Positions 1 through 64,000 of a stretch of DNA of 64,000 nt are shown one piece after another; within the stretch, counting starts at the first letter, position 1; every line of letters starts with the position of its first letter. Origin of the DNA: Aphrocallistes beatrix. Lineage: Eukaryota > Porifera > Hexactinellida > Sceptrulophora > Aphrocallistidae. Position numbers and translations under genes: made by a program. The stretch spans positions 620,001 through 684,000 of the forward strand of contig OY725498.1 in NCBI GenBank assembly GCA_963281255.1. Reading direction: 5' to 3'. The notes under the pieces are model-generated. The model searched no databases and was not told the origin of the DNA. It saw only the letters and a program-made list of their open reading frames with translations.

Positions 1-2532
1 AGTTTTATAATTTCAAGTAGATTGTAATAATATGGTTTCAATTCGGAATTAATCATCAATGTATCAATGGCGGAGTGATTTACATTTCTGATTATAAAAC
101 TATATATTGTTTAAATTGATGTTTTTGAAATATTGTACCTTTCGACTCGAAAACATTTACGCCCATGTGACATAGATTGAGACTCTATTGATTAACTAAT
201 TAATTAGTAATCTATCTTTAGATCAAAATAAATGAGATGATTCATACTTTCAGTATACATACTCTCCATTAAATGAGAGATGATAAGTCCTGAACGATAT
301 GAATCATCTCGATTACATAGATATAATATATGTTAAGAATTCAACATAGATGTTATCTATATAGTTGAGATGATTCATCTTCTGCTGCTATCATTGAATG
401 AGAAGAGATGATCTATTCTAGTGGACAATTTACTAGTAATGGGAAATAGTCATCTCAATTTATTTAAAACTAATTGGATGAGAATATCTCAATGAAGAAT
501 TGTACCAAAAGACAATGTCATCTCATTTAATAGGACAATTATAAGGAAATCATCCTCGATAGCTAACAAAGTAAGTACTTAATTTAACATGAAGATCTTA
601 GGAGGATCAATTCCATCAGTTTTCCTTCTTTATATTGAGCAAAATAAAAACGACACATTTACATTTGGACGTTGTTTCATGCTACTAACAACTAAAATCG
701 CAATTGATAACCATAGATTATAGATACTTTAGGGACAAAGAGTATAAAATTGATCACTATTTTCATATTACATTTCTCTAAAATTTGTAGTTCTCCACCA
801 AAAATTTTTTTAAAAAACTTTTGGGGATATATTTAAACTAAAATGTATACTTTCAATAAATTGGGACTTTTCCAATTTTCCAATTTCCAATCCTTCTAAC
901 GATATAACACGTTTTTCTAATTTTTGCATTTCTCAGTCAGCATAGAATTCTCTTTCAAATGACTGATCCAGAATCGCGATAAAAATATTTTTTTTACAAT
1001 TTATGGCGTTGAAAGTCAAAAAGTTCTCAAATTTATGATTAATTTTGACTTTGAATTGCCATAAAATCTAACTATTTTTATCGTGATTCTGAACCATCAT
1101 CAAAAAAGGTAGTAATTCTACGTCGATTGATGATGTAACTATTGTGAAAACATAAGGTATGATGGTTTAAAGGGTTGGAAATTGGAAATTTTGCAAACTT
1201 AACTTAACTTAAGCTATGAAGTCAAGCATGTATTTAGATGAAATAAAGCACCCAAAGGGAATTTGATGTTTTTGGAGAACTATAAATTTTAAAAATTTTT
1301 GTCCAAAATAGAAGTATTTTTGTAATTTTCAGATTTTTAACCTTTAGGATAATCTACTTAATGTCTACGAGGCAATCATATGATATTATTCATATTACTT
1401 GTATAAGTTTAAATTACATCATCTAGCATAAAGTGACTCTTAAGCAGCATTCTATGCTGATATTGTACAGATATTGACCATATCAAAAACTATAAATTAG
1501 AAACAGCGAAACTAATTCTTAAATTCAATATTATATTTATGACTTGATGTTATTGAGTTCCAGTTTGGTATGTGTCAATTTTTAAAAATGCTTGTAAATA
1601 CACTTACTTTGTAATCTTATGCATTATTATCATTATTGTTATTATTGTTATTTAACCTTTTGAATTTAACACTGCAGTACGGCTCATATTATATTATTTC
1701 ATTTCCTAAAATTAGTAGTACATACATTGACTACTTTTTACTTCTCTACTATACTATGCTAAACCGCTGAATTGATCATCATGTCCGATCGGCCCAATAC
1801 ATTGAAACTCAATGGTTATTTTCTAAAAATAGTCTTTTGATTGTGTGCACTGTAAAAGCAAGTCACTACTGTTTAGATCCCTATAGATATATTTGCAATA
1901 TAAAATAATCCAATTCCATTTGCCAGCACAATTTGTCACCTATCTCGGCGAGGTATGAACATTTCGCTTAGATCTTCGAACTCTCTTGTAGACTATATTT
2001 ACTTGTATGCCAAACTTTTGGAAAAAGGAAATTTGTCAAAGGGAAGTTTATCTAAAGGAAAGTTTTTTATGACAGTTTACAGTGGAGCATCAGGGTACTA
2101 AAGCAAGATTTTATGAAGGGGATACTCCGATTTAAGGATTTTAGGACATGATTTATGAGAAATCTACCTTTTCAAATTATGTGTAAAAATGAACTGACAT
2201 ATAATCACTTGAGAATCTTACTCTCTATAGCGGTCACCTGTACATAACTGTTATCAATAATAAGCAAAAATACACAAATGGTGACTTAATGTTTCGGATC
2301 GTTTCGGAGATTTTACAATAACTTCACGAATCCATAATTTTGCATCTTATAGCATAACTTGAGGTCACAATTTTTGTACTTCTATGTATATGAGCTAATA
2401 TACAAATATCCACAATATAAATGGTCAAAATAAAAGAGACAGCTACCTTTAATTAATTATTTTTACCCATTTTTGCAATGACAATAAACAAATTCCTAAT
2501 TTAAAAAAACATTAGCAAACTTGGCCAGTAGT
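1..2532. other. Intergenic region upstream of A1, paralogous to 44.1-50.1 kb
   Basis: No convincing coding region is visible. Many short AT-rich blocks recur further along: the 'tagtcatctcaatttattta' stretch near 445 is found again near 46730, and the 'gttattgagttccagtttgg' stretch near 1550 is found again near 50000. The segment near 1710-1740 matches both flanks of the large inverted-repeat element at 50156-53736 and so represents the site before insertion. The region appears to be one copy of a duplicated upstream block, since A1 follows here and A9 follows the other copy. Confidence 0.6.
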
Positions 2533-4140
2533 ATGGCATTTTTCAAGAAACCAAATATTTTAAACGATAAAAAAACAGTGAGAGAGCAAAACTTTGATCG
2601 GACCTTTATTTTATTCGGAAAAGGTTCCACTGGTAAAAGTACTCTAGGAAACTTGCTTTTGGGAGGTAAACCTTTCAAAGAACACAAAGTGACTGAAGGA
2701 TTCGGGCTTACAAAGAAGGTCCAGTCAGCTGATTGCAAGATTGATGCAGCAAAAGTATACGATTTTTGTGAAATGAATTGCGAAATTGATAACAAACTAA
2801 AGATCCAAGTACTTGATCAGCCGGGATCAAATGATCACGATTTTACTCAAGAACAATACTGCACTTTTCTAAAACAATGCATTGCAGAGGCTAAAGCTGA
2901 AATGTCTGCCTCTTTTCTTATTCTTATCAGCCTCAATTCAAGACATTTTACTGCAAAAGAACTGCTAACGATTCTGAATTTAGCAGAAATTCTATCTGAT
3001 AGTGCGTATAGCTTTTTTCCAAATGCCATTGTAGTGTTCACACAAGCAGACAATGTTGTTCCGGATATGAATCAAGATAGACTTGAAGAGGTACTTCAAG
3101 CTAAATTGAAAACAGAAGAATATGGAAGCGTCCAAGATTTAATAGAATTTGTGGGTGGGAGGTATATTTTCGTAAATGCAGGAGATACAAGGGCAAGTAA
3201 CAGAATTAATATTTTAAAGACACTTTTTCAGCTAATCAGACCTCATTTAAACCTGTATATTCACGGAAATAACGCATTTAAAGGAAATGAATTGAAAGTT
3301 TTATTGGGAGAAAATGAGAAAACTAAAAGTTTCGGAAGGAAATTGCTTAAGTATGATGTAGAGTATCATTTTAAATTCGACTTAAATCTGTTTAAAAAAT
3401 CAGAAGTGAAGGAAATTGAAGAAAAGGTTGTAAATGCACTGAAAAATCTGAGTAGTTTTAACAATGGAATATCAACAATCGTGTTATTGATTAATTTCGA
3501 AGAGCTTTTCAACATTGAAATGTACGATCTTATCGTCAATACTCCTAAAGCGTACAATCTTGATGAAGCATTCAATGCAAATTTCTGGAGCTATGCATGC
3601 ATCATGTTTCGTGTACCAGTCGATAGCGAAGAATTTGTGAGAAGGAATTTTGAGAGTAATAAGTTATTAGAATCATTGGCTCTGAAGGTTAATCACAGAT
3701 ACGCTTGGATTACAGAGAGCATATCTCCTGAGGAATGTTCTAGAAAATTAACTGACTTGGCTAGGAAAGTCAAGCAAGATACAGAAGGGAAATCCTACAC
3801 TGATAGAGTTGTGTTAGAGGAGATGAGCAGGATGATTGATGGATCTGCTAAACTTAGAAAAGGTAGGAATAAGGAACAAATGGGTGCTGGAATACAAAAT
3901 TCAGACATACGTAGAGAGGTCCCAGTCTTTCAGGGAGGGCCAAACGATAGAGTGCTAGTGAATTCTAACAATTTTTTCTGGGATAAAGAATCAATATCGC
4001 CTCAAATCGGTTATTACATCCTGAAGAATCTGAGTCCTGACCTTGCTGAAGAATTCAGGAAGAAATATCCCTATGAAGGGAAGAAAATTCCCACAGAAGA
4101 ATACTCAGCTTTTTGTCTTCAAGAAATGAAGAAATTCTGA
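2533..4140 (+). CDS. A1: AIG1/GIMAP-like GTPase with C-terminal pseudo-GTPase domain
   Basis: Single-exon gene, 535 residues from the ATG at 2533. The open frame extends 12 bases upstream only through a TTG, and the paralogue at 55099 also starts MAFF. Domains: an AIG1-type G domain at about residues 22-235 with P-loop GKGSTGKS (29-36), G3 DQPG (95-98), T-Q-A-D (170-173) as the base-recognition motif and the GGRYIFVN strand. A second G-like domain follows at about 238-420, where the P-loop position reads GNNAFKGNE and cannot bind phosphate normally. The C-terminal module (about 455-535) contains SPQIGYYILKNLSPD. No signal peptide or membrane segment is seen. The family binds GTP and often oligomerises on membranes; the role here is inferred. 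It forms a duplicated pair with A2, matching A5+A6. Confidence 0.92.
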   Translation: MAFFKKPNILNDKKTVREQNFDRTFILFGKGSTGKSTLGNLLLGGKPFKEHKVTEGFGLTKKVQSADCKIDAAKVYDFCEMNCEIDNKLKIQVLDQPGSNDHDFTQEQYCTFLKQCIAEAKAEMSASFLILISLNSRHFTAKELLTILNLAEILSDSAYSFFPNAIVVFTQADNVVPDMNQDRLEEVLQAKLKTEEYGSVQDLIEFVGGRYIFVNAGDTRASNRINILKTLFQLIRPHLNLYIHGNNAFKGNELKVLLGENEKTKSFGRKLLKYDVEYHFKFDLNLFKKSEVKEIEEKVVNALKNLSSFNNGISTIVLLINFEELFNIEMYDLIVNTPKAYNLDEAFNANFWSYACIMFRVPVDSEEFVRRNFESNKLLESLALKVNHRYAWITESISPEECSRKLTDLARKVKQDTEGKSYTDRVVLEEMSRMIDGSAKLRKGRNKEQMGAGIQNSDIRREVPVFQGGPNDRVLVNSNNFFWDKESISPQIGYYILKNLSPDLAEEFRKKYPYEGKKIPTEEYSAFCLQEMKKF

Positions 4141-4820
4141 GTATTTCATAAGTGTTAATTAAGCTTTAGATCATCTAGGCTTTACTGTATTTACAGTAGA
4201 CTAACTATCCATCAAGTTTTGTATTCAGATATATACAAATATCTGACATTTTATATTTATACCTAATTGCTGTTAGCTATCTTAAATCGTATTTAGATCA
4301 TCATGAAAGAAAGATACTTCATTTATCTAATCAAAATTGTGGTGTTCCTTTGTACCTGTAATAATCCATTGTATTGAATCATTGCAAGTTTTTGATAATA
4401 TTCCAAATTTTACTATAGTATAAACAATATCTGTTTTAAAATTAGTATCATCGTCCAAGATAATCCTCAAATTCATCAATCCAATCGATGTTTTTCTAAA
4501 ATGATTTTGAAAAGTCTTCAATACTATATTTACAAACGAATCAGGTACACAGTAAGTTCTTTTTTTGACTCCTCAATTACTAGGTTACAGGTTGAGATTA
4601 TTGATGAGTTCTCTTTTTAATGTTTTGGATCCTCCTGTTTACATAATTAAATAAATTGCGCCCTGGTCAAGGAAATATTCAATTAGAATTTAAATTCTAA
4701 AATTAAATGCCATCTGGGGCTGTAAACTCAATTTTTCAATAAAAAAATGAGCTTAACAATTGTTGAATCTTTATGTTAGGATAGTTCCCATATTTTATAA
4801 AGGAATTCTAATAGCAAAGC
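4141..4820. other. A1-A2 intergenic spacer, duplicated at 27.6-28.7 kb and 38.3-39.7 kb
   Basis: Non-coding. Its start matches the sequence after A5 (27640 on), and 4415-4500 matches 39641-39725 closely. The two related spacers carry transposon insertions (a 184-bp element at 27957 and a mariner at 38659) that are absent here, so this copy shows the uninterrupted state. Confidence 0.6.
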
Positions 4821-6383
4821 ATGGCAAAACTTATGAGTAGATCTGGAACAGTTAAAGTCAGAGATTGTGATCGAACCTTCATCTTATTCGGAAAGAGCAA
4901 CAGCGGAAAGAGTGCCTTAGGGAATTTATTATTGGGATCACACGCCACGACACATTTCAGTACTCATCCACTACATGAACCATCAGGACACACTAAGAAG
5001 ATGCAGTCAGGAGAATCTGAGATAGATGCTAAGATAGTGTATGGAGAAGGATATACTGGACATAATAGAGTGAAGATCCAGGTCATAGACCAACCTGGTT
5101 GTAATGATAACGATCACGCTATATTCTCAAACCAATGCCTCGAAATGTCAAAATCAAAAAGAAAGACTACATTCCTGATCGTCATTAACCTCACTTCAAG
5201 GTATTTCTCTCAAGACGAGTTCCTATCAGTAATGAGAATGGCCGAAATTCTCTCAGAAAACAAACATTGCTTCTTCTCGAATGCGATTATAGTATCTACC
5301 CATGCTGACATACTCGACAAACATCTGAGGAAGGATAAACTGAAAGAAATCGTCCATCAGAAGTTACAGCAAGAAGACTTCGGTTACATCCAGGCGCTGT
5401 TGGATCTAGTGGAACACAGGTACATGTTCGTAAACGCAGTGAATAATGGGGAAGTGAACAGGGGTGACACCTTGGAAGAACTCTTTCAGTTAACCAAACC
5501 CACTTTGAACGTGTGTATTGATGGGAATACAGGATTTATTGGGCGTGATCTCAAACTATTACTAGGGAATGAACCTACTATTAACAATACACCTATCTAT
5601 GATGTAGAATATCATTTTAATCCAGAACTTAATCCGATTACACGAGATGACATCAAGCTTATGAAAGGGAAAATTGCTCATGCACTCGACAAGCTAGACA
5701 AGATCAGTAACGGAATATCTGCAATCGTGATACTGATTAACCTAGAAGAGAATTTCAGAGAAGAAATATACAATCACATCCTCAATCTTCCTGATGCATA
5801 CAGCCTTGGTGATAAGTCAAAGCAGCATTTCTGGGACTTTGCTTGCATCGTATTTAAAGTTGGAACCGACAGTAAGGACTACGTCAGACGAGAGATTGAT
5901 GTTAACCTTCGACTCAAGAATCTTGACAAATTGGTTCAGTCAAGATACTGTTGGATTACAGACAGGACATCTCCAGAAGAATGCAATGAGAGGTTAGGGA
6001 ACCTGGTTAATGAGGTTACCTCGTACAATCATTGGAAGACATTCACTGATAGCACTGTAGTGACAGAGATGAGGGATAGTATACAGGAATGGTTCACTCT
6101 CAAACATTCAAATGATGTAAGAATACAGCCTGGAGTGCAATCGGCAAATGCATCCACAGATGGAGCTATGTCCTGTGACATTCTTTCACTTAAAAACGAG
6201 CTGCTCTCTATCAATCACAGATTCTGGGGTAAAGAGAACACCCAGATATCTGCACTAATCGGCTATTTCATTTGGAAAAATATTGATACAGCAATAGCTA
6301 AAAGATGGAGGAAGTATCCCATTTATCAAATTGCTAAGGAAGATTGCATATATTTCTTCCTTAAACCGTTTAAGACAATTTGA
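4821..6383 (+). CDS. A2: AIG1/GIMAP-like GTPase with C-terminal pseudo-GTPase domain
   Basis: Single-exon gene, 520 residues. Start chosen at the ATG at 4821, ten bases after 'atag', the same spacing as in A6. Domains: AIG1 G domain at about 14-225 with P-loop GKSNSGKS (24-31), DQPG (90-93) and THAD (160-163). The second G-like domain starts at about 229, where the P-loop position reads GNTGFIGRD. The C-terminal module contains ALIGYFIWKNID near residue 490. A2 is almost identical to A6 (28671); A6 differs mainly by a few extra residues after the pseudo P-loop (NIRKDTA). Cytosolic by sequence, with no lipidation or membrane signal seen. Function beyond GTP binding is inferred from the family. 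Confidence 0.92.
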   Translation: MAKLMSRSGTVKVRDCDRTFILFGKSNSGKSALGNLLLGSHATTHFSTHPLHEPSGHTKKMQSGESEIDAKIVYGEGYTGHNRVKIQVIDQPGCNDNDHAIFSNQCLEMSKSKRKTTFLIVINLTSRYFSQDEFLSVMRMAEILSENKHCFFSNAIIVSTHADILDKHLRKDKLKEIVHQKLQQEDFGYIQALLDLVEHRYMFVNAVNNGEVNRGDTLEELFQLTKPTLNVCIDGNTGFIGRDLKLLLGNEPTINNTPIYDVEYHFNPELNPITRDDIKLMKGKIAHALDKLDKISNGISAIVILINLEENFREEIYNHILNLPDAYSLGDKSKQHFWDFACIVFKVGTDSKDYVRREIDVNLRLKNLDKLVQSRYCWITDRTSPEECNERLGNLVNEVTSYNHWKTFTDSTVVTEMRDSIQEWFTLKHSNDVRIQPGVQSANASTDGAMSCDILSLKNELLSINHRFWGKENTQISALIGYFIWKNIDTAIAKRWRKYPIYQIAKEDCIYFFLKPFKTI

Positions 6384-6484
6384 TTGTTGTGCATTGTTTC
6401 TATATTTGTTATTAACTATTATATAGAATATTAGCATAGGATATACTACATGTATGTAGTTATTATCAGAGAATAGATCAACGG

Positions 6485-6792
6485 AACGCGACGGGACGTG
6501 ACGTGACGTGACGTGACGTGACGTGACGTGACGTGACGTGACGTGACGTGACGTGACGTGACGTGACGTGACGTGACGGGACGGGACGGGGCGGGACGGG
6601 ACGTGACGTGACATGACATGACGTGACATGACGTGACGTGACATGACGTGACATGACGTGACGTGACATGACGTGACGTGACATGACATGACGTGACATG
6701 ACGTGACATGACATGACGTGACTTGGCGTAACGTGACGTGACGGGACGTGACATGACGTGACATGACATGACATGGACGGGACGGGACGACG
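6485..6792. repeat. (ACGTG)n pentanucleotide satellite
   Basis: About 300 bases of tandem ACGTG with ACATG and ACGGG variants. The variants cluster in the second half, while the first half is a nearly pure run. It starts about 100 bases after the A2 stop codon. Long open frames on the minus strand (Met-Ser-Arg-His-Val repeats) are products of the 5-base unit, not genes. Confidence 0.95.
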
Positions 6793-7170
6793 GGATTGGT
6801 TAACCGATATTCGGGGTCGGTTATTTTGGTTTCCTCCAGGGCGGTTAACCGGTTAACCGATGTCAATATTAATTAGTATAAATATGGATTTGTCGACTAA
6901 TATTTAACCTGATATTGAAAAATTTACAATCTTCAGTGGTCTCTAAATATACTGTTTGGTTAGAAAAATTGTAATACAAGTAATATTGTAATATTGTAAT
7001 ATCAAAATTTTACTGTAGAAGTAATATTCATGAATCGCCATCGAAAAACAATGAAATTAGTCTAAATATTTAGAAAATAAAGCAGATCGGCTAACCGATC
7101 CAAAATTTTCTTAACCGTTAACCGTGATTGACGGCGGTTAGCCGGTTAACCGGTTAACCGAATCCAGCCT
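6793..7170. repeat. GGTTAACC-rich palindromic flanks
   Basis: Two clusters built from GGTTAACCG units sit at about 6794-6862 and 7086-7162, in roughly inverted arrangement around an AT-rich core. This may be a small fold-back element next to the satellite. No target-site duplication could be defined. Confidence 0.5.
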
Positions 7171-7411
7171 TGCCCGATGCAACAATATTTGAGTCTTGCA
7201 ATAACACTTCTAATAGCCACAAATTTGCACATCTGAAATCAATATTGGATACTACTTGTAGTAAATTATTTAATAAATTAGCAGTGGACATTAGTCATCA
7301 TAATCTGATACGATTGGAGATGATATAATCTCCACAAACTCATATGTGAATATGCTATATTAAAATATAAATCTCTGATCTAATATTTTGTTTAAATTAA
7401 AATTAGTAAAT

Positions 7412-10400
7412 ATGGCTACATGTGTGGTCGAAGATAGAGAGCCAACATACAGAATAACCATACATGGCAACAACAAATTCAAATCAGCTCATCTTTTGGA
7501 TCAAATAAATCAGGACGAAAATATCAATACTGAAATGGAAAAATTCGAATTACTCTTATTCTCAGACTTAAACTTGAACAGAACATCCTCTCAAGTTGAA
7601 CCCAGCGAAGAGATGTTAGAGTTAATAGAACAATCAGAACATAGCCTAGAAGTATCGGCTGTTTTAGTGCTCATCAGCTGTACAGAGATATTCAGTGAAG
7701 GAATGCACAAATTAATATTGAAGCTACCTTACAACAAATTCTACGGATTCAATCAAAAGAATGAGAAAGAGTGTTGGAAACATGTCATAGTGGTATTCAC
7801 ATTTGGAAATATTGAAGGTGAGCTAGAATCTAAAGCGGAACAAACAATCTCTAAAAACGGTGGAGTGAAAGATATTGTGAAAAAAGCTGGGAATAGGTAC
7901 ATTTGTATGTCGAATAAGATCTCATTGCATGAACTAATAAAGATGCTAGTGGAGAAGATACAACCATTATATGGAAAATTGATTGTAGGAGAACACTATT
8001 TAGCTAGGTAAGTTTATTTATTGAGATAATTTTTTAAATAACTTTTCAAGTTTATGGAGGAGAGTTTATATACTACATTCACTACTATTATACACAGTAA
8101 CCTAAATCTTTGAATTCGCTTAGATAGAATGTCAGCCTCTCTTTTACCTTCCTAATGAATTCTTAGCAGATATTACACTGATTGACTACTTAAAATATCA
8201 ATATTCTGCTTTGGTTACAGAAATAACATTGAATATGACTAATTCAGATTGGTTAGATCTCAAGAAAAAGTCAATTCATCATTATCTGAGCAAAAAGATG
8301 TCATACAAACCAAAGAGGAAGAAAACATTGGGATAAAGCGAAGATTCATTATAATGGGAGAGAGAAACAGCGGAAAAAGTACTCTAGGAAATCTGCTGTT
8401 AGAACCACGTGAATCACAACCTTTTGATACTGCTTGGTACACTAAGCCATCAGTAAAAGCAACAGATATGCAAGTGGGTGAGGTTGGGATATGTAAGATG
8501 TTTGCAGGCGAAAAGAGATGTACTTGGTTTTCAAATGAAAAATTGAGGATAGAAGTAGTAGACGATCCTAATTGTACCAAACCAGAGAAACAAAAACAGT
8601 TTTTAGAAAAATGTGTCGATAAAAGAGGAAATCCCGAGCGATAACCTTTCCAATTCTTATTAATTCAAATTTCTGTTCTTTCTCAGAAGAAGAATTTAAA
8701 AATATCAAGGATGCTGAACAAATCTTATCAAAGTTAAAATTTGAACTCTTTACAAACGCCATTGTAGTCTTCACACACGTGGACGAACTTGTTCTATATT
8801 CAAAAGAAACTCCTGAACAAATACTAAATAATAAGTTACAACAAAAAGAGTCTTTTTACATAAAAAGATTGATCGATTTAGCACATCAAAGACATATATT
8901 CATAAACACAATGAACTTCAGCAGAATAAATAGAAATGAGATCCTAGACAAACTCTTTGAATTTGATAATTGGGATAATGACTTTGGTGTGAAGATAATC
9001 GATAAAGTTAGAGACCTGAACACTTCCTATAATACACCAATCAGGATATTTTCAGATATCACAGAAGATGAACGTAAAGAGAAAATCTATCAAGAAGATC
9101 TAAAGCTTGGAAAAAAATTGCTGGAAGACATTGAGGAAGATAAAGACATTGATTCCTACAAATGCATCGTTTTAAAAAGGAAGGAAACACATTATGAAGA
9201 TCTGATACAATTTACTCCTCCTCCGACACCCGAGGATTGCACAGGTCAACAAGACCAAAAAGATCTTAAAGAGCTAAGATCTAGCACCGCAGACAAGATT
9301 GATGTTAGGCAAATAACTGAAGCACTCAAAGAACTGAGTACTACTAGTAAGATACCCATCACGATATTTTCAGATGAAACAGAAGAGGAATGTAAGAAGA
9401 AAATCTACCAAAAAATCCTTGAACTCTCAGAAGCACTCCTGAAAGGTCCGCCGATGCAAGATGATCATAACGATTCCTGGACTTTCACATGCATTGTCTT
9501 TACAAAAAGCAACAAAAATAAAGAACCTGAGATTCCAAAAAATCCTAAAAATAGACAAGGTTTGAACACTTCCTATAGTACACCATTTTCAGATAACACA
9601 GAAAATCAACATATGGGAATCTACCGAGGATTAAGACAGTCTAGAGAAGCAACACCTCTTCCAAATCAAATTAAACATTTCAATGAACTTGAAATAAAAG
9701 TTTCAACGCCAAGAATAGCTGATGGAGACAAGTCTTCTATTCCGGAGAAGGATATTGGAAAAGAAATAGTTGACACACTTAGGGAACTGAGTATTGAAAT
9801 AAACACACCGATCATAATAATACTGATACGAATAAGAGACAATTTCGATGAAGAAATCTACACTCACATTCTCAGGTGGATGAAAAATGATAATACAAGT
9901 TTGATAGCAGATAAACAACTTCGTTCTCCGGAGTTTGTGGGCTTGGTATTTGAATTATCTTTCAAAAATGGAAACATTTTCAAAGATAAAATGATCGAAA
10001 ATCAATTTTTGAGAGATTTAGTTGAAAAAGTGAATCACAGATATGCATATATTACAGAAGAAATGTCAGCGAGCGAATGTTCTAGAATTTTGAAGAATCT
10101 TATAAGGACAAAGTTTCAAAATGAAACAACTGAGATTCTTAACACAAAAGGCATCCAAAAATCGAAACAGAGCAATTGCAACAGAATCACAGCTAAAAAA
10201 CAAGATGGTATAACCACAAATAAAAATGTCACGGGATTGAGTAACTGGACTAATGTACCAAATAAAAAGATTCCTTCGAATTTGGAAGATGCAGAGCCAA
10301 TGATTATTCTCCATAGCAGCATGGTGTTTGCAAATAAGAAATCAAAAGTCTCTTTATTCAGCTACTTTACCCTTGATAAGATGAGTTCAACTGAAACAGA

Positions 10401-10443
10401 TTGGAATGATGATCAAGACTCAGATCCACAATTCAATTATTGA
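7412..10443 (+). pseudogene. B1: three-part AIG1-like protein gene with one frameshift
   Basis: Exon 1 is 7412-8007 and exon 2 is 8257-10443 (GT-AG intron, phase 2; an alternative acceptor at 8247 would add three codons). Exon 1 encodes a P-loop-less G domain with the signature ISCTEIFSEGM. Exon 2 has P-loop GERNSGKS, then DDPN where G3 is expected. The frame breaks between about 8620 and 8641: the first frame stops at 8642, and homologous coding (Thr-Phe-Pro-Ile strand, then VFTHVDEL) continues in the next frame from 8641. Removing the break gives one long protein whose C-terminal half contains repeated copies of the degenerate domain core and ends with an LFSYFTLDKM module. The 3' part stays open for over 1.6 kb, so the frameshift is either recent or an assembly error. 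Confidence 0.75.
8008..8256 (+). other. B1 intron 1 (phase 2)
   Basis: Donor gtaagt at 8008 and acceptor ttag at 8253-8256. Joining AG with ATCTCAAG gives Arg-Ser-Gln, which aligns with the Trp-Tyr-Gln and Gly-Tyr-Gln junctions of B2 and B5. Confidence 0.7.
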
Positions 10444-12383
10444 GATGTAAGAAAAGAACTATGCACTAATTAATGTAAATGGATCTGTTAATTTGCTACT
10501 TGAAACTTTATTGAATTCCTTGATGATAATCATACCTCCTGTAGTAAATCTATAAGATCATTTTATGATAACTATACTAGCGTTATGTTATAAAGGAATT
10601 AGTACTTATACAGTTATCATCGCTATCATCGATAATTAGCAGATTTAAACCAATGACTTAATATTAAAAGCCAAGAATCTCCCAGAAATTCAAAATGTAT
10701 CCCCAAAACGCTCAAATCCCTCACTGACAACCACTGAGATCGTTGTGGTCATAATTGTATAGTACTACCGATGATCTCCGTCTAAGTAATTCCATGTGTG
10801 TAATCTAATTTTAGGTTTAATATAGCAACATGCTAGATTGGAGTGTAAACCAATTTTTTGACCCTTGATTCAAATTTTAAAACTTAACAGCGTTAACCTA
10901 TCACGCAACAAAATGATCACCAATATAATCCTTCTAGTGGAAACTTGGCTTTTTGTGCAACGCTTTGGAAATTGAGACTAGCGTACTAACTACCTCGAGT
11001 TGCTAGTTACTATATTGAAACACGCTATGATATCTGATCACCTCATGGCTTGAGAAGGAACATAACTTTAGGAGACTAAATATAATGTAATTCGACACAT
11101 ATATTCAGTAGGCATTGATTTTTCTAAATATTCTCAGGGAAGCTACAACTTTAGTTTCCTAAAATAGGTATAGATCAAACTCTAAAACTCTCGTCCACAT
11201 ACAATCTGGTCCATAACATACATAACAATTTAAATACTGTCAACTCCTGGTAGAATGTGAATATTGATTTAAGAATAAGTGGAGTTGCAATTTGAATTAA
11301 TAATAAAATAACCCCAAATCATTTTATATTATACGTAAAGCGATATTTCGTTATATGTGACTTGGATGTTTAGTCATATAGCAGATCTTTAATTAAGCTT
11401 TACATCTGATTATAGAGTGATCTGTACAAAGCTTTATAGTAGCATTAAACTCTAATACATATCAAGTTGGAATTGAATTCGGGTTTTTGGGTCGAGTTTG
11501 GGGTGGGCCCAAATCAAATCAGGCCTCTACAGGAAATGTAGACAGTGTGTACATTTCACTACCAACACTTGTTTTAATGAATTAAAATTCAGTCTCTAGC
11601 TATGGACCAATATATTATAATAGATAGAATATAGTCGATTTTAAGCTCATTAACCCCGGATGGCTTGGGTTTTTTCTATTTATAGAAAATAACCTAAATT
11701 TGTATGGCTTCCCGCCTAAAATTTCTTAAACCGGAAATGACGCGACACATTCCAGGGGCAACGGGGGGTATATAATTATAATTATTAAGAGATTCGGGAG
11801 TTGATTCTGACAAGTTAATCCAATCCAACTCTGGACTATACGACTGAGTAAAATTGTGGTCTGACTAACTTATTTTTTAAAATTTGTAACATTGTTCCTT
11901 ATTAAATATGAAAAGTTAAAATTTATGAAAAGATAATACCACAATTAGTTGCTACACATCTTTAAGATGCATTATCCCCACTAATTAGAAATGTTCTCAA
12001 CGTCCCAATAGAGGTTCACAAATCCACGCGATCAATTTCTGTTTTATAAAATTAAAAAGTTAACAAGAGAAATTTCATACATTAATAATATGGGTTCTGA
12101 TTAGCGAATACAATTCGACTAGTTTTGTGAGAATATGTGAATACCTTGCAATGTTCCACCAATTTACATCTCTACTATGATTTACTGTAACTTGTTTCAA
12201 AGTAAAGTTTACTTTTCTAACGAATGATCAAGTTCTCTTATTAGCCATAATTCTATCAATAAGGATGTCCTGCTAAAAGAATAAGAAAAATTGTACATAC
12301 CTAGTATGATAAGAATAGATTCTTTCATTTATTTACATTTCCAATTTTTTTCAAATACTATGGCGTTAGCATTCAGTCTAGTA
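10444..12383. other. B1-B2 intergenic region with a block shared with 18.85 and 25.33 kb
   Basis: No gene seen. The stretch 10960-11340 matches 18850-19098 and 25340-25690: all three contain a 'tatctgatcac(c/t)tcat' box followed by a 'cagtaggcattgatt'-like box, in the same order. This is either a duplicated upstream block or a conserved control region. Confidence 0.6.
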
Positions 12384-15300
12384 ATGGCTACATATAATGG
12401 AACTGTAGAACGAAAACCTCGAATAATCTTACACGGCAATCAAAGCTTTGAATCTTCTCAACTTTTGGAGCTGCTAGCACCAGATCATCGAAAGAATCAA
12501 GTTTGCAAGACAGAAAGTTTTGAATTCTTTCCATTCTTAGACTTAAGCACAAGCAGAAAGATTCCACTCTTCAAACCTAACTCTGAGATGTTAACGCTAA
12601 TTGAACAGTCTTCACAACGAGGCATAGAGATATCAGCTATTTTAGTACTGATCAGTCTAACCGAAATATTCAGCGAAGGAATGCATGGATTGATACAGAA
12701 GTTGCCTTTCAATGGATTCTATGGATTTGACGAATCAGATGAGAAGGAATGGTGGTCTCATGTAATAGTTGTGTTTTTATTTGAAACGAATGATAAAAGA
12801 AACAATAGTCAAGTGAAAAAGTCGATTGATGAAAACGGAGGAATCAGAGATATAGTTCAAAGAGTTGGAGAGAGATACTTTTGGGTATCAAAGCAAACTA
12901 CACCTGAAGAACTGACTGAAAGGTTAAACTGCAAGATGTCAAGCGTGAAAAGAAAATTAATTGTTGGAGAAACTCATTCTGATTGGTAAGTTGATACCTA
13001 AGTAAAACCCGTTTATAAGAATTTAAATTCAGATATAATATTTCAAAAGTTGTAGATCATTCGTGCATTCTCTTGGATGAAAAATTGAGTTTACATAAGA
13101 ATGTAAATTTGATATTCCAAAAGTTTCTATTTAACTGAAAGTCATTTATATGTTTGATCCTTGTTAGGTATCAAAAGATGATACAATCTTTTCGAAAAAC
13201 ATTGAAATGTTCATCCCAAACGAGAGTAAAAGACCTCTATCAAAGATTTGTTCTGATTGGAGGGAGAAAGAGCGGTAAGAGTACTCTAGGGAACCTATTG
13301 ATGGGACCTCGTGATGCATCATTGTTTGGAACAGAGTGGTACTATAAACCATCCGGAAAAGGGAAAATGTTTCAGTTAGGAGAGGTTGAGATAGATTCTA
13401 GATGGATATCTGGAGATGAACATAAAGAGATGAACAAAAAGAGCAATGTATTGAAAATACAAGTCTTGGATGAGCCAGTAAATCTAAAACCGAAACAATA
13501 TGGTGAATTTTTGGGAAAATGTGTAAGCGAATTTCAAAAAACTACCTTTCTTATCACTGTTAATCTAAATAATGAAACTCCGATGTCTAAAGAAGATTTT
13601 AGCAAAATAATAGACATCTCCAAGCAAGAAACTCACCAAATTTTGAATGGATTATTACAGAAGGATAACTATTCGCATGTCAAGGATTTGATGGAGTTGG
13701 TGGATCACAAATATTTCCCTGTAAATGGCATGGACTTTAGTGAAAGAAATAGACATGAAACCATAAAGTGGCTATTTGGGATCATTTTGGGTAAGAATCG
13801 ACCAAAATCTGTTATTTCAACTCATCATCAATTAGATTCCAAGGAAATGAAAATGAAAAATAGTAAAAATATTAGATCCAATTGGGAAATATTAGAAAAT
13901 AAAGATTTTAATTCACATACCAAAGAGAGTACAGATGAAAAGAAACCAGTCATGAAAAGTACCAAACTTCAACAGAGTAAGTTCTAATTATTGCTATAGT
14001 AATACTCTTTATAACAATTCCGTTCCATGTTTTAGTAACTATTTAGTTATATCAAACCGAATTTCTTAGTTTTCGCCGATAATAGTGATAAATTGTGAAT
14101 TTCAGTGCAAGCGGATACGAATTTTAGCAGAAATTAGTAACTATGGAGTATTTCGAAATTTCATGAGCTACGCGAATATCATTTATAAATTCGTTGAGAA
14201 GAGAAAAAATGGGGCAACTGTTACATAATGATATTCAATCATGTATCCACAGGCTATTGTTAGTTAATTGGCGCCATTTATGGATAAATGGGATAGAACT
14301 TTTGAAAAAAATAAAAATGAAGTGGCGAGTGAGCTCTTAAAGTTCTTCATATCTGTAACCTATTAACAGGTTCACTCGAAAGGTTTTCATCAATTCCTTC
14401 TTTTGAAGCAAATCCAGAGATAACACAAATATATCAAAGAAATGTACCAGCAATATCTGAAAGGCACAGAGTAGATAGAAATATTTTAGCTGAGCAGAGT
14501 GATGTTAAACGAGAAGAGTGGAAACAGAGAAACTGTAGTGAAGAAGCGACTAAAGATGAAATGATAGATCGTAAGAATGGAAAATCCCAGATAGAAGCAG
14601 AAAAAGAAAATTCCACAAAATTTCAAGCTTTAAAAAAGTAAGTTATCATTGTAACTCCAATAATTTATATTAAGATATTTTACTTTATAAATCTAAAATG
14701 TTTATAATATATTATTTTAGCAATAAAAAGCAGGATAACTTTATTGCACACTAATAAATATTCCAAACTATTCATTTCATTTAATAGTTATCGAGACATT
14801 GCTAGCATTATACACAAGTCACTAAATTGTACACAAGCTGAAAACGAAGAACTCCATCATCTTCTGTTCAGTTTAAATAATACTGAAATTGAGATGTTAG
14901 AAGTACTCAGAGAAGTGAGCAGGATGGGTAGAACCAGGGCAAGAGTCGTGGTGATCAACTTAGAAGAAATGCAGACTGAAGAGATCTATCTTAAATTATC
15001 ATATCTTTCAGAGAAAAAAGATTTAAACAATTGCACAGTCATCGCTTTCAAAGTACAGCATGGGAAAGAAAAATGTATTCACGAAAAAATTCCAGGAAAA
15101 TTTAATCGTTTGGTTGAAGGTGCTTGTTCAAGATATATATTTCTGACTGAGCCAAACAGAAAATTTGAGAAGAAGCAGAAGCTATCATCTGATCAGCAGC
15201 TACAAACATCTATCTATAGCAACGCAAATAGCGAAGGGGATAGAAATGAGGAATTAAAGGAAAAAATCGACAAAAAAGAAACTTCAGAATGCGACCAAAC

Positions 15301-15436
15301 TTTGGATTCAAGGGTATTCCTTTCCCACAATTCAGTATTTAGGTCCAATGAAACCAATAAACTGCTGTTCAGTTACTTTCTTTTGGATAAAATACCTGAT
15401 CATGAAGATATCACAGGTAATTCAGGTCCACAGTAA
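12384..15436 (+). CDS. B2: pseudo-GTPase / P-loop GTPase / pseudo-GTPase protein, four exons
   Basis: Predicted exons 12384-12985, 13168-13976, 14370-14637 and 14788-15436. All introns are GT-AG, and the joined frame is open for 775 residues. The start is the ATG giving MATYNG, as in B1 and B4; an in-frame ATG at 12360 is possible. Exon 1 encodes the P-loop-less domain (GNQSFESSQ at the P-loop position; SLTEIFSEGM). Exon 2 has P-loop GGRKSGKS and a degenerate G3 (DEPV). Compared with B5 it lacks about 30 residues covering the strand with the T-H-x-D motif, so guanine recognition should be lost. Exon 3 is a charged linker. Exon 4 holds a second degenerate G-like segment and the LLFSYFLLDKI module. 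An alternative acceptor at about 14720 would truncate the protein early. Confidence 0.78.
12986..13167 (+). other. B2 intron 1 (phase 2)
   Basis: Donor gtaagt after GATTG, acceptor ttgttag before GTATCAAAAG. The joined codons read Asp-Trp-Tyr-Gln. It marks the boundary between the N-terminal pseudo-GTPase and the P-loop domain. Confidence 0.8.
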
Positions 15437-16157
15437 GAAACTAATTTTTAATAAGTGATTTTTCTGTGTTCTATTATCAGTTTCTTTTCCCTAACATTGT
15501 ATTTGCTTATATAATTTCACTAGAGACAAACAAGTGTGTGTAAATATTGTTATATTTTATGACAAACAATCCAGAAATCTTTCTCGAAATATTTTGACCA
15601 TTAAATAAACGATTATAGCAGACTTCGATAAATAAAATGTAATAATAAAAATTATGGATAATCGAGTTACAGTTTATATTGCTAACAATATTATCTTAAA
15701 ATAAAATTTCTAATTATTTTTTCTGAATACTTGAAAGAAAAGATGAAAGATGTAAATTGAAATATTTTTTATCAAAATACAATGCAGAATATATGGTATT
15801 TCGTTAGAGTTTAGCAAAATTATAGAGTTAAAAGTGGTCAAAATATAATTTATTGTGGTAATTACATCTCGACAATATGTGTATTTATTTATTCGAAAGG
15901 ATAATTCAATAAATCACGGCTTAACTGCAAAACCCTAACGTTTTAATATATAAATATCAATCCTACTGTATAAAATGGTATTTGTTTCATTCACGAATTT
16001 GTCCTGCTAGAACGCTAATTCTTAAATTAGTAATTTACCAAGGTTTTTCAGAATCAGCATCATACAAAATAATTAATATTATTCCAAAAATTATAACAAG
16101 TGTTTGCATTTACACTCCAATATTAGAGATATTAGCTTAGATATTAGAAGTCTCAGC
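15437..16157. other. B2-T1 intergenic spacer
   Basis: AT-rich and non-coding. A polyadenylation-type AATAAA lies at 15604-15609, about 170 bases after the B2 stop. Nothing else recognised. Confidence 0.5.
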
Positions 16158-16949
16158 ATGGCAGTAAGGATCATAACTCATGGAAACAACGGATTTCGAT
16201 CTTCTCAACTTTTGAATAAAATACCAGCTTCTGAAGGAAATAAAGTCTATGCAACGGAGGAATTCGTGCTTTTCCCGTTTTCAGATTTAGATCTAAACAG
16301 AAGATTCCCACTCTTCTATCCAAATCCTGAGATAGACGCACCATTCAATCCAGAGGAAGATGTCATTTTAGTTCTAATCAGTCTAACAGAGATATTTAGT
16401 GAAGGAATGCACAGTTTGATTAGAAAAATACCTCACAACCAATTCTATGGATTCAATGAGGCAAATGTGAAGAAATGGTGGAAACGTGTGATAGTAGTAT
16501 TCTCCTTCGGACAGTATGGAGGAGAAGATGGAAGAGTTAGGGAGATGATTGCAAGAAACCGAGGGATAAAAGAAATAGTTGAAAAAGCTGGTAACAGGCA
16601 TATCCATGTGTCAGATAATACAACTCCAGAAGAGTTTGTCCATAGGTTGAGGGATATTGTAGCTACAAGTAAAATGAAGAAATTTAAAATTGTTAAGGAT
16701 CGAGCAAAAAAGGCAGAAACACAAGTGCTGTTAGGGCAGCAGCCTCGTCACAAGCCACGACTAAGACTAAGATGTCAGAAGATAGAGATAATTCTAGTCA
16801 CCGCTATGATACTAATGGTCATACTATTCATTTTGATCACAACACCATTTCTCACAGTCATTATATGCACAACTACAAAGCCCAGTGATGATACCTCATT
16901 TTGCTACGCGCTAAAGATTCTGAAACCAACGGCTTCTTCTTCAAATTGA
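16158..16949 (+). CDS. T1: P-loop-less AIG1-like domain with C-terminal membrane segment
   Basis: 263 residues from the ATG at 16158, directly after 'tctcagc'; the longer frame upstream starts only with TTG. The single G-like domain has GNNGFRSSQ in place of a P-loop, then the family signature ISLTEIFSEGM, an FYGF motif and IVVFSFG, ending near residue 180. A basic stretch (KPRLRLR) precedes a hydrophobic segment of about 29 residues (about 209-237), followed by a 26-residue polar tail. This fits tail-anchored insertion like some vertebrate GIMAPs, with the domain facing the cytosol. It equals exon 1 of the B genes plus an anchor. It is probably unable to bind GTP in the usual way. Confidence 0.85.
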   Translation: MAVRIITHGNNGFRSSQLLNKIPASEGNKVYATEEFVLFPFSDLDLNRRFPLFYPNPEIDAPFNPEEDVILVLISLTEIFSEGMHSLIRKIPHNQFYGFNEANVKKWWKRVIVVFSFGQYGGEDGRVREMIARNRGIKEIVEKAGNRHIHVSDNTTPEEFVHRLRDIVATSKMKKFKIVKDRAKKAETQVLLGQQPRHKPRLRLRCQKIEIILVTAMILMVILFILITTPFLTVIICTTTKPSDDTSFCYALKILKPTASSSN

Positions 16950-17672
16950 CATTTCTTGTAAGTTTAAGTATTTTGTTTTCATTTCTATATATATTTTTGA
17001 TGAATTTATTCTCAAATACTGTCTCAACAACCGGGGAATAGTTATAGAATCACTAAGAATCACTAAATAGTTAATCTATTAGATAATTGCTGCATTTGCA
17101 ACATAGAAGTGTTGTGCAAAATTTGATCTGATTAACTCCATGTATCTAGTACTGTAGAATAATAAATTCTGTAGTAAAAAATTGGAATAGTAATAGTAGT
17201 ATACTTAATTTTTCTAAATCCAATTTTTAATAAATAAACGACAAAATAAATCAAAACATATAGTGTTTGTACAAAATATTGCTAATAAATTTCAAAGCAA
17301 TCAATTTTAGCAGCTCAAAATACTATAAATCTGATATCTGTATACAGCAGTAATTTTACATGTCATTAAGATTGGTTAATACAATACGACACATTCTGTC
17401 AAAAGTTGTCAATATTTTAAAAATGTTGCACAATTCAAATCTTCACTCTATAAATATAAATTATATATAAACGGTTCAAATTTAATCAATTTCCAAAAAT
17501 ATTCTAGAATTGGAATACTAGATTTCCAAATAATAATTTAGAGACTAGAAGTTGTATACTACGTAGGACTAGTATATACATAGACTATCTATATTTCTAG
17601 AATATACAATTATGATGAATTCTATCATAGCAACTCTTGAAATTTAAACTATATAATTAGCAAATATTTAAG
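16950..17672. other. T1-T2 intergenic spacer
   Basis: AT-rich. AATAAA at 17161-17166 is a possible T1 polyadenylation signal. No other feature recognised. Confidence 0.5.
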
Positions 17673-18587
17673 ATGTCGATAAAGGATGTAATACAGAAGT
17701 CACGAGTCATTACCCACGGAAATAATGATTTCAAATCTTCCCAACTTTTAAATCGCTTGCATCATTCTCGTGATGATGTCTTTGAAACAGAAGATGTAGA
17801 GTTCTTCCCTTTCTCAGACCAAAACGTATTTAAAAGATTTTCTCCCATTCAAACAAATCCGGAACTGTTAAAGTTAGTCGAGCAATCGGAAAAGGATATA
17901 GACCTATCAGCTATTTTGGTTCTTATCAGCCAAACAGAAATATTCAGTGAAGGAATGAATAATTTGATAGGAAAATTATCCTACAACAGCTTTTATCAAA
18001 AGCATCTAAATGAGAACGATTGGTGGAAGCATGTGATTGTGGTATTTTCATTTGGAGATAATGTGAACGGAGACGAAAAAGCTGTGAAAAGGTCGATCGC
18101 TGGTAACAAAGGAATTAAAGAGCTTGTAAAGAAAACTGGGAATAGGTATATTTGCGTTTCAAATGAAACTACAGCTGAAGAAATTAACGAAATGTTACAG
18201 AGAAAACTCAAAGAATTGAAAGGGAAAGAGATAAAATTTCCAGGAACTCCATACAACCAGAATAGTCAAAAGATACCACAAACACAGCAATCTCAACTAA
18301 CACTATCCTCACCATTATCTCCACCATCTTCATCATCTCCACCACCATCATTACTAGTAGATGCACCACCATTATTGGAAGTTTCAACACAACCAGATAG
18401 ATCAGGAAGTGAAATGCAAAATGATAAAGAAGCGAAAGAAGAAGAAGGAGAAAATAATTCTAACATCCCATTGCGCCACAATGCTCCTAAAAAGAAGGTT
18501 CCCTTGTTATTTGTATTTTTAATAATCTTATGCCTCATAATCATACTTGTATTAGCGCTATGCCACAATTCAACAGTGCAAGGATAG
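17673..18587 (+). CDS. T2: P-loop-less AIG1-like domain with tail anchor
   Basis: 304 residues, ATG at 17673, thirteen bases after an 'ttag'. The G-like domain (about 1-190) has GNNDFKSSQ at the P-loop position, SQTEIFSEGM, and the RYICVSNETTAEE strand and helix seen in all B first exons. A low-complexity linker rich in Ser and Pro (about 205-240) and an acidic Lys/Glu stretch lead to a basic patch (APKKK). A hydrophobic segment of about 22 residues lies at about 276-297, leaving a seven-residue tail: a classic tail-anchored layout. The paralogue T1 is the upstream neighbour, with a different linker and tail. A role as membrane scaffold or partner for the soluble GTPases next door is inference. 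Confidence 0.87.
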   Translation: MSIKDVIQKSRVITHGNNDFKSSQLLNRLHHSRDDVFETEDVEFFPFSDQNVFKRFSPIQTNPELLKLVEQSEKDIDLSAILVLISQTEIFSEGMNNLIGKLSYNSFYQKHLNENDWWKHVIVVFSFGDNVNGDEKAVKRSIAGNKGIKELVKKTGNRYICVSNETTAEEINEMLQRKLKELKGKEIKFPGTPYNQNSQKIPQTQQSQLTLSSPLSPPSSSSPPPSLLVDAPPLLEVSTQPDRSGSEMQNDKEAKEEEGENNSNIPLRHNAPKKKVPLLFVFLIILCLIIILVLALCHNSTVQG

Positions 18588-19106
18588 ATGTACCTCATAT
18601 TAGTCCTGATGCCATCTTATATTCTGGATTATTTTATACCAAACGATTAATTGTGATGCATTATGTTTGTGTGTTTTCATCATAAACTACTTAACTACTT
18701 AATTAATATCCTGTATCCTGTTACCACTGTATCAATTGCTAAAACCTACATAGACTTTAGCCTTGAGAACAAATTTAAAGCTTTGAGAACAATTTTAAAG
18801 TATTTTGCTTAATATAATTAATCTTACTCCCTAAACTCTAATGTATAGTTTTTTTTGAAATTGAGACTAGCACATCAATCAGAGTTATTTTATTATAACT
18901 TAATGTGATATCTGATCACTTCATGGCATTAGAAAGAACGTACAGTAACTAAATAGGATTGGATAGAATGTAAATCTATACGTATATTCAGTAGGCATTG
19001 ATTATTCCAAATATTCTCAAGGAAAGTTATAACATAAGCTCTTTAAAACAAGGTTATGGACCAAACTGTATAAATATTGTTAATCTACAAAGTTTAGCAT
19101 ATATAA

Positions 19107-20357
19107 CAGGGTTGCCGTGGGAATGGGAATCGCCATGGAGATCCCCATACCCAAGGGATGGGAATGGGAACTTTTTGCCCCGAGGGGACTCCCATAGGAT
19201 TTCAATGGGGATCCCCATGGGTAATCCCACAGGATTCCTATGGCATACTTACCAACCCTCTAGGGATCCCTAAATTATCCAGGGAAATGACTTATGATCC
19301 AGGGATCTAGGGATTTAATGAAAAATCCAGGGATTTTGAACTTTCAACTAACCTAGAATAATTTCCATTAATGGAATATAGTTTATGAAATTTATTGTAA
19401 TTTTATGTTACTCATTATTTAGCAAGTCTTCAAGGATCCTGGAAAATTCCCTGGACTCACGAACTTCGAACGTATAAAATGGGAAACGGAACTTTCGTCG
19501 CTTAGCGTTTAGTTATTATTATTATCAACGTATGTAATTGATTATTGTTAACGGATATAATTTCGCCTCATTAGTGACTAAAATAAACGGGTACTAATGT
19601 GTAAGTAAGTGAAGTTGAGGCTTTTTGAATGGAGTATGTTTGAAAGTATGGTTGAGGGCTTTTGATTGAGAAATAAGTAAGGGAAGTTGAGGCTTTTTGA
19701 GTGGAGTATGTTTGAAAGTATGGTTGAGGGCTTTTGATTGAGAAATAAGTAAGGGAAGTTGAGGTTTTTTGAGTGGAGTATGTTTGAAAGTATGGTTGAG
19801 GGCTTTTGATTGTGAAATAAGTAAGGGAAGTTGAGGCTTTTTGAGTGGAATATGTTTGAAAGTATGGTTGAGGGCTTTTGATTGTGAAATAAGTAAGTGC
19901 GTAAGGGGTATCGTGATGAAAATTCCAGAGGAAAAAGTTCCGCTACCCCTTGTTCAGAGGACGAAATGTCCGCGATGAAATGCCAGGGCGACGAAAGTTC
20001 CTGCGACGAAAGTTCCGCCATTCCGCATAAAATAACATTATATACGATGTACCTTTCTTTAAATAGTTGACTTGTCCTTTTCGAAATCCTTTATTGCATA
20101 TATTTGAGTTTATTTAATATCCAGGAGATTTCCTAAATAGCCAAGGATTTCCCATGATCGCGAATTTCGAAATTTAACCTGTCTATTGATTCATGCTAAT
20201 TTAATAATATGATAATATCCAAGGATATCATTCCCAAAATCCATGGAAATTTTCAAGAGGGGTTGGTAGGTATGCCATGGGAATCCCCATGGGGATTCCC
20301 ACACGAATTATATGGGAATGGGATGGGAATTGAAATTTCATTCCTACGGCAACCCTG
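19107..20357. mobile_element. hAT-type non-autonomous DNA transposon
   Basis: Terminal inverted repeats start CAGGGTTGCCGT at 19107 and end ACGGCAACCCTG at 20357. They are flanked by perfect 8-base copies of ATATATAA at 19099-19106 and 20358-20365. An 8-base duplication with CAGGG-type ends is characteristic of the hAT superfamily. The interior is rich in GGGAAT/ATTCCC and holds a 72-base tandem repeat; no transposase is visible. It interrupts the upstream block shared by B2, A3 and A5. Confidence 0.88.
19611..19898. repeat. Four tandem copies of a 72-base unit
   Basis: The unit starts 'gaagttgagg' at 19611, 19683, 19755 and 19827, so the period is exactly 72 and the copies are nearly identical. 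As 72 is a multiple of three, the array gives a false repetitive open frame on the minus strand. Confidence 0.95.
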
Positions 20358-20630
20358 ATATATAAAGGTACTGTTCACCTGTTATAATTATTATTATAAG
20401 GAACCCTTTTGAACTTCATATTTTGCATATTTTGTAATAGCTTCTATGTGTGAGAACTATTCGATCTTGCCAAAAGTGAGCCGATTAAGCGGAGTCGGCT
20501 GTATCTCGTTTTATGTCTATGGCTTGGTTATGATAGAGTTGACATCCTTAAAATCTTTCATGAACATTATTTTAATACTATTTACCTTAAACTATTTGTA
20601 GTGACAAGAATCGTAATTCAATAAAGAAAT

Positions 20631-22241
20631 ATGGCTTCTTTCAATTCATTATTTAGAAAACCAAAAAAGGCTACTATTCAATCAAAAGAAGAAAGAAATT
20701 TTGACAGAAGTTTTATATTAATTGGAAACGGGGGGGGTAGTGGTAAAAGCACTCTAGGTAACTTGCTCTTGGGATGTAAACTTTTTAAAGAACACAAGAT
20801 GCCTGAAGCATATGGACATACATGCAAAATTCATTCTGGAGATTGTAGTATTGAATCATGTGAAGTTTATGATTCTGATGAATTTCCAAATGAAATGTTA
20901 AATTTCCAAGTCCTCGATCAACCTGGATTAAATGATCAAAATTTTACTCAAGAAAATTATTGTAATTTTCTGAAGGAATGCATCGCAGAGATAAAAGCTG
21001 AAATGTCTGCGTCTTTTCTTATTTTTATCAACCTAAATTCACATTTTTTTACCTCAGAAGAGCTGTTAACGATTCTGAATTTAGCTGAAATTCTATCTGA
21101 CAGTGGCTATAGTTTTTTTACAAATGCCATTGTAATGTTCACACATGCAGATGAAGTTGTTCCTGATATGAATCAAGATAGACTTGGAGAGAAACTTCAA
21201 GCTAAATTGAAAACAGAAAATTATGGAAGCGTCCAAGACTTAATAGATTTGGTGGATGGGAGGTATATTTTTGTGAACGGGAGAGATACAAGTTCAATTA
21301 ACAGAAAAAATATTTTAAAGACACTTTTTCAGCTAACCAGACCTAATTTAAACCTGTACATTCTCGGAAATAACGCATTTAAAGGAAACGAATTAAGAGC
21401 GTTATTCGGAGAAAACGAAGAAACCAGAAGTCTAGCAAGAAGATTACTTAAGTATGATGTAGAGTATCATTTCATTCCTGACTTAAATCTTTTCAGAAAA
21501 TTTGAAAAAAGGGATTTGGAAGAATATACTATCGATGCACTAAATAAACTAAGCGGAATCAGTAAAGGAATATCAGCCATGGTTCTATTGATAAGTCTTG
21601 AAGAATTGTTCAATGAAAATATGTACAATCTTATCTTGAATCTCCCTAAAACCTACAATCTTGGAAAAGAGCAGAAAAAGGATTTTTGGGACTATGCATG
21701 CATCGTGTTTAAACTGCCAGCTGATTCGGAAGATGATGCGAAGCGAAATATTGAAAATAACAGCCTACTAAGAAAACTAAGCATAAAGATAAATTATAAG
21801 TATACTTGGGTAACAAATAGGACATCTCCTGATGAATGTTCTAGAAAATTAACTGACTTAGCTAGGCGAGTCAAGCAAGATACAGAAGGGAAATCCTACA
21901 CTGATAGCGTCGTGTTAGAGGGAATGACCAAGTTGATTGAGGGATCTACTAAACTTAAAAATAGCAAGAATAAGGAACAGATGGGTGCTGGAATAAAAAA
22001 TTCAGAAATACGTAAAGAAGTCCCGTTCTATCAAGGAGGGCCAAACGATAGAGTGCTAGTGAAAGCTAACAAGTTTTTCTGGGATAAAGAATCAATATCG
22101 CCCCAAATCGGACATTACATCCTGAAGAATCTGAGTCCTGACCTTGCTGAAGAATTCCGGAAGAAATATTCCTATGAAGGAAAGAAAATTCCTACAGAGG
22201 AATACTCAGTATTTTGCCTTCAAGAATTGAAGAAAATGTGA
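20631..22241 (+). CDS. A3: AIG1/GIMAP-like GTPase with C-terminal pseudo-GTPase domain
   Basis: Single exon, 536 residues, ATG at 20631. The leader ('ttgtagtgacaagaat') matches that of A5. Domains: AIG1 G domain (about 24-235) with DQPG (96-99) and THAD (171-174). The P-loop reads GNGGGSGKS, one residue longer than the normal GxxxxGKS spacing, because of a run of eight G bases at about 20730-20737. The second G-like domain (about 240-425; GNNAFKGNE at the P-loop position) and the C-terminal module (SPQIGHYILKNLSPD) are intact. The extra glycine could weaken nucleotide binding, or the G run may be miscounted. AATAAA at 22340-22345 is a likely polyadenylation signal. Confidence 0.9.
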   Translation: MASFNSLFRKPKKATIQSKEERNFDRSFILIGNGGGSGKSTLGNLLLGCKLFKEHKMPEAYGHTCKIHSGDCSIESCEVYDSDEFPNEMLNFQVLDQPGLNDQNFTQENYCNFLKECIAEIKAEMSASFLIFINLNSHFFTSEELLTILNLAEILSDSGYSFFTNAIVMFTHADEVVPDMNQDRLGEKLQAKLKTENYGSVQDLIDLVDGRYIFVNGRDTSSINRKNILKTLFQLTRPNLNLYILGNNAFKGNELRALFGENEETRSLARRLLKYDVEYHFIPDLNLFRKFEKRDLEEYTIDALNKLSGISKGISAMVLLISLEELFNENMYNLILNLPKTYNLGKEQKKDFWDYACIVFKLPADSEDDAKRNIENNSLLRKLSIKINYKYTWVTNRTSPDECSRKLTDLARRVKQDTEGKSYTDSVVLEGMTKLIEGSTKLKNSKNKEQMGAGIKNSEIRKEVPFYQGGPNDRVLVKANKFFWDKESISPQIGHYILKNLSPDLAEEFRKKYSYEGKKIPTEEYSVFCLQELKKM

Positions 22242-22960
22242 GCAGTTCATGCTCTATACATCTAGGCTTATACAAGATTTACAGTATACTCTACCTAACA
22301 GTTTTTGTATTTTCATTGGAAAGATTGAGATTTTTTTGTAATAAATGTTGTTCGCCACCCAATATCTACATATAATTTCTGTCCCTGAAAAGATGTATAT
22401 TGTTTAATTTAAATATGTTTATAATTGCATCTCTACAAAAATGCCCTTGCTCCGATTAAATTGTAAACCTGAAGTTTAAGAATAACTATAATCAACAAAA
22501 TTTCTTTGACAACTGTAAGGAAGAAAATGTTATTTAGTTGTGGAGTACCGTCATAAACACATACTATCAGATAAGACGTACCTCGATGAGTACGAACTAC
22601 GTAATTTGAAGATTATATCATCAACTTAATATTAATATCACAGAGAATACATAATATGCGTAGTTAATATCAATTATTTCATATACGTAGTTGGCAATAA
22701 TAACAGAGATTGGATAATCTCGTAATTTAATATAAACATCATATTAGAAGTAATCTAGTTAATACTAATATCAGAGATTATATCATATCGGTATTTAGAA
22801 AAACTAATATCCTAATTTCCAAAACTATAAATTAAAACGCAAAACATTAGCTGCAAATTATAATATAAATTGCATCAAATATACAGAGAACCACTAATTG
22901 ACGATCAACGAATTGCACGCTACTCCTTTAGACTGTTTCTTTCATAGCGAAATTATTGAC
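22242..22960. other. A3-A4 intergenic spacer
   Basis: AT-rich, with many imperfect short repeats around 22600-22800 (AATATTAATATC- and AGAGATT-like units). No gene or clear mobile element seen. Confidence 0.4.
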
Positions 22961-24539
22961 ATGGGTAATACAGTACAAGCATCAAGGATAAGAAATTTTG
23001 ATAGAAGCTTCATTCTTTTTGGTAAGGGAAACAGTGGGAAAAGTACTTTGGCAAATCTACTCTTGGGGAGGGAGAAATTTCAAACTCACAAAAGAACTGA
23101 TGCATTCGGTCTCACTAGGGTGGTTCAGTCAGAAGAATTCACGGTAGATCCGAGAGTCATTTATGGGATAGAGTGCAGAGAAATGATTCCATTAAATGTA
23201 CAAATATTAGATCAACCTGGATGCAATGACAACAGTTTCAAACAAGAGAATTATTGCGAATTTTTGAAAGAATGCATCGCAAAGTCCAAAGGAGAATTTT
23301 CTGCAAATTTCCTCATAGTAATAAGCCTAACAAGTCAATTTTTCTCTCCTGAGGAAATACTCACAATTATGAACATAGCAGAAATTCTATCACACAGCAG
23401 CTACAGTTTCTTTCCTAACGCATCCATTGTATTCACACATGCAGACGAAGTTGATAAACATTTGAATAAAGAAAAGCTAGAACAAGAGCTCGAAAGGATT
23501 TTAGAGCAAGAAGATTTCGCAATGATTAAGGATTTGATTGCATTGGTGGAAGGAAGGTGTATATTTATTAATGGAACAAATAAATCGGAAGGAAACAGGA
23601 ATGAAATTCTCAGAGATCTCTTCACCCAAAGTAAACCCAATTTAAGAATTTACATAAATGGAAATAACGGATTCAAAGGAAGAGATATTAAACAGCTTTT
23701 ACGAATTAATCCCGATGTAACAAGCTTCAAGAACGATTCACTAAAATACGATATAGAATATCATTTCAATCCAGATCTCAATCTATTCAGAAGATATGAA
23801 CGAATGGATCTCGGAGAAGAAATAACTCTAGCATTGAGCAAACTGAGCGGAATCGGTAAAGGAGTGCCTGTTATGATCATACTGATCAGCCTAGAAGAAA
23901 TATTTAACAATGAAATGTATAGACTCATTCTTAACCTCCAAGAAACTTACATGCTTGATGAAGATATCCAAAAATGATTTCTGGAACTATGCTTGCATCC
24001 TTTTCAAGGTTCCTTGCGAAGATGAGAATTATTTAAAGATGAATCTGAATAGTAATCAGCTTCTAACGGATTTAGTTGGTAGAGTCAAATCGAGGTATAT
24101 TTCAGTGAGTAATGAGACCTCAAAAGAAGTATGCTCAGACAAAATTCTGAGCTTAGTAAAAAGAGTAAAGTTGGAGACAGAAGGGAAAACATACATTGAT
24201 GGAACTGTACTAGCGGAGATGCGAGAAATAATAAAGGAAGCAGCAAAACAAAGAAAATGTAAGGGGATGAGACAAATGTTAGATGGAATAAAGAATAAAG
24301 AATTAATACAGAATGGAATTCCGATCTTTAAACTCAAGAATGGTCCCCAAATAGCAGTCGCAGTAAATGAATTTTTCTGGAGTAGAAAATATATTTCGCC
24401 TCGCATCGGTTATTTCATTTTGAAAAATTTAAATCAACGCGCCAAAGCCAAGGAGTTCAAAGAAAAATATTCAAACCAAAAATTGTTGTCTACAGAAGAG
24501 TTTGCGGACTTTTGTCTGAAAGCGCTGAAGGAGATGTAA
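22961..24539 (+). pseudogene. A4: AIG1-like GTPase gene with one-base frameshift; myristoylation-type N-terminus
   Basis: The ATG at 22961 gives MGNTVQAS, a good N-myristoylation signal; the frame upstream opens only with TTG. G domain: P-loop GKGNSGKS (21-28), DQPG (84-87), THAD (159-162). The pseudo-GTPase domain follows (GNNGFKGRD). The frame stops at 23975-23977 within 'ccaaaaatga'. Homology resumes one frame over (NDFWNYACILF) and runs to 24539, ending with SPRIGYFILKNLN. Taking one A out of the five-A run gives an uninterrupted protein of 525 residues that aligns without gaps to A3 and A9. A homopolymer sequencing error is therefore as likely as true loss. AATAAA at 24714-24719. Confidence 0.8.
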
Positions 24540-26029
24540 CTTTTTGCTTCTTAATTTGTTATGTGTCAAAATATTTTACAAATTCATCTTGCTTAATTAA
24601 TAATACTAAGTAGTGCTATGTTGTGTTGTGTTGTGCTAAAGCTGTCTTAAATATTATGTATTCTAGAGATCTTAATAGTGTACATATCTATCATAATGTT
24701 CAATAGTGATGTGAATAAATATAGTTTTATCTTTATTAAGGACTGATTTTTGATTTTACGTCTGGCTTGTAGAAATACTGGTTGCAGTATATATAATTGG
24801 GCTTTAGAAGTTTGTTTCCATAAAGACAAAGGTTGTCATCATTTCAATGTTGTCCAAATCTACTAAGTACACTCTCCCCCTAAGGTTCTTGCTAGCTTGC
24901 TACTTCTTTTAAAGTTTTAATATTTACAGTAATTCCCCTCTTGAGTTTAAAGGCTAATTAATAGTGACTCGAAATTTTTATGTAACTATAGATTGAATAT
25001 TATGATGCCCAAAAGGGTATTAGCTACATTTCGATATTACACAAAAAGAGTGTCTTAAAATGTTTAATATATAATATTGTACATTATAAGCTACATTTGA
25101 CCAAGATGACATAATGATATGATAAAAGGGAGTTCAAATATGCATTTGGGGGTATATTTCATCAAGCACACTGATATTTGACAGAAAGAGACCCCATGAC
25201 CAAATCTGTAAGAGCTTATGTTTTGTCAAGCTTAATTAGTTTACAAGCGTTGATAATACGTATAGTGGTAGATACAATACATTTATACTTGTCAATGTAC
25301 GCGTAGTTGTATTTGGTTAATCGTGTAACAGTGATCAGAGATACTCCATTATAACATGATATGTTATCTGATCACCTCATAGCATGAGAAGAAACATAAT
25401 TTAGTAGGATTGAATGATAATGTAATTCAATATTATGCATATGTTTAGTAGGTATTGATTTTCTCAGTCTTCTCAGAAAATTACAACTTAAACTCTCTAA
25501 AAATCTAAAAGGTTATGGGCCAAACTGTATAACTCTCGACGATCTGTAATTTGGTCTAAAACATTATATAACAATTTAAAATACTGTCAACTGTAAAGAG
25601 GAAGTCCTTTGAGCATTGATTTAACATTATAAGCGAGGTTTAAAATTTGCACTGATAATGCTACAAATAAACAAAATCCTTTTATTATAACCAGTTATAA
25701 TATATTTTTGATGCAGACTTGGTTATGATAGAGTTAGTTTCTTCGAAGTTAGAGCGATATGTTCAAGGCTTTATAAGTACATAGGCTATACAACAGTAGT
25801 CAGATCATGGCATGACTAATTTGATTGTAAATTAAGTGAAAATTCTTTGACTTTTTTATTCTTCTTCTGTCTTTTGTCATTCCATATTCGTGAGGGAGGA
25901 TAACAATTGGTGGGCCCATATAAAATACTAATTACCCAAAGGCTACTGACGACTTAAACATTTTAATTACTATTCACTTAAGCTATTTTGTAGTGACAAG
26001 AATTGTATCACGTATTTGAATAAAAGAAT
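24540..26029. other. A4-A5 intergenic region with the shared upstream block
   Basis: Carries the third copy (25340-25690) of the conserved non-coding block described at 10960. From about 25720 the sequence resembles the 110 bases before A3 ('ggttatgatagagtt', then 'ttgtagtgacaagaat'). No gene seen. Confidence 0.55.
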
Positions 26030-27639
26030 ATGGCTACTTTCAATTCACTATTTGGGAGACTAAATATATTTGCTATTCAATCAAAGGAAGAAAGAAATTT
26101 TGACAGAAGTTTTATATTAATTGGAAAAGGAAGTGGAGGTAAAAGCACTCTAGGTAACTTGCTTTTAGGAAATGGGCTTTTTGAAGAACACGAGAAGGTT
26201 GACGCATTTCTACTTACACACAAAGTTCAGTCTGGTGATTGCAGTATTGAATCATGTGAAGTTTATGATCTAAATGGATTTCCGAATGAAATGTTAAATT
26301 TCCAAGTACTCGATCAACCTGGATTAAATAGTCACGATTTTACTCAAGAACACGATTGCACTTTTCTAAAACAATGCATTGCAGAGGCTAAAGCTGAGAT
26401 GACTGCGTCTTTTCTTATTGTTATCAGCCTTAATTCAAAATATTTTAATTCAGAAGAGCTGCTAACGATTCTAAATTTCGCTGAAATTCTATCTGATAGT
26501 GCGTATAGTTTCTTTGCAAATGCCATTGTAGTGTTCACTCATGGAGATGAAGTTGTTTGCGAGATGAATCAAGATAAACTTAAGAAGAAGTACTTCAAAC
26601 TAAATTGAAAAGAGAAGGATATGAAAGCGTTCAAGATTTGATAGATTTGGTGGGTGGGAGGTATATTTTCGTAAACGCAGTAGATAGAAGTTCAATTAAC
26701 AGAACTAATACTTTAAAGACACTTTTCGAGCTAACCAGACCTAAATTAAACCTGTACATTCACGGAAATAACGCATTTAAAGGAGACGAATTGAAAGTCT
26801 TATTAGGAGAAAATGAAGGAACTAAAAGTTTCGGAAGGAAATTACTTAAGTATGATGTAGAATATTATATTTATCCCGACCTAAATCTGTTTAAAAAATC
26901 AGAAGTGAAGGAAATTGAAGAAAAGGTTGTAAAAGTACTAGAAAATTTGAGTAGAATTAGTAATGGAATATCAGCAATAATATTATTGATTAATTTAGAA
27001 GAACTTTTCAACATTGAAATGTACGATCTTATTGTCAGTATTTTTAAAGCGTACAATCTTGGTGGAGCATTCCAAACTATTTTCTGGAACTATGTATGCA
27101 TAATGTTTCGTGTACCAATCGATAGCGAAGAATTCGTAAGAAAGAATGTGGAGGGTAATAGGTTATTGAAATCATTGACTCTAAAGGTAAATTATAGATA
27201 CGCTTGGGTAACAGAGATAATGTCCCCTGAGGAATGTTCTAGAAAATTAACTGACTTGGCTAGGAGAGTCCAGCAAGATACAGAAGGGAAATCCTACACT
27301 GATAGAGTTGTGTTGGAGGGGATGACCAAGTTGATTGAGGGATCTACTAAACTTAGAAAAAGTAGGAATAAGGAACAGATGGGTGCTGGAATACAAGATT
27401 TAGACCTACGTAGAGAGGTTCCGTTCTATCAGGGAGGGCCAAACAATAGAGTGTTAGTGAATTCTAACAATTTTTTCTGGGATAAAGAATCAATATCGCC
27501 TCAAATCGGTTATTATATCTTGAAGGGCATAAATACTGACCTCGCTGAAGCATTCCAGGAGAAATATCCCTATAAAGGGAAGAAAATTCCCACAGAAGAA
27601 TACTCAGCATTCTGCCTTCAGTTAATAAAGAAAATATGA
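26030..27639 (+). pseudogene. A5: AIG1-like GTPase gene with a frameshift in the G domain
   Basis: ATG at 26030. The first frame encodes P-loop GKGSGGKS, DQPG and THGD, then stops at 26606-26608. The second frame picks up at about 26605 and continues to 27639 with the rest of the G domain, the pseudo-GTPase domain (GNNAFKGDE) and the C-terminal module (SPQIGYYILKGIN). Against A1, the stretch from 'caagata' to 'gtactt' near 26590 has two extra bases. Otherwise the gene is intact and very close to A1, with which it shares flanking sequence as part of the A1-A2/A5-A6 block duplication. Expression as a truncated G domain is possible. Confidence 0.8.
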
Positions 27640-27956
27640 GTATTTCGCTAGTGTTAATTAATTAAGCTTTAGAGCATCTAGCTTAGTTTGTACAGGATTT
27701 ACTGTCGACTAATTATTAATCAGGTTTTGTATTCAAGATATACAAATGATGAGTGAGTTCTTTATTTATGTATGTGTAATTGTTGTTAACTATCTTAAAT
27801 CTTGCTAAAAATCTTATAATTGGGAGATGTCCACACTCTTTTATGTAAAGTTATCTTCACTTATCTAATGAGTGGCGCTATCTTGTACCCCCAATAGCCA
27901 TTGTATTGAATCATAGCAAGTATTATGGTCAATATCCTATGTTCTAATATAAGATA

Positions 27957-28140
27957 CAGTCAGGATCGCTTATTATGAACCACCTGGGGACCAAAAAATA
28001 TTTCATAATAGAGATATTTCATGTTAAGCGAACTTGTTTCAATACAAATCCAATCTAGAAAATGAAATTAGGAGCTGGAGGTTAGTTCATAATAAATGAA
28101 TGTTCATATTAAGTGGGTTCATAATAAGCGACCCTGACTG
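27957..28140. mobile_element. 184-bp MITE (Tc1/mariner- or pogo-like, TA target)
   Basis: Inverted ends of about 24 bases: CAGTCAGGATCGCTTATTAT on the left and its near-perfect complement at the right (ending CCCTGACTG), flanked by TA on both sides. No coding capacity. A related right end (AAGCGACCCTGACTG) is seen at 43573-43587. Confidence 0.85.
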
Positions 28141-28481
28141 TATATCTATTTAAATTAGCACCATCATCAAAATTACTCCCTACATTCATTTATCTAATCA
28201 ATGTTTTCTATAAAGAATTTGAGAAAATCATCAATACATATTTACAAACACATCACGTATACAGTAAGTTCTCTTTTTGGCTCCTTAATTAATGGATAAA
28301 ATAGTATAGACAAGCCTATCGATTATTTACTGTTTTACAATAATCCAACTGGTGTCAATTTACCATTGGTAGACAATAAGAGAGAATATTCTATATCTTA
28401 AATATTAGATAAACTATTATTAGAATGCAATTTTGGAATTTTGATATTCCGTCCATTTTATCGAATATTACTTTTAAAATA

Positions 28482-28549
28482 ATCCTTACTATTAAAACTC
28501 GATTAATATACGTACGTATATATATTAATCGAGTTTTAATAGTAAGGAT
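28482..28549. repeat. 68-base hairpin made of two facing terminal repeats
   Basis: ATCCTTACTATTAAAACTCG... is followed, after a short ATACGT-rich loop, by its complement ending ...TTTTAATAGTAAGGAT. These are the same ends that bound the repeat family at 50861-51778, 52340, 53460 and 63577. It looks like an element reduced to its two ends. Confidence 0.85.
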
Positions 28550-28670
28550 ATGCTAAATTTTTAATGCCATTTCTGTGTATGTATACTTAAGTTAATAAAA
28601 TGGGGCTTAATCATTAGGTTTGAGTCAAGAAACTTCCCATTTCTTATAGAAGACTTAATATTAGCAAAAC

Positions 28671-30248
28671 ATGGCAGTACTTCTGAGTAGATCTGGAACA
28701 GTTAAAGTCAAAGATTGCGATCGAACCTTCATCCTATTCGGAAAAAGTAACAGCGGAAAGAGTGCCTTAGGGAACTTATTATTGGGGTCACACGCCACGA
28801 CACATTTCAGCACCCATCCACTACATGAGCCATCAGGACACACTAAGAAGATGCAGTCAGGAGAATCTGAGATAGATGCTAGGATAGTGTACGGAGAAGG
28901 ATATACTGGACATAACAGAGTGAAGATCCAAGTTATAGACCAGCCTGGTTGTAATGATAACGATCACGCCATATTCTCTAACCAATGCCTTGAAATGTCC
29001 AAATCAAAAATAAAAACTACATTCCTGATTGTCATCAACCTCACTTCAAGGTATTTCTCTCAAGACGAGTTCCTATCAGTCATGAGAATGGCCGAAATTC
29101 TCTCAGAAAACAAACATTGCTTCTTCTCGAATGCGATTATAGTATCTACCCATGCTGACATACTCGACAAACATCTGAGGAAAGATAAACTGAAAGAAAT
29201 CGTCCATCAGAGGTTACAGCGAGAAGACTTCGGCTACATCCAGGCGCTGTTGGATCTAGTGGACCACAGGTACATGTTCGTAAACGCAGTGAATAATGGG
29301 GAAGTGAACAGGGGTGACACCTTGGAGGAACTCTTTCAGTTAACCAAACCCACTTTGAACGTCTGTATTGATGGGAATACAGGATTTATTGGGCGTGATC
29401 TCAAACTATTACTGAGGAGTGAACCTACTATTAATAATATCAGGAAAGATACAGCAATTTATGATGTAGAATATCATTTTAATCCAGAACCTAATCCGAT
29501 TACACGAGATGACATCAAGCTTATGAAAGGGAAAATCACTAACGCACTCGACAAGCTAGCCAAGATCAGTAACGGAATATCAGCAATCGTGATACTGATT
29601 AACCTAGAAGAGAATTTCAGAGAAGAAATATACAATCACATCCTCAATCTTCCTGATGCATACAGCCTTGGTGATAAGTCAAAGCAGCATTTCTGGGACT
29701 TTGCTTGCATCGTATTTAAAGTTGGAACCGACAGTAAGGACTACGTCAGACGAGAGATTGATGTTAACCTTCGACTCAAGAACCTAGACAAATTGGTACA
29801 GTCAAGATACTGTTGGATCACGGACAGGACATATCCAGAAGAATGCAATGAGAAGTTAGGGAACCTGGTTAATGAGGTTACCTCGTACAATCATTGGAAG
29901 ACATTCACTGATAGCACTGTAGTGACAGAGATGAGGGAGAATAAACAGGAATGGTTCACTCTCAAGTATTCATATGATGTAAGAATACAGCCTGGAGTGC
30001 AATCGGCAAATGCATCCACAGATGGAGCTATGTCCTGTGACATTCTTTCACTTAAAAACGAGCTGCTCTCTATCAATCACATATTCTGGGGTAAAGAGAA
30101 CACCCAGATATCTGCACTAATCGGCTATTTCATTTGGAAAAATATTGATACAGAAATAGCTAAAAGATGGAAAAGGAAGTATCCCATTTATCATATTGCT
30201 AAGGAAGATTGCGTAGATTTCTTCCTTAAAGCGTTTAAAACAATTTGA
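28671..30248 (+). CDS. A6: AIG1/GIMAP-like GTPase, near-identical duplicate of A2
   Basis: Single exon, 525 residues, ATG at 28671 preceded by 'attagcaaaac'. Domains as in A2: P-loop GKSNSGKS (24-31), DQPG (90-93), THAD (160-163), then the pseudo-GTPase domain from about 229 and the C-terminal module (SALIGYFIWKNID). It is intact, unlike its neighbours A5 and A7. Most A2/A6 differences are single substitutions, indicating a recent duplication or conversion between the copies. Soluble by sequence. Confidence 0.92.
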   Translation: MAVLLSRSGTVKVKDCDRTFILFGKSNSGKSALGNLLLGSHATTHFSTHPLHEPSGHTKKMQSGESEIDARIVYGEGYTGHNRVKIQVIDQPGCNDNDHAIFSNQCLEMSKSKIKTTFLIVINLTSRYFSQDEFLSVMRMAEILSENKHCFFSNAIIVSTHADILDKHLRKDKLKEIVHQRLQREDFGYIQALLDLVDHRYMFVNAVNNGEVNRGDTLEELFQLTKPTLNVCIDGNTGFIGRDLKLLLRSEPTINNIRKDTAIYDVEYHFNPEPNPITRDDIKLMKGKITNALDKLAKISNGISAIVILINLEENFREEIYNHILNLPDAYSLGDKSKQHFWDFACIVFKVGTDSKDYVRREIDVNLRLKNLDKLVQSRYCWITDRTYPEECNEKLGNLVNEVTSYNHWKTFTDSTVVTEMRENKQEWFTLKYSYDVRIQPGVQSANASTDGAMSCDILSLKNELLSINHIFWGKENTQISALIGYFIWKNIDTEIAKRWKRKYPIYHIAKEDCVDFFLKAFKTI

Positions 30249-31069
30249 TTTGACTAAATACTTTTAGAATCTTAGCATACGATATACATATTGTATTTGT
30301 AAATACTCCCCCTCTGTACCTGCAGTTATATGATTGCTCAAGTTTTAATTGTTATCCATTGTCTAAACAAATTGATGCAAATTTATCCAAAATCATAGGA
30401 AACTACGTACTAATGAAACCAAATATGCATAGTTGAGTATAAGCAGATGCTTGGAAAATTTAGTTTGATATCTTCTATAGTTTATTTGAAAATGAAGACA
30501 AATAACGCAGCTATATTCATAACCTTTTCCAAACTTTTAAGATTACTTTAAGACTCAATACAATGTGAATAAAGATGAAGTTTAAGATTTTATAGGATTG
30601 TAAATATTACAAATAATTGATGAGATTGATGCATTCAACTGCAGTTGGAATAATATCTCGAATCAAATTTATCAAGTACTAAAGTACTAAGTTAATTTAC
30701 TAATCAACTATTTATTTATACTTTAGATTAGATTAGCTTTTGACAGGATTCTCTCTAAACAACAGATCAATTATCCCAACCAAATGACAGAAAGAGGGTT
30801 TGGTAACTGAGGTTCTATGGTTTAACTGAGGATGAATACTGGATAACTCGCTCCAAAACGAACTTGGCTCATATATCCGTCGCTTGAAATGAATTCATTA
30901 AAATTTGAATGCAAGTATAGGCTTAATGTTCCGGGGTAGATCATAAACTACCGTCCCCTTAGACTTATGCATAAAGGTTTGCACTCTAGATTTAAAGTGG
31001 GCCAGCCATAGTCTCAAAATTTCATCTCCTGTACAATATCATTGAAATTATTGAAATGATTACACCATA

Positions 31070-31575
31070 TACACCAAAGGGACAAAGGTATTTGAAAAAA
31101 ATCATTATTTTACATACAAATTGTACTAAAATGGGTCTATTCATGAAGAGGGTTACTTCTAAACGGTATGGGGTACAGCTGATCGGATTCCAGATTCGAA
31201 TAATACACATTGGAACTAGTCAGAGTTGAATTTTTCTAATTAATCATTCATTCCTAACTTTTTGTAATTATCAATCAGTGCTACCTTATGCCACACACGT
31301 CCATTTTAACCACAAAACATTATGGCAATGAATCACCTATTGTTGCTCAGGCTGATAAGATTAGTCATTGAGTTTAATAATTTATTAGATATCAACTATT
31401 ACTAATTATGTTAACGGATTACTTATATGTCGGCCACCGACATATAAGTAATCCGTTATGTTAAACAATAACGTATGTGTAGATTTCGAATCTGAAATTT
31501 TTATTATCTCTTCGAATCTGAACGTATTGATTGCCTTTTATGAAAAAATCCAAATTAAAATTATTTGTATGGGAA
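31070..31575. mobile_element. Diverged copy of the 52948 MITE family, right end worn
   Basis: Shares with 52948-53425 the 'actaaaatgggtctattcat' stretch, a 'ttatcaatca(g/c)tgc' stretch, 'actattactaatt', and the 'gatttcgaatct' and 'ctatttgtatggg'-like end. The left end (GGGACAAAGGTATTTG) is the counterpart of TGGACAAAAGTATTTG. It abuts the A7 start region. Confidence 0.65.
31412..31458. repeat. Perfect 22-bp inverted repeat with three-base loop
   Basis: TAACGGATTACTTATATGTCGG, then CCA, then its exact complement. It lies within the MITE copy as an insertion relative to the copy at 52948. Confidence 0.95.
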
Positions 31576-31620
31576 AGAATCAAGCGTTCAATCTCAAATA
31601 TCAATTCATTGACTAGATTT

Positions 31621-33201
31621 ATGGCTAAATTCGTTTCAAAAGCTAAAGCAGCAAAAGAAAGAAATTTTGACCGAAGTTTTGTTCTACAAAAGTACTCTAG
31701 GAATCTCCTTTTGGGCGGGAAATGTTTCAAAGAACATAAATGTCACGAGGGAGCTCTTATGACAAGCCAAGTTCACAGTGATGAGTGCAAAATCGAGGCG
31801 CATCAGATATATACATGTGAAGATAAAAAAGAAATACTAAAAATCCAAATAATCGATCAGCCCGGTTCAAACAGCAGTGAATTAACTCAAGAAAAATATT
31901 GTGAATTTCTAAAGCAATGCATTGCAATGTCCAAAGCAGAAATGTCAGCTACTTTTCTTATTATCATTGACCTCGATAAATCCCGTTGCACTGCAGGATA
32001 ATTAATTACGATTTTAAACCTCGCTGATATTCTATCTGATAGCAACTACAGTTTTTTCCCTAATGCGATTATAGTCTTTACACACGCAGACAAATTTAGT
32101 AAAAACATGAATAAAGAAAATCTCGAAGGAATCCTCAAGAAAAAATTGCAAAAAGAAGAATTTGCAGGAATCCAAGATTTGATGGATTTGGTAGATGATA
32201 GACACGTATTTATCAACGGAACTGATTCAAGTGAATTAACCAGATATGCGATTCTGAAGACACTCTTCGAATTATCGAGATGTAGTTTAACTGTATACAT
32301 TAACGGAAACAACGGATTCAGAGGAAATGAGTTAAAACAAATGCTAGAAGAAGATCCAGATGATAAAAATGTTTATTTCCAAAAGAAATTACTCAGATAT
32401 GATCTAGATTATCACTTTAACCCAGATCTAAACCTGTTTAGGAAGTTTGAAACTAAACTATTAGACAAAGGAATTGTAGATGCATTGTACAATCTAAGAG
32501 GTATTAGTACAGGAATAGAAACAATGGTGTTGCTGATAAGTATTGAAGAAATGTTTAATAGGGAAATCTATAATCTGATCATTAATCTTCCAAATACTTC
32601 CATGCTCGGTGAAGAATTTAGAAGCAATTTCTGGGACTATGGTTGTATACTGTTTAAGGTTGCAAATGACAAGGAAAATTTCGTGAAAAAAAATGTTGAA
32701 AAGAATAAAATGCTGAAAGAAATAGTGGCAAAGGTTAACTATAGATATGGTTGGGTGACATCTGAAACAACTGAAGATGAATGTTCAAAGAGAATTTTGG
32801 AATTGGTTAAGAAGGTAAAATTCGAATCAGAAGGAAAAGCGTATACTGACAACTTCATACTAGCGGATATGAGGCAATGTATTAAAGAAGCGACTGATCT
32901 AAACATGAAAGCCAAAGATGATGATAAGATGGTTGACGATATAAAGAATGAACGGATCAAAGAGGATTTGCCATTCTACAACTTTAAAGAAGGTGATAAA
33001 TCTAAAGTGTGGATTAAGTGTAACGACCTTTTCATGAAAAAAGACGAAATTTTAATGGTGAAGGGATATTTCATCTTGAAAAATATAAACTCCGATATTG
33101 CTAAAAAATTCAGAGAAGAGTACGAAGACAAAAAACAGAAAACCATTCCTAATGAAGAGTATGCAACTTATTGCGTTAAAGCGTTAGCAACTCAGTCATA
33201 A
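31621..33201 (+). pseudogene. A7: AIG1-like GTPase pseudogene lacking its P-loop
   Basis: ATG at 31621 (MAKFVSK). The frame is the same up to 33201, broken by one in-frame TAA at 31999-32001, where paralogues have a Glu/Lys codon before the LLTILNLAEIL helix. Near 31680 the P-loop codons are deleted: the sequence goes from RSFVL straight to a shifted remnant of KSTLGN, and a second small loss restores the frame at NLLLGG. DQPG and THAD are kept. The downstream pseudo-GTPase domain (GNNGFRGNE) and the C-terminal module (VKGYFILKNIN) are well preserved. ATG codons after the stop (such as 32107) could give a C-terminal protein. The P-loop loss makes GTP binding by the first domain impossible. 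Confidence 0.82.
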
Positions 33202-34028
33202 TAAGGTTTGTCATTGAAAAGGATTTCAAGATGTAAACTTGACTTTATAAATGTTAAAGGTAGAGGTTGCTATTGTTGTATATACATAAAGAGACAATTT
33301 TATTTGCTCATCCTTCTCAAAACTTGATTTTATATATATTAATTGATATACAAGTCCGATAGGGGATGTATAACTGACCTGATCACAAGACCAGTTCTGA
33401 TTTATTAATTTCCTTCATCCATGCAGTATGTACCGCGACAAAATTTGGCCTATTGTAGGACTAACTCATGCAATGATTGCAACCTTAATAAATGATTCAG
33501 GACTGGTACTGGTGTGCATATATAATGTAAAATCATTTATTAATTATTCATATTTGGAACCACTTAGCTGTTATGAAACATTGTTTTTACAAAAAATATA
33601 CTTAACAAGGTATTTAATGCATGACTATAATCTAAGATGCAGTAACAAAATGCCACAAGCATCATTTTGGATGTGGGATAGGTGCATTCATCATTATCTA
33701 TGACATTAATCAAATGTATTCTTTAATAAATGTAGCCAAAGATTCATTTAATATTTGTCGATATTACTGAATAAATATCTGATATTGTAATAGAACCGGT
33801 TTAGAATAAATTTGGTCATACAGTCACTCCGCTTAATATGACTACTGCTTAATCGGACCTTTTTTGGAAGGATCGGAGTATTTCTCATACATAGAAATTT
33901 ATATAAAATATTATATATTTAGCTTAAAGTTCTTGGCTTAATCGGGTAAAAATCTCTTCTAACCAATGTAGTCCTATTAGGTTAAGTCGATTTTATTTAT
34001 CATAATATTTTGCAAGAGAAATAGCAAT
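33202..34028. other. A7-B3 intergenic spacer
   Basis: No convincing gene. Around 33826-33955 there are CAGTCACTCCGCTTAATATG and GCTTAATCGG stretches resembling worn ends of a Tigger-like element. A 91-codon open frame at 33428 has no recognisable features. Confidence 0.4.
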
Positions 34029-35658
34029 ATGGCAACTGCAAGTCCGAGAAGTACGGAAATACACAGAATAATCATACATGGCAACAAGGACTACAAATCC
34101 TCTCAATTGATGAATCAGCTGAAATTAACTGAAGAAAATACAACACTTGTTAAATCACCCTTCGAATTCTTTTCATTCAGTGATCTGGATGAAATAGCAA
34201 ATAACAAACTTTTTGAGCCTAATCATAAGTTGGTAAACTTGATCGAGAATTCAGAGCAAGATATAGAGGTCTCAGCAATTTTGGTCCTCATTAGTCAGAA
34301 AGATACTATGAGCAAAGTTATGAGTAAATTAATTACAAAAATACCTCACAACCACTTCTATAGCTTCAATGAAGAGAATGAGACAGATTGGTGGGATCAT
34401 GTGATATTAGTATTCGTATCAGATGAGGATGAATCCGAAGCTGTCGATCTATCAAATGAAGAAAACATAAAGATTAAAGAAAGAGTAAAAAGAAAATTAG
34501 GTAGGTACAATTGTATTTTGAATAGTAACAGTTCTATAGAAATTATCGAAAGAAATAATTTAGATGCGAAAATTAAAGATACAATGAAAAGAAACGGAGC
34601 AATAAAAGAATTTGTCAAAAAGTCTGGGGGCAGATACATTAGTATTTCTGAAAAGACTTCAGATAAAGAAATAATAGAAGAGTTACTGGCGAAAATGGAA
34701 CCATTGAAAGATAAAATAACTGTCGGACAACTACCTCATTCAAAAAGGTATGACTTAAGTTATCCTAATTTTTGCATATTCTTAACAAAATTGATACATA
34801 TGATAGTATAAATTTATAGTTTAAATATACGTAGTTTCAAATTCTAAAATAGATTTTTAAATGTTATCAAAACATGAAACTGTGATAATTTCAAGATTAT
34901 TCTCCTATTTTTGAATTAGGTATCAAGATGCAGTTAAATCTCTCAATAAAGCTCAAAAGAAACCTATCCGTGCGGCAGATCCAAATGCCACCAAGATAGA
35001 TCGAAGCTTTGTAATATTAGGCGAGAGTGAAAGTGGTAAAAGTGCGCTAGGAAACTTGCTTTTAGGACCTCGCGAATCACAACTATTTGGAACATCTTGG
35101 TATTTCAAACCACAAGGAGCAAAAAAGATAACAACAAGTACTACTGATTTCGGTATTAAAAATGAAGATAAGAAAGTCTTGCAAATAGTGGATCTGCCTC
35201 ATGATTTAACTAAACATAGTGAAATATTAGCTAAATTAAAAACGTCTGAGAATGTGACTTTCCTCATCGTTTTAAATATCCTTTCTGGCTGTCTCTCTCA
35301 AGACGAAATAATCAGAATAAAAGAAAATATTCAAATTTGTAACCTTTCAGATCAAAAAGTATTTGAAAACGCTATTATAGTATTTACTTGTCATGGCATT
35401 GAACCAGAAAGAAGAACAGACAGCATATCCCAACACGAAGCAAAAGAATGTTTAGAAAAAAAGCTAAAATGTATGCATGAACATGAACATGGATTTATAA
35501 AAAAGATGTCTCAATTAGTGGAGAAACAACAATATACATACATAGACGAATTTTACCAGACATACAACAGAGAGAAGATTTTGAAACTTATCTTCGATCA
35601 AATTGAATACTCTGATAATGGCCTAAAAGGCGCAAATCGGAGACATTATTCCACCTGA
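34029..35658 (+). CDS. B3: pseudo-GTPase plus degenerate P-loop GTPase, two exons
   Basis: Exons 34029-34747 and 34920-35658, phase-2 GT-AG intron; 485 residues when joined. Exon 1 starts MATASPR and has GNKDYKSSQ at the P-loop position. Its usual TEIFSEGM is changed to KDTMSKVM, and about 40 extra charged residues are inserted before the RYISISEKT strand. Exon 2 has P-loop GESESGKS but DLPH instead of DxxG, and CHG in place of the T-H-x-D triplet end, so it is the most diverged B central domain. It ends at a TGA at 35656. A donor-like gtaagt follows at about 35672, but no C-terminal exon could be found, so the protein lacks the final module. It may be a shortened functional variant or a decaying gene. 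Confidence 0.72.
34748..34919 (+). other. B3 intron 1 (phase 2)
   Basis: Donor gtatga, acceptor gaattag before GTATCAAGATG; joined codons Lys-Arg-Tyr-Gln. Same position as in B1, B2, B4 and B5. Confidence 0.78.
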
Positions 35659-36669
35659 AGAAAAGATAGACAAGTAAGTTTGATTTTAACAAAACAATTT
35701 ATTACTATGCTAAGGAAGAGAGTGTAGATATTGTATTATGTATGTTCATGCTCAGTAACCTAGTATTTCTTAAGCAGACTCTTTGATCATTGTGCAAGTA
35801 TTTATCTGTAATATTTATTTTTCTCCTGATCATGATGCTGTTCAAAGATAGGAAAAATCGTGTTAAAGTGTGGACCATTTATTTTCATAATAATGATCAA
35901 GGGTACATTAATAATGTACAGTTTATGCGCATCAAATAATATTACGCCTGAGTGATTCTATGCGAACTTAGAACTTTGCGGAAGCTATTTTATACAGAAT
36001 ATACTTGTATCTATAAAGGGATCTCAGAGAAAAATAATTATTTAATTAATACATAAAAGTCATGAATGCAAAAAACTGTACACTATATATACTAGAACAG
36101 TAATTACCCCTAATAACCCTTCCTTATACAAGATAATTTCTTCTAAAAGTGATCTTATATACGTAGGGTGCTAGTCAATCGTGAAAAAGAAAATCTCGAT
36201 CTTAGCTGATATTATAATCGTTGATCCCGGTCAAGATCAAAATTTCAAAAAGGAAAGCGATTCCGATCTCGATCATTGGACATAATTTTTATCGAAACTA
36301 AAATTCGAAAGATTTATCAGGCTTAGCTATCAGAATGTATAATAATCTTTTGGTGCTGGAAGAACATTCAAGTTTGTATTTTTTTCCAAATTAAATCTGT
36401 TTTTAGAAATAAATCATTTTCTTCAAATTCAAACAATGCCAAAAATTAGCAAACGCTCAACGAATTCGATATTTGATACTTCCTTAACAAATAAACTGCT
36501 ATGTAATGTACTACTTAACTCTATAAAATCTAGGGAGAGGGTTACTATTCTGGCAAGTGGATGGTATTAGTCAAAGATTACTACCAAATCTCTCTTAAAA
36601 TTACCTCCAGCTAAACTAAACAATCCTTTTAAAATTTGAATTTTGAGCTTATTTTGTTAGCTATTTTAA
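35659..36669. other. B3-A8 intergenic spacer
   Basis: AT-rich. Searched by eye for a missing last exon of B3 and none found. A GATCTCGATC-rich patch at about 36170-36280 is unexplained. Confidence 0.4.
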
Positions 36670-38244
36670 ATGGGATGTTCATCTAGCCGCAGTAGAGTAG
36701 CAAAAAGAATCAAAAACGTTAATCATACTTTTATATTATTCGGAAAGATTAACAGCGGGAAAAGTTCCCTTGGAAACTTGATTTTAGGACGCAATGCTAA
36801 GACACAATTCAGTACACACAGGCAACATGAGCCATCGGGACACACTAGAAAAATGCAGTCGGGAGAAGCTGAGATTGTTGCTAGGTTAGTCTACGGAGAA
36901 GGATACACTGGGAGCAACATGGCGAGGATCCAAGTTATAGATCAGCCTGGTTGTAATGATAACGTTCACTTTCAAAATTCAAATCAATACATTAAAGAAG
37001 TTAAATCTGAGAAGAATGTAACTTTTCTCATTGTAATCGACCTTAATTCGAAGTTTTTCTCTCACCAAGATTTTTTATCGCTGTTCAAAGTTGCAAAGAC
37101 TTGCTCGGATAGTGAATATTGTGCATTATCAAATGCAATCATAGTTTTTACGCATGCCGACATACTCAATAAAAATTTAGAGAAAGAAAAATTGGAAGAA
37201 ATAGCACATCAAAAGTTTCGACAAGAAGACTATGGCTACGTTCATGAGCTGTTGGATCTCATGGGACAAAGATACTTGTTTGTTAATGCAGCAAATAATG
37301 GTGAAATATATAGATATGATGTCTTAAAGGAAATATTTCAGGTGAAAACAAACGTAAATGTGTGCATTGAGGGAATTCACGGATTTGAAAGTAATCAATT
37401 GAAGCGATTATTTGGAGAAAATGAAAATGTTACAAGTATCAGAAAAAATACCCTAAACTATGATATAGAATACCAATTCAATACAGACCTCAATCTGATA
37501 GAGGGAAGCTATGACGTAATGAGTTTAAAAAATGGAATAGTGAATGCACTTGACAAATTAAGCATGATAAGTAGAGGAATATCTACAATTGCAATACTGG
37601 TTAACCTCGAAGAGATATCTCCTGAAAAAATAAACGAATACATAATCGATAACCTCCCCAATACTTACACCCTTGGAGATGAATCAAAACCTTACTTCTG
37701 GGACTACGCATGCATCATTTTTAAGGTTCAAATGGATTGTAAAGAATACGTCAGGCAACAGATCGATTCTAACTCTACACTCAAGAATTTAGACAAATTG
37801 GTGCGATCAAGATACTGTTGGATCACAGACAGGAGTTCTCCAGAAGAATGTTATTCGAGATTAGGTAACCTGGTCAAAGAGGTTACCTCGTACAATAAAT
37901 GGAAGACTTACAATGATAGCACCATACTAAAAGAGATAAGCGATAAAATACAAAGAAGCTTCACCGCCAAATACTCATATGACCAAATAACGCTTCCAGA
38001 GGTAGAAAGTTTAGAAATGCCATCAGAAGTCAGTGTATCAAATTTGCCTTCTTCACTACGAGATACTTTGTATTCCATTAATCACACTTTCTGGGATGCA
38101 GGGCACACTGATATATCAACACTAATCGGTTCTTTCATCTGCAAAAACATGGATGCTGATTCTGCTAAACGGTTTAAGGAATATATCTGTGATACTGTAA
38201 TTTCTATTGATACCTATATTGATTTTTGCATTGAGTTTAAGTGA
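36670..38244 (+). CDS. A8: AIG1/GIMAP-like GTPase with MGCSSSR lipidation signal
   Basis: Single exon, 524 residues, ATG at 36670. The N-terminus MGCSSSRS fits N-myristoylation of Gly2 with palmitoylation of Cys3, a standard membrane-targeting pair, followed by basic residues (RVAKRIK). G domain: P-loop GKINSGKS (25-32), DQPG (91-94) and THAD. The pseudo-GTPase domain follows (GIHGFESNQ at the P-loop position). The C-terminal module is variant (TLIGSFICKNMD). Closest to A2, A6 and A10 (shared GHTRKMQSGEAEI segment). It is the only intact A protein here with a clear dual lipidation start, suggesting a plasma- or endo-membrane pool. Confidence 0.9.
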   Translation: MGCSSSRSRVAKRIKNVNHTFILFGKINSGKSSLGNLILGRNAKTQFSTHRQHEPSGHTRKMQSGEAEIVARLVYGEGYTGSNMARIQVIDQPGCNDNVHFQNSNQYIKEVKSEKNVTFLIVIDLNSKFFSHQDFLSLFKVAKTCSDSEYCALSNAIIVFTHADILNKNLEKEKLEEIAHQKFRQEDYGYVHELLDLMGQRYLFVNAANNGEIYRYDVLKEIFQVKTNVNVCIEGIHGFESNQLKRLFGENENVTSIRKNTLNYDIEYQFNTDLNLIEGSYDVMSLKNGIVNALDKLSMISRGISTIAILVNLEEISPEKINEYIIDNLPNTYTLGDESKPYFWDYACIIFKVQMDCKEYVRQQIDSNSTLKNLDKLVRSRYCWITDRSSPEECYSRLGNLVKEVTSYNKWKTYNDSTILKEISDKIQRSFTAKYSYDQITLPEVESLEMPSEVSVSNLPSSLRDTLYSINHTFWDAGHTDISTLIGSFICKNMDADSAKRFKEYICDTVISIDTYIDFCIEFK

Positions 38245-39920
38245 TGAATTAATCCTTGTAATATTCAGTTCCTAATTTAGCTAAAATTATTAATTACTTG
38301 CATAATGACGTTTTCGTTTGCATGCACTTTATGGTATAAATTCAACACTTGAGTTTATTTAACAAAATTTAAGTCAATAACGTGCATTTGCACTTGCACC
38401 TAATACTTAAACGATCATCCAAATGTAAAATTCAAAAATGGATAAAATATTTCAATTCGTCGTGATTATAATATTTTATATTAATACTTATAGATATTAG
38501 TCTAAGTAATTTCAATTTCATATAAGGAGCTATGACCAAATTACTGCGATTTTTATGATTTCTTAACATTTTTAGGTTTGCATGTGACAGAATGTATAGT
38601 AAATTAAGCAATTTCAAAATAAATATGAAAATTTATTTAAAATTATGCACCACATATACAGGGTGTCTCATAATTATTGTCCCCTTACAAAATATGCAAT
38701 AATATAAATTAAATTGCCTTACTGGTTCTAATTATTTTCCTATATAACCTCCTCCATCTACATGTATTTACGAATTCTATCTGGCATCCCACTTACTAAA
38801 CTTTCCAAAAGAATCGGCTCAATCTCCGACCATACACGTTTTAGCTGAATTTTTAGGATTTCAAGACTATCTGCATGTTCACTCTCTTCAAGTCTAGATT
38901 TCAAGATAGACCAAAGGTTTTCGATCGGGTTAAGGTCAGACGAGTTCCCCGGCCATTGTTTTTTACTTCAGAACGAACTGAGGTTCTCACTACACCATTT
39001 CTGTGTCCTAATGGCAGTGTGAGCAGGTGCACCGTCCTGTATGAAGACAAATTTCAACATGTTTTACACAAATTTATTCTCCAAAACTGTTCCAGCATTT
39101 GCAGTTCTTTTAAACGAAGGTAGACAGGTCTTTGTTAGAATTTCATCGATATAGTAAACTGCATTAATTGTCTTTTTAGGAGGAAGAAAATGTAATTCCC
39201 GGGAGGGCTTGGGAGTTCATCATCCCCCATAATATCACTTTCGGTGGAAATTGACCAGCACCTGGTCGAAGTTCAAGGCTCTCGCCTTTCTTGTGCTTAT
39301 GCCACCACCTTTTTATGGTTCGAATTGATACGCCAACATCCTTAGCAACTTTATTTTGCGTAATACCAGCAAGTAACATAGCCTAGCCTACAGTACGATT
39401 TCTATTTCCTGAAGGGTAAGATTTGACATCCATTTTCTCGAAAAAAGGGTAATTACAGAATCAATGTAAAAGAAAACGTAGAAGAACTACAAGTATTAGA
39501 TACCAGTTACAGTGAAAACCGTTAACAGTGAGTATGCCTTAGTTGAAAATGCATAGTCGTTTATGGGCAATTGAGAATCAAAGCTTCTAAATAAAATCAT
39601 AATTTCAATATGAGGGTGACAATAATTATGAGACACCGTGTATAGTATAAACAATATCTGTTTTAAAATTAGTATCATCGTCAGAGATAATCCTCAAATT
39701 CATCAATCCAATCGATGTTTTTTATTATCTAATCTTAATTAAATTTCGTTTTGAGGATTGATTTTCCCAAACTTGTCACTAACCACATTTCTACTCTAGT
39801 AATAGTAATGAGGAGATAAAATAGAAATCACACAATTTACAAAACTCTTACTATATATAACTAAAAGTATTTAGTTATTTCAGGAAGATTTCAAACCTTA
39901 CAACAATTGAGGCATATTCA
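38245..39920. other. A8-B4 intergenic region with dead mariner
   Basis: Contains the mariner remnant at 38659-39640. The flanking sequence after 39641 matches 4417-4500 of the A1-A2 spacer. Confidence 0.6.
38659..39640 (-). mobile_element. Tc1/mariner-type transposon remnant, internally deleted
   Basis: Inverted ends CAGGGTGTCTCATAATTATT and its near complement at 39640, each next to TA. Transposase pieces read on the minus strand: a helix-turn-helix start (GITQNKVAKDVGVSIRTIKR, from about 39370), a short middle piece (VILWGMMN), then a catalytic part with IQDGAPAHTA and SSDLNPIENLW reading down to about 38750. The segment with the first catalytic Asp is missing and frame breaks occur, so it is inactive. 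The DGAPAHTA / NPIE pattern is that of Tc1-type DDE transposases. Confidence 0.88.
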
Positions 39921-42605
39921 TCATATAACGCTCTTAACTTCCTTGGCGGTTTCTATGTATTTTTCGTTCTTGTCTTTGGGTTCAAGGTCATCTCTGCTCC
40001 CATCTTTGTCTGCTAGATTTTTAATGCCAGGTTCAAGAAAATCATCACTTTCAGTATTCTTATTTTGAAGGACTTTTGATTCTGTGAAATTGTCATGGAC
40101 ATTTTGACATATCTCTTCACTTTTACTTTTATCATCACACGTCATCTTTTGTTCTGGATTTCGTATGGTCTGAAATATTCCGCCAATGACTTTATTTCTG
40201 TTTGTTCTATCAAAATTCACAGCACTTATGAATATGTATCTCTCCTGAACTGATTTTAATAGCTTACTCAAAAAAGCATATTCTTTTTGTTCTCGTTGCT
40301 TCCCTATCAATTGCTTTAAACTATCATCTGACTGATCACTCGATTCGTCTTTATAGTCTTTATGTGTAAATACTATCATGGCATTGGAATATAAGTTAAA
40401 GCCAGTAATAGCTATCATTTGTGTAATATCACTAATTTTGGTAAATTCATGCTGAGGAAAGGATTTTGAGTTTAAATTGATTGTGATGAGATATGTTACA
40501 AAGTTACTGATACAGTTTCCCCAAAATTCTCCATACTGCTTTGGGTTTGAATTTTCTGGTTGATCCACTACTTGTACTTTCAACATTTGATCTGGATAAA
40601 GTGCACGTTTATTTCCGTACGCAATATTAGAGCTTATATCAACTTCTCCCATTGGAAAATGTTTCGACTTTCCAGCTGGTTTAGAACTCCATTTTGCTGG
40701 AAATTCAGCTTGATCCAACAGCAAATTTCCTAAAGAGCTTTTACCACTTTGTTCCTCTCCAATTATGATGAATCTTTGATGTATCTCTTGACTTCTCATT
40801 GTAGCTCGACCAGTAGCGATAAAATGTCTGTATGAATGGGCCATCTCACCATACCTATTAGACATAAGATGATTAACAATTCAGAAATATTTATCATTTT
40901 AAGCAATGAGTTTGTGTCAAGATCATTTTATCATTATACAGACACTTTGAAAAACAAAATTTAGCTAAAATCAATATCGTTTACTGCAAGACTACAACAC
41001 TAATTCTAGAACTATACATCTACAGTAATGTATCATTTTGGAGAATAAAGCATATATACCACTGTTCAGTTTTTGACAGGACTTTTGTTATTTTTTCACT
41101 CTTCTATTGAGCTAATTTTCCCGAGTGTCCCGCTTTTACATGAAATTTTTCCACCATGCCCCGCTTTATTGATTCTATAATTAATATTTTTTATTGCGTC
41201 CTGCCATGTCCATATTTCTGGTTCTAGCAGTATTTATAATAAATTTAATTTGGGCTGGAGATTGGGCTGGAGACAAAACATCACCACTTAATGTGATGGC
41301 GTTAGCGACAGAGTGGAACCCTTTGAGAATATTTAACTTTGAGGAGAAAATTTGCTAAGTGAGTAATTCGAATGTGCAGAATACAAATTTGAAACTAAAT
41401 TAGTGCATCTGTTAGATAAAAGTATTAATGTTATTGATTACAACCATAGTAGATGACCTTGTATACTTGTATTAAAACGCTAGGATTTTATATAAATTAT
41501 TTGTTTACTTTTGTTTACAATAGATACATAAAATATAAAAATCTCAAAAATATGCTAGAACTTGCTTCAACGGTGGACATGGGGTTTTTGGGGGTGTAGA
41601 TTTCGAATCTCGTATTTTCAGATCTGTATGGTAAGTTATTTGTTTACTTTTGTTTACGATAGGTATGTAATGTAAACAAGTCTCAAAAATATTATATAAA
41701 CTAACTTTCAACTTTTTAGATTTATTTTTTAGGTGTATATATTTCGAATTACCTAATTTTTCTTCTCCAGTTCTGAATTCATGATTTACCGTAGACAAAT
41801 TACGTTTTTAGTAGAGAGTTAGAAGAAATTAATAATCCATTTTTGATACGCACAGGCGCTTGCGCTGTGTGCTGTTATTATTATGAGTAACTATTGGAAT
41901 GTAAAAAGTTGACGGGTAGAATAATTTTTGTAGGATAGTGTATCAATTAATGCACCTTGTATTTGTGCATTTTCTTGCTCAAAACTCATTCAATATTTAA
42001 TTATTTATGCCAGCTTACCCAGGTGAATGAGTTCCTCCTAAGATTAGATTCTCCTTCATAGGTTTTGTCACATCTCGCAATTTCTGTACGAGTTCTGTAG
42101 GTTCAGTTTTGTCAGAGAGCCAAAAGTACCTATTTCTAGATCTTTTTACTATTTCTTTTATCCCTCCATTTTCAGTAATTGACTTCACCACATGATCGTT
42201 GTTTCCCTTCTCGATTTCTCCAAATGAGAATACTATTATGACATGTTTCCACCACTCTTTCTCATTCTTTTGATTGTATCTATAGAATTTGCTGTGAGGT
42301 AACTTTTGTATCATCGTAGACATTCCTTCACTGAATATCTCGGTTAGGCTGATGAGTACTAAGATAGCTGATACCTCTACACCTTGGTATGTTTCTTCTA
42401 TTAAACTTGTTAGCTCGGAATTTGGTTGAATAGTAGATCCTTTATTATTTAAGTCTGAAAATGGAAAGAATTTAAATTCTTCTAGGCAATTTCCTCCAGG
42501 AATTCCCATCTGATCCAAAAGTTCTGCTGATTTAAATCCATTATTTCCGTGTGTAAATATTATTCTAAATGGGGTATTTGGCTTCATCCTTTCATTTGTA
42601 GCCAT
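39921..42605 (-). CDS. B4: pseudo-GTPase plus P-loop GTPase, two exons, inverted orientation
   Basis: Minus-strand exons 42605-42019 and 40854-39921, phase-2 GT-AG intron; 506 residues. The start is the ATG giving MATNERM; the longer frame upstream runs into a MITE. Exon 1: GNNGFKSAE at the P-loop position, SLTEIFSEGM, IIVFSFG, RYFWLSDKT. Exon 2: P-loop GEEQSGKS, DQPE in place of DxxG, a good VFTHKDY base-recognition motif and RYIFISAVN. The last 80 residues are charged and contain no pseudo-GTPase repeat or YFIL module, so this protein ends after the G domain. It is the only gene of the cluster on this strand. Its intron shares an inverted repeat with intron 1 of B5. Confidence 0.8.
40855..42018 (-). 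other. B4 intron 1 (phase 2), 1.16 kb
   Basis: Minus-strand donor gtaagc and acceptor aatag. It contains at about 41080-41240 a segment complementary to 58420-58580 in B5 intron 1 (opposite direction relative to the window, same direction relative to the genes). It also holds two copies of a unit of about 140 bases at 41495-41785 ('ttatttgtttacttttgttt'). Confidence 0.72.
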
Positions 42606-42743
42606 ATTCTCTAATCTAAATGTAGTTTTCAAAGAACTCACTATATATTTACACACATAACTTGAATGTAAAGATAATAACATCCAGTTGCAGTGTGTAT
42701 CAGTTATTTGTAAGAAATCGAGTACTATTATAAATGCAAAATA

Positions 42744-42965
42744 CAGTATATACTCGAATAATCGCCCCTCCAAAGAGAGTGCAAATCTTTTTTATATCTG
42801 TTAGAAAAAAATATTAATGATAAATTATATCTAGCATTTTTTGATTTATTTGTGCGATAATATTGATGAAAACTCACTTTTATGTGTAATGTTAATTTTC
42901 TTCAGGTGGTAAATGGGGCTAAAAATTAACAATCACTACCATGCCTACTATTCGACTATATACTG
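42744..42965. mobile_element. 222-bp TA-flanked MITE upstream of B4
   Basis: Ends CAGTATATACTCGAATAATC and, inverted, ...TACTATTCGACTATATACTG, each next to TA. A similar CTCGAACAATCGCCCTTC end occurs at about 57105. It lies about 140 bases upstream of the B4 start codon. Confidence 0.7.
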
Positions 42966-44824
42966 TAGTAATAAATACTAAGGAACTGTTGTATTGATTC
43001 GTGAGATCGTAGATCCGTTGCATTCTTATACTGTGTAACCGTGGATGGTTTTGTAGTGTAGAATTTTGGGATTATCCGCAGAATCGTGAGATTTAGTTTC
43101 GCTTACTCAAATGACCTTTTGGTTCAATCTGTTTCATCCTACCTTGATAACCACCGCCATTAATTTTGTCGCATGACACAATTTAGTGGCGATGGTACTC
43201 AAGGTTTAATGAAAAAGATTGAAACACTCATTATTCATTTAAACTGAACATGCCAACCAGGAGGAATGTAGTAAGGCAAAGAAAGAAATTTTCAGGTGTA
43301 TATATTTTCTTATGGTTCTGTTCATAAAAGTTTCTACCTGTATTTATACCATTTTCTCAAAATTGATTAGTCGTGTAGTCAAGAGAAAGTTACCATATGA
43401 TGTATTATTTTTAAATTTTGTAAATGTGACATATCACTATCTCTTCATCTCTTTAATTAGTTTTGTGTTGGCTTGTAATTATAGGAGATACTTTATGGAA
43501 TGGAATTCGTGTAAAGTATGCCCATTTAAGTACATTTTAACGAATGTTCATATTAAGCGGATTCATAATAATAAGCGACCCTGACTGTATTGTTTGAGGA
43601 GCTAAAAGATATTATTTTGGAACCAATTTTATATTCAAAATTAGTCTGATCAATAGCTGTTTATTTCTACAGGAATGAGCCAAATCTTAGATTAGATTGT
43701 TTGGATGTAAAAAATAGAGCAGATAATTTTGTCCACTAAGATATAAGATGCAATACTCTAACTCTCTGCACCTTCTAGATACATTTTAATTTTCTTATTT
43801 AGCAAGGAAGGTAACTACATACGTATGCTTGATATCAGAGAGTTTGCTTAAAATAATCACAATTAATTTATAGATAAGTTCTCTTAATAATTTTTAATAA
43901 ATGAGATTAAATATTCTCTTTGAATAAATCGTTGAATCTAAGAATATTTTACATCATGCTAGTAATTAGCACTTGAGTTGAGATGGGATCTAAAAACTAA
44001 AATGAATGACAAGAAGATCACCTCCTTCAAAGGTTTGCTGAGCACCAGATATGCCAAGTAAGAAGATTAATAAGATCTATAGTAATTGATTAAGAGACAT
44101 ATCTAAACCACCAACTGGTACAGACCTTACATGATATGATTATTCTCATAACGCATACATCTTGAGAGAAAATTATAATAATTTAAGTCAAAGTAATGAA
44201 TCATCTCAAATTCAACAGAATATAATCGTTTTATCTACCCTTTAACAGAGGAGATTTATCATTGCAATTTATTTAGGGCAGGGATTTTTAAAGAATGAAT
44301 CATCTCAATATATATATATTTAAACAACTTATATTAATATATGCCCATACTACTCTTATGACTCTCTATTGGTCAATAGATGAGTCACCTATCTCGAGAT
44401 TGAAATACATGAGATGATTCATCTTTCAGCATATTCTTCATAAATTGAGATGACCTACTACAATACAATAGTTTAATATATATTTACTCGTATATACGAT
44501 GTAATCGAGATGAGATGATCTATTATAGTAAACTTTATAATAGGAAATAGCATAGCCTACTAAAGATAAGGCCTGATCACTACTTTGGACCAGGGATAAC
44601 AGGAAGTCGAGTTTTCTATAATTTAACATAGCATAAAAATGGGTATTTTCGATTCATTCAATTGTCAAATGAGTACAAGATTTTTTATTAGTACATCATA
44701 ATCAACTAATATAGACTGTACTATTCTAAATGTAATAGTAATTTGTTTCTTTCAAAATTTCTCTGATAATACATACACACACTATGTATTTTGAACTACG
44801 TTTAAGGATCTTTCTCCCAGGTTC
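42966..44824. other. Gene-free region before the rDNA pieces
   Basis: No coding feature recognised. It includes a MITE right end at 43540-43587 (family of 27957) and, from 44160, GAGATGATTCATC-type motifs also seen at 230-560, marking the start of the block paralogous to 1-1790. Confidence 0.45.
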
Positions 44825-44849
44825 AATTTGGGTATAGGGGCGAAAGACT

Positions 44850-44905
<56 letters not shown>

Positions 44906-45297
44906 CTGTGCTATGTGTGTAGTTTTATCAGGTAAAGCGAATGATTAGAGGTATTGGGGTTGAAATGGTTTCAACCTATTCTCAAACTTTAAATGGGTAT
45001 GAAGTGCAGCTTACTTGTGTGAAGTTACAAGTTATGTTCGAATACAGAGGCTCTTAGTGGGCCATTTTTGGTAAGCAGAACTGGCGATGCGGGATGAACC
45101 GAACGCTGGGTTAAGGTGCCCAAAGTCAACGCTCATGAGATCCCAGGAAAGGTGTTGGTTGATGCAGACAGCAGGACGGTGGCCATGGAAGTTGGAATGA
45201 AAATGGATGGCGCTCAAGCGTTGCACCTATCCCCGGCCGCCGTGTGGAGATACGACCAGTGCTGGTGACACGGCGTGTAGGAGGGCGCAGGGCTATA
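44825..45297 (+). rRNA. 28S rRNA gene fragment, part 1 (degenerate)
   Basis: Recognisable by universal large-subunit segments: 'tttgggtataggggcgaaag', 'actaatcgaaccatctagta', 'ctggttccctccgaagtttc', 'actggcgatgcgggatgaac' and 'gcaggacggtggccatggaa'. The very conserved stretch that should follow that last motif (with 'taacaactcacctgcc') is missing, and there are several substitutions. This is a dispersed rDNA pseudogene piece rather than a working rRNA gene. Confidence 0.9.
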
Positions 45298-45691
45298 CTG
45301 TTCTATGATTATGAATCTTGTGAATTCAAACACAAGAATTAAGATAAATAAACATCGAAATTTGTTTATGAATGTATAATAATAAACAATCAAGATAATT
45401 TAGATTGATTAAATAAGTTAAGTTACCTCCGAAGTATACTTAAAAAAATACTTAAAATTGCACTAAAAACTAAGTAAAACTGAACAAAACTAAGTATAAA
45501 ACTAAGTATTGTACTTAAACTAAGTCAAAAACTAAGATTGTACTTAGTTTGGGTTTGTGAATACCACTTAACTTTTTCAAACTAAATATTGAAAATACTT
45601 TAACTAAATATTGAAAATACGTTTCTAGCAAAAACTAAGTATTTACTTAGTTTAAGTATAAGTTTAAGTTTAAGTAGTTTAGTGAATAAGG
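45298..45691. mobile_element. AT-rich insertion inside the 28S fragment
   Basis: About 390 bases rich in ACTTAGT/ACTAAGT units, ending 'agtttagtgaataaggcccc'. It separates the two rDNA pieces. Resembles a non-autonomous DNA element, but its left end could not be fixed. Confidence 0.45.
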
Positions 45692-46358
45692 CCCCTGGTT
45701 AGTAAGGGTGCAGATGTGCTCGCTCCCTCAAAAATGGCGAGCATGTCCGATTGGTTCTTCACCGAGCCATAAGTGGCACCTTCTCTCGAAAGGGTATCGG
45801 GTTAATATTCCCGAACCAGACACTTGGATGCCGTGTGGTCTTGCCTTCTCGGAGGTGGGCCGCATGGTGCACGGTAACGTATATATATCATATATGCTAG
45901 TACTCGGTGACGCTTGCGATAGCCCTGGGAAGAGTTGTCTTTTCTTTGGAACCGTACCAACCGTGTGCACAGCCCTGGAAGCAGTTTACCTTGAGAGAGG
46001 GCTGGAGGTCGGGTAAAGCGCTGCACTTATTGCGGCGTCCAGTGCGCTGTCGAGAGCCCTTGAAAAGCTGAGTTAGTACTGGACCATGTTAGTCTCGTGT
46101 CTGGCCGTACCCATCACCGCATCAGGTCTCCAAGGTGCAAAGCCTCTGGCCGATAGAACAATGTAGGTAAGGGAAGTCGGCAAAATGGATCCGTAACTTC
46201 GGGAAAAGGATTGGCTCTAAGGGCTGAGTAGGTCGGGCTGCAAGAAGAAGCGTCTGGGCAAGAGACCGATTGCTCGACTGGGGCTGGCCGGCCCTCACTA
46301 GTTGGTCGAGTTGACGGCTCGGGCGTGGACACTCGCAGCTTGAAGCTGGTCGGCTGGA
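45692..46358 (+). rRNA. 28S rRNA gene fragment, part 2 (degenerate)
   Basis: Continues further downstream in 28S order: 'tctctcgaaagggtatcggg', 'tgggaagagttgtcttttct', 'gcatcaggtctccaaggtgc', 'gaacaatgtaggtaagggaa' and 'ggattggctctaagggctga'. Conserved sequence between parts 1 and 2 of a normal 28S is absent. It ends abruptly against a THAP-like fragment near 46360. Confidence 0.9.
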
Positions 46359-46359
46359 A

Positions 46360-46474
46360 AACGCATCCACTTATCTTGTATATCTGGCGAATGAGGCATC
46401 TTGAATACAGATATACCACTGTGGTCATTATAGTACCCAGCCTGGCACATAGGTGCGGAACAAGAGTTTGGCAT
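46360..46474 (-). pseudogene. THAP zinc-finger start, truncated
   Basis: Minus strand from 46474: MPNSC followed by CQAGY with C-x4-C spacing, then ISVFKMP and DKWMRF. This matches the start of THAP domains (C-x2-4-C, FxFP-like segment, conserved Trp), but the second half with the Cys-x2-His pair is missing. The frame then runs into antisense 28S sequence. It may derive from a P-element-like transposase or a THAP gene. Confidence 0.6.
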
Positions 46475-47640
46475 AATCAATGACAAATTTACGATGCTAA
46501 TAGTAAAAAACAAACAAGATTAATCGAAACAAGAACAAACTAGGAGTAAAATCAGCAAGAAAATCAGTTAAAAAGCGGAATAGAAGTTGAATTTAGTTGG
46601 TATACATTTGAGAACAAATATTGTAATCATAATAATTCTAAAAATATACATTATGGGTGAATAATATAATCCCCTTCCTTTTATCCCTGGTACAGTAAAA
46701 TTTTGTGTTCAGTGATCAGGCTATGGAAATAGTCATCTCAATTTATTTAAAACTAAATTTGATGCTAGAATATCATCTCTCAAATAAGATTTGTGCAGAA
46801 AGAAGTATTAGGAAATAATTCACAACGACTAATAAACTTGAGTAGTAACTGTCAATAATATGAAGATTTTAGAAACATCAATTCCATCAATACCCCTTCT
46901 TTATTCTGAGCGAACTACAAACAGAGTACATTTAGATGGGACTTTGATTCTAGCTACGAAGAGAAAAGTCCGTTAGACTTGATCTTAACAATTTCATTCT
47001 AGAATTGTCTTCTCTCGCAGATGACTGGTTCAGAATAGCGATGAAAATAAGTTTTTTTAAAGTAATGTGTCTCTTTAAAATCAGCAGGTGCTTAAATTTC
47101 TAATTATTCAAAAACCCCATGAAAGCAATTTTTATAGCGATTCTCAACTAGTTCTGAAAGAAAAGACAATTCTATGTCGATTGAGAAATGTGAAAATGGT
47201 GGAAACTCGCTGTGATATTTTAGAAGAGTAGGAACTTTTGCAATAATCCACTCCTTAAGTGATTAAATCAATTTAGGTTAAATCAGGGGCATAGCTAGAC
47301 ATTTCTAAGGGACCCCCTCCGAGATCTGCTGCCTTAGAAATAATTTTTCTTATATATTATATTCAGGCCTGGCGGAAGTACTTTTCATTTGGTCGGGCCT
47401 AAAGCTAAAATTAACTACTCCAGGCTCAAAACATATTGAGTGACCCTCGTAACAGTATTTCCAGATTCAGATAGGAAATATCATAGCCTACTACATACAG
47501 GCCATTTCACTACTTTAGACCAGGGATAAGATAAAGTCGAGTTTTTAATACAAAATTTAACACAATATCATTTTGATATATTTAATATCGTGTAATTATA
47601 CATCCTCTACCCCACAATAATGATATTACTGACTGCTGGC
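46475..47640. other. Non-coding, paralogous to 445-1200
   Basis: Short matches to the upstream block of A1 in the same order; no gene seen. Confidence 0.45.
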
Positions 47641-47666
47641 ATAATTTAGTTGACGGACAAGGAATA

Positions 47667-47880
47667 CTACATAAATATATAGGTGTGTATATATATACAT
47701 ATATTAATTAGAGGTAAGTTTAAGTATCTTCCTTTGAGAGTATCTTTGGGACAAGAGGTGGTAGAAGTAATATTATTGGCCTTGTTGTTGAGTAAACAGT
47801 TACTTGAAGTCATTAAAATACAACGTAGCATATCTTTTCCGTCAATACAGCAATCAGTACACTCAAAAGCCCAATCCTCA
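47667..47880 (-). other. Cysteine-rich frame joined to the gypsy fragment
   Basis: The RT frame continues without a stop into an unrelated stretch with CEDWAFECTDCC, which is not part of a known RT. It may be the flank at the truncation point. Function not recognised. Confidence 0.3.
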
Positions 47881-49297
47881 CATTCTTCATCCTCAATTTT
47901 TAGAATAGCCAACTGAGCCTCATCCAAATGCTCCAGGTGCGTATCGAAACTGGGCGAGTGGACACATGTGTCATCAACAAACGCCTGTACATTCGGACAC
48001 CCTCGTAGAGCCTGGTCTACCGCTCGCTGATAGGTAGCCTGTGAGTTTGACAATCCAAAAGGCATGCGATTGAATTCAAACTGGCCGCGATTTGAAACAG
48101 ACGCAGTGAACTCCCTATGTTTTTCCTTCACAGGCACGCTTCAGTATGCGGATGCCCCATCCAGTGTAGAGAATACAGTTGCCCCTCCCATACGATCGAA
48201 AACATCTCGGGTATCCGGCATCGGATAGGCATCTCGCTTCGTCACATCGTTGAGATCCTGGCAATCTACGGCAAATCGATGGGTCCCGTCCTTTTTCTTC
48301 ACTAAGATCACTCGACTCGCCCAAGAGGAAGAAGAGGGACGTATGATCCCATTCTCGAGCATTTCATCTATCTGCTTGGATACCTCCGCCTCAATTTCCG
48401 GAGAAGCACGCAACGGCCGGCTTCTGATCGGCCGCTCATCCAGAAGAGTGATAACGTGTTCCGCGGTTCCAATTTCACGCGGGCTCTTCGGGTTCTCCGC
48501 GAAAATGTCTTCCATCTCGACAGCACCTTGCGTATGGCTGTCTCTTCTCGCGGTGATAGTTTCGGGTTTCTATCGAACCTGGCCTCCAAGCTATCTCCCT
48601 CCTTTCCCATCTCAGTCTGCATAATTTCTGCTCTAGTAGCCGTCTATCCCCCGCGTGCCGCAGCTAAAGAGGTTTTCCAACAACCACCTAGCCTAACTCT
48701 CATGTTTTCCCAATCGAAAGTAGTATTCTTGAAGCGCGCGAGGAACCTTCGCCCCAATATAACCACCCTATTGTTAGTATCGAGTACTTCGATTTCGTGT
48801 TCTAGTGGTCGACCATCCCCCACATCTATCGCCACGCAGGCCGTACCACAGACCGCTAGCGCTGTCCGCCCTAGCCCATACACTTGACTGTACTTTGTGC
48901 TGTAAGGGATATTCATCTTTTGTACGGTACCTCTGTCCACCACCGAAGGATCCGCCCCTGTGTCCATCATTACATTGATGGGTTTGCCGTTCCATTTAAC
49001 TGGTACCACAACCGCAGTCTCATGTACAACACTATGCTGCGTCGTGGCCTGAAATACCCCTCTTCGACTTCGTGTATGTGGGCAATAGCGGACCTCGTGT
49101 CCTCTTTTGCCACATTTCGCACAGTGCCGTTCCGGGAATTGGGCCATAAAGTGCCTGTCCGAGTCGCAAATAAAGCACCGACCCTTCTTAGGGAATTGGC
49201 TTGCCGGATACTTCGTTGTAGGTCCATCCCGCCTCTCCATTGCCCCTTTGCTGCGTGGCGCATCCTTATATGTATAGAAACAGTTGAGAGCTAACAT
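47880..49297 (-). mobile_element. Ty3/gypsy-type retrotransposon fragment (gag knuckle, protease, partial RT)
   Basis: Minus strand. From 49297: zinc-knuckle cysteines (CFICDSDRHF, then CAKCGKRGH), an aspartic protease with MDTGADPSVV and VVILGRRF, then after frame breaks an RT start (VILVKKKDGTHRF), motif A (FSTLDGASAY), motif B (FNRMPFGLSNSQATYQ) and motif C (FVDD). The reading frame changes at least twice (about 48640, 48510-48370 and 48140), and the element stops before RNase H and integrase. No LTRs found. Dead copy. Confidence 0.88.
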
Positions 49298-50155
49298 TCA
49301 AGAACAAATACAACGTAAAAGTAAAAAGGAACCATATAGCAGAGAAAGAAAATAGCCATAACATTGATATATAATTTATTGGAACGTGAATCTAAGGGAG
49401 ATGCTCGCATCTGCTCTTTTTACATCACCTATCCTTTCTCCAGGTCCATAACGCCCCGAATTTCCCGCTTCTACCCGCACCCCAAAGGGGGGCAGCTCCG
49501 GGTCAGTGGGGGCATTTACCCCTCATGTTCCCCCTTCTTCCTTGCTCCTGTGTAAAATAAGCTAAATTGACTAATTCATGAATTATCAATGAATTACTCA
49601 AAATTTAAAACTAAAATAATGGAAAAATATTTGATATTTCGCTTAGGGACTGAGCAATGTTGTAGGTATATAACATGAGCAACCTTTTAACCACTTTTGG
49701 GCATATAATCTGCACTAATGTTTGAGATTTTGAATAATTCATATTTCTTCATCATCTTTCAATGAATTAGTCAACTTAGAAAATAAGCCCTCCCAAAAGG
49801 ATTTTCTTTGCCCAAAATAGGGATTTTGCAATTTGAATCTTTAGCGTAATTTAACTTCATGTGATGTGACTACAAAGGCAATCATGTGATTACACTTTAT
49901 ATTACTTACTATACAATACTTAGATATTGTATTTCAAAACCTATAAATTAGAAATGTTAATGCTAACTATTAAATCTATATTATTTTTATGACTTGAATG
50001 TTATTGAGTTCCAGTTTGGTATGTGTCAATTTTTTATACTGCTTGTACACTTATTTTAAACAATACAATTACTATTATTTCATATTATTGAATGTATTGA
50101 AGTTAGCATTGCAGTACTGTTTATATGGCACTTTCATTTTCTAAAATTAGTACTT
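49298..50155. other. Gypsy leader remnant and intergenic sequence
   Basis: 49430-49555 is unusually C-rich ('gcaccccaaaggggggcagc') and may belong to the retroelement. After about 49860 the sequence matches 1380-1700 upstream of A1. Confidence 0.45.
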
Positions 50156-50365
50156 GTGTTGCAGTGTAAATGTGAAACTGGCGGATTCGCGAATACACCG
50201 GTGCAAATGCGAAACCTTTTATCTTAAATCTTATGATTGATTTATATTTCTCATAGGAACAACTAGATTACAACAAAACTTTTAATCAAGATCAATGAAT
50301 GTAAAACCTTATTCTAAACAATATATATAATGAAATCTATCTCATATTCTTGACAGTTTATTATT

Positions 50366-50860
50366 ACACAAGCGCGCTTCGCTTGCTTGCGCTGCGCGGC
50401 TGGCGGACACTTTGTGTCCGCCGGAGGCTCTCTCCGGTCGCCTGCGGTCACCATTGACTAATTATAAGGAAGATAACATATCTAAATATGTGTGCCCTAA
50501 TATTATAATCGATATCGCAAGAAGCACCGAATTTGACAATTTTTAAAATTTTTGATAAATAATGATGACGTCATAACAAAGTGATGAGTCATCAATTTTT
50601 TGATGATAGTAGCAACACATGTGAGGTATGTTAGTATGCAGATTTTATTAAAATTTCAGTCTTCTATCTCCTATAATAGCTCGAATTACTGTATTGCATA
50701 ACTTTTAAAAATGTGACAATGACGTCATAATTCCATGATGAGTCGACATTTTTGTCTGAACTCAGAACTTACTGAAGCAATAGCCAAAAGACTCCCACAT
50801 GCCAAAAATCAGCTTTCTGTGCCCGGCAGTTTCTTCAATCAATTCGTTAAAGATATCTAT
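50366..50860 (+). repeat. GC-hairpin repeat, copy a
   Basis: Starts 'acaagcgcgcttcgcttgct', then the palindrome GGCGGACACTTTGTGTCCGCC, then an AT-rich body with 'atgatgacgtcataac' and 'ctgcccggcagtttcttcaa'-like sequence. It directly abuts copy b. Confidence 0.85.
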
Positions 50861-51710
50861 ATCCTTACTATTAAAACTCGATTAATGTGTATATATATAT
50901 ATACAAGCGCACTTCGCTTGCTTGCGCTGCGCGGCGGGCGGACACTTCGTGTCCGCCGGGGGCTCCCTTCGGTCACCTGGAGGTGACATTGGTTAATTAT
51001 AAGGGAGATATCATCTCTAAATATGTCCATCTTAGTGTTAAAATCGATATCACTCGAAAAATCACCAAATTTGTCAATTTTAAAATTTTTGATGCGTAAT
51101 GATGACGTCATAACAAAGTGATGAGTCATCATTTTTTGTATATAGATTATATTATAGATTATAGTATACAGATTCTATTAAAATTTCAGCCTTCTATCTC
51201 CTATAATGGCTGAGTTATGCCCGAATAACTCTGTTGCTTAACTATTAAGAATGTGACAATGACGTCATAATTCCATGATGAGTCGACATTTTGCTCTGAG
51301 CTCAGAACTTACTGGAGCCAGGGCCAAAAGACTCCCACATGCCAAAAGTTAGCTTTCTAAGACCGGCAGTTTCTTCAATCAATTCGTTACAGATATATAC
51401 AGTAGAACGTCAGTTATCCGAACTTCAGTTATCCGAACACTTCAGTTATCCGAACCCCTTGGTTGACCAAACTAAAATATAATAAATGTACATCCTGAGT
51501 TCATAATTGAAATTATTACACTGCCATCATTTTATATACTATTGATGATACCTACATAAGCTAATAAGTATTTTATCCATATTCATCATTATGACCACTT
51601 AGTACTACTGACCAACTTTTCTATATAATCACATAACAACTTCAGTTATCCGAACATTTCAGTTATCCGAACCCCCGCGGTCCCAACCCGTTCGGATAAC
51701 TGACGTCTTA

Positions 51711-51754
<44 letters not shown>

Positions 51755-51778
51755 TAATCGAGTTTTAATAGTAAGGAT
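50861..51778 (+). repeat. GC-hairpin repeat, copy b, with both terminal repeats and a nested MITE
   Basis: Bounded by ATCCTTACTATTAAAACTCG at 50861 and its complement ending 51778 (26-base perfect ends). The body is as in copy a. A Tigger-like MITE sits in its TA-rich tail. Confidence 0.85.
51400..51713. mobile_element. Tigger/pogo-like MITE, 314 bp
   Basis: Ends CAGTAGAACGTCAGTTATCC and inverted GGATAACTGACGTCTTACTG, with TA on both sides. Further copies of the CAGTTATCCGAAC unit lie just inside each end. These ends are typical of the pogo/Tigger group. Confidence 0.88.
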
Positions 51779-52340
51779 ATACGTATATATATGTATATAT
51801 ATATATATATATATATCTGTAATGAATTGATTGAAGAAACTGCCGGGCGCAGAAAGCTAATTTTTGGCATGTGGGAGTCTTTTGGCTATGGCTCCAGTAA
51901 GTTCTGAGCTCAGAGCAAAATGTCGACTTATCATGGAATTATGACGTCATTGTCACATTTTTAAAAGTTAAGCAACACAGTTATTCGGGCATAACTCAGC
52001 CATTATAGGAGATAGAAGGCTGAAATTTTAATAGAATCTGTATACTAACACGTCTCACATATGATGCAACTATCATCAAAAAATGATGACTCATCACTTT
52101 GTTATTACGTCATCATTACGCATCAAATTTTTAAAAATTGACAAATTTGGTGTTTTTTCGAGTGATATCGATTTTAAAACTAAGATGGACATATTTAGAG
52201 ATGATATATCCCGTTTAATTAACCAATGTCACCTCCAGGCTACCGAAGGGAGCTTCCTGCGGACACAGTGTCCGCCAGCCGCGCAGCGCAAGCAAGCGAA
52301 GCGCGCTTGTATACAATAATCGAGTTTTAATAGTAAGGAT
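51779..52340 (-). repeat. GC-hairpin repeat, copy c (inverted)
   Basis: The same body on the opposite strand, ending with the GC-rich hairpin near 52260-52305 and the AATAATCGAGTTTTAATAGT terminal repeat at 52340. Confidence 0.85.
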
Positions 52341-52420
52341 ACAATAATCGAGTTTTTATAGTCGGTAATGTAATCCAGCAACACTAGACAGTATAGAGAG
52401 AATTGATTTTGTGTAAGGAT

Positions 52421-53460
52421 ATATATATATATATCTGTAACGAATTGTTTGAAGAAACTGCCGGGCACAGAAAGCTGATTTTTGGCATGTGGGAGTCTTT
52501 TGGCTATGGCTCCACTAAGTTCTGAGTTCAGACAAAAATGTCGACTCATCATGGAATTATGACGTCATTGTCACATTTTTAAAAGTTAAGCAATACAGTT
52601 ATACGAGCATAACTTATCTATTATTGGAGATAGAAGACTGAAATTTTAATAGAATCTGTATACTAACACATCTCACATGTGTTATATGTTATAACTATCA
52701 TCAAAAAATGTTGACTCATCACTTTGTTATGACGTCATCATTACTCATCAAATTTTTTAAAATTGACAAATTTGGTAATTTTTCGTGCGATATCGCTTAT
52801 AACAGTAGGACCGACGTATTTAGAGATGCTATATCCCCTATAATGAACCAATGTGACCCCAGGCGACCGGAGGGAGCCTCCGGCGGACACAAAGTGTCCG
52901 CCAGCCGCGCAGCGCAAGCAAGCAAGCGAAGCGCGCTTGTATATATACAGTATCTGGACAAAAGTATTTGCACACTTTTATCTTACGTACATTTAATACT
53001 AAAATGGGTCTATTCATGAAGATTAAAACTCCGAAATGGTAAATGATACAACTAATCGGGTTTCAGATTCGAAATCTTCGCATTCGAATTAGTTATTGTA
53101 GGAAATTTCTAATCAATTATTTATTCCCAATGTTTTCAAATTATCAATCACTGCCACCTTGTGCCACATATGTCCTTTTTTATCACTATACATGATGATG
53201 ATGTACTACCCCTTGTGGCACAGGTTGATAATCTTTACTCATTGAGTTGAGTAATTTATTAGAAATCTTCAACTATTACTAATTCCAATGTGAAGATTTC
53301 GAATCTTAAATCAGACTCTTAATAGCTCTTAGAGTTTGAATACTTTTCCCTTCATGAAAAGATCCAATTTAGCACTATTTGTATGGGGAATAATAAAGTG
53401 TACAAATACTCTTGTCCGGTTAGTGTATATATAGATTAATCGAGTTTTAATAGTAAGGAT
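52421..53460 (-). repeat. GC-hairpin repeat, copy d (inverted), with nested MITE
   Basis: Inverted body with the hairpin near 52880-52940. A TA-flanked MITE (52948-53425) splits it from its terminal repeat, which ends at 53460. Confidence 0.82.
52948..53425. mobile_element. 478-bp mariner-type MITE
   Basis: Left end CAGTATCTGGACAAAAGTAT, right end complementary (ACTCTTGTCCGGTTAGTG), flanked by TA. Ends with GGACAAAAGTATTTGCACAC are typical of Tc1/mariner elements. A diverged copy lies at 31070-31575. Confidence 0.88.
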
Positions 53461-53736
53461 ACTTGTACCCTGAACTGATTCAATAAACAAAGTTGACTAA
53501 TTTTTTTCTCACGCCAAAATTGTAGTTGTATAGTAGCTTTGAAAACATGTTGTTTACATCATCTTACTGTCAAATTTTTAGTTATGAAACAGCTGAGTAT
53601 TACTAATAATAGTACAAATACTACGTATTTCCTTTGAGTTATATAATTAACCAACCATAAGATTTAAGATAAAAAGGTTTCGCATTTGCACCGGTGTTTT
53701 CGCGAATCCACCAGTTTCGCATTTACACTGCAACAC

Positions 53737-55098
53737 TTACATTGACCGCTTTTTAGTTTCTATGCTAACTATACTATCATAGGCGCCAAGTATGGGTACC
53801 TGGGGGGCGGCCCTCCCAGGTTTGGAGCCTGTGGGTGGCCGTAGTGCCGGGCAGTAGAACAGTGGAGGAAGCTGTGGTATGGCAGGACTTCACACAAACT
53901 TAGATACAGTGGAATTTGCTTATTAGTAACTCGGGTTTTGCTCACAAAAATGGTTGTTAATACGCAAAGTTGCTAATAAGGGAACAAAATTAATAAAAAA
54001 TCCACAATTGGGACTTGAAAACCGGTTGTTAATAGAGCAATATTGCTAATAACAAATGCCCTATACTCTGCCGAAAAATTCTCAATGTTTGTTTCTTACA
54101 AAATATGTTTATAGAAATGACAAAAAATTATGTGGATATATGTATTTAAATATTAAATTAGCTTCAGAAATATTCCAATACATCGAGAGCGAATTTATTT
54201 CATTAGAACTAACTCCCATTTATCAATAGGGACTTTATAAGTACCATCTGGCCACTTTATTTCATATTTCATTGAGATCATTAACCTATTACTTCCAAAC
54301 CCGGCCTTTAATTATTTAAACCCGCGGTTGGCTAGGAATGTTGAAAGTGAAAATGAAAGTACATTGAAAGTGAACTGAAAGTGAAAATGAAAGTGGGGTT
54401 TTCTCTATTTATACTTTCGAGACCTAGCCAGGCGAAGGTTAAGGCGTAATTTATATAGGCACAATATCCGTGAAGGGCGTAATCTCTGAGGGGAATAGTG
54501 GGGGTAACTCCTAAATTTATAGTTTATACCATAAACACAAACACAAACACAATGGTGAAGAATGGAGAAAATATACGAAAAAATGTTTCGTTTTAGTAGT
54601 TGTGTAATTTCCTAGACGGAACAAGTCAAGATGCTTAATCTCTGGATTGGACGGAAATTGCAGGTTTTATCCGTCCTGTTCTGGAAAATTTGTAAGTAGG
54701 TACTAAGTAAATTTTTCGGGACAATTTCGTCCCGTTTAGGAAATTGGGTATGTCCATAATATTTCGCTTATACTCTCATGTCATTTAATTAATAAACTGA
54801 TAGCATCCTCTGTCTAATCTGTTAATTCTTTAATCTAAATTTGTATTATATTCTCTCAGAGGCTCCATCATCTTATTGAGTAATCAATGTACGTATTTGG
54901 TAAATATATAGTTTCTGTATTTCAAATTTCTGGATATATCAGCGGACTGAATCAGTTGATTCCGCTGGAACAATCTCCAGGAACGGAATAGTTCCAATTC
55001 ATAGAAGCTAGTTAGTACAAGTAATAATATTTCTACGGTTAATTTACAATGTTGTGAACTTAAAAAATTAAATAATATTAGTCTATCCAGTACAAAAG
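53737..55098. other. Intergenic region upstream of A9
   Basis: Mainly AT-rich non-coding. 53907-54063 may be a small MITE (CAGTGGAATTTGCTTATTAG on the left, partly complementary right end, TA flanks). A 'gaaagtgaa'-type short repeat lies at about 54340-54400. No gene seen. Confidence 0.45.
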
Positions 55099-56694
55099 AT
55101 GGCTTTTTTCAGAAGTTCATTCTTTGGAGGAGTCACAGCCGCAAGAGAACGAAATTTCGATCGCTCTTTTATTTTATTCGGAAAAGGATCTAGTGGTAAA
55201 AGTACGCTAAGTAACTTGCTAATGGCTAACAAACTTTTCGAAGTACATGAATTTCCACAAGCATATGGACTCACAAAAAAGGTTCAATGGGATACTTGTA
55301 AAATCGAGGCAGATCAAATATACGATCTTAAAGGCGAAAATACTGAAATGCTAAATATCCAAGTATTCGATCAACCTGGATCAAATGATCATGATTTTAC
55401 TCAAGAAAAACACGGTCATTTTCTCAAAGAATGTATTGCAGCAACTAAGGCTGAAATGGCTGCATCTTTACTGATACTTATCAACCTTAGCTCAAAATTT
55501 TTCAATACAGAAGAACTACTCACTTTACTTAATTTGTCTGAAATTTTGTCTATCAGCGGTTATAATTTTTTTACAAATGCCATCGTAGTCTTCACACATG
55601 CAGACGAAATTGTTCCGGAAATGAATCAAGATACACTCCAAGAAAAACTTAAAACAAAATTAGAAACAGAAAACTTTGAATGTGTCCAAGAGTTATTAGA
55701 TCTAGTAGAAAACAGATACACATTCATAAATGGAATTGAAAAAAGTGATAGAAACAGAATTGAGATTCTGAGGATACTCTTCCAGTTAACAAGACCAAAA
55801 TTAAAAGTATACATTAATGGGAACAACGGATTTCAAGGTGACGAGTTAAAAGAATTATTAAAAGAAAATATACTATCTGATAACTTTGAAAAGAAATTAC
55901 TTAAATATGATGTAGAATATCATTTTAATCCAGATCTTAATCTTTTTAAGAGACTTGAAAAAAAGACTTTGGGAGAAAAAATAACCAATGCTTTGGATAA
56001 ACTTAGCGGAATCAGTAAGGGAATATCGGCCATGGTTCTATTGATAAGTCTTGAAGAAGTTTTCAATGAAAATATGTACAATCTTATCTTGAATCTTCCT
56101 AAAACTTACAATCTTGGAGAAGAGTTTAAAAAGGATTTCTGGGACTATGCATGCATCGTGTTCTACGCACCTGTTGATAAGAAAGAATGCATAACAAGTA
56201 ATATTGCGCATAATCGACTATTAAAAATGATCGATGCTAAAGTCACTTCTAGGTACACTTGGGTAACGTGTAGAACATCTGCAGAAGAATGTTCTACAAG
56301 ATTGACTAACTTGATCAAGAGAGTTAAACAAGACACAGAAGGAAAATCCTATACTGATAGCGTTGTCCTAGCAGAAATGAATCAGATGATCAAGGGAGCA
56401 GGTAAGCTTAGAGAAAAACGAGGCAAAACACAAATGGGAATTGAGCTCAAAGATAAAGAGTTACGTGAAGCGGTTCCATTCTATCAATTAAAACCAAACT
56501 CGAAGGTGTTGGTGAATAGCAATAATTTTTTTTGGGAAAAGGAATCTATTTCACCACAAATTGGTCACTTCATTTTAAAGAATATAAATTCCGATATAGC
56601 AGAAGATTTTAGAAAAAAATACCCGGATAAAGAGAAGAGAATTCCAACTGAAGAATATTCAGAATTTTGCCTTAAGGCAATGAAAAAGATATGA
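55099..56694 (+). CDS. A9: AIG1/GIMAP-like GTPase with C-terminal pseudo-GTPase domain
   Basis: Single exon, 531 residues, ATG at 55099. G domain: P-loop GKGSSGKS (28-35), FDQPG, THAD, then ENRYTFING. The pseudo-GTPase domain starts at about 235 (GNNGFQGDE) and keeps the core ISLEEVFNENMYNLIL and the FWDYACIVF strand. A helical, Lys/Glu-rich segment follows (about 400-460), then the C-terminal module with SPQIGHFILKNINSD. All motifs are intact, and this is the cleanest representative of the A architecture here. Closest relatives in the window are A1, A3 and A5. Cytosolic by sequence. Confidence 0.93.
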   Translation: MAFFRSSFFGGVTAARERNFDRSFILFGKGSSGKSTLSNLLMANKLFEVHEFPQAYGLTKKVQWDTCKIEADQIYDLKGENTEMLNIQVFDQPGSNDHDFTQEKHGHFLKECIAATKAEMAASLLILINLSSKFFNTEELLTLLNLSEILSISGYNFFTNAIVVFTHADEIVPEMNQDTLQEKLKTKLETENFECVQELLDLVENRYTFINGIEKSDRNRIEILRILFQLTRPKLKVYINGNNGFQGDELKELLKENILSDNFEKKLLKYDVEYHFNPDLNLFKRLEKKTLGEKITNALDKLSGISKGISAMVLLISLEEVFNENMYNLILNLPKTYNLGEEFKKDFWDYACIVFYAPVDKKECITSNIAHNRLLKMIDAKVTSRYTWVTCRTSAEECSTRLTNLIKRVKQDTEGKSYTDSVVLAEMNQMIKGAGKLREKRGKTQMGIELKDKELREAVPFYQLKPNSKVLVNSNNFFWEKESISPQIGHFILKNINSDIAEDFRKKYPDKEKRIPTEEYSEFCLKAMKKI

Positions 56695-57663
56695 GTGTTC
56701 CATTATTAGGTTTACAGAGATTATGACTGTGTATTATCTACTAAGTACAATATGATAACTGCTAGTACTGATAGGCTGGTTAAGGATTATGGTACTAGTT
56801 GTGTTTGTTTTATTATGAAGTAGTATATCCCTCCCTAATATTTAACTAATTATTAGATAATCTGTTTTAAACTTAATGTAGGTAAAAGAAAGTATCCAAA
56901 CTAGTAGAACATGATCTGGATTACATTAGAGGTACCAATGGAAATATTTTAGTTCTACCAAGCATGGCCATGTGCTAAAATATATTTATACACTTTTCGT
57001 TATATTACCAAACATTTCATGTTATGAATCGTAGTAGAACATGACTATCGCTTCTATAATTATGTTGAATAATCAATTTATTTTAACTCGTCTGTATATA
57101 CCAGTCCTCGAACAATCGCCCTTCTAAAGTGGTGTTAATTTTTTGTTTTCCCCTAGTAAAAATTTGACCATAAATTATTTCCTTTTCACACGAATGTAGT
57201 CACTCGTGGGTGGTTATATTAATATAAAAATATTTTCACCAGGTGTTAAATAGGCTAAACATCTCCACTGATACTATTCAAAGATAAATGGTATTTAGAT
57301 ATCCGTGATATAAAAATTTTCGTAATATTAATGGGTTTACCCAAACTTAATAATCATTACATACATCTTTTCGCTTATTTACCTAAGCATTGGTGCCGTT
57401 TAATCATAAAGTTACCCCATAAGACACATTTCTAAGGCTTACACTCGAAAAATATTTTCAAATCATTAAAAATATTCGAATTACAATATCTAAAGACCAC
57501 AATAGCTAAGATTGTTTGAATATAAGAAAATATATGCCTAATCAAGCTTGTAACAAAACTTATTTGTCACCTGTATATCAGGATACGTATAGTGGTAGAT
57601 TGTTAATGTGTTCTCTTTTGTCTAACTATTTCTTGAAAAAATACACTTAGCTCCGATTTTGCA
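56695..57663. other. A9-B5 intergenic spacer
   Basis: AT-rich. A CTCGAACAATCGCCCTTC segment near 57105 resembles the end of the MITE at 42744. No gene seen. Confidence 0.45.
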
Positions 57664-60372
57664 ATGGCTGCAAGTGAGGCTGATACAGAACAAAAACGCC
57701 GAATCATCATACATGGTAATATAGGTTTTGAATCTTCTCAATTTTTGAAGCTGTTACCAAAATATGAAAAAACTTATTCCCACGAGATCAAAGAAGAATT
57801 TGAATTTTTTCCATCCTCAGACTTAAACCCAAATAAAAAAATCCAACCTTCCAAACCTAACTCAGAGATGGTAATGCTAATCGAACAATCTGCTCAAGGA
57901 GTAGAGGTATCAGCTATCTTAGTACTCATCAGTCAAACGGAGATATTCAGTGATGGAATGCATAAAATTATACAAAAATTACCATACGACAATTTCTATG
58001 GATTTGATAAATCGAATGAAAAAGAGTGGTGGTCTCATGTGATAGTGGTATTTTTATTTGAGAAGGATAGTAGTAAAAACGATAATCAAGTAGCAATGTC
58101 GATTAAGAATAACAGAGGCATCAAAGATATTGTTAAAAAAGCTGGAGATAGGCATTTTTGGATTTCAAACCAGACCAAATCTGAAGAACTAATAGAAAAG
58201 TTAACTAACAGCATGTTGATCTTGAATGGGAAATTAGCTATAGGCGAAACTCATTCTGAAGGGTAAGTCAATTTCTAACATTAATAATATCCCTTTATAA
58301 TTTTAGAGATATCTCTTCAATTTCTAAGTATTTTCTAAGGAGGGGCTGTGCTTCTGGCCTTGAACAAGGTTTTTATAAAATCCAATAGATTTTTTTCTTC
58401 CATACATGCCAACTTAAGGCATGATAAAGCGGGACGCGGCGTTAAATTTCGTGGGGTATTGCTGGATACAATAGAAATATTATTTTACATGTAATCAAAA
58501 TAATGGGACATAATAGGGAAATTTCATGCAAAACGCTACACTCGTGAAAATTAAATCAATAGAAGAGTCAAAATGAGACGTTTGTCAGATGAACAATTCT
58601 CAATTATGCCATATTCAAGAACGAATTATGCTAGAATATGTTAGATTATTAGTTATATTTTAAAATGTTAAAATAATGCCAGACTATGCTAGTTTTTGAC
58701 GGATTATGCTCGAATTATGCTAGCCATGATCTAATTAGACTCCTAGTCTAGCTAGTCTGGCAACACAATCCCTCTTCACTTCGCGTCGATTGTATTCCTA
58801 ATTATAATTAAGAGGTTACATAAATCAAGTAAAATTTAAATAATTTTCTTAGGTATCAAGAATTGGCACAATCCTTTCAAAAAAAATTCCCTGAATCCTC
58901 TGTAGTGGGTACAGGGGAAAATCTTGATCAAAGATTCATTCTGATTGGAGAGAGCAAAAGTGGAAAAAGTAGCCTAGGTAACTTGCTAATGGGACCTCGT
59001 GATAGACCACTGTTTGACACGGAATGGTACTATAACCCATCCGGAAAAGAGAAAAGACATCTAGTAGGTTTTGCTGAGATAGAAATTGAACGCATATATC
59101 CAAATAAATGGAAGGGAGATAGTCCATTAAAAATACAAATTGTAGATGGGCCAGACAGTTTAAGACCTAAGCAATATGGTGAAGTTTTGGCAGATAGTAT
59201 CCCAGAATTGAAAAGAACTACTTTTTTAATTCTCATTAATCTAAGTTCAGGGTCACTCTCTCATCAAGAATTTACTAGAATTACAGACGTCTCCAGGATT
59301 TTCTCTTCTCATAAATTGGATTTATTTTCGATGAGCATGATAGTGTTTACTCATGTTGACGAACTAATTGAGAACAATGAAGATCCAGAACAAATTTTGA
59401 GAAAATTGTTGCTCAAAGAATCCTATTTGCATGTCCGTGACCTGATAAGTTTAGTGAACCACAGATATATATGGGTAAATGGAGTGGATTTAAATTTGGA
59501 AAATAGACATGAAGTCCTGAGAAAACTATTTCAGGTTTTTACATCTGAAACTCAGAATGATAAATCGAAAAATTATAGCAAAACAGTTAAGGATAGGCAA
59601 CTAAATGGGACTGCCTTGGAATCCAGGATGACTACTCAGGAAAGGAATTCTACTAAATTCCCAATTTTAAGCAAGTGAGTTCTGATTCTTGTTACTATTA
59701 AGCAAAGTTGATAAAATGTCTAAATTTTCAATTATTTCGATTGTTTAAATGATAAAATATTTAGAGAAAACCTATCTAAAATTATTTAATTACAAAAGTA
59801 AAAAAATTATTTTTTTATTCGTTAGTTATCAAGACATGGCCAACGCATTGCAAAAGTTGTTTAATCGTGATCAAGTTAGAAACACAGAGCCCTGTCAGCA
59901 GTTCAGCTTAAACGATATTGAGATTGAGATGAGAGAGGTTCTCAAAGTATTGAGGAGGATCGGTAGCACTAAAGTGAGAGTAATCATGATCAACTTTGAA
60001 GAAAAGCGAACTCAAGAAATCTACGATAAATTATTGTATATCTTTAAAAACGAAGATTTCTGGATGCACGCACTGATTGCTTTTAAGGAACAGTTAGAGG
60101 AAAAATATTGTAGCATGGAAGAAATCCCAAAAAGATTTGAGGTTTTAGTTAAAAAAGTTAATTCGAGATACATATATCTCATCGATAGAAAGTTGAACAA
60201 TGACACTGAGAAGGATAAATCTCCATTAAATCAAGTGAGAGCAAAATCAACACACCCTGACGGAAAGGAAGGAGATGCAAAGGTATTTCTCTCTCACAAT
60301 GTAATATTCAGTTATAATGAGCCGCATGAAATACTATTCAGTTATTTTATCTTGGATGAGATAGCTGATTAA
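57664..60372 (+). CDS. B5: pseudo-GTPase / P-loop GTPase / pseudo-GTPase protein, three exons
   Basis: Exons 57664-58262, 58853-59674 and 59826-60372; both introns phase 2, GT-AG; 655 residues. Exon 1: GNIGFESSQ at the P-loop position, SQTEIFSDGM, FYGF, IVVFLFE. Exon 2: P-loop GESKSGKS, DGPD instead of DxxG, an intact VFTHVDEL motif and RYIWVNGVD. Exon 3: a degenerate G-like half (VIMINFEEKRTQEIYDKLL, RYIYLIDRK) and the final FSYFILDEIAD module. It is the best-preserved B gene and the reference for exon limits in the others. AATAAA at 60526-60531. The protein probably binds nucleotide in the middle domain but with an altered switch II. Confidence 0.85.
58263..58852 (+). other. B5 intron 1 (phase 2)
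   Basis: Donor gtaagt, acceptor tttcttag before GTATCAAG; joined codons Glu-Gly-Tyr-Gln. Carries 'aaagcgggac'-type sequence shared with B4 intron 1. Confidence 0.82.
59675..59825 (+). other. B5 intron 2 (phase 2)
   Basis: Donor gtgagt, acceptor ttcgttag before TTATCAAGACATG; matches the last intron of B2 and the acceptor at 63746. Confidence 0.8.
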
Positions 60373-61234
60373 AGGAATGACTGGGTTCACAACATGTGAG
60401 AAAGTAATAACTTCTTCAAAAGTTGTTGCTATTAGTTGAAAGTTCTATTAATCTTAACATTATAACTTTCCAGTGAATTTTACTGATCTAAAAAAATTGT
60501 GTGCTAATATGTGTAGTTATTTTTGAATAAAGAAGTTAGAAGTGTATAGTAAACACGGGTATACAAGAAGTAAGTTGCGTAGAAACGCCACAAATTAGAG
60601 ACAATTTATTTTAGAATCAATTGTTTAATAGAGACCTGTATTTTTTCTCTGAAATTTTTAAGGATCAAATTTTGGACTTTGGTTTGCACCATCATTCGTG
60701 ATGTCTTGGGAAATAATTTTTAAAAAATATTTATATGAAAAAATAGATGTAAATCATGATGATTATATATCAAAATGGGAGTAACATATGATCAATATTT
60801 TGTGTTTGGTACATCCCTTCGAGATAGATTTTACTAGAGATGTCATAATGTCATAAAGACTAAGTACGTATTGTAAATGTCTGTTCAATTTCTGTTTACA
60901 ATAACAGAAATCCATTATGTACACAGACTAACCGAATCAATTCTGTTAACAATGGCAATCAGCTTTGACCTAAATATGTACATACTAACAATACATATAA
61001 TCACGAATCTTCTTCTTGCCAGTTACTTTGTCTATAACACTATAGTCAAACTTTTCTGTATTAAACGCCTTCGGGACCCGAGTTTTTGTTCACTATATCG
61101 ATGTGTTCATTAAACAGAGGTGAGGTTTGATTGTTTGTGTATCCTGTTGATTTAATCCTAAACCATCATGCAATTTAGAAACCTCAACCTGAATTTTTGA
61201 TTTTGATTTTGATTTTAAGTTTGTTTAGAAAAGT
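60373..61234. other. B5-A10 intergenic spacer
   Basis: AT-rich, no gene recognised; a 'gattttgattttgatttt' short repeat lies just before A10. Confidence 0.45.
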
Positions 61235-62800
61235 ATGTTTAAACGTCAAGTTAGAATTGAAACAGTCAAAGATTGTGATAGAACCTTCATCCTATTCGGA
61301 AAGAGCAACAGCGGAAAGAGTGCCTTGGGGAACTTATTATTGGGACCTCACGCCACGACACATTTCAGCATCCACCCACTACCTGAGTCATCAGGACACA
61401 CTAAGAAGACGCAGTCAGGAGAAGCTGAGATAGATGCTACACTTGCGTATGGGGAGTGCTATACTGGAAGCAACACAATGAAGATCCAAGTTATAGACCA
61501 GCCTGGCTGTAATGACAACGATTACTTCTCATTCTCAAATCAATGCCTCGAAGAGGCCAGAACTGAAAAGAACATTACTTGTCTCATAGTTATCAACCTC
61601 TTTGCTAAATTTTTCTCCGAAGACGAGTTCTTAACAATCATGAAAATTACGGAGATTCTCTCTGAAAATCGATACTGCGTCTTTTCTAATGCGATTTTAG
61701 TTTTCACTCATGCGGACATGATTGACAAGAACTTGAAGAACGAAAAATTGGAAGAAAAAATTCATGAAAATTTACAAAAAGAAAACTATGGATACATCCG
61801 TGAGCTGTTGACTGTGCTTGGAGACAGGTATATTTTTGTGAATGCAGTGAACTATAGTGGAACAAACAGACATAACGTTCTAAAGAAAATATGTCAACAA
61901 TCAAAGTCTAACTTGACTGTACAGATTAACGAGAATCATAGCTTCAAAGGAGACGAGTTGAAGTTATTATTAGGAGGAGAGGCTGGTGCTAGCATCATCA
62001 AAGAAACTGCACCTGAATGTGACATACAATATTGTTTTAGTTCAAATTTCAAAATGATCGAAAGAAATGACGACTTAAATAGCTTTACAAATGGAATGAC
62101 TAATGCACTCAACAAACTAAGTTGCATTAGTAACGGAATATCAGCAATCGCAATACTAATTAACTTGGAAGAGATGTTCAATGAAGAGATCTACAATCAC
62201 ATCATCAACCTCCCGAACACATACAACCTTGGAGACAAGTTGAAGCATAATTTCTGGGAATACGCGTGCATTGTGTTTAAGGCTCGAATGGACAGTAAGG
62301 ACTTCGTGAGAAGACAGATCGAGGCTAATCCCAAACTGAAGAGTCTAGACAGAATGGTACAGTCGAGATACTGCTGGATCACCAGCAGGAGTATCCCAGA
62401 GGAATGCTATGAGAGGTTAGGGAACTTGGTCAAGGAGGTTACCTCGTACAATAAACTGAAGATATACACTGATAGCAATGTAGTCACAGAGATGAGAGAT
62501 ACAATGCAAGAGAGTTTTATGAACAGATATTCAAATGATAGAGAGACTCCTCCAGAAATAGAAAGGGAAGAGCTACTACCAGAAGGGAGATTGTGCCAGC
62601 CCCTTTCACCTCGAAATGCTCTACTCTCCATCAATAACAGATTCTGGATTACAGAGCACACAGGTATATCTACACTAATCGGGTACTTTATTTGGAAAAA
62701 CATAAATGCTGACATCGCTAAACAGTTCAAGATACGATACCCAGAAGCTGTTAGAATATCTGCCGATGCCTTTATAGATTTTTGGTTAGAATTTAAGTAA
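61235..62800 (+). CDS. A10: AIG1/GIMAP-like GTPase with C-terminal pseudo-GTPase domain
   Basis: Single exon, 521 residues, ATG at 61235 (MFKRQVR). G domain: P-loop GKSNSGKS (22-29), DQPG and THAD. The pseudo-GTPase domain from about 226 has ENHSFKGDE at the P-loop position and INLEEMFNEEIYNHII. The C-terminal module has TLIGYFIWKNIN. Groups with A2, A6 and A8 by the HATTHFS and GHTKK segments, but its N-terminus is basic rather than lipidated, and it starts three bases after an 'ag', unlike its relatives. No defects seen. Confidence 0.92.
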   Translation: MFKRQVRIETVKDCDRTFILFGKSNSGKSALGNLLLGPHATTHFSIHPLPESSGHTKKTQSGEAEIDATLAYGECYTGSNTMKIQVIDQPGCNDNDYFSFSNQCLEEARTEKNITCLIVINLFAKFFSEDEFLTIMKITEILSENRYCVFSNAILVFTHADMIDKNLKNEKLEEKIHENLQKENYGYIRELLTVLGDRYIFVNAVNYSGTNRHNVLKKICQQSKSNLTVQINENHSFKGDELKLLLGGEAGASIIKETAPECDIQYCFSSNFKMIERNDDLNSFTNGMTNALNKLSCISNGISAIAILINLEEMFNEEIYNHIINLPNTYNLGDKLKHNFWEYACIVFKARMDSKDFVRRQIEANPKLKSLDRMVQSRYCWITSRSIPEECYERLGNLVKEVTSYNKLKIYTDSNVVTEMRDTMQESFMNRYSNDRETPPEIEREELLPEGRLCQPLSPRNALLSINNRFWITEHTGISTLIGYFIWKNINADIAKQFKIRYPEAVRISADAFIDFWLEFK

Positions 62801-63022
62801 TGAATTACCTCTATTTACTCTCCCTTCTTGTGTCTATTCTGTCTCATTGTTTGATGTTTCATTGGCATCAACGTAAATTATAGAGTTTGTATTAACATGT
62901 TCCTTAGCAAAGTGACAATTATACCACATTAAATAGACTGTAGTTAGTTACAAATTTAATTTCGCTTTATTTCGGGAGGATATAACCTCCAACAAGGAGT
63001 TGTTAACGTCATTTTAAGAATT
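62801..63022. other. A10 downstream spacer
   Basis: Short AT-rich stretch, nothing recognised. Confidence 0.4.
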
Positions 63023-63517
63023 ACAAGCGCGCTTCGCGCTTGCTTGCGCTGCGCAGCTGGCGGACACTTCGTGTCCGCCGGAGGCTCCCTTCGGTCGCCT
63101 GGAGTCACATTGGTTAATTATAAGGGAGATAACATCTCTAAATATGTCTGTTCTACTGTGCTAATCGATATCACTCGAAAAATCACCAAATTTGTCAATT
63201 TAAAAATTTTTGATGCGTAATGATGACGTCATAACAAAGTGATGAGTCATCATTTTTTGATGAAAGTCGCATCATATGTGAGGTATGTTAGTATACAGAT
63301 TCTATTAAAATTTCAGCCTTCTATCTCCTATAATGGCTTAGTTATGCCCGAATAACTGTGTTGCTTAACTTTTAAAAATGTGACAATGACGTCATAATTC
63401 CATGATGAGTCGACATTTTGCTCTGAACTCAGAACTTACTGGAGCCATAGCCAAAAGACTCTCACATGCCAAAAATCAGCCTTCTGCGCCCGGCAGTTTC
63501 TTCAATCAATTCGTTAC

Positions 63518-63552
<35 letters not shown>

Positions 63553-63577
63553 ATCATCGAGTTTTAATAGTAAGGAT
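63023..63577 (+). repeat. GC-hairpin repeat, copy e
   Basis: Full-length body: 'acaagcgcgcttcgcgcttg', palindrome GGCGGACACTTCGTGTCCGCC, then two perfect TGACGTCA sites (63224-63231 and 63387-63394) and TGAGTCA (63243-63249), a TA run, and the terminal ATCGAGTTTTAATAGTAAGG. Lies between A10 and the B fragment. Confidence 0.87.
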
Positions 63578-63746
63578 ATTGTATTAATTCTAAGAAAAAA
63601 GACCGAACTGCCACCATCACTAGTGCCAGCACAAAATATAAATGTACCCAAAACAGGAAGATAGACAGTTGTGAATATTGGAAAAATACAGAGAAAATCA
63701 GTTTAACTTCAATCAATAATAAATGTTAAATCTACTGCTTCGTTAG

Positions 63747-64000
63747 TTATCAAGACATGGACAACATATTGCAAAGGTTGCTCGATTGTGAGAAAGTTAG
63801 AAACATAGAACTCCATCAGCAGTTTGAATAATAGTGAAATTGAGATAAGAGAAGTCCTTAGAGTATTGAGCAGGATCGGTAGCACTAAATTGAGAGTAAT
63901 CATGATCAACATCAAAGAAGAGCAAACTCAAGAAATCTACAATAAATTATTGTATATCTTTAAAAACGAAGATTTCTGGAAGTGCGCACCCATTGCTTTT
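63747..64000 (+). pseudogene. Last-exon fragment of a B gene, cut by the window edge
   Basis: Acceptor 'ttcgttag' then TTATCAAGACATGG, as in B5 exon 3. The frame (YQDMDNILQRLL) breaks at 'cagtttgaataatag' near 63818. Homology resumes in another frame (EIREVLRVLSRIGS...) to the edge. No exons 1 or 2 lie upstream, only a repeat, so this is a dispersed 3' fragment; the remainder is outside the window. Confidence 0.75.

Follow-up and report, generated by a model that had tools for sequence, protein, structure and literature searches.

A tandem AIG1/GIMAP-type family in a glass sponge, with a candidate pseudo-G partner domain

Introduction

Glass sponges are an early animal branch, and the way in which AIG1/GIMAP proteins work is poorly known. 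In plants as well as in vertebrates and coral, these proteins have been linked to immunity (PMC3723955). The closest described system is scaffold 022 of Aphrocallistes vastus, which carries 50 tandem AIG1 genes, 38 of them with a single exon, while Oopsacas minuta has one gene at the corresponding place (PMC10282587). Compared by description, that block is like the array reported here, both being runs of tandem AIG1 genes in a glass sponge; section 2.2 of the paper makes no mention of a pseudo domain, of membrane-anchored copies or of architectures. The AIG family of the snail Biomphalaria glabrata also resembles the sponge array, as it forms tandem arrays, has dual AIG1 domains in 8 genes and includes transmembrane members (PMC7053062, where GIMAP denotes AIG1 plus a coiled coil). 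However, its dual domains are counted as complete, and the excerpts of that paper name partial AIG genes and no conserved pseudo family.

The predicted fold of the pseudo domain described below resembles those of human GIMAP2 and GIMAP7. GIMAP2 is membrane-anchored and hydrolyses poorly. GIMAP7 dimerises and stimulates GIMAP2 (PMC8066113). GIMAP2 binds GTP (title of entry 2xtn), whereas the anchored partner in the sponge lacks the G1 and G4 motifs. A further difference from this pair is that one sponge architecture has the active and pseudo domains fused. The sponge array also differs from Toc33/34 and Toc159, which are plastid import receptors with nucleotide bound by both partners. The pseudoGTPases pG1/pG2 of p190RhoGAP, and CENP-M, are not known to occur as tandem families fused to an active partner. 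They are like the sponge pseudo domains in having a GTPase fold without G motifs, i.e. class (i) (PMC5593906), but are Ras-like rather than of AIG1 type.

The array and its three architectures

The window is the whole stretch of Aphrocallistes beatrix DNA that was analysed, 64,000 nucleotides long. A sequence-only reading had counted seventeen loci plus a fragment of one GTPase family, in three architectures: active-pseudo (A), pseudo-P-loop (B) and pseudo-membrane anchor (T). We made domain HMMs from the window ORFs and scanned six-frame ORFs of at least 30 amino acids over C12:500-744 kb. The family and its architectures were borne out, with the same tally in the window: 10 A, 5 B and 2 T loci, plus a piece of a B tail (63730). 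The loci are as follows, in window coordinates.

A locus 1: 2533..4140, + strand; one exon with an active AIG1 domain (D1), a pseudo domain (D2) and a tail (D3)
A locus 2: 4821..6383, + strand; closely duplicated in A locus 6 (28671; 92.5% over 1711 nt)
B locus 1: 7412..10443, + strand; pseudo exon 1 to 8007, exon 2 (P-loop) from 8257, pseudo-like tail
B locus 1, frame break: near 8623-8641, + strand; exon 2 ORFs 8243-8641 and 8623-10440
B locus 2: 12360..15436, + strand; exon 1 to 12985, exon 2 from 13168, last exon from 14787
T locus 1: 16158..16949, + strand; pseudo domain and C-terminal hydrophobic segment
T locus 2: 17673..18587, + strand; pseudo domain, proline-rich linker and C-terminal hydrophobic segment
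A locus 3: 20631..22241, + strand; found by domain HMMs and Pfam AIG1
A locus 4: 22898..24539, + strand; frameshift within D2 (ORFs 22898/23895)
A locus 5: 26024..27639, + strand; frameshift within D1 (ORFs 26024/26584)
A locus 6: 28671..30248, + strand; found by domain HMMs and Pfam AIG1
A locus 7: 31531..33201, + strand; in-frame stop (ORFs 31531/32002), lacks the P-loop segment
B locus 3: 34029..35658, + strand; exon 1 to 34747, exon 2 from 34920
A locus 8: 36670..38244, + strand; found by domain HMMs and Pfam AIG1
B locus 4: 39921..42605, - strand; exon 1 42605-42019, intron, exon 2 40854-39921
A locus 9: 55099..56694, + strand; found by domain HMMs and Pfam AIG1
B locus 5: 57664..60372, + strand; exon 1 to 58262, exon 2 58853 to ~59674, exon 3 from 59826
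A locus 10: 61235..62800, + strand; found by domain HMMs and Pfam AIG1
B-tail fragment: 63730..64000, on to 64078 beyond the window, + strand; a D1 fragment follows at 64190

The cluster had been placed at 2533..62800. It is indeed tandem, but these limits do not hold, as the array continues well beyond the window on both sides. Frames are broken in at least 4 of the 17 window loci (three A loci and exon 2 of B locus 1), and some of these breaks may be assembly error.

The active domain and the degenerate P-loop domain

The sequence-only reading had proposed checking the A domain against Pfam AIG1 (PF04548). This model hits each of the 10 A loci and two of the five B loci, 12 window places in total, and every hit exceeds its curated cut-off; it is not a very specific model, since it also matched 12 of 14 control prokaryotes, 8 of them over the cut-off. 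In the A proteins scanned, AIG1 outscores the other GTPase models listed, and a PDB sequence search with A returned GIMAP4 (8e-7) and GIMAP5 (0.009).

Motifs were counted in near-full copies from the array, of which 22/34 were kept for D1, 11/15 for the P-loop domain of B (BP), 21/30 for D2, 24/27 for the pseudo domain of B and T (NP), 23/26 for D3 and 3/9 for BT; the BP pieces of B loci 1 and 2 fell to this filter. D1 has G1 (GxxxxGKS) in 21/22 copies, and both G3 (DxPG) and G4 (T[HQ]xD) in 22/22. Candidates for the conserved box between G3 and G4 (box-like) and for the G5/IAN motif (RYxF[VI]N-like) stand at the expected positions, in a region that aligns with GIMAP4. By its G1, G3 and G4 motifs, D1 looks like a working AIG1/GIMAP-type G domain.

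The P-loop domain of B is a different matter. A G1-like motif is found in 10 of its 11 near-full copies and DxPG in just one, so that the pseudo-P-loop architecture stands but its P-loop domain is, judged by these motifs, itself degenerate. When BP was searched against PDB sequences, no hit was better than E 0.003, and all were to other GTPases or to unrelated chains. In B locus 2, exon 2 keeps the P-loop, lacks the G4-bearing stretch and has no Pfam match at E <= 0.1. B is thus a pseudo module joined through an intron to an A-like unit with a degenerate G domain.

The pseudo domain

Across D2 and NP, G1 and G4 are each found in 0/45 copies and a DxxG-like string in 1/45. In their place stand the near-invariant motifs HGN-x2-F-x-S, F-x-FSDLN, LVLIS-x-TEIFSEGM and RY-x3-S (tallied for NP over 23 of 24 sequences, with the outlier 91413 omitted). 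Pseudo domains taken alone stay below the Pfam cut-off. Of the seven NP members in the window, five show an AIG1 match with E <= 0.1, the strongest at 2e-5, but the best score is 24.4 bits against a cut-off of 27; one D2 excised alone had no Pfam AIG1 match at E <= 0.1. Among PDB sequences, the 11 chains listed for the NP profile include no GTPase and start at E 1.1. An AIG1-type fold is predicted: the structure model of the T locus 2 pseudo domain is GIMAP-like, matching GIMAP2 (PDB 3p1j, 2xtm, 2xtn, 2xtp and 2xto) and GIMAP7 (3zjc). The sequence-only reading would have failed had the A domain lacked an AIG1 match or had the predicted fold been unrelated; the Pfam result for A and this T model show neither.

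By sequence, then, the pseudo domain is a G-domain relative which has no nucleotide motifs, is under purifying selection and has a GIMAP-like predicted fold. T is this module with a predicted C-terminal hydrophobic anchor. In the tree, where several nodes are weak, T and B pseudo domains are intermixed, and the two forms therefore seem to have changed into one another more than once. Tandem genes of this family had been reported from a glass sponge before; in the titles and abstracts that searches of the open literature listed, we found no account of a conserved pseudo-AIG1 partner or of its membrane-anchored form.

A pairing model

The tandem family thus combines two modules, a G domain (intact in A, degenerate in B) and a pseudo-G domain. 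We propose, with a probability of roughly 0.45, that they work by pairing. The model takes AIG1, Toc and septin G domains to pair face to face across the nucleotide, and the pseudo domain would offer that face a permanent partner free of nucleotide. Acting in cis in A proteins, it would gate or stimulate the GTPase activity of D1. The membrane-placed pseudo module of T would recruit GTP-loaded A proteins, and perhaps also B proteins. GTP turnover would thereby control assembly at the membrane, in a way that resembles the action of GIMAP7 on GIMAP2. By analogy with the family, a defence-related role in the cell is likely.

Selection and alternative readings

Does the pattern of constraint favour some other function? 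For pairs with dS of 0.03-0.8, median dN/dS is well below 1 in all five domain sets. It is higher in NP (0.37, reaching 0.72 among the best eight pairs listed per set) and in BP (0.46, from five pairs; as two of the copies are identical, two of these pairs merely repeat two others). These higher values could speak for a diversifying immune or self-recognition locus whose copies differ in recognition target, as could the tandem array with its recent duplications and broken copies, the mixing of T and B pseudo domains in the tree, and the induction of relatives by immune challenge (a bacterial wall product elicits a response of three GIMAP genes in coral, PMC3723955, and LPS that of some in a snail, PMC7053062). 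However, among the five highest 15-codon windows of each of A-I, A-II and NP, none was significantly above neutral; the smallest p was 0.16, in a parsimony test that is blunt. This test used 11 A-I, 7 A-II and 23 NP sequences, once the broken A copies and the outliers 91413 (NP) and 92800 (A) had been set aside. Given the low medians and the lack of significance in these windows, recognition through a variable surface is disfavoured and we rate a diversifying locus as quite unlikely, though we infer that the array may have some immune or self-recognition role. About as improbable in our estimate is that the array has no special role and that its copies come and go by neutral birth and death because the region is unstable. 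Blocks of ~3 kb are duplicated at 87% and 93% identity, the flanking NHL-type ORFs are likewise repeated, and the broken loci fit such a history, but medians so far under 1 do not.

Parts of the new motif set are the most constrained windows in A-I and NP, and they lie at the positions of the G motifs. This could mean that the GTP pocket was replaced by a new site for a small molecule or protein ligand, with the pseudo domain as sensor and D1 as switch. The same residues could equally form a protein-docking face, and no ligand is known, so we hold this reading to be unlikely. We would give similarly little credence to a passive fold that serves stability or spacing while D1 alone does the work. 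The loss of the nucleotide motifs is in keeping with it, and class (i) pseudoGTPases are regarded as scaffolds or adaptors (PMC5593906); against it, a switch-like segment of the pseudo domain is the most constrained window of the A-I proteins, and the domain is found alone with an anchor in T.

The pairing of G and pseudo-G modules can be taken a step further, more tentatively. In a glass-sponge lineage there may be a pseudo-GIMAP class which apparently lost its nucleotide motifs once, became a separate conserved module with signature motifs of its own, and partners active GIMAPs both in cis and on membranes. If true, this module would be placed behind an active domain, put on a membrane anchor by itself or spliced before a P-loop domain, and its pairing with GIMAPs would parallel that of pseudokinases with kinases. 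The array offers many natural copies, soluble and anchored, with active and inactive domains separated, which would make the pairing model testable by simple assays. It also adds detail to the big GIMAP-type repertoire of glass sponges.

Genomic setting

The mitochondrial DNA has AGA at serine positions, atp9 and a frame break in cox3 at the published shift site, features that fit Hexactinellida and speak against a placozoan origin; nad6 is a single open frame, one reason why the sponge is probably not A. vastus. Of the 62 genome matches listed to an A pseudo domain and tail, 56 fall within 0.18% of the genome, hence their clustering is not due to chance. Nearly all matches to the pseudo family are on C12; C1 has a few and C18 a single one (these counts being lower bounds). 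ORFs on C7, C10, C15 and C16 (L001-L008) have a G3 of the D-[CSF]-PG type. The array therefore looks like a derived branch of the AIG1 family of this genome and not the whole of it. D2 has no confirmed relative in the bacterial, archaeal or viral contigs searched, nor has full-length A in the viral ones, as expected from collections of bacteria, archaea and viruses.

It had further been claimed that no unrelated functional gene lies between the loci. Within the window, where a broken fragment of 28S rRNA and parts of a Ty3/gypsy-type element sit between the loci, this is correct as far as long ORFs were tested, and two further ORFs between window loci had no match in a Pfam search. It fails in the wider array, since a 412-aa ORF of the flanking NHL kind occupies -78855 to -77620 (window coordinates).

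Modules of the array

The sequence-only reading had described a tandem cluster of AIG1/GIMAP-like GTPases with 17 loci, a fragment and three architectures. Its count was reproduced with HMMs for the domains D1, D2, D3, NP, BP and BT, built from long open reading frames (ORFs) in the window and run against six-frame ORFs of C12 (contig OY725498.1) from 500 to 744 kb. In the window, which spans C12:620001-684000, these identified ten A loci, five B loci and two T loci, plus one fragment. A loci encode an active AIG1 domain (D1), a pseudo domain (D2) and a tail (D3); B loci an N-terminal pseudo domain (NP), a P-loop domain (BP) and a last part (BT); and T loci an NP-type pseudo domain with a hydrophobic C-terminal segment. 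Frame breaks in the array loci may in part be assembly errors.

ORFs and splice signals were the basis of the gene models. Each A locus is a single exon. In all five B loci of the window a GT-AG intron directly follows the pseudo domain; it sits at one and the same protein site, and the frame continues as expected across the join. A hydrophobic stretch of 19 residues lies close to the C-terminus in both T loci of the window (mean Kyte-Doolittle values 3.1 and 3.75) and from its hydropathy looks like a membrane anchor.

Profile comparisons place D1 and BP in one family (E 3e-60) and D2 and NP in another (E 7e-31). The BT profile, made from three sequences, pairs with D2 (E 5e-11) and only at E 0.006 with NP, and its short end resembles D3 (E 9e-4); D3 itself matches D1, D2, NP and BP at E 0.14-0.25. 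B thus appears to combine the pseudo module with an A-like unit, and T to combine it with an anchor. The module border coincides with the first exon border of B.

Extent of the family

In the 100.5 Mb genome (28 contigs) the family occupies C12 from 532 to 714 kb, beyond the window on both sides. This interval holds 56 of 62 genome matches to the A pseudo domain plus tail and 51 of 56 to NP, certain loci yielding more than one match; matches off the array lie on C1 for both queries, with one on C18 for the former query only. Of the 91 matches that the Pfam AIG1 model gave across the genome, 31 lie in the array. As the same model matched 12 of 14 control prokaryotes, such a match is by itself no proof of family.

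A tandem AIG1 array as such is already known, since the text available for A. vastus reports 50 AIG1 genes in a tandem block, 38 with a single exon, and an expansion that was not seen in O. minuta (PMC10282587). In the open literature, at title and abstract level, we found no description of a conserved pseudo domain of this kind, of its fusion downstream of an active domain or of its anchored form.

Further AIG1 groups exist outside the array. On C7 (786-797 kb) a canonical AIG1 domain is encoded in the open frames of three regions, L003, L004 and L005, which run to about 790-800 aa, and a Pfam search of L003 found a Vint/Hint domain as well; the text available of PMC7053062 reports a hint/hedgehog domain in a snail AIG. 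Other long ORFs at C20:1.06 Mb (L030), C1:10.07 Mb (L031) and C7:484 kb (L032) carry AIG1-like or MMR_HSR1 GTPase domains, one of them two, and look like members of further clustered groups.

Motif loss and constraint

Motifs were counted on near-full copies. In D1, G1 is found in 21 of 22, and DxPG and G4 in all 22. BP has a G1-like motif in 10 of 11 copies and DxPG in just one. Among the 45 D2 and NP copies neither G1 nor G4 occurs, and a DxxG-like string occurs once. The pseudo-domain box residue is Glu in 20/21 D2 and 21/24 NP; D1 has Lys or Arg at the matching position in 9/22.

Median pairwise dN/dS was 0.24 for D1 (12 pairs), 0.20 for D2 (8), 0.30 for D3 (18), 0.37 for NP (18) and 0.46 for BP (5). 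The lowest 15-codon window lies in the pseudo domain of the A-I clade (11 sequences, 552 columns), at KYDVEYHFKFDLNLF (omega 0.07), at the P-loop in A-II (7 sequences, omega 0.04) and at ILVLISQTEIFSEGM in NP (23 sequences, omega 0.17). Among the five highest windows listed per set, none was significantly above neutral (smallest p 0.16). Low dN/dS and constrained windows thus argue that the pseudo domain is retained for something. Residues invariant in 23/23 NP copies are H15, G16, N17, D49, L82, L84, I85, S86, S92, I99, W118, V121, F125, N145 and R158; H15, G16, N17, D49, S86 and S92 lie within the stretch corresponding to the former P-loop, switch and box, and N145 and R158 outside it.

The A-II clade was recovered, with a support of 0.99, in both the D1/BP and the pseudo-domain tree; A genes therefore duplicate as whole genes. 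In the pseudo-domain tree of C12:532-714 kb, T-type domains do not form a single group but are interspersed among the B-type domains, with several weak nodes. This hints, at mixed node support, that anchored and spliced forms arose from each other more than once.

A possible role for the pseudo domain

The modules, motif loss, constraint and hydrophobic ends are established from sequence, and the GIMAP-like fold of a T pseudo domain is a prediction. By analogy we infer that the pseudo domain would pair with active G domains through its old nucleotide face, in cis within A proteins and at membranes for T proteins. The analogy draws on the G-interface or R-finger ascribed to AIG1, Toc and septin GTPases (text available of PMC11238149), and on GIMAP7, which is said to pair with GIMAP2 and thereby stimulate it (likewise PMC8066113). 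A simple arginine finger supplied by the pseudo domain is argued against by its box Glu; a contact between this Glu and the D1 Lys/Arg would be a guess.

Mitochondrial contig

COX1 was identified by Pfam and the remaining mitochondrial genes were named by eye from translations. TGA encodes tryptophan, AGA stands at serine places, and TGG is absent from the seven genes counted. An atp9-like ORF is present, the recognised genes all lie on one strand, and nad6 is one open frame. In cox3 the only TGG is codon 140, and from there the protein carries on in the +1 frame, whose first codon is GGA. A. vastus mtDNA, in the text available of PMC2267718, shares the cox3 shift site (UGG at amino acid 140, then GGA in the +1 frame), serine AGR, atp9 and a single coding strand. 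Glass-sponge mtDNA is well supported by these matches; it lies near that of A. vastus, but the single open frame of nad6 makes this species itself improbable.

Sequences between and beside the loci

Window coordinates; negative values lie left of the window start.
6486-6789, gap between genes: about 60 copies of ACGTG
19602-19897, gap between genes: tandem repeat of a 72-base unit (4.1 copies, 97%)
44750-46151 (+): broken 28S rRNA fragment (RF02543, 419 bits), which by eye contains some 380 bases of AT-rich inserted sequence around 45315-45695
47670-49297 (-): Ty3/gypsy-type retroelement pieces at a local GC of 45%; the matches to reverse transcriptase and to aspartic protease fall in different frames
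near -64318 to -60476: B-type exon 2 ORF of 1281 aa, its DNA made up of tandem repeats (about -63576 to -61143)

ORFs of another kind, about 410 aa (for example L012:1616-2851, on C12), are repeated left of the array (-105 to -89 kb) and occur some kb to its right (103 to 110 kb), with one inside the array and outside the window (-78855 to -77620). The one tested has NHL repeats. A repeated ORF adjoining them looks like COX5A.
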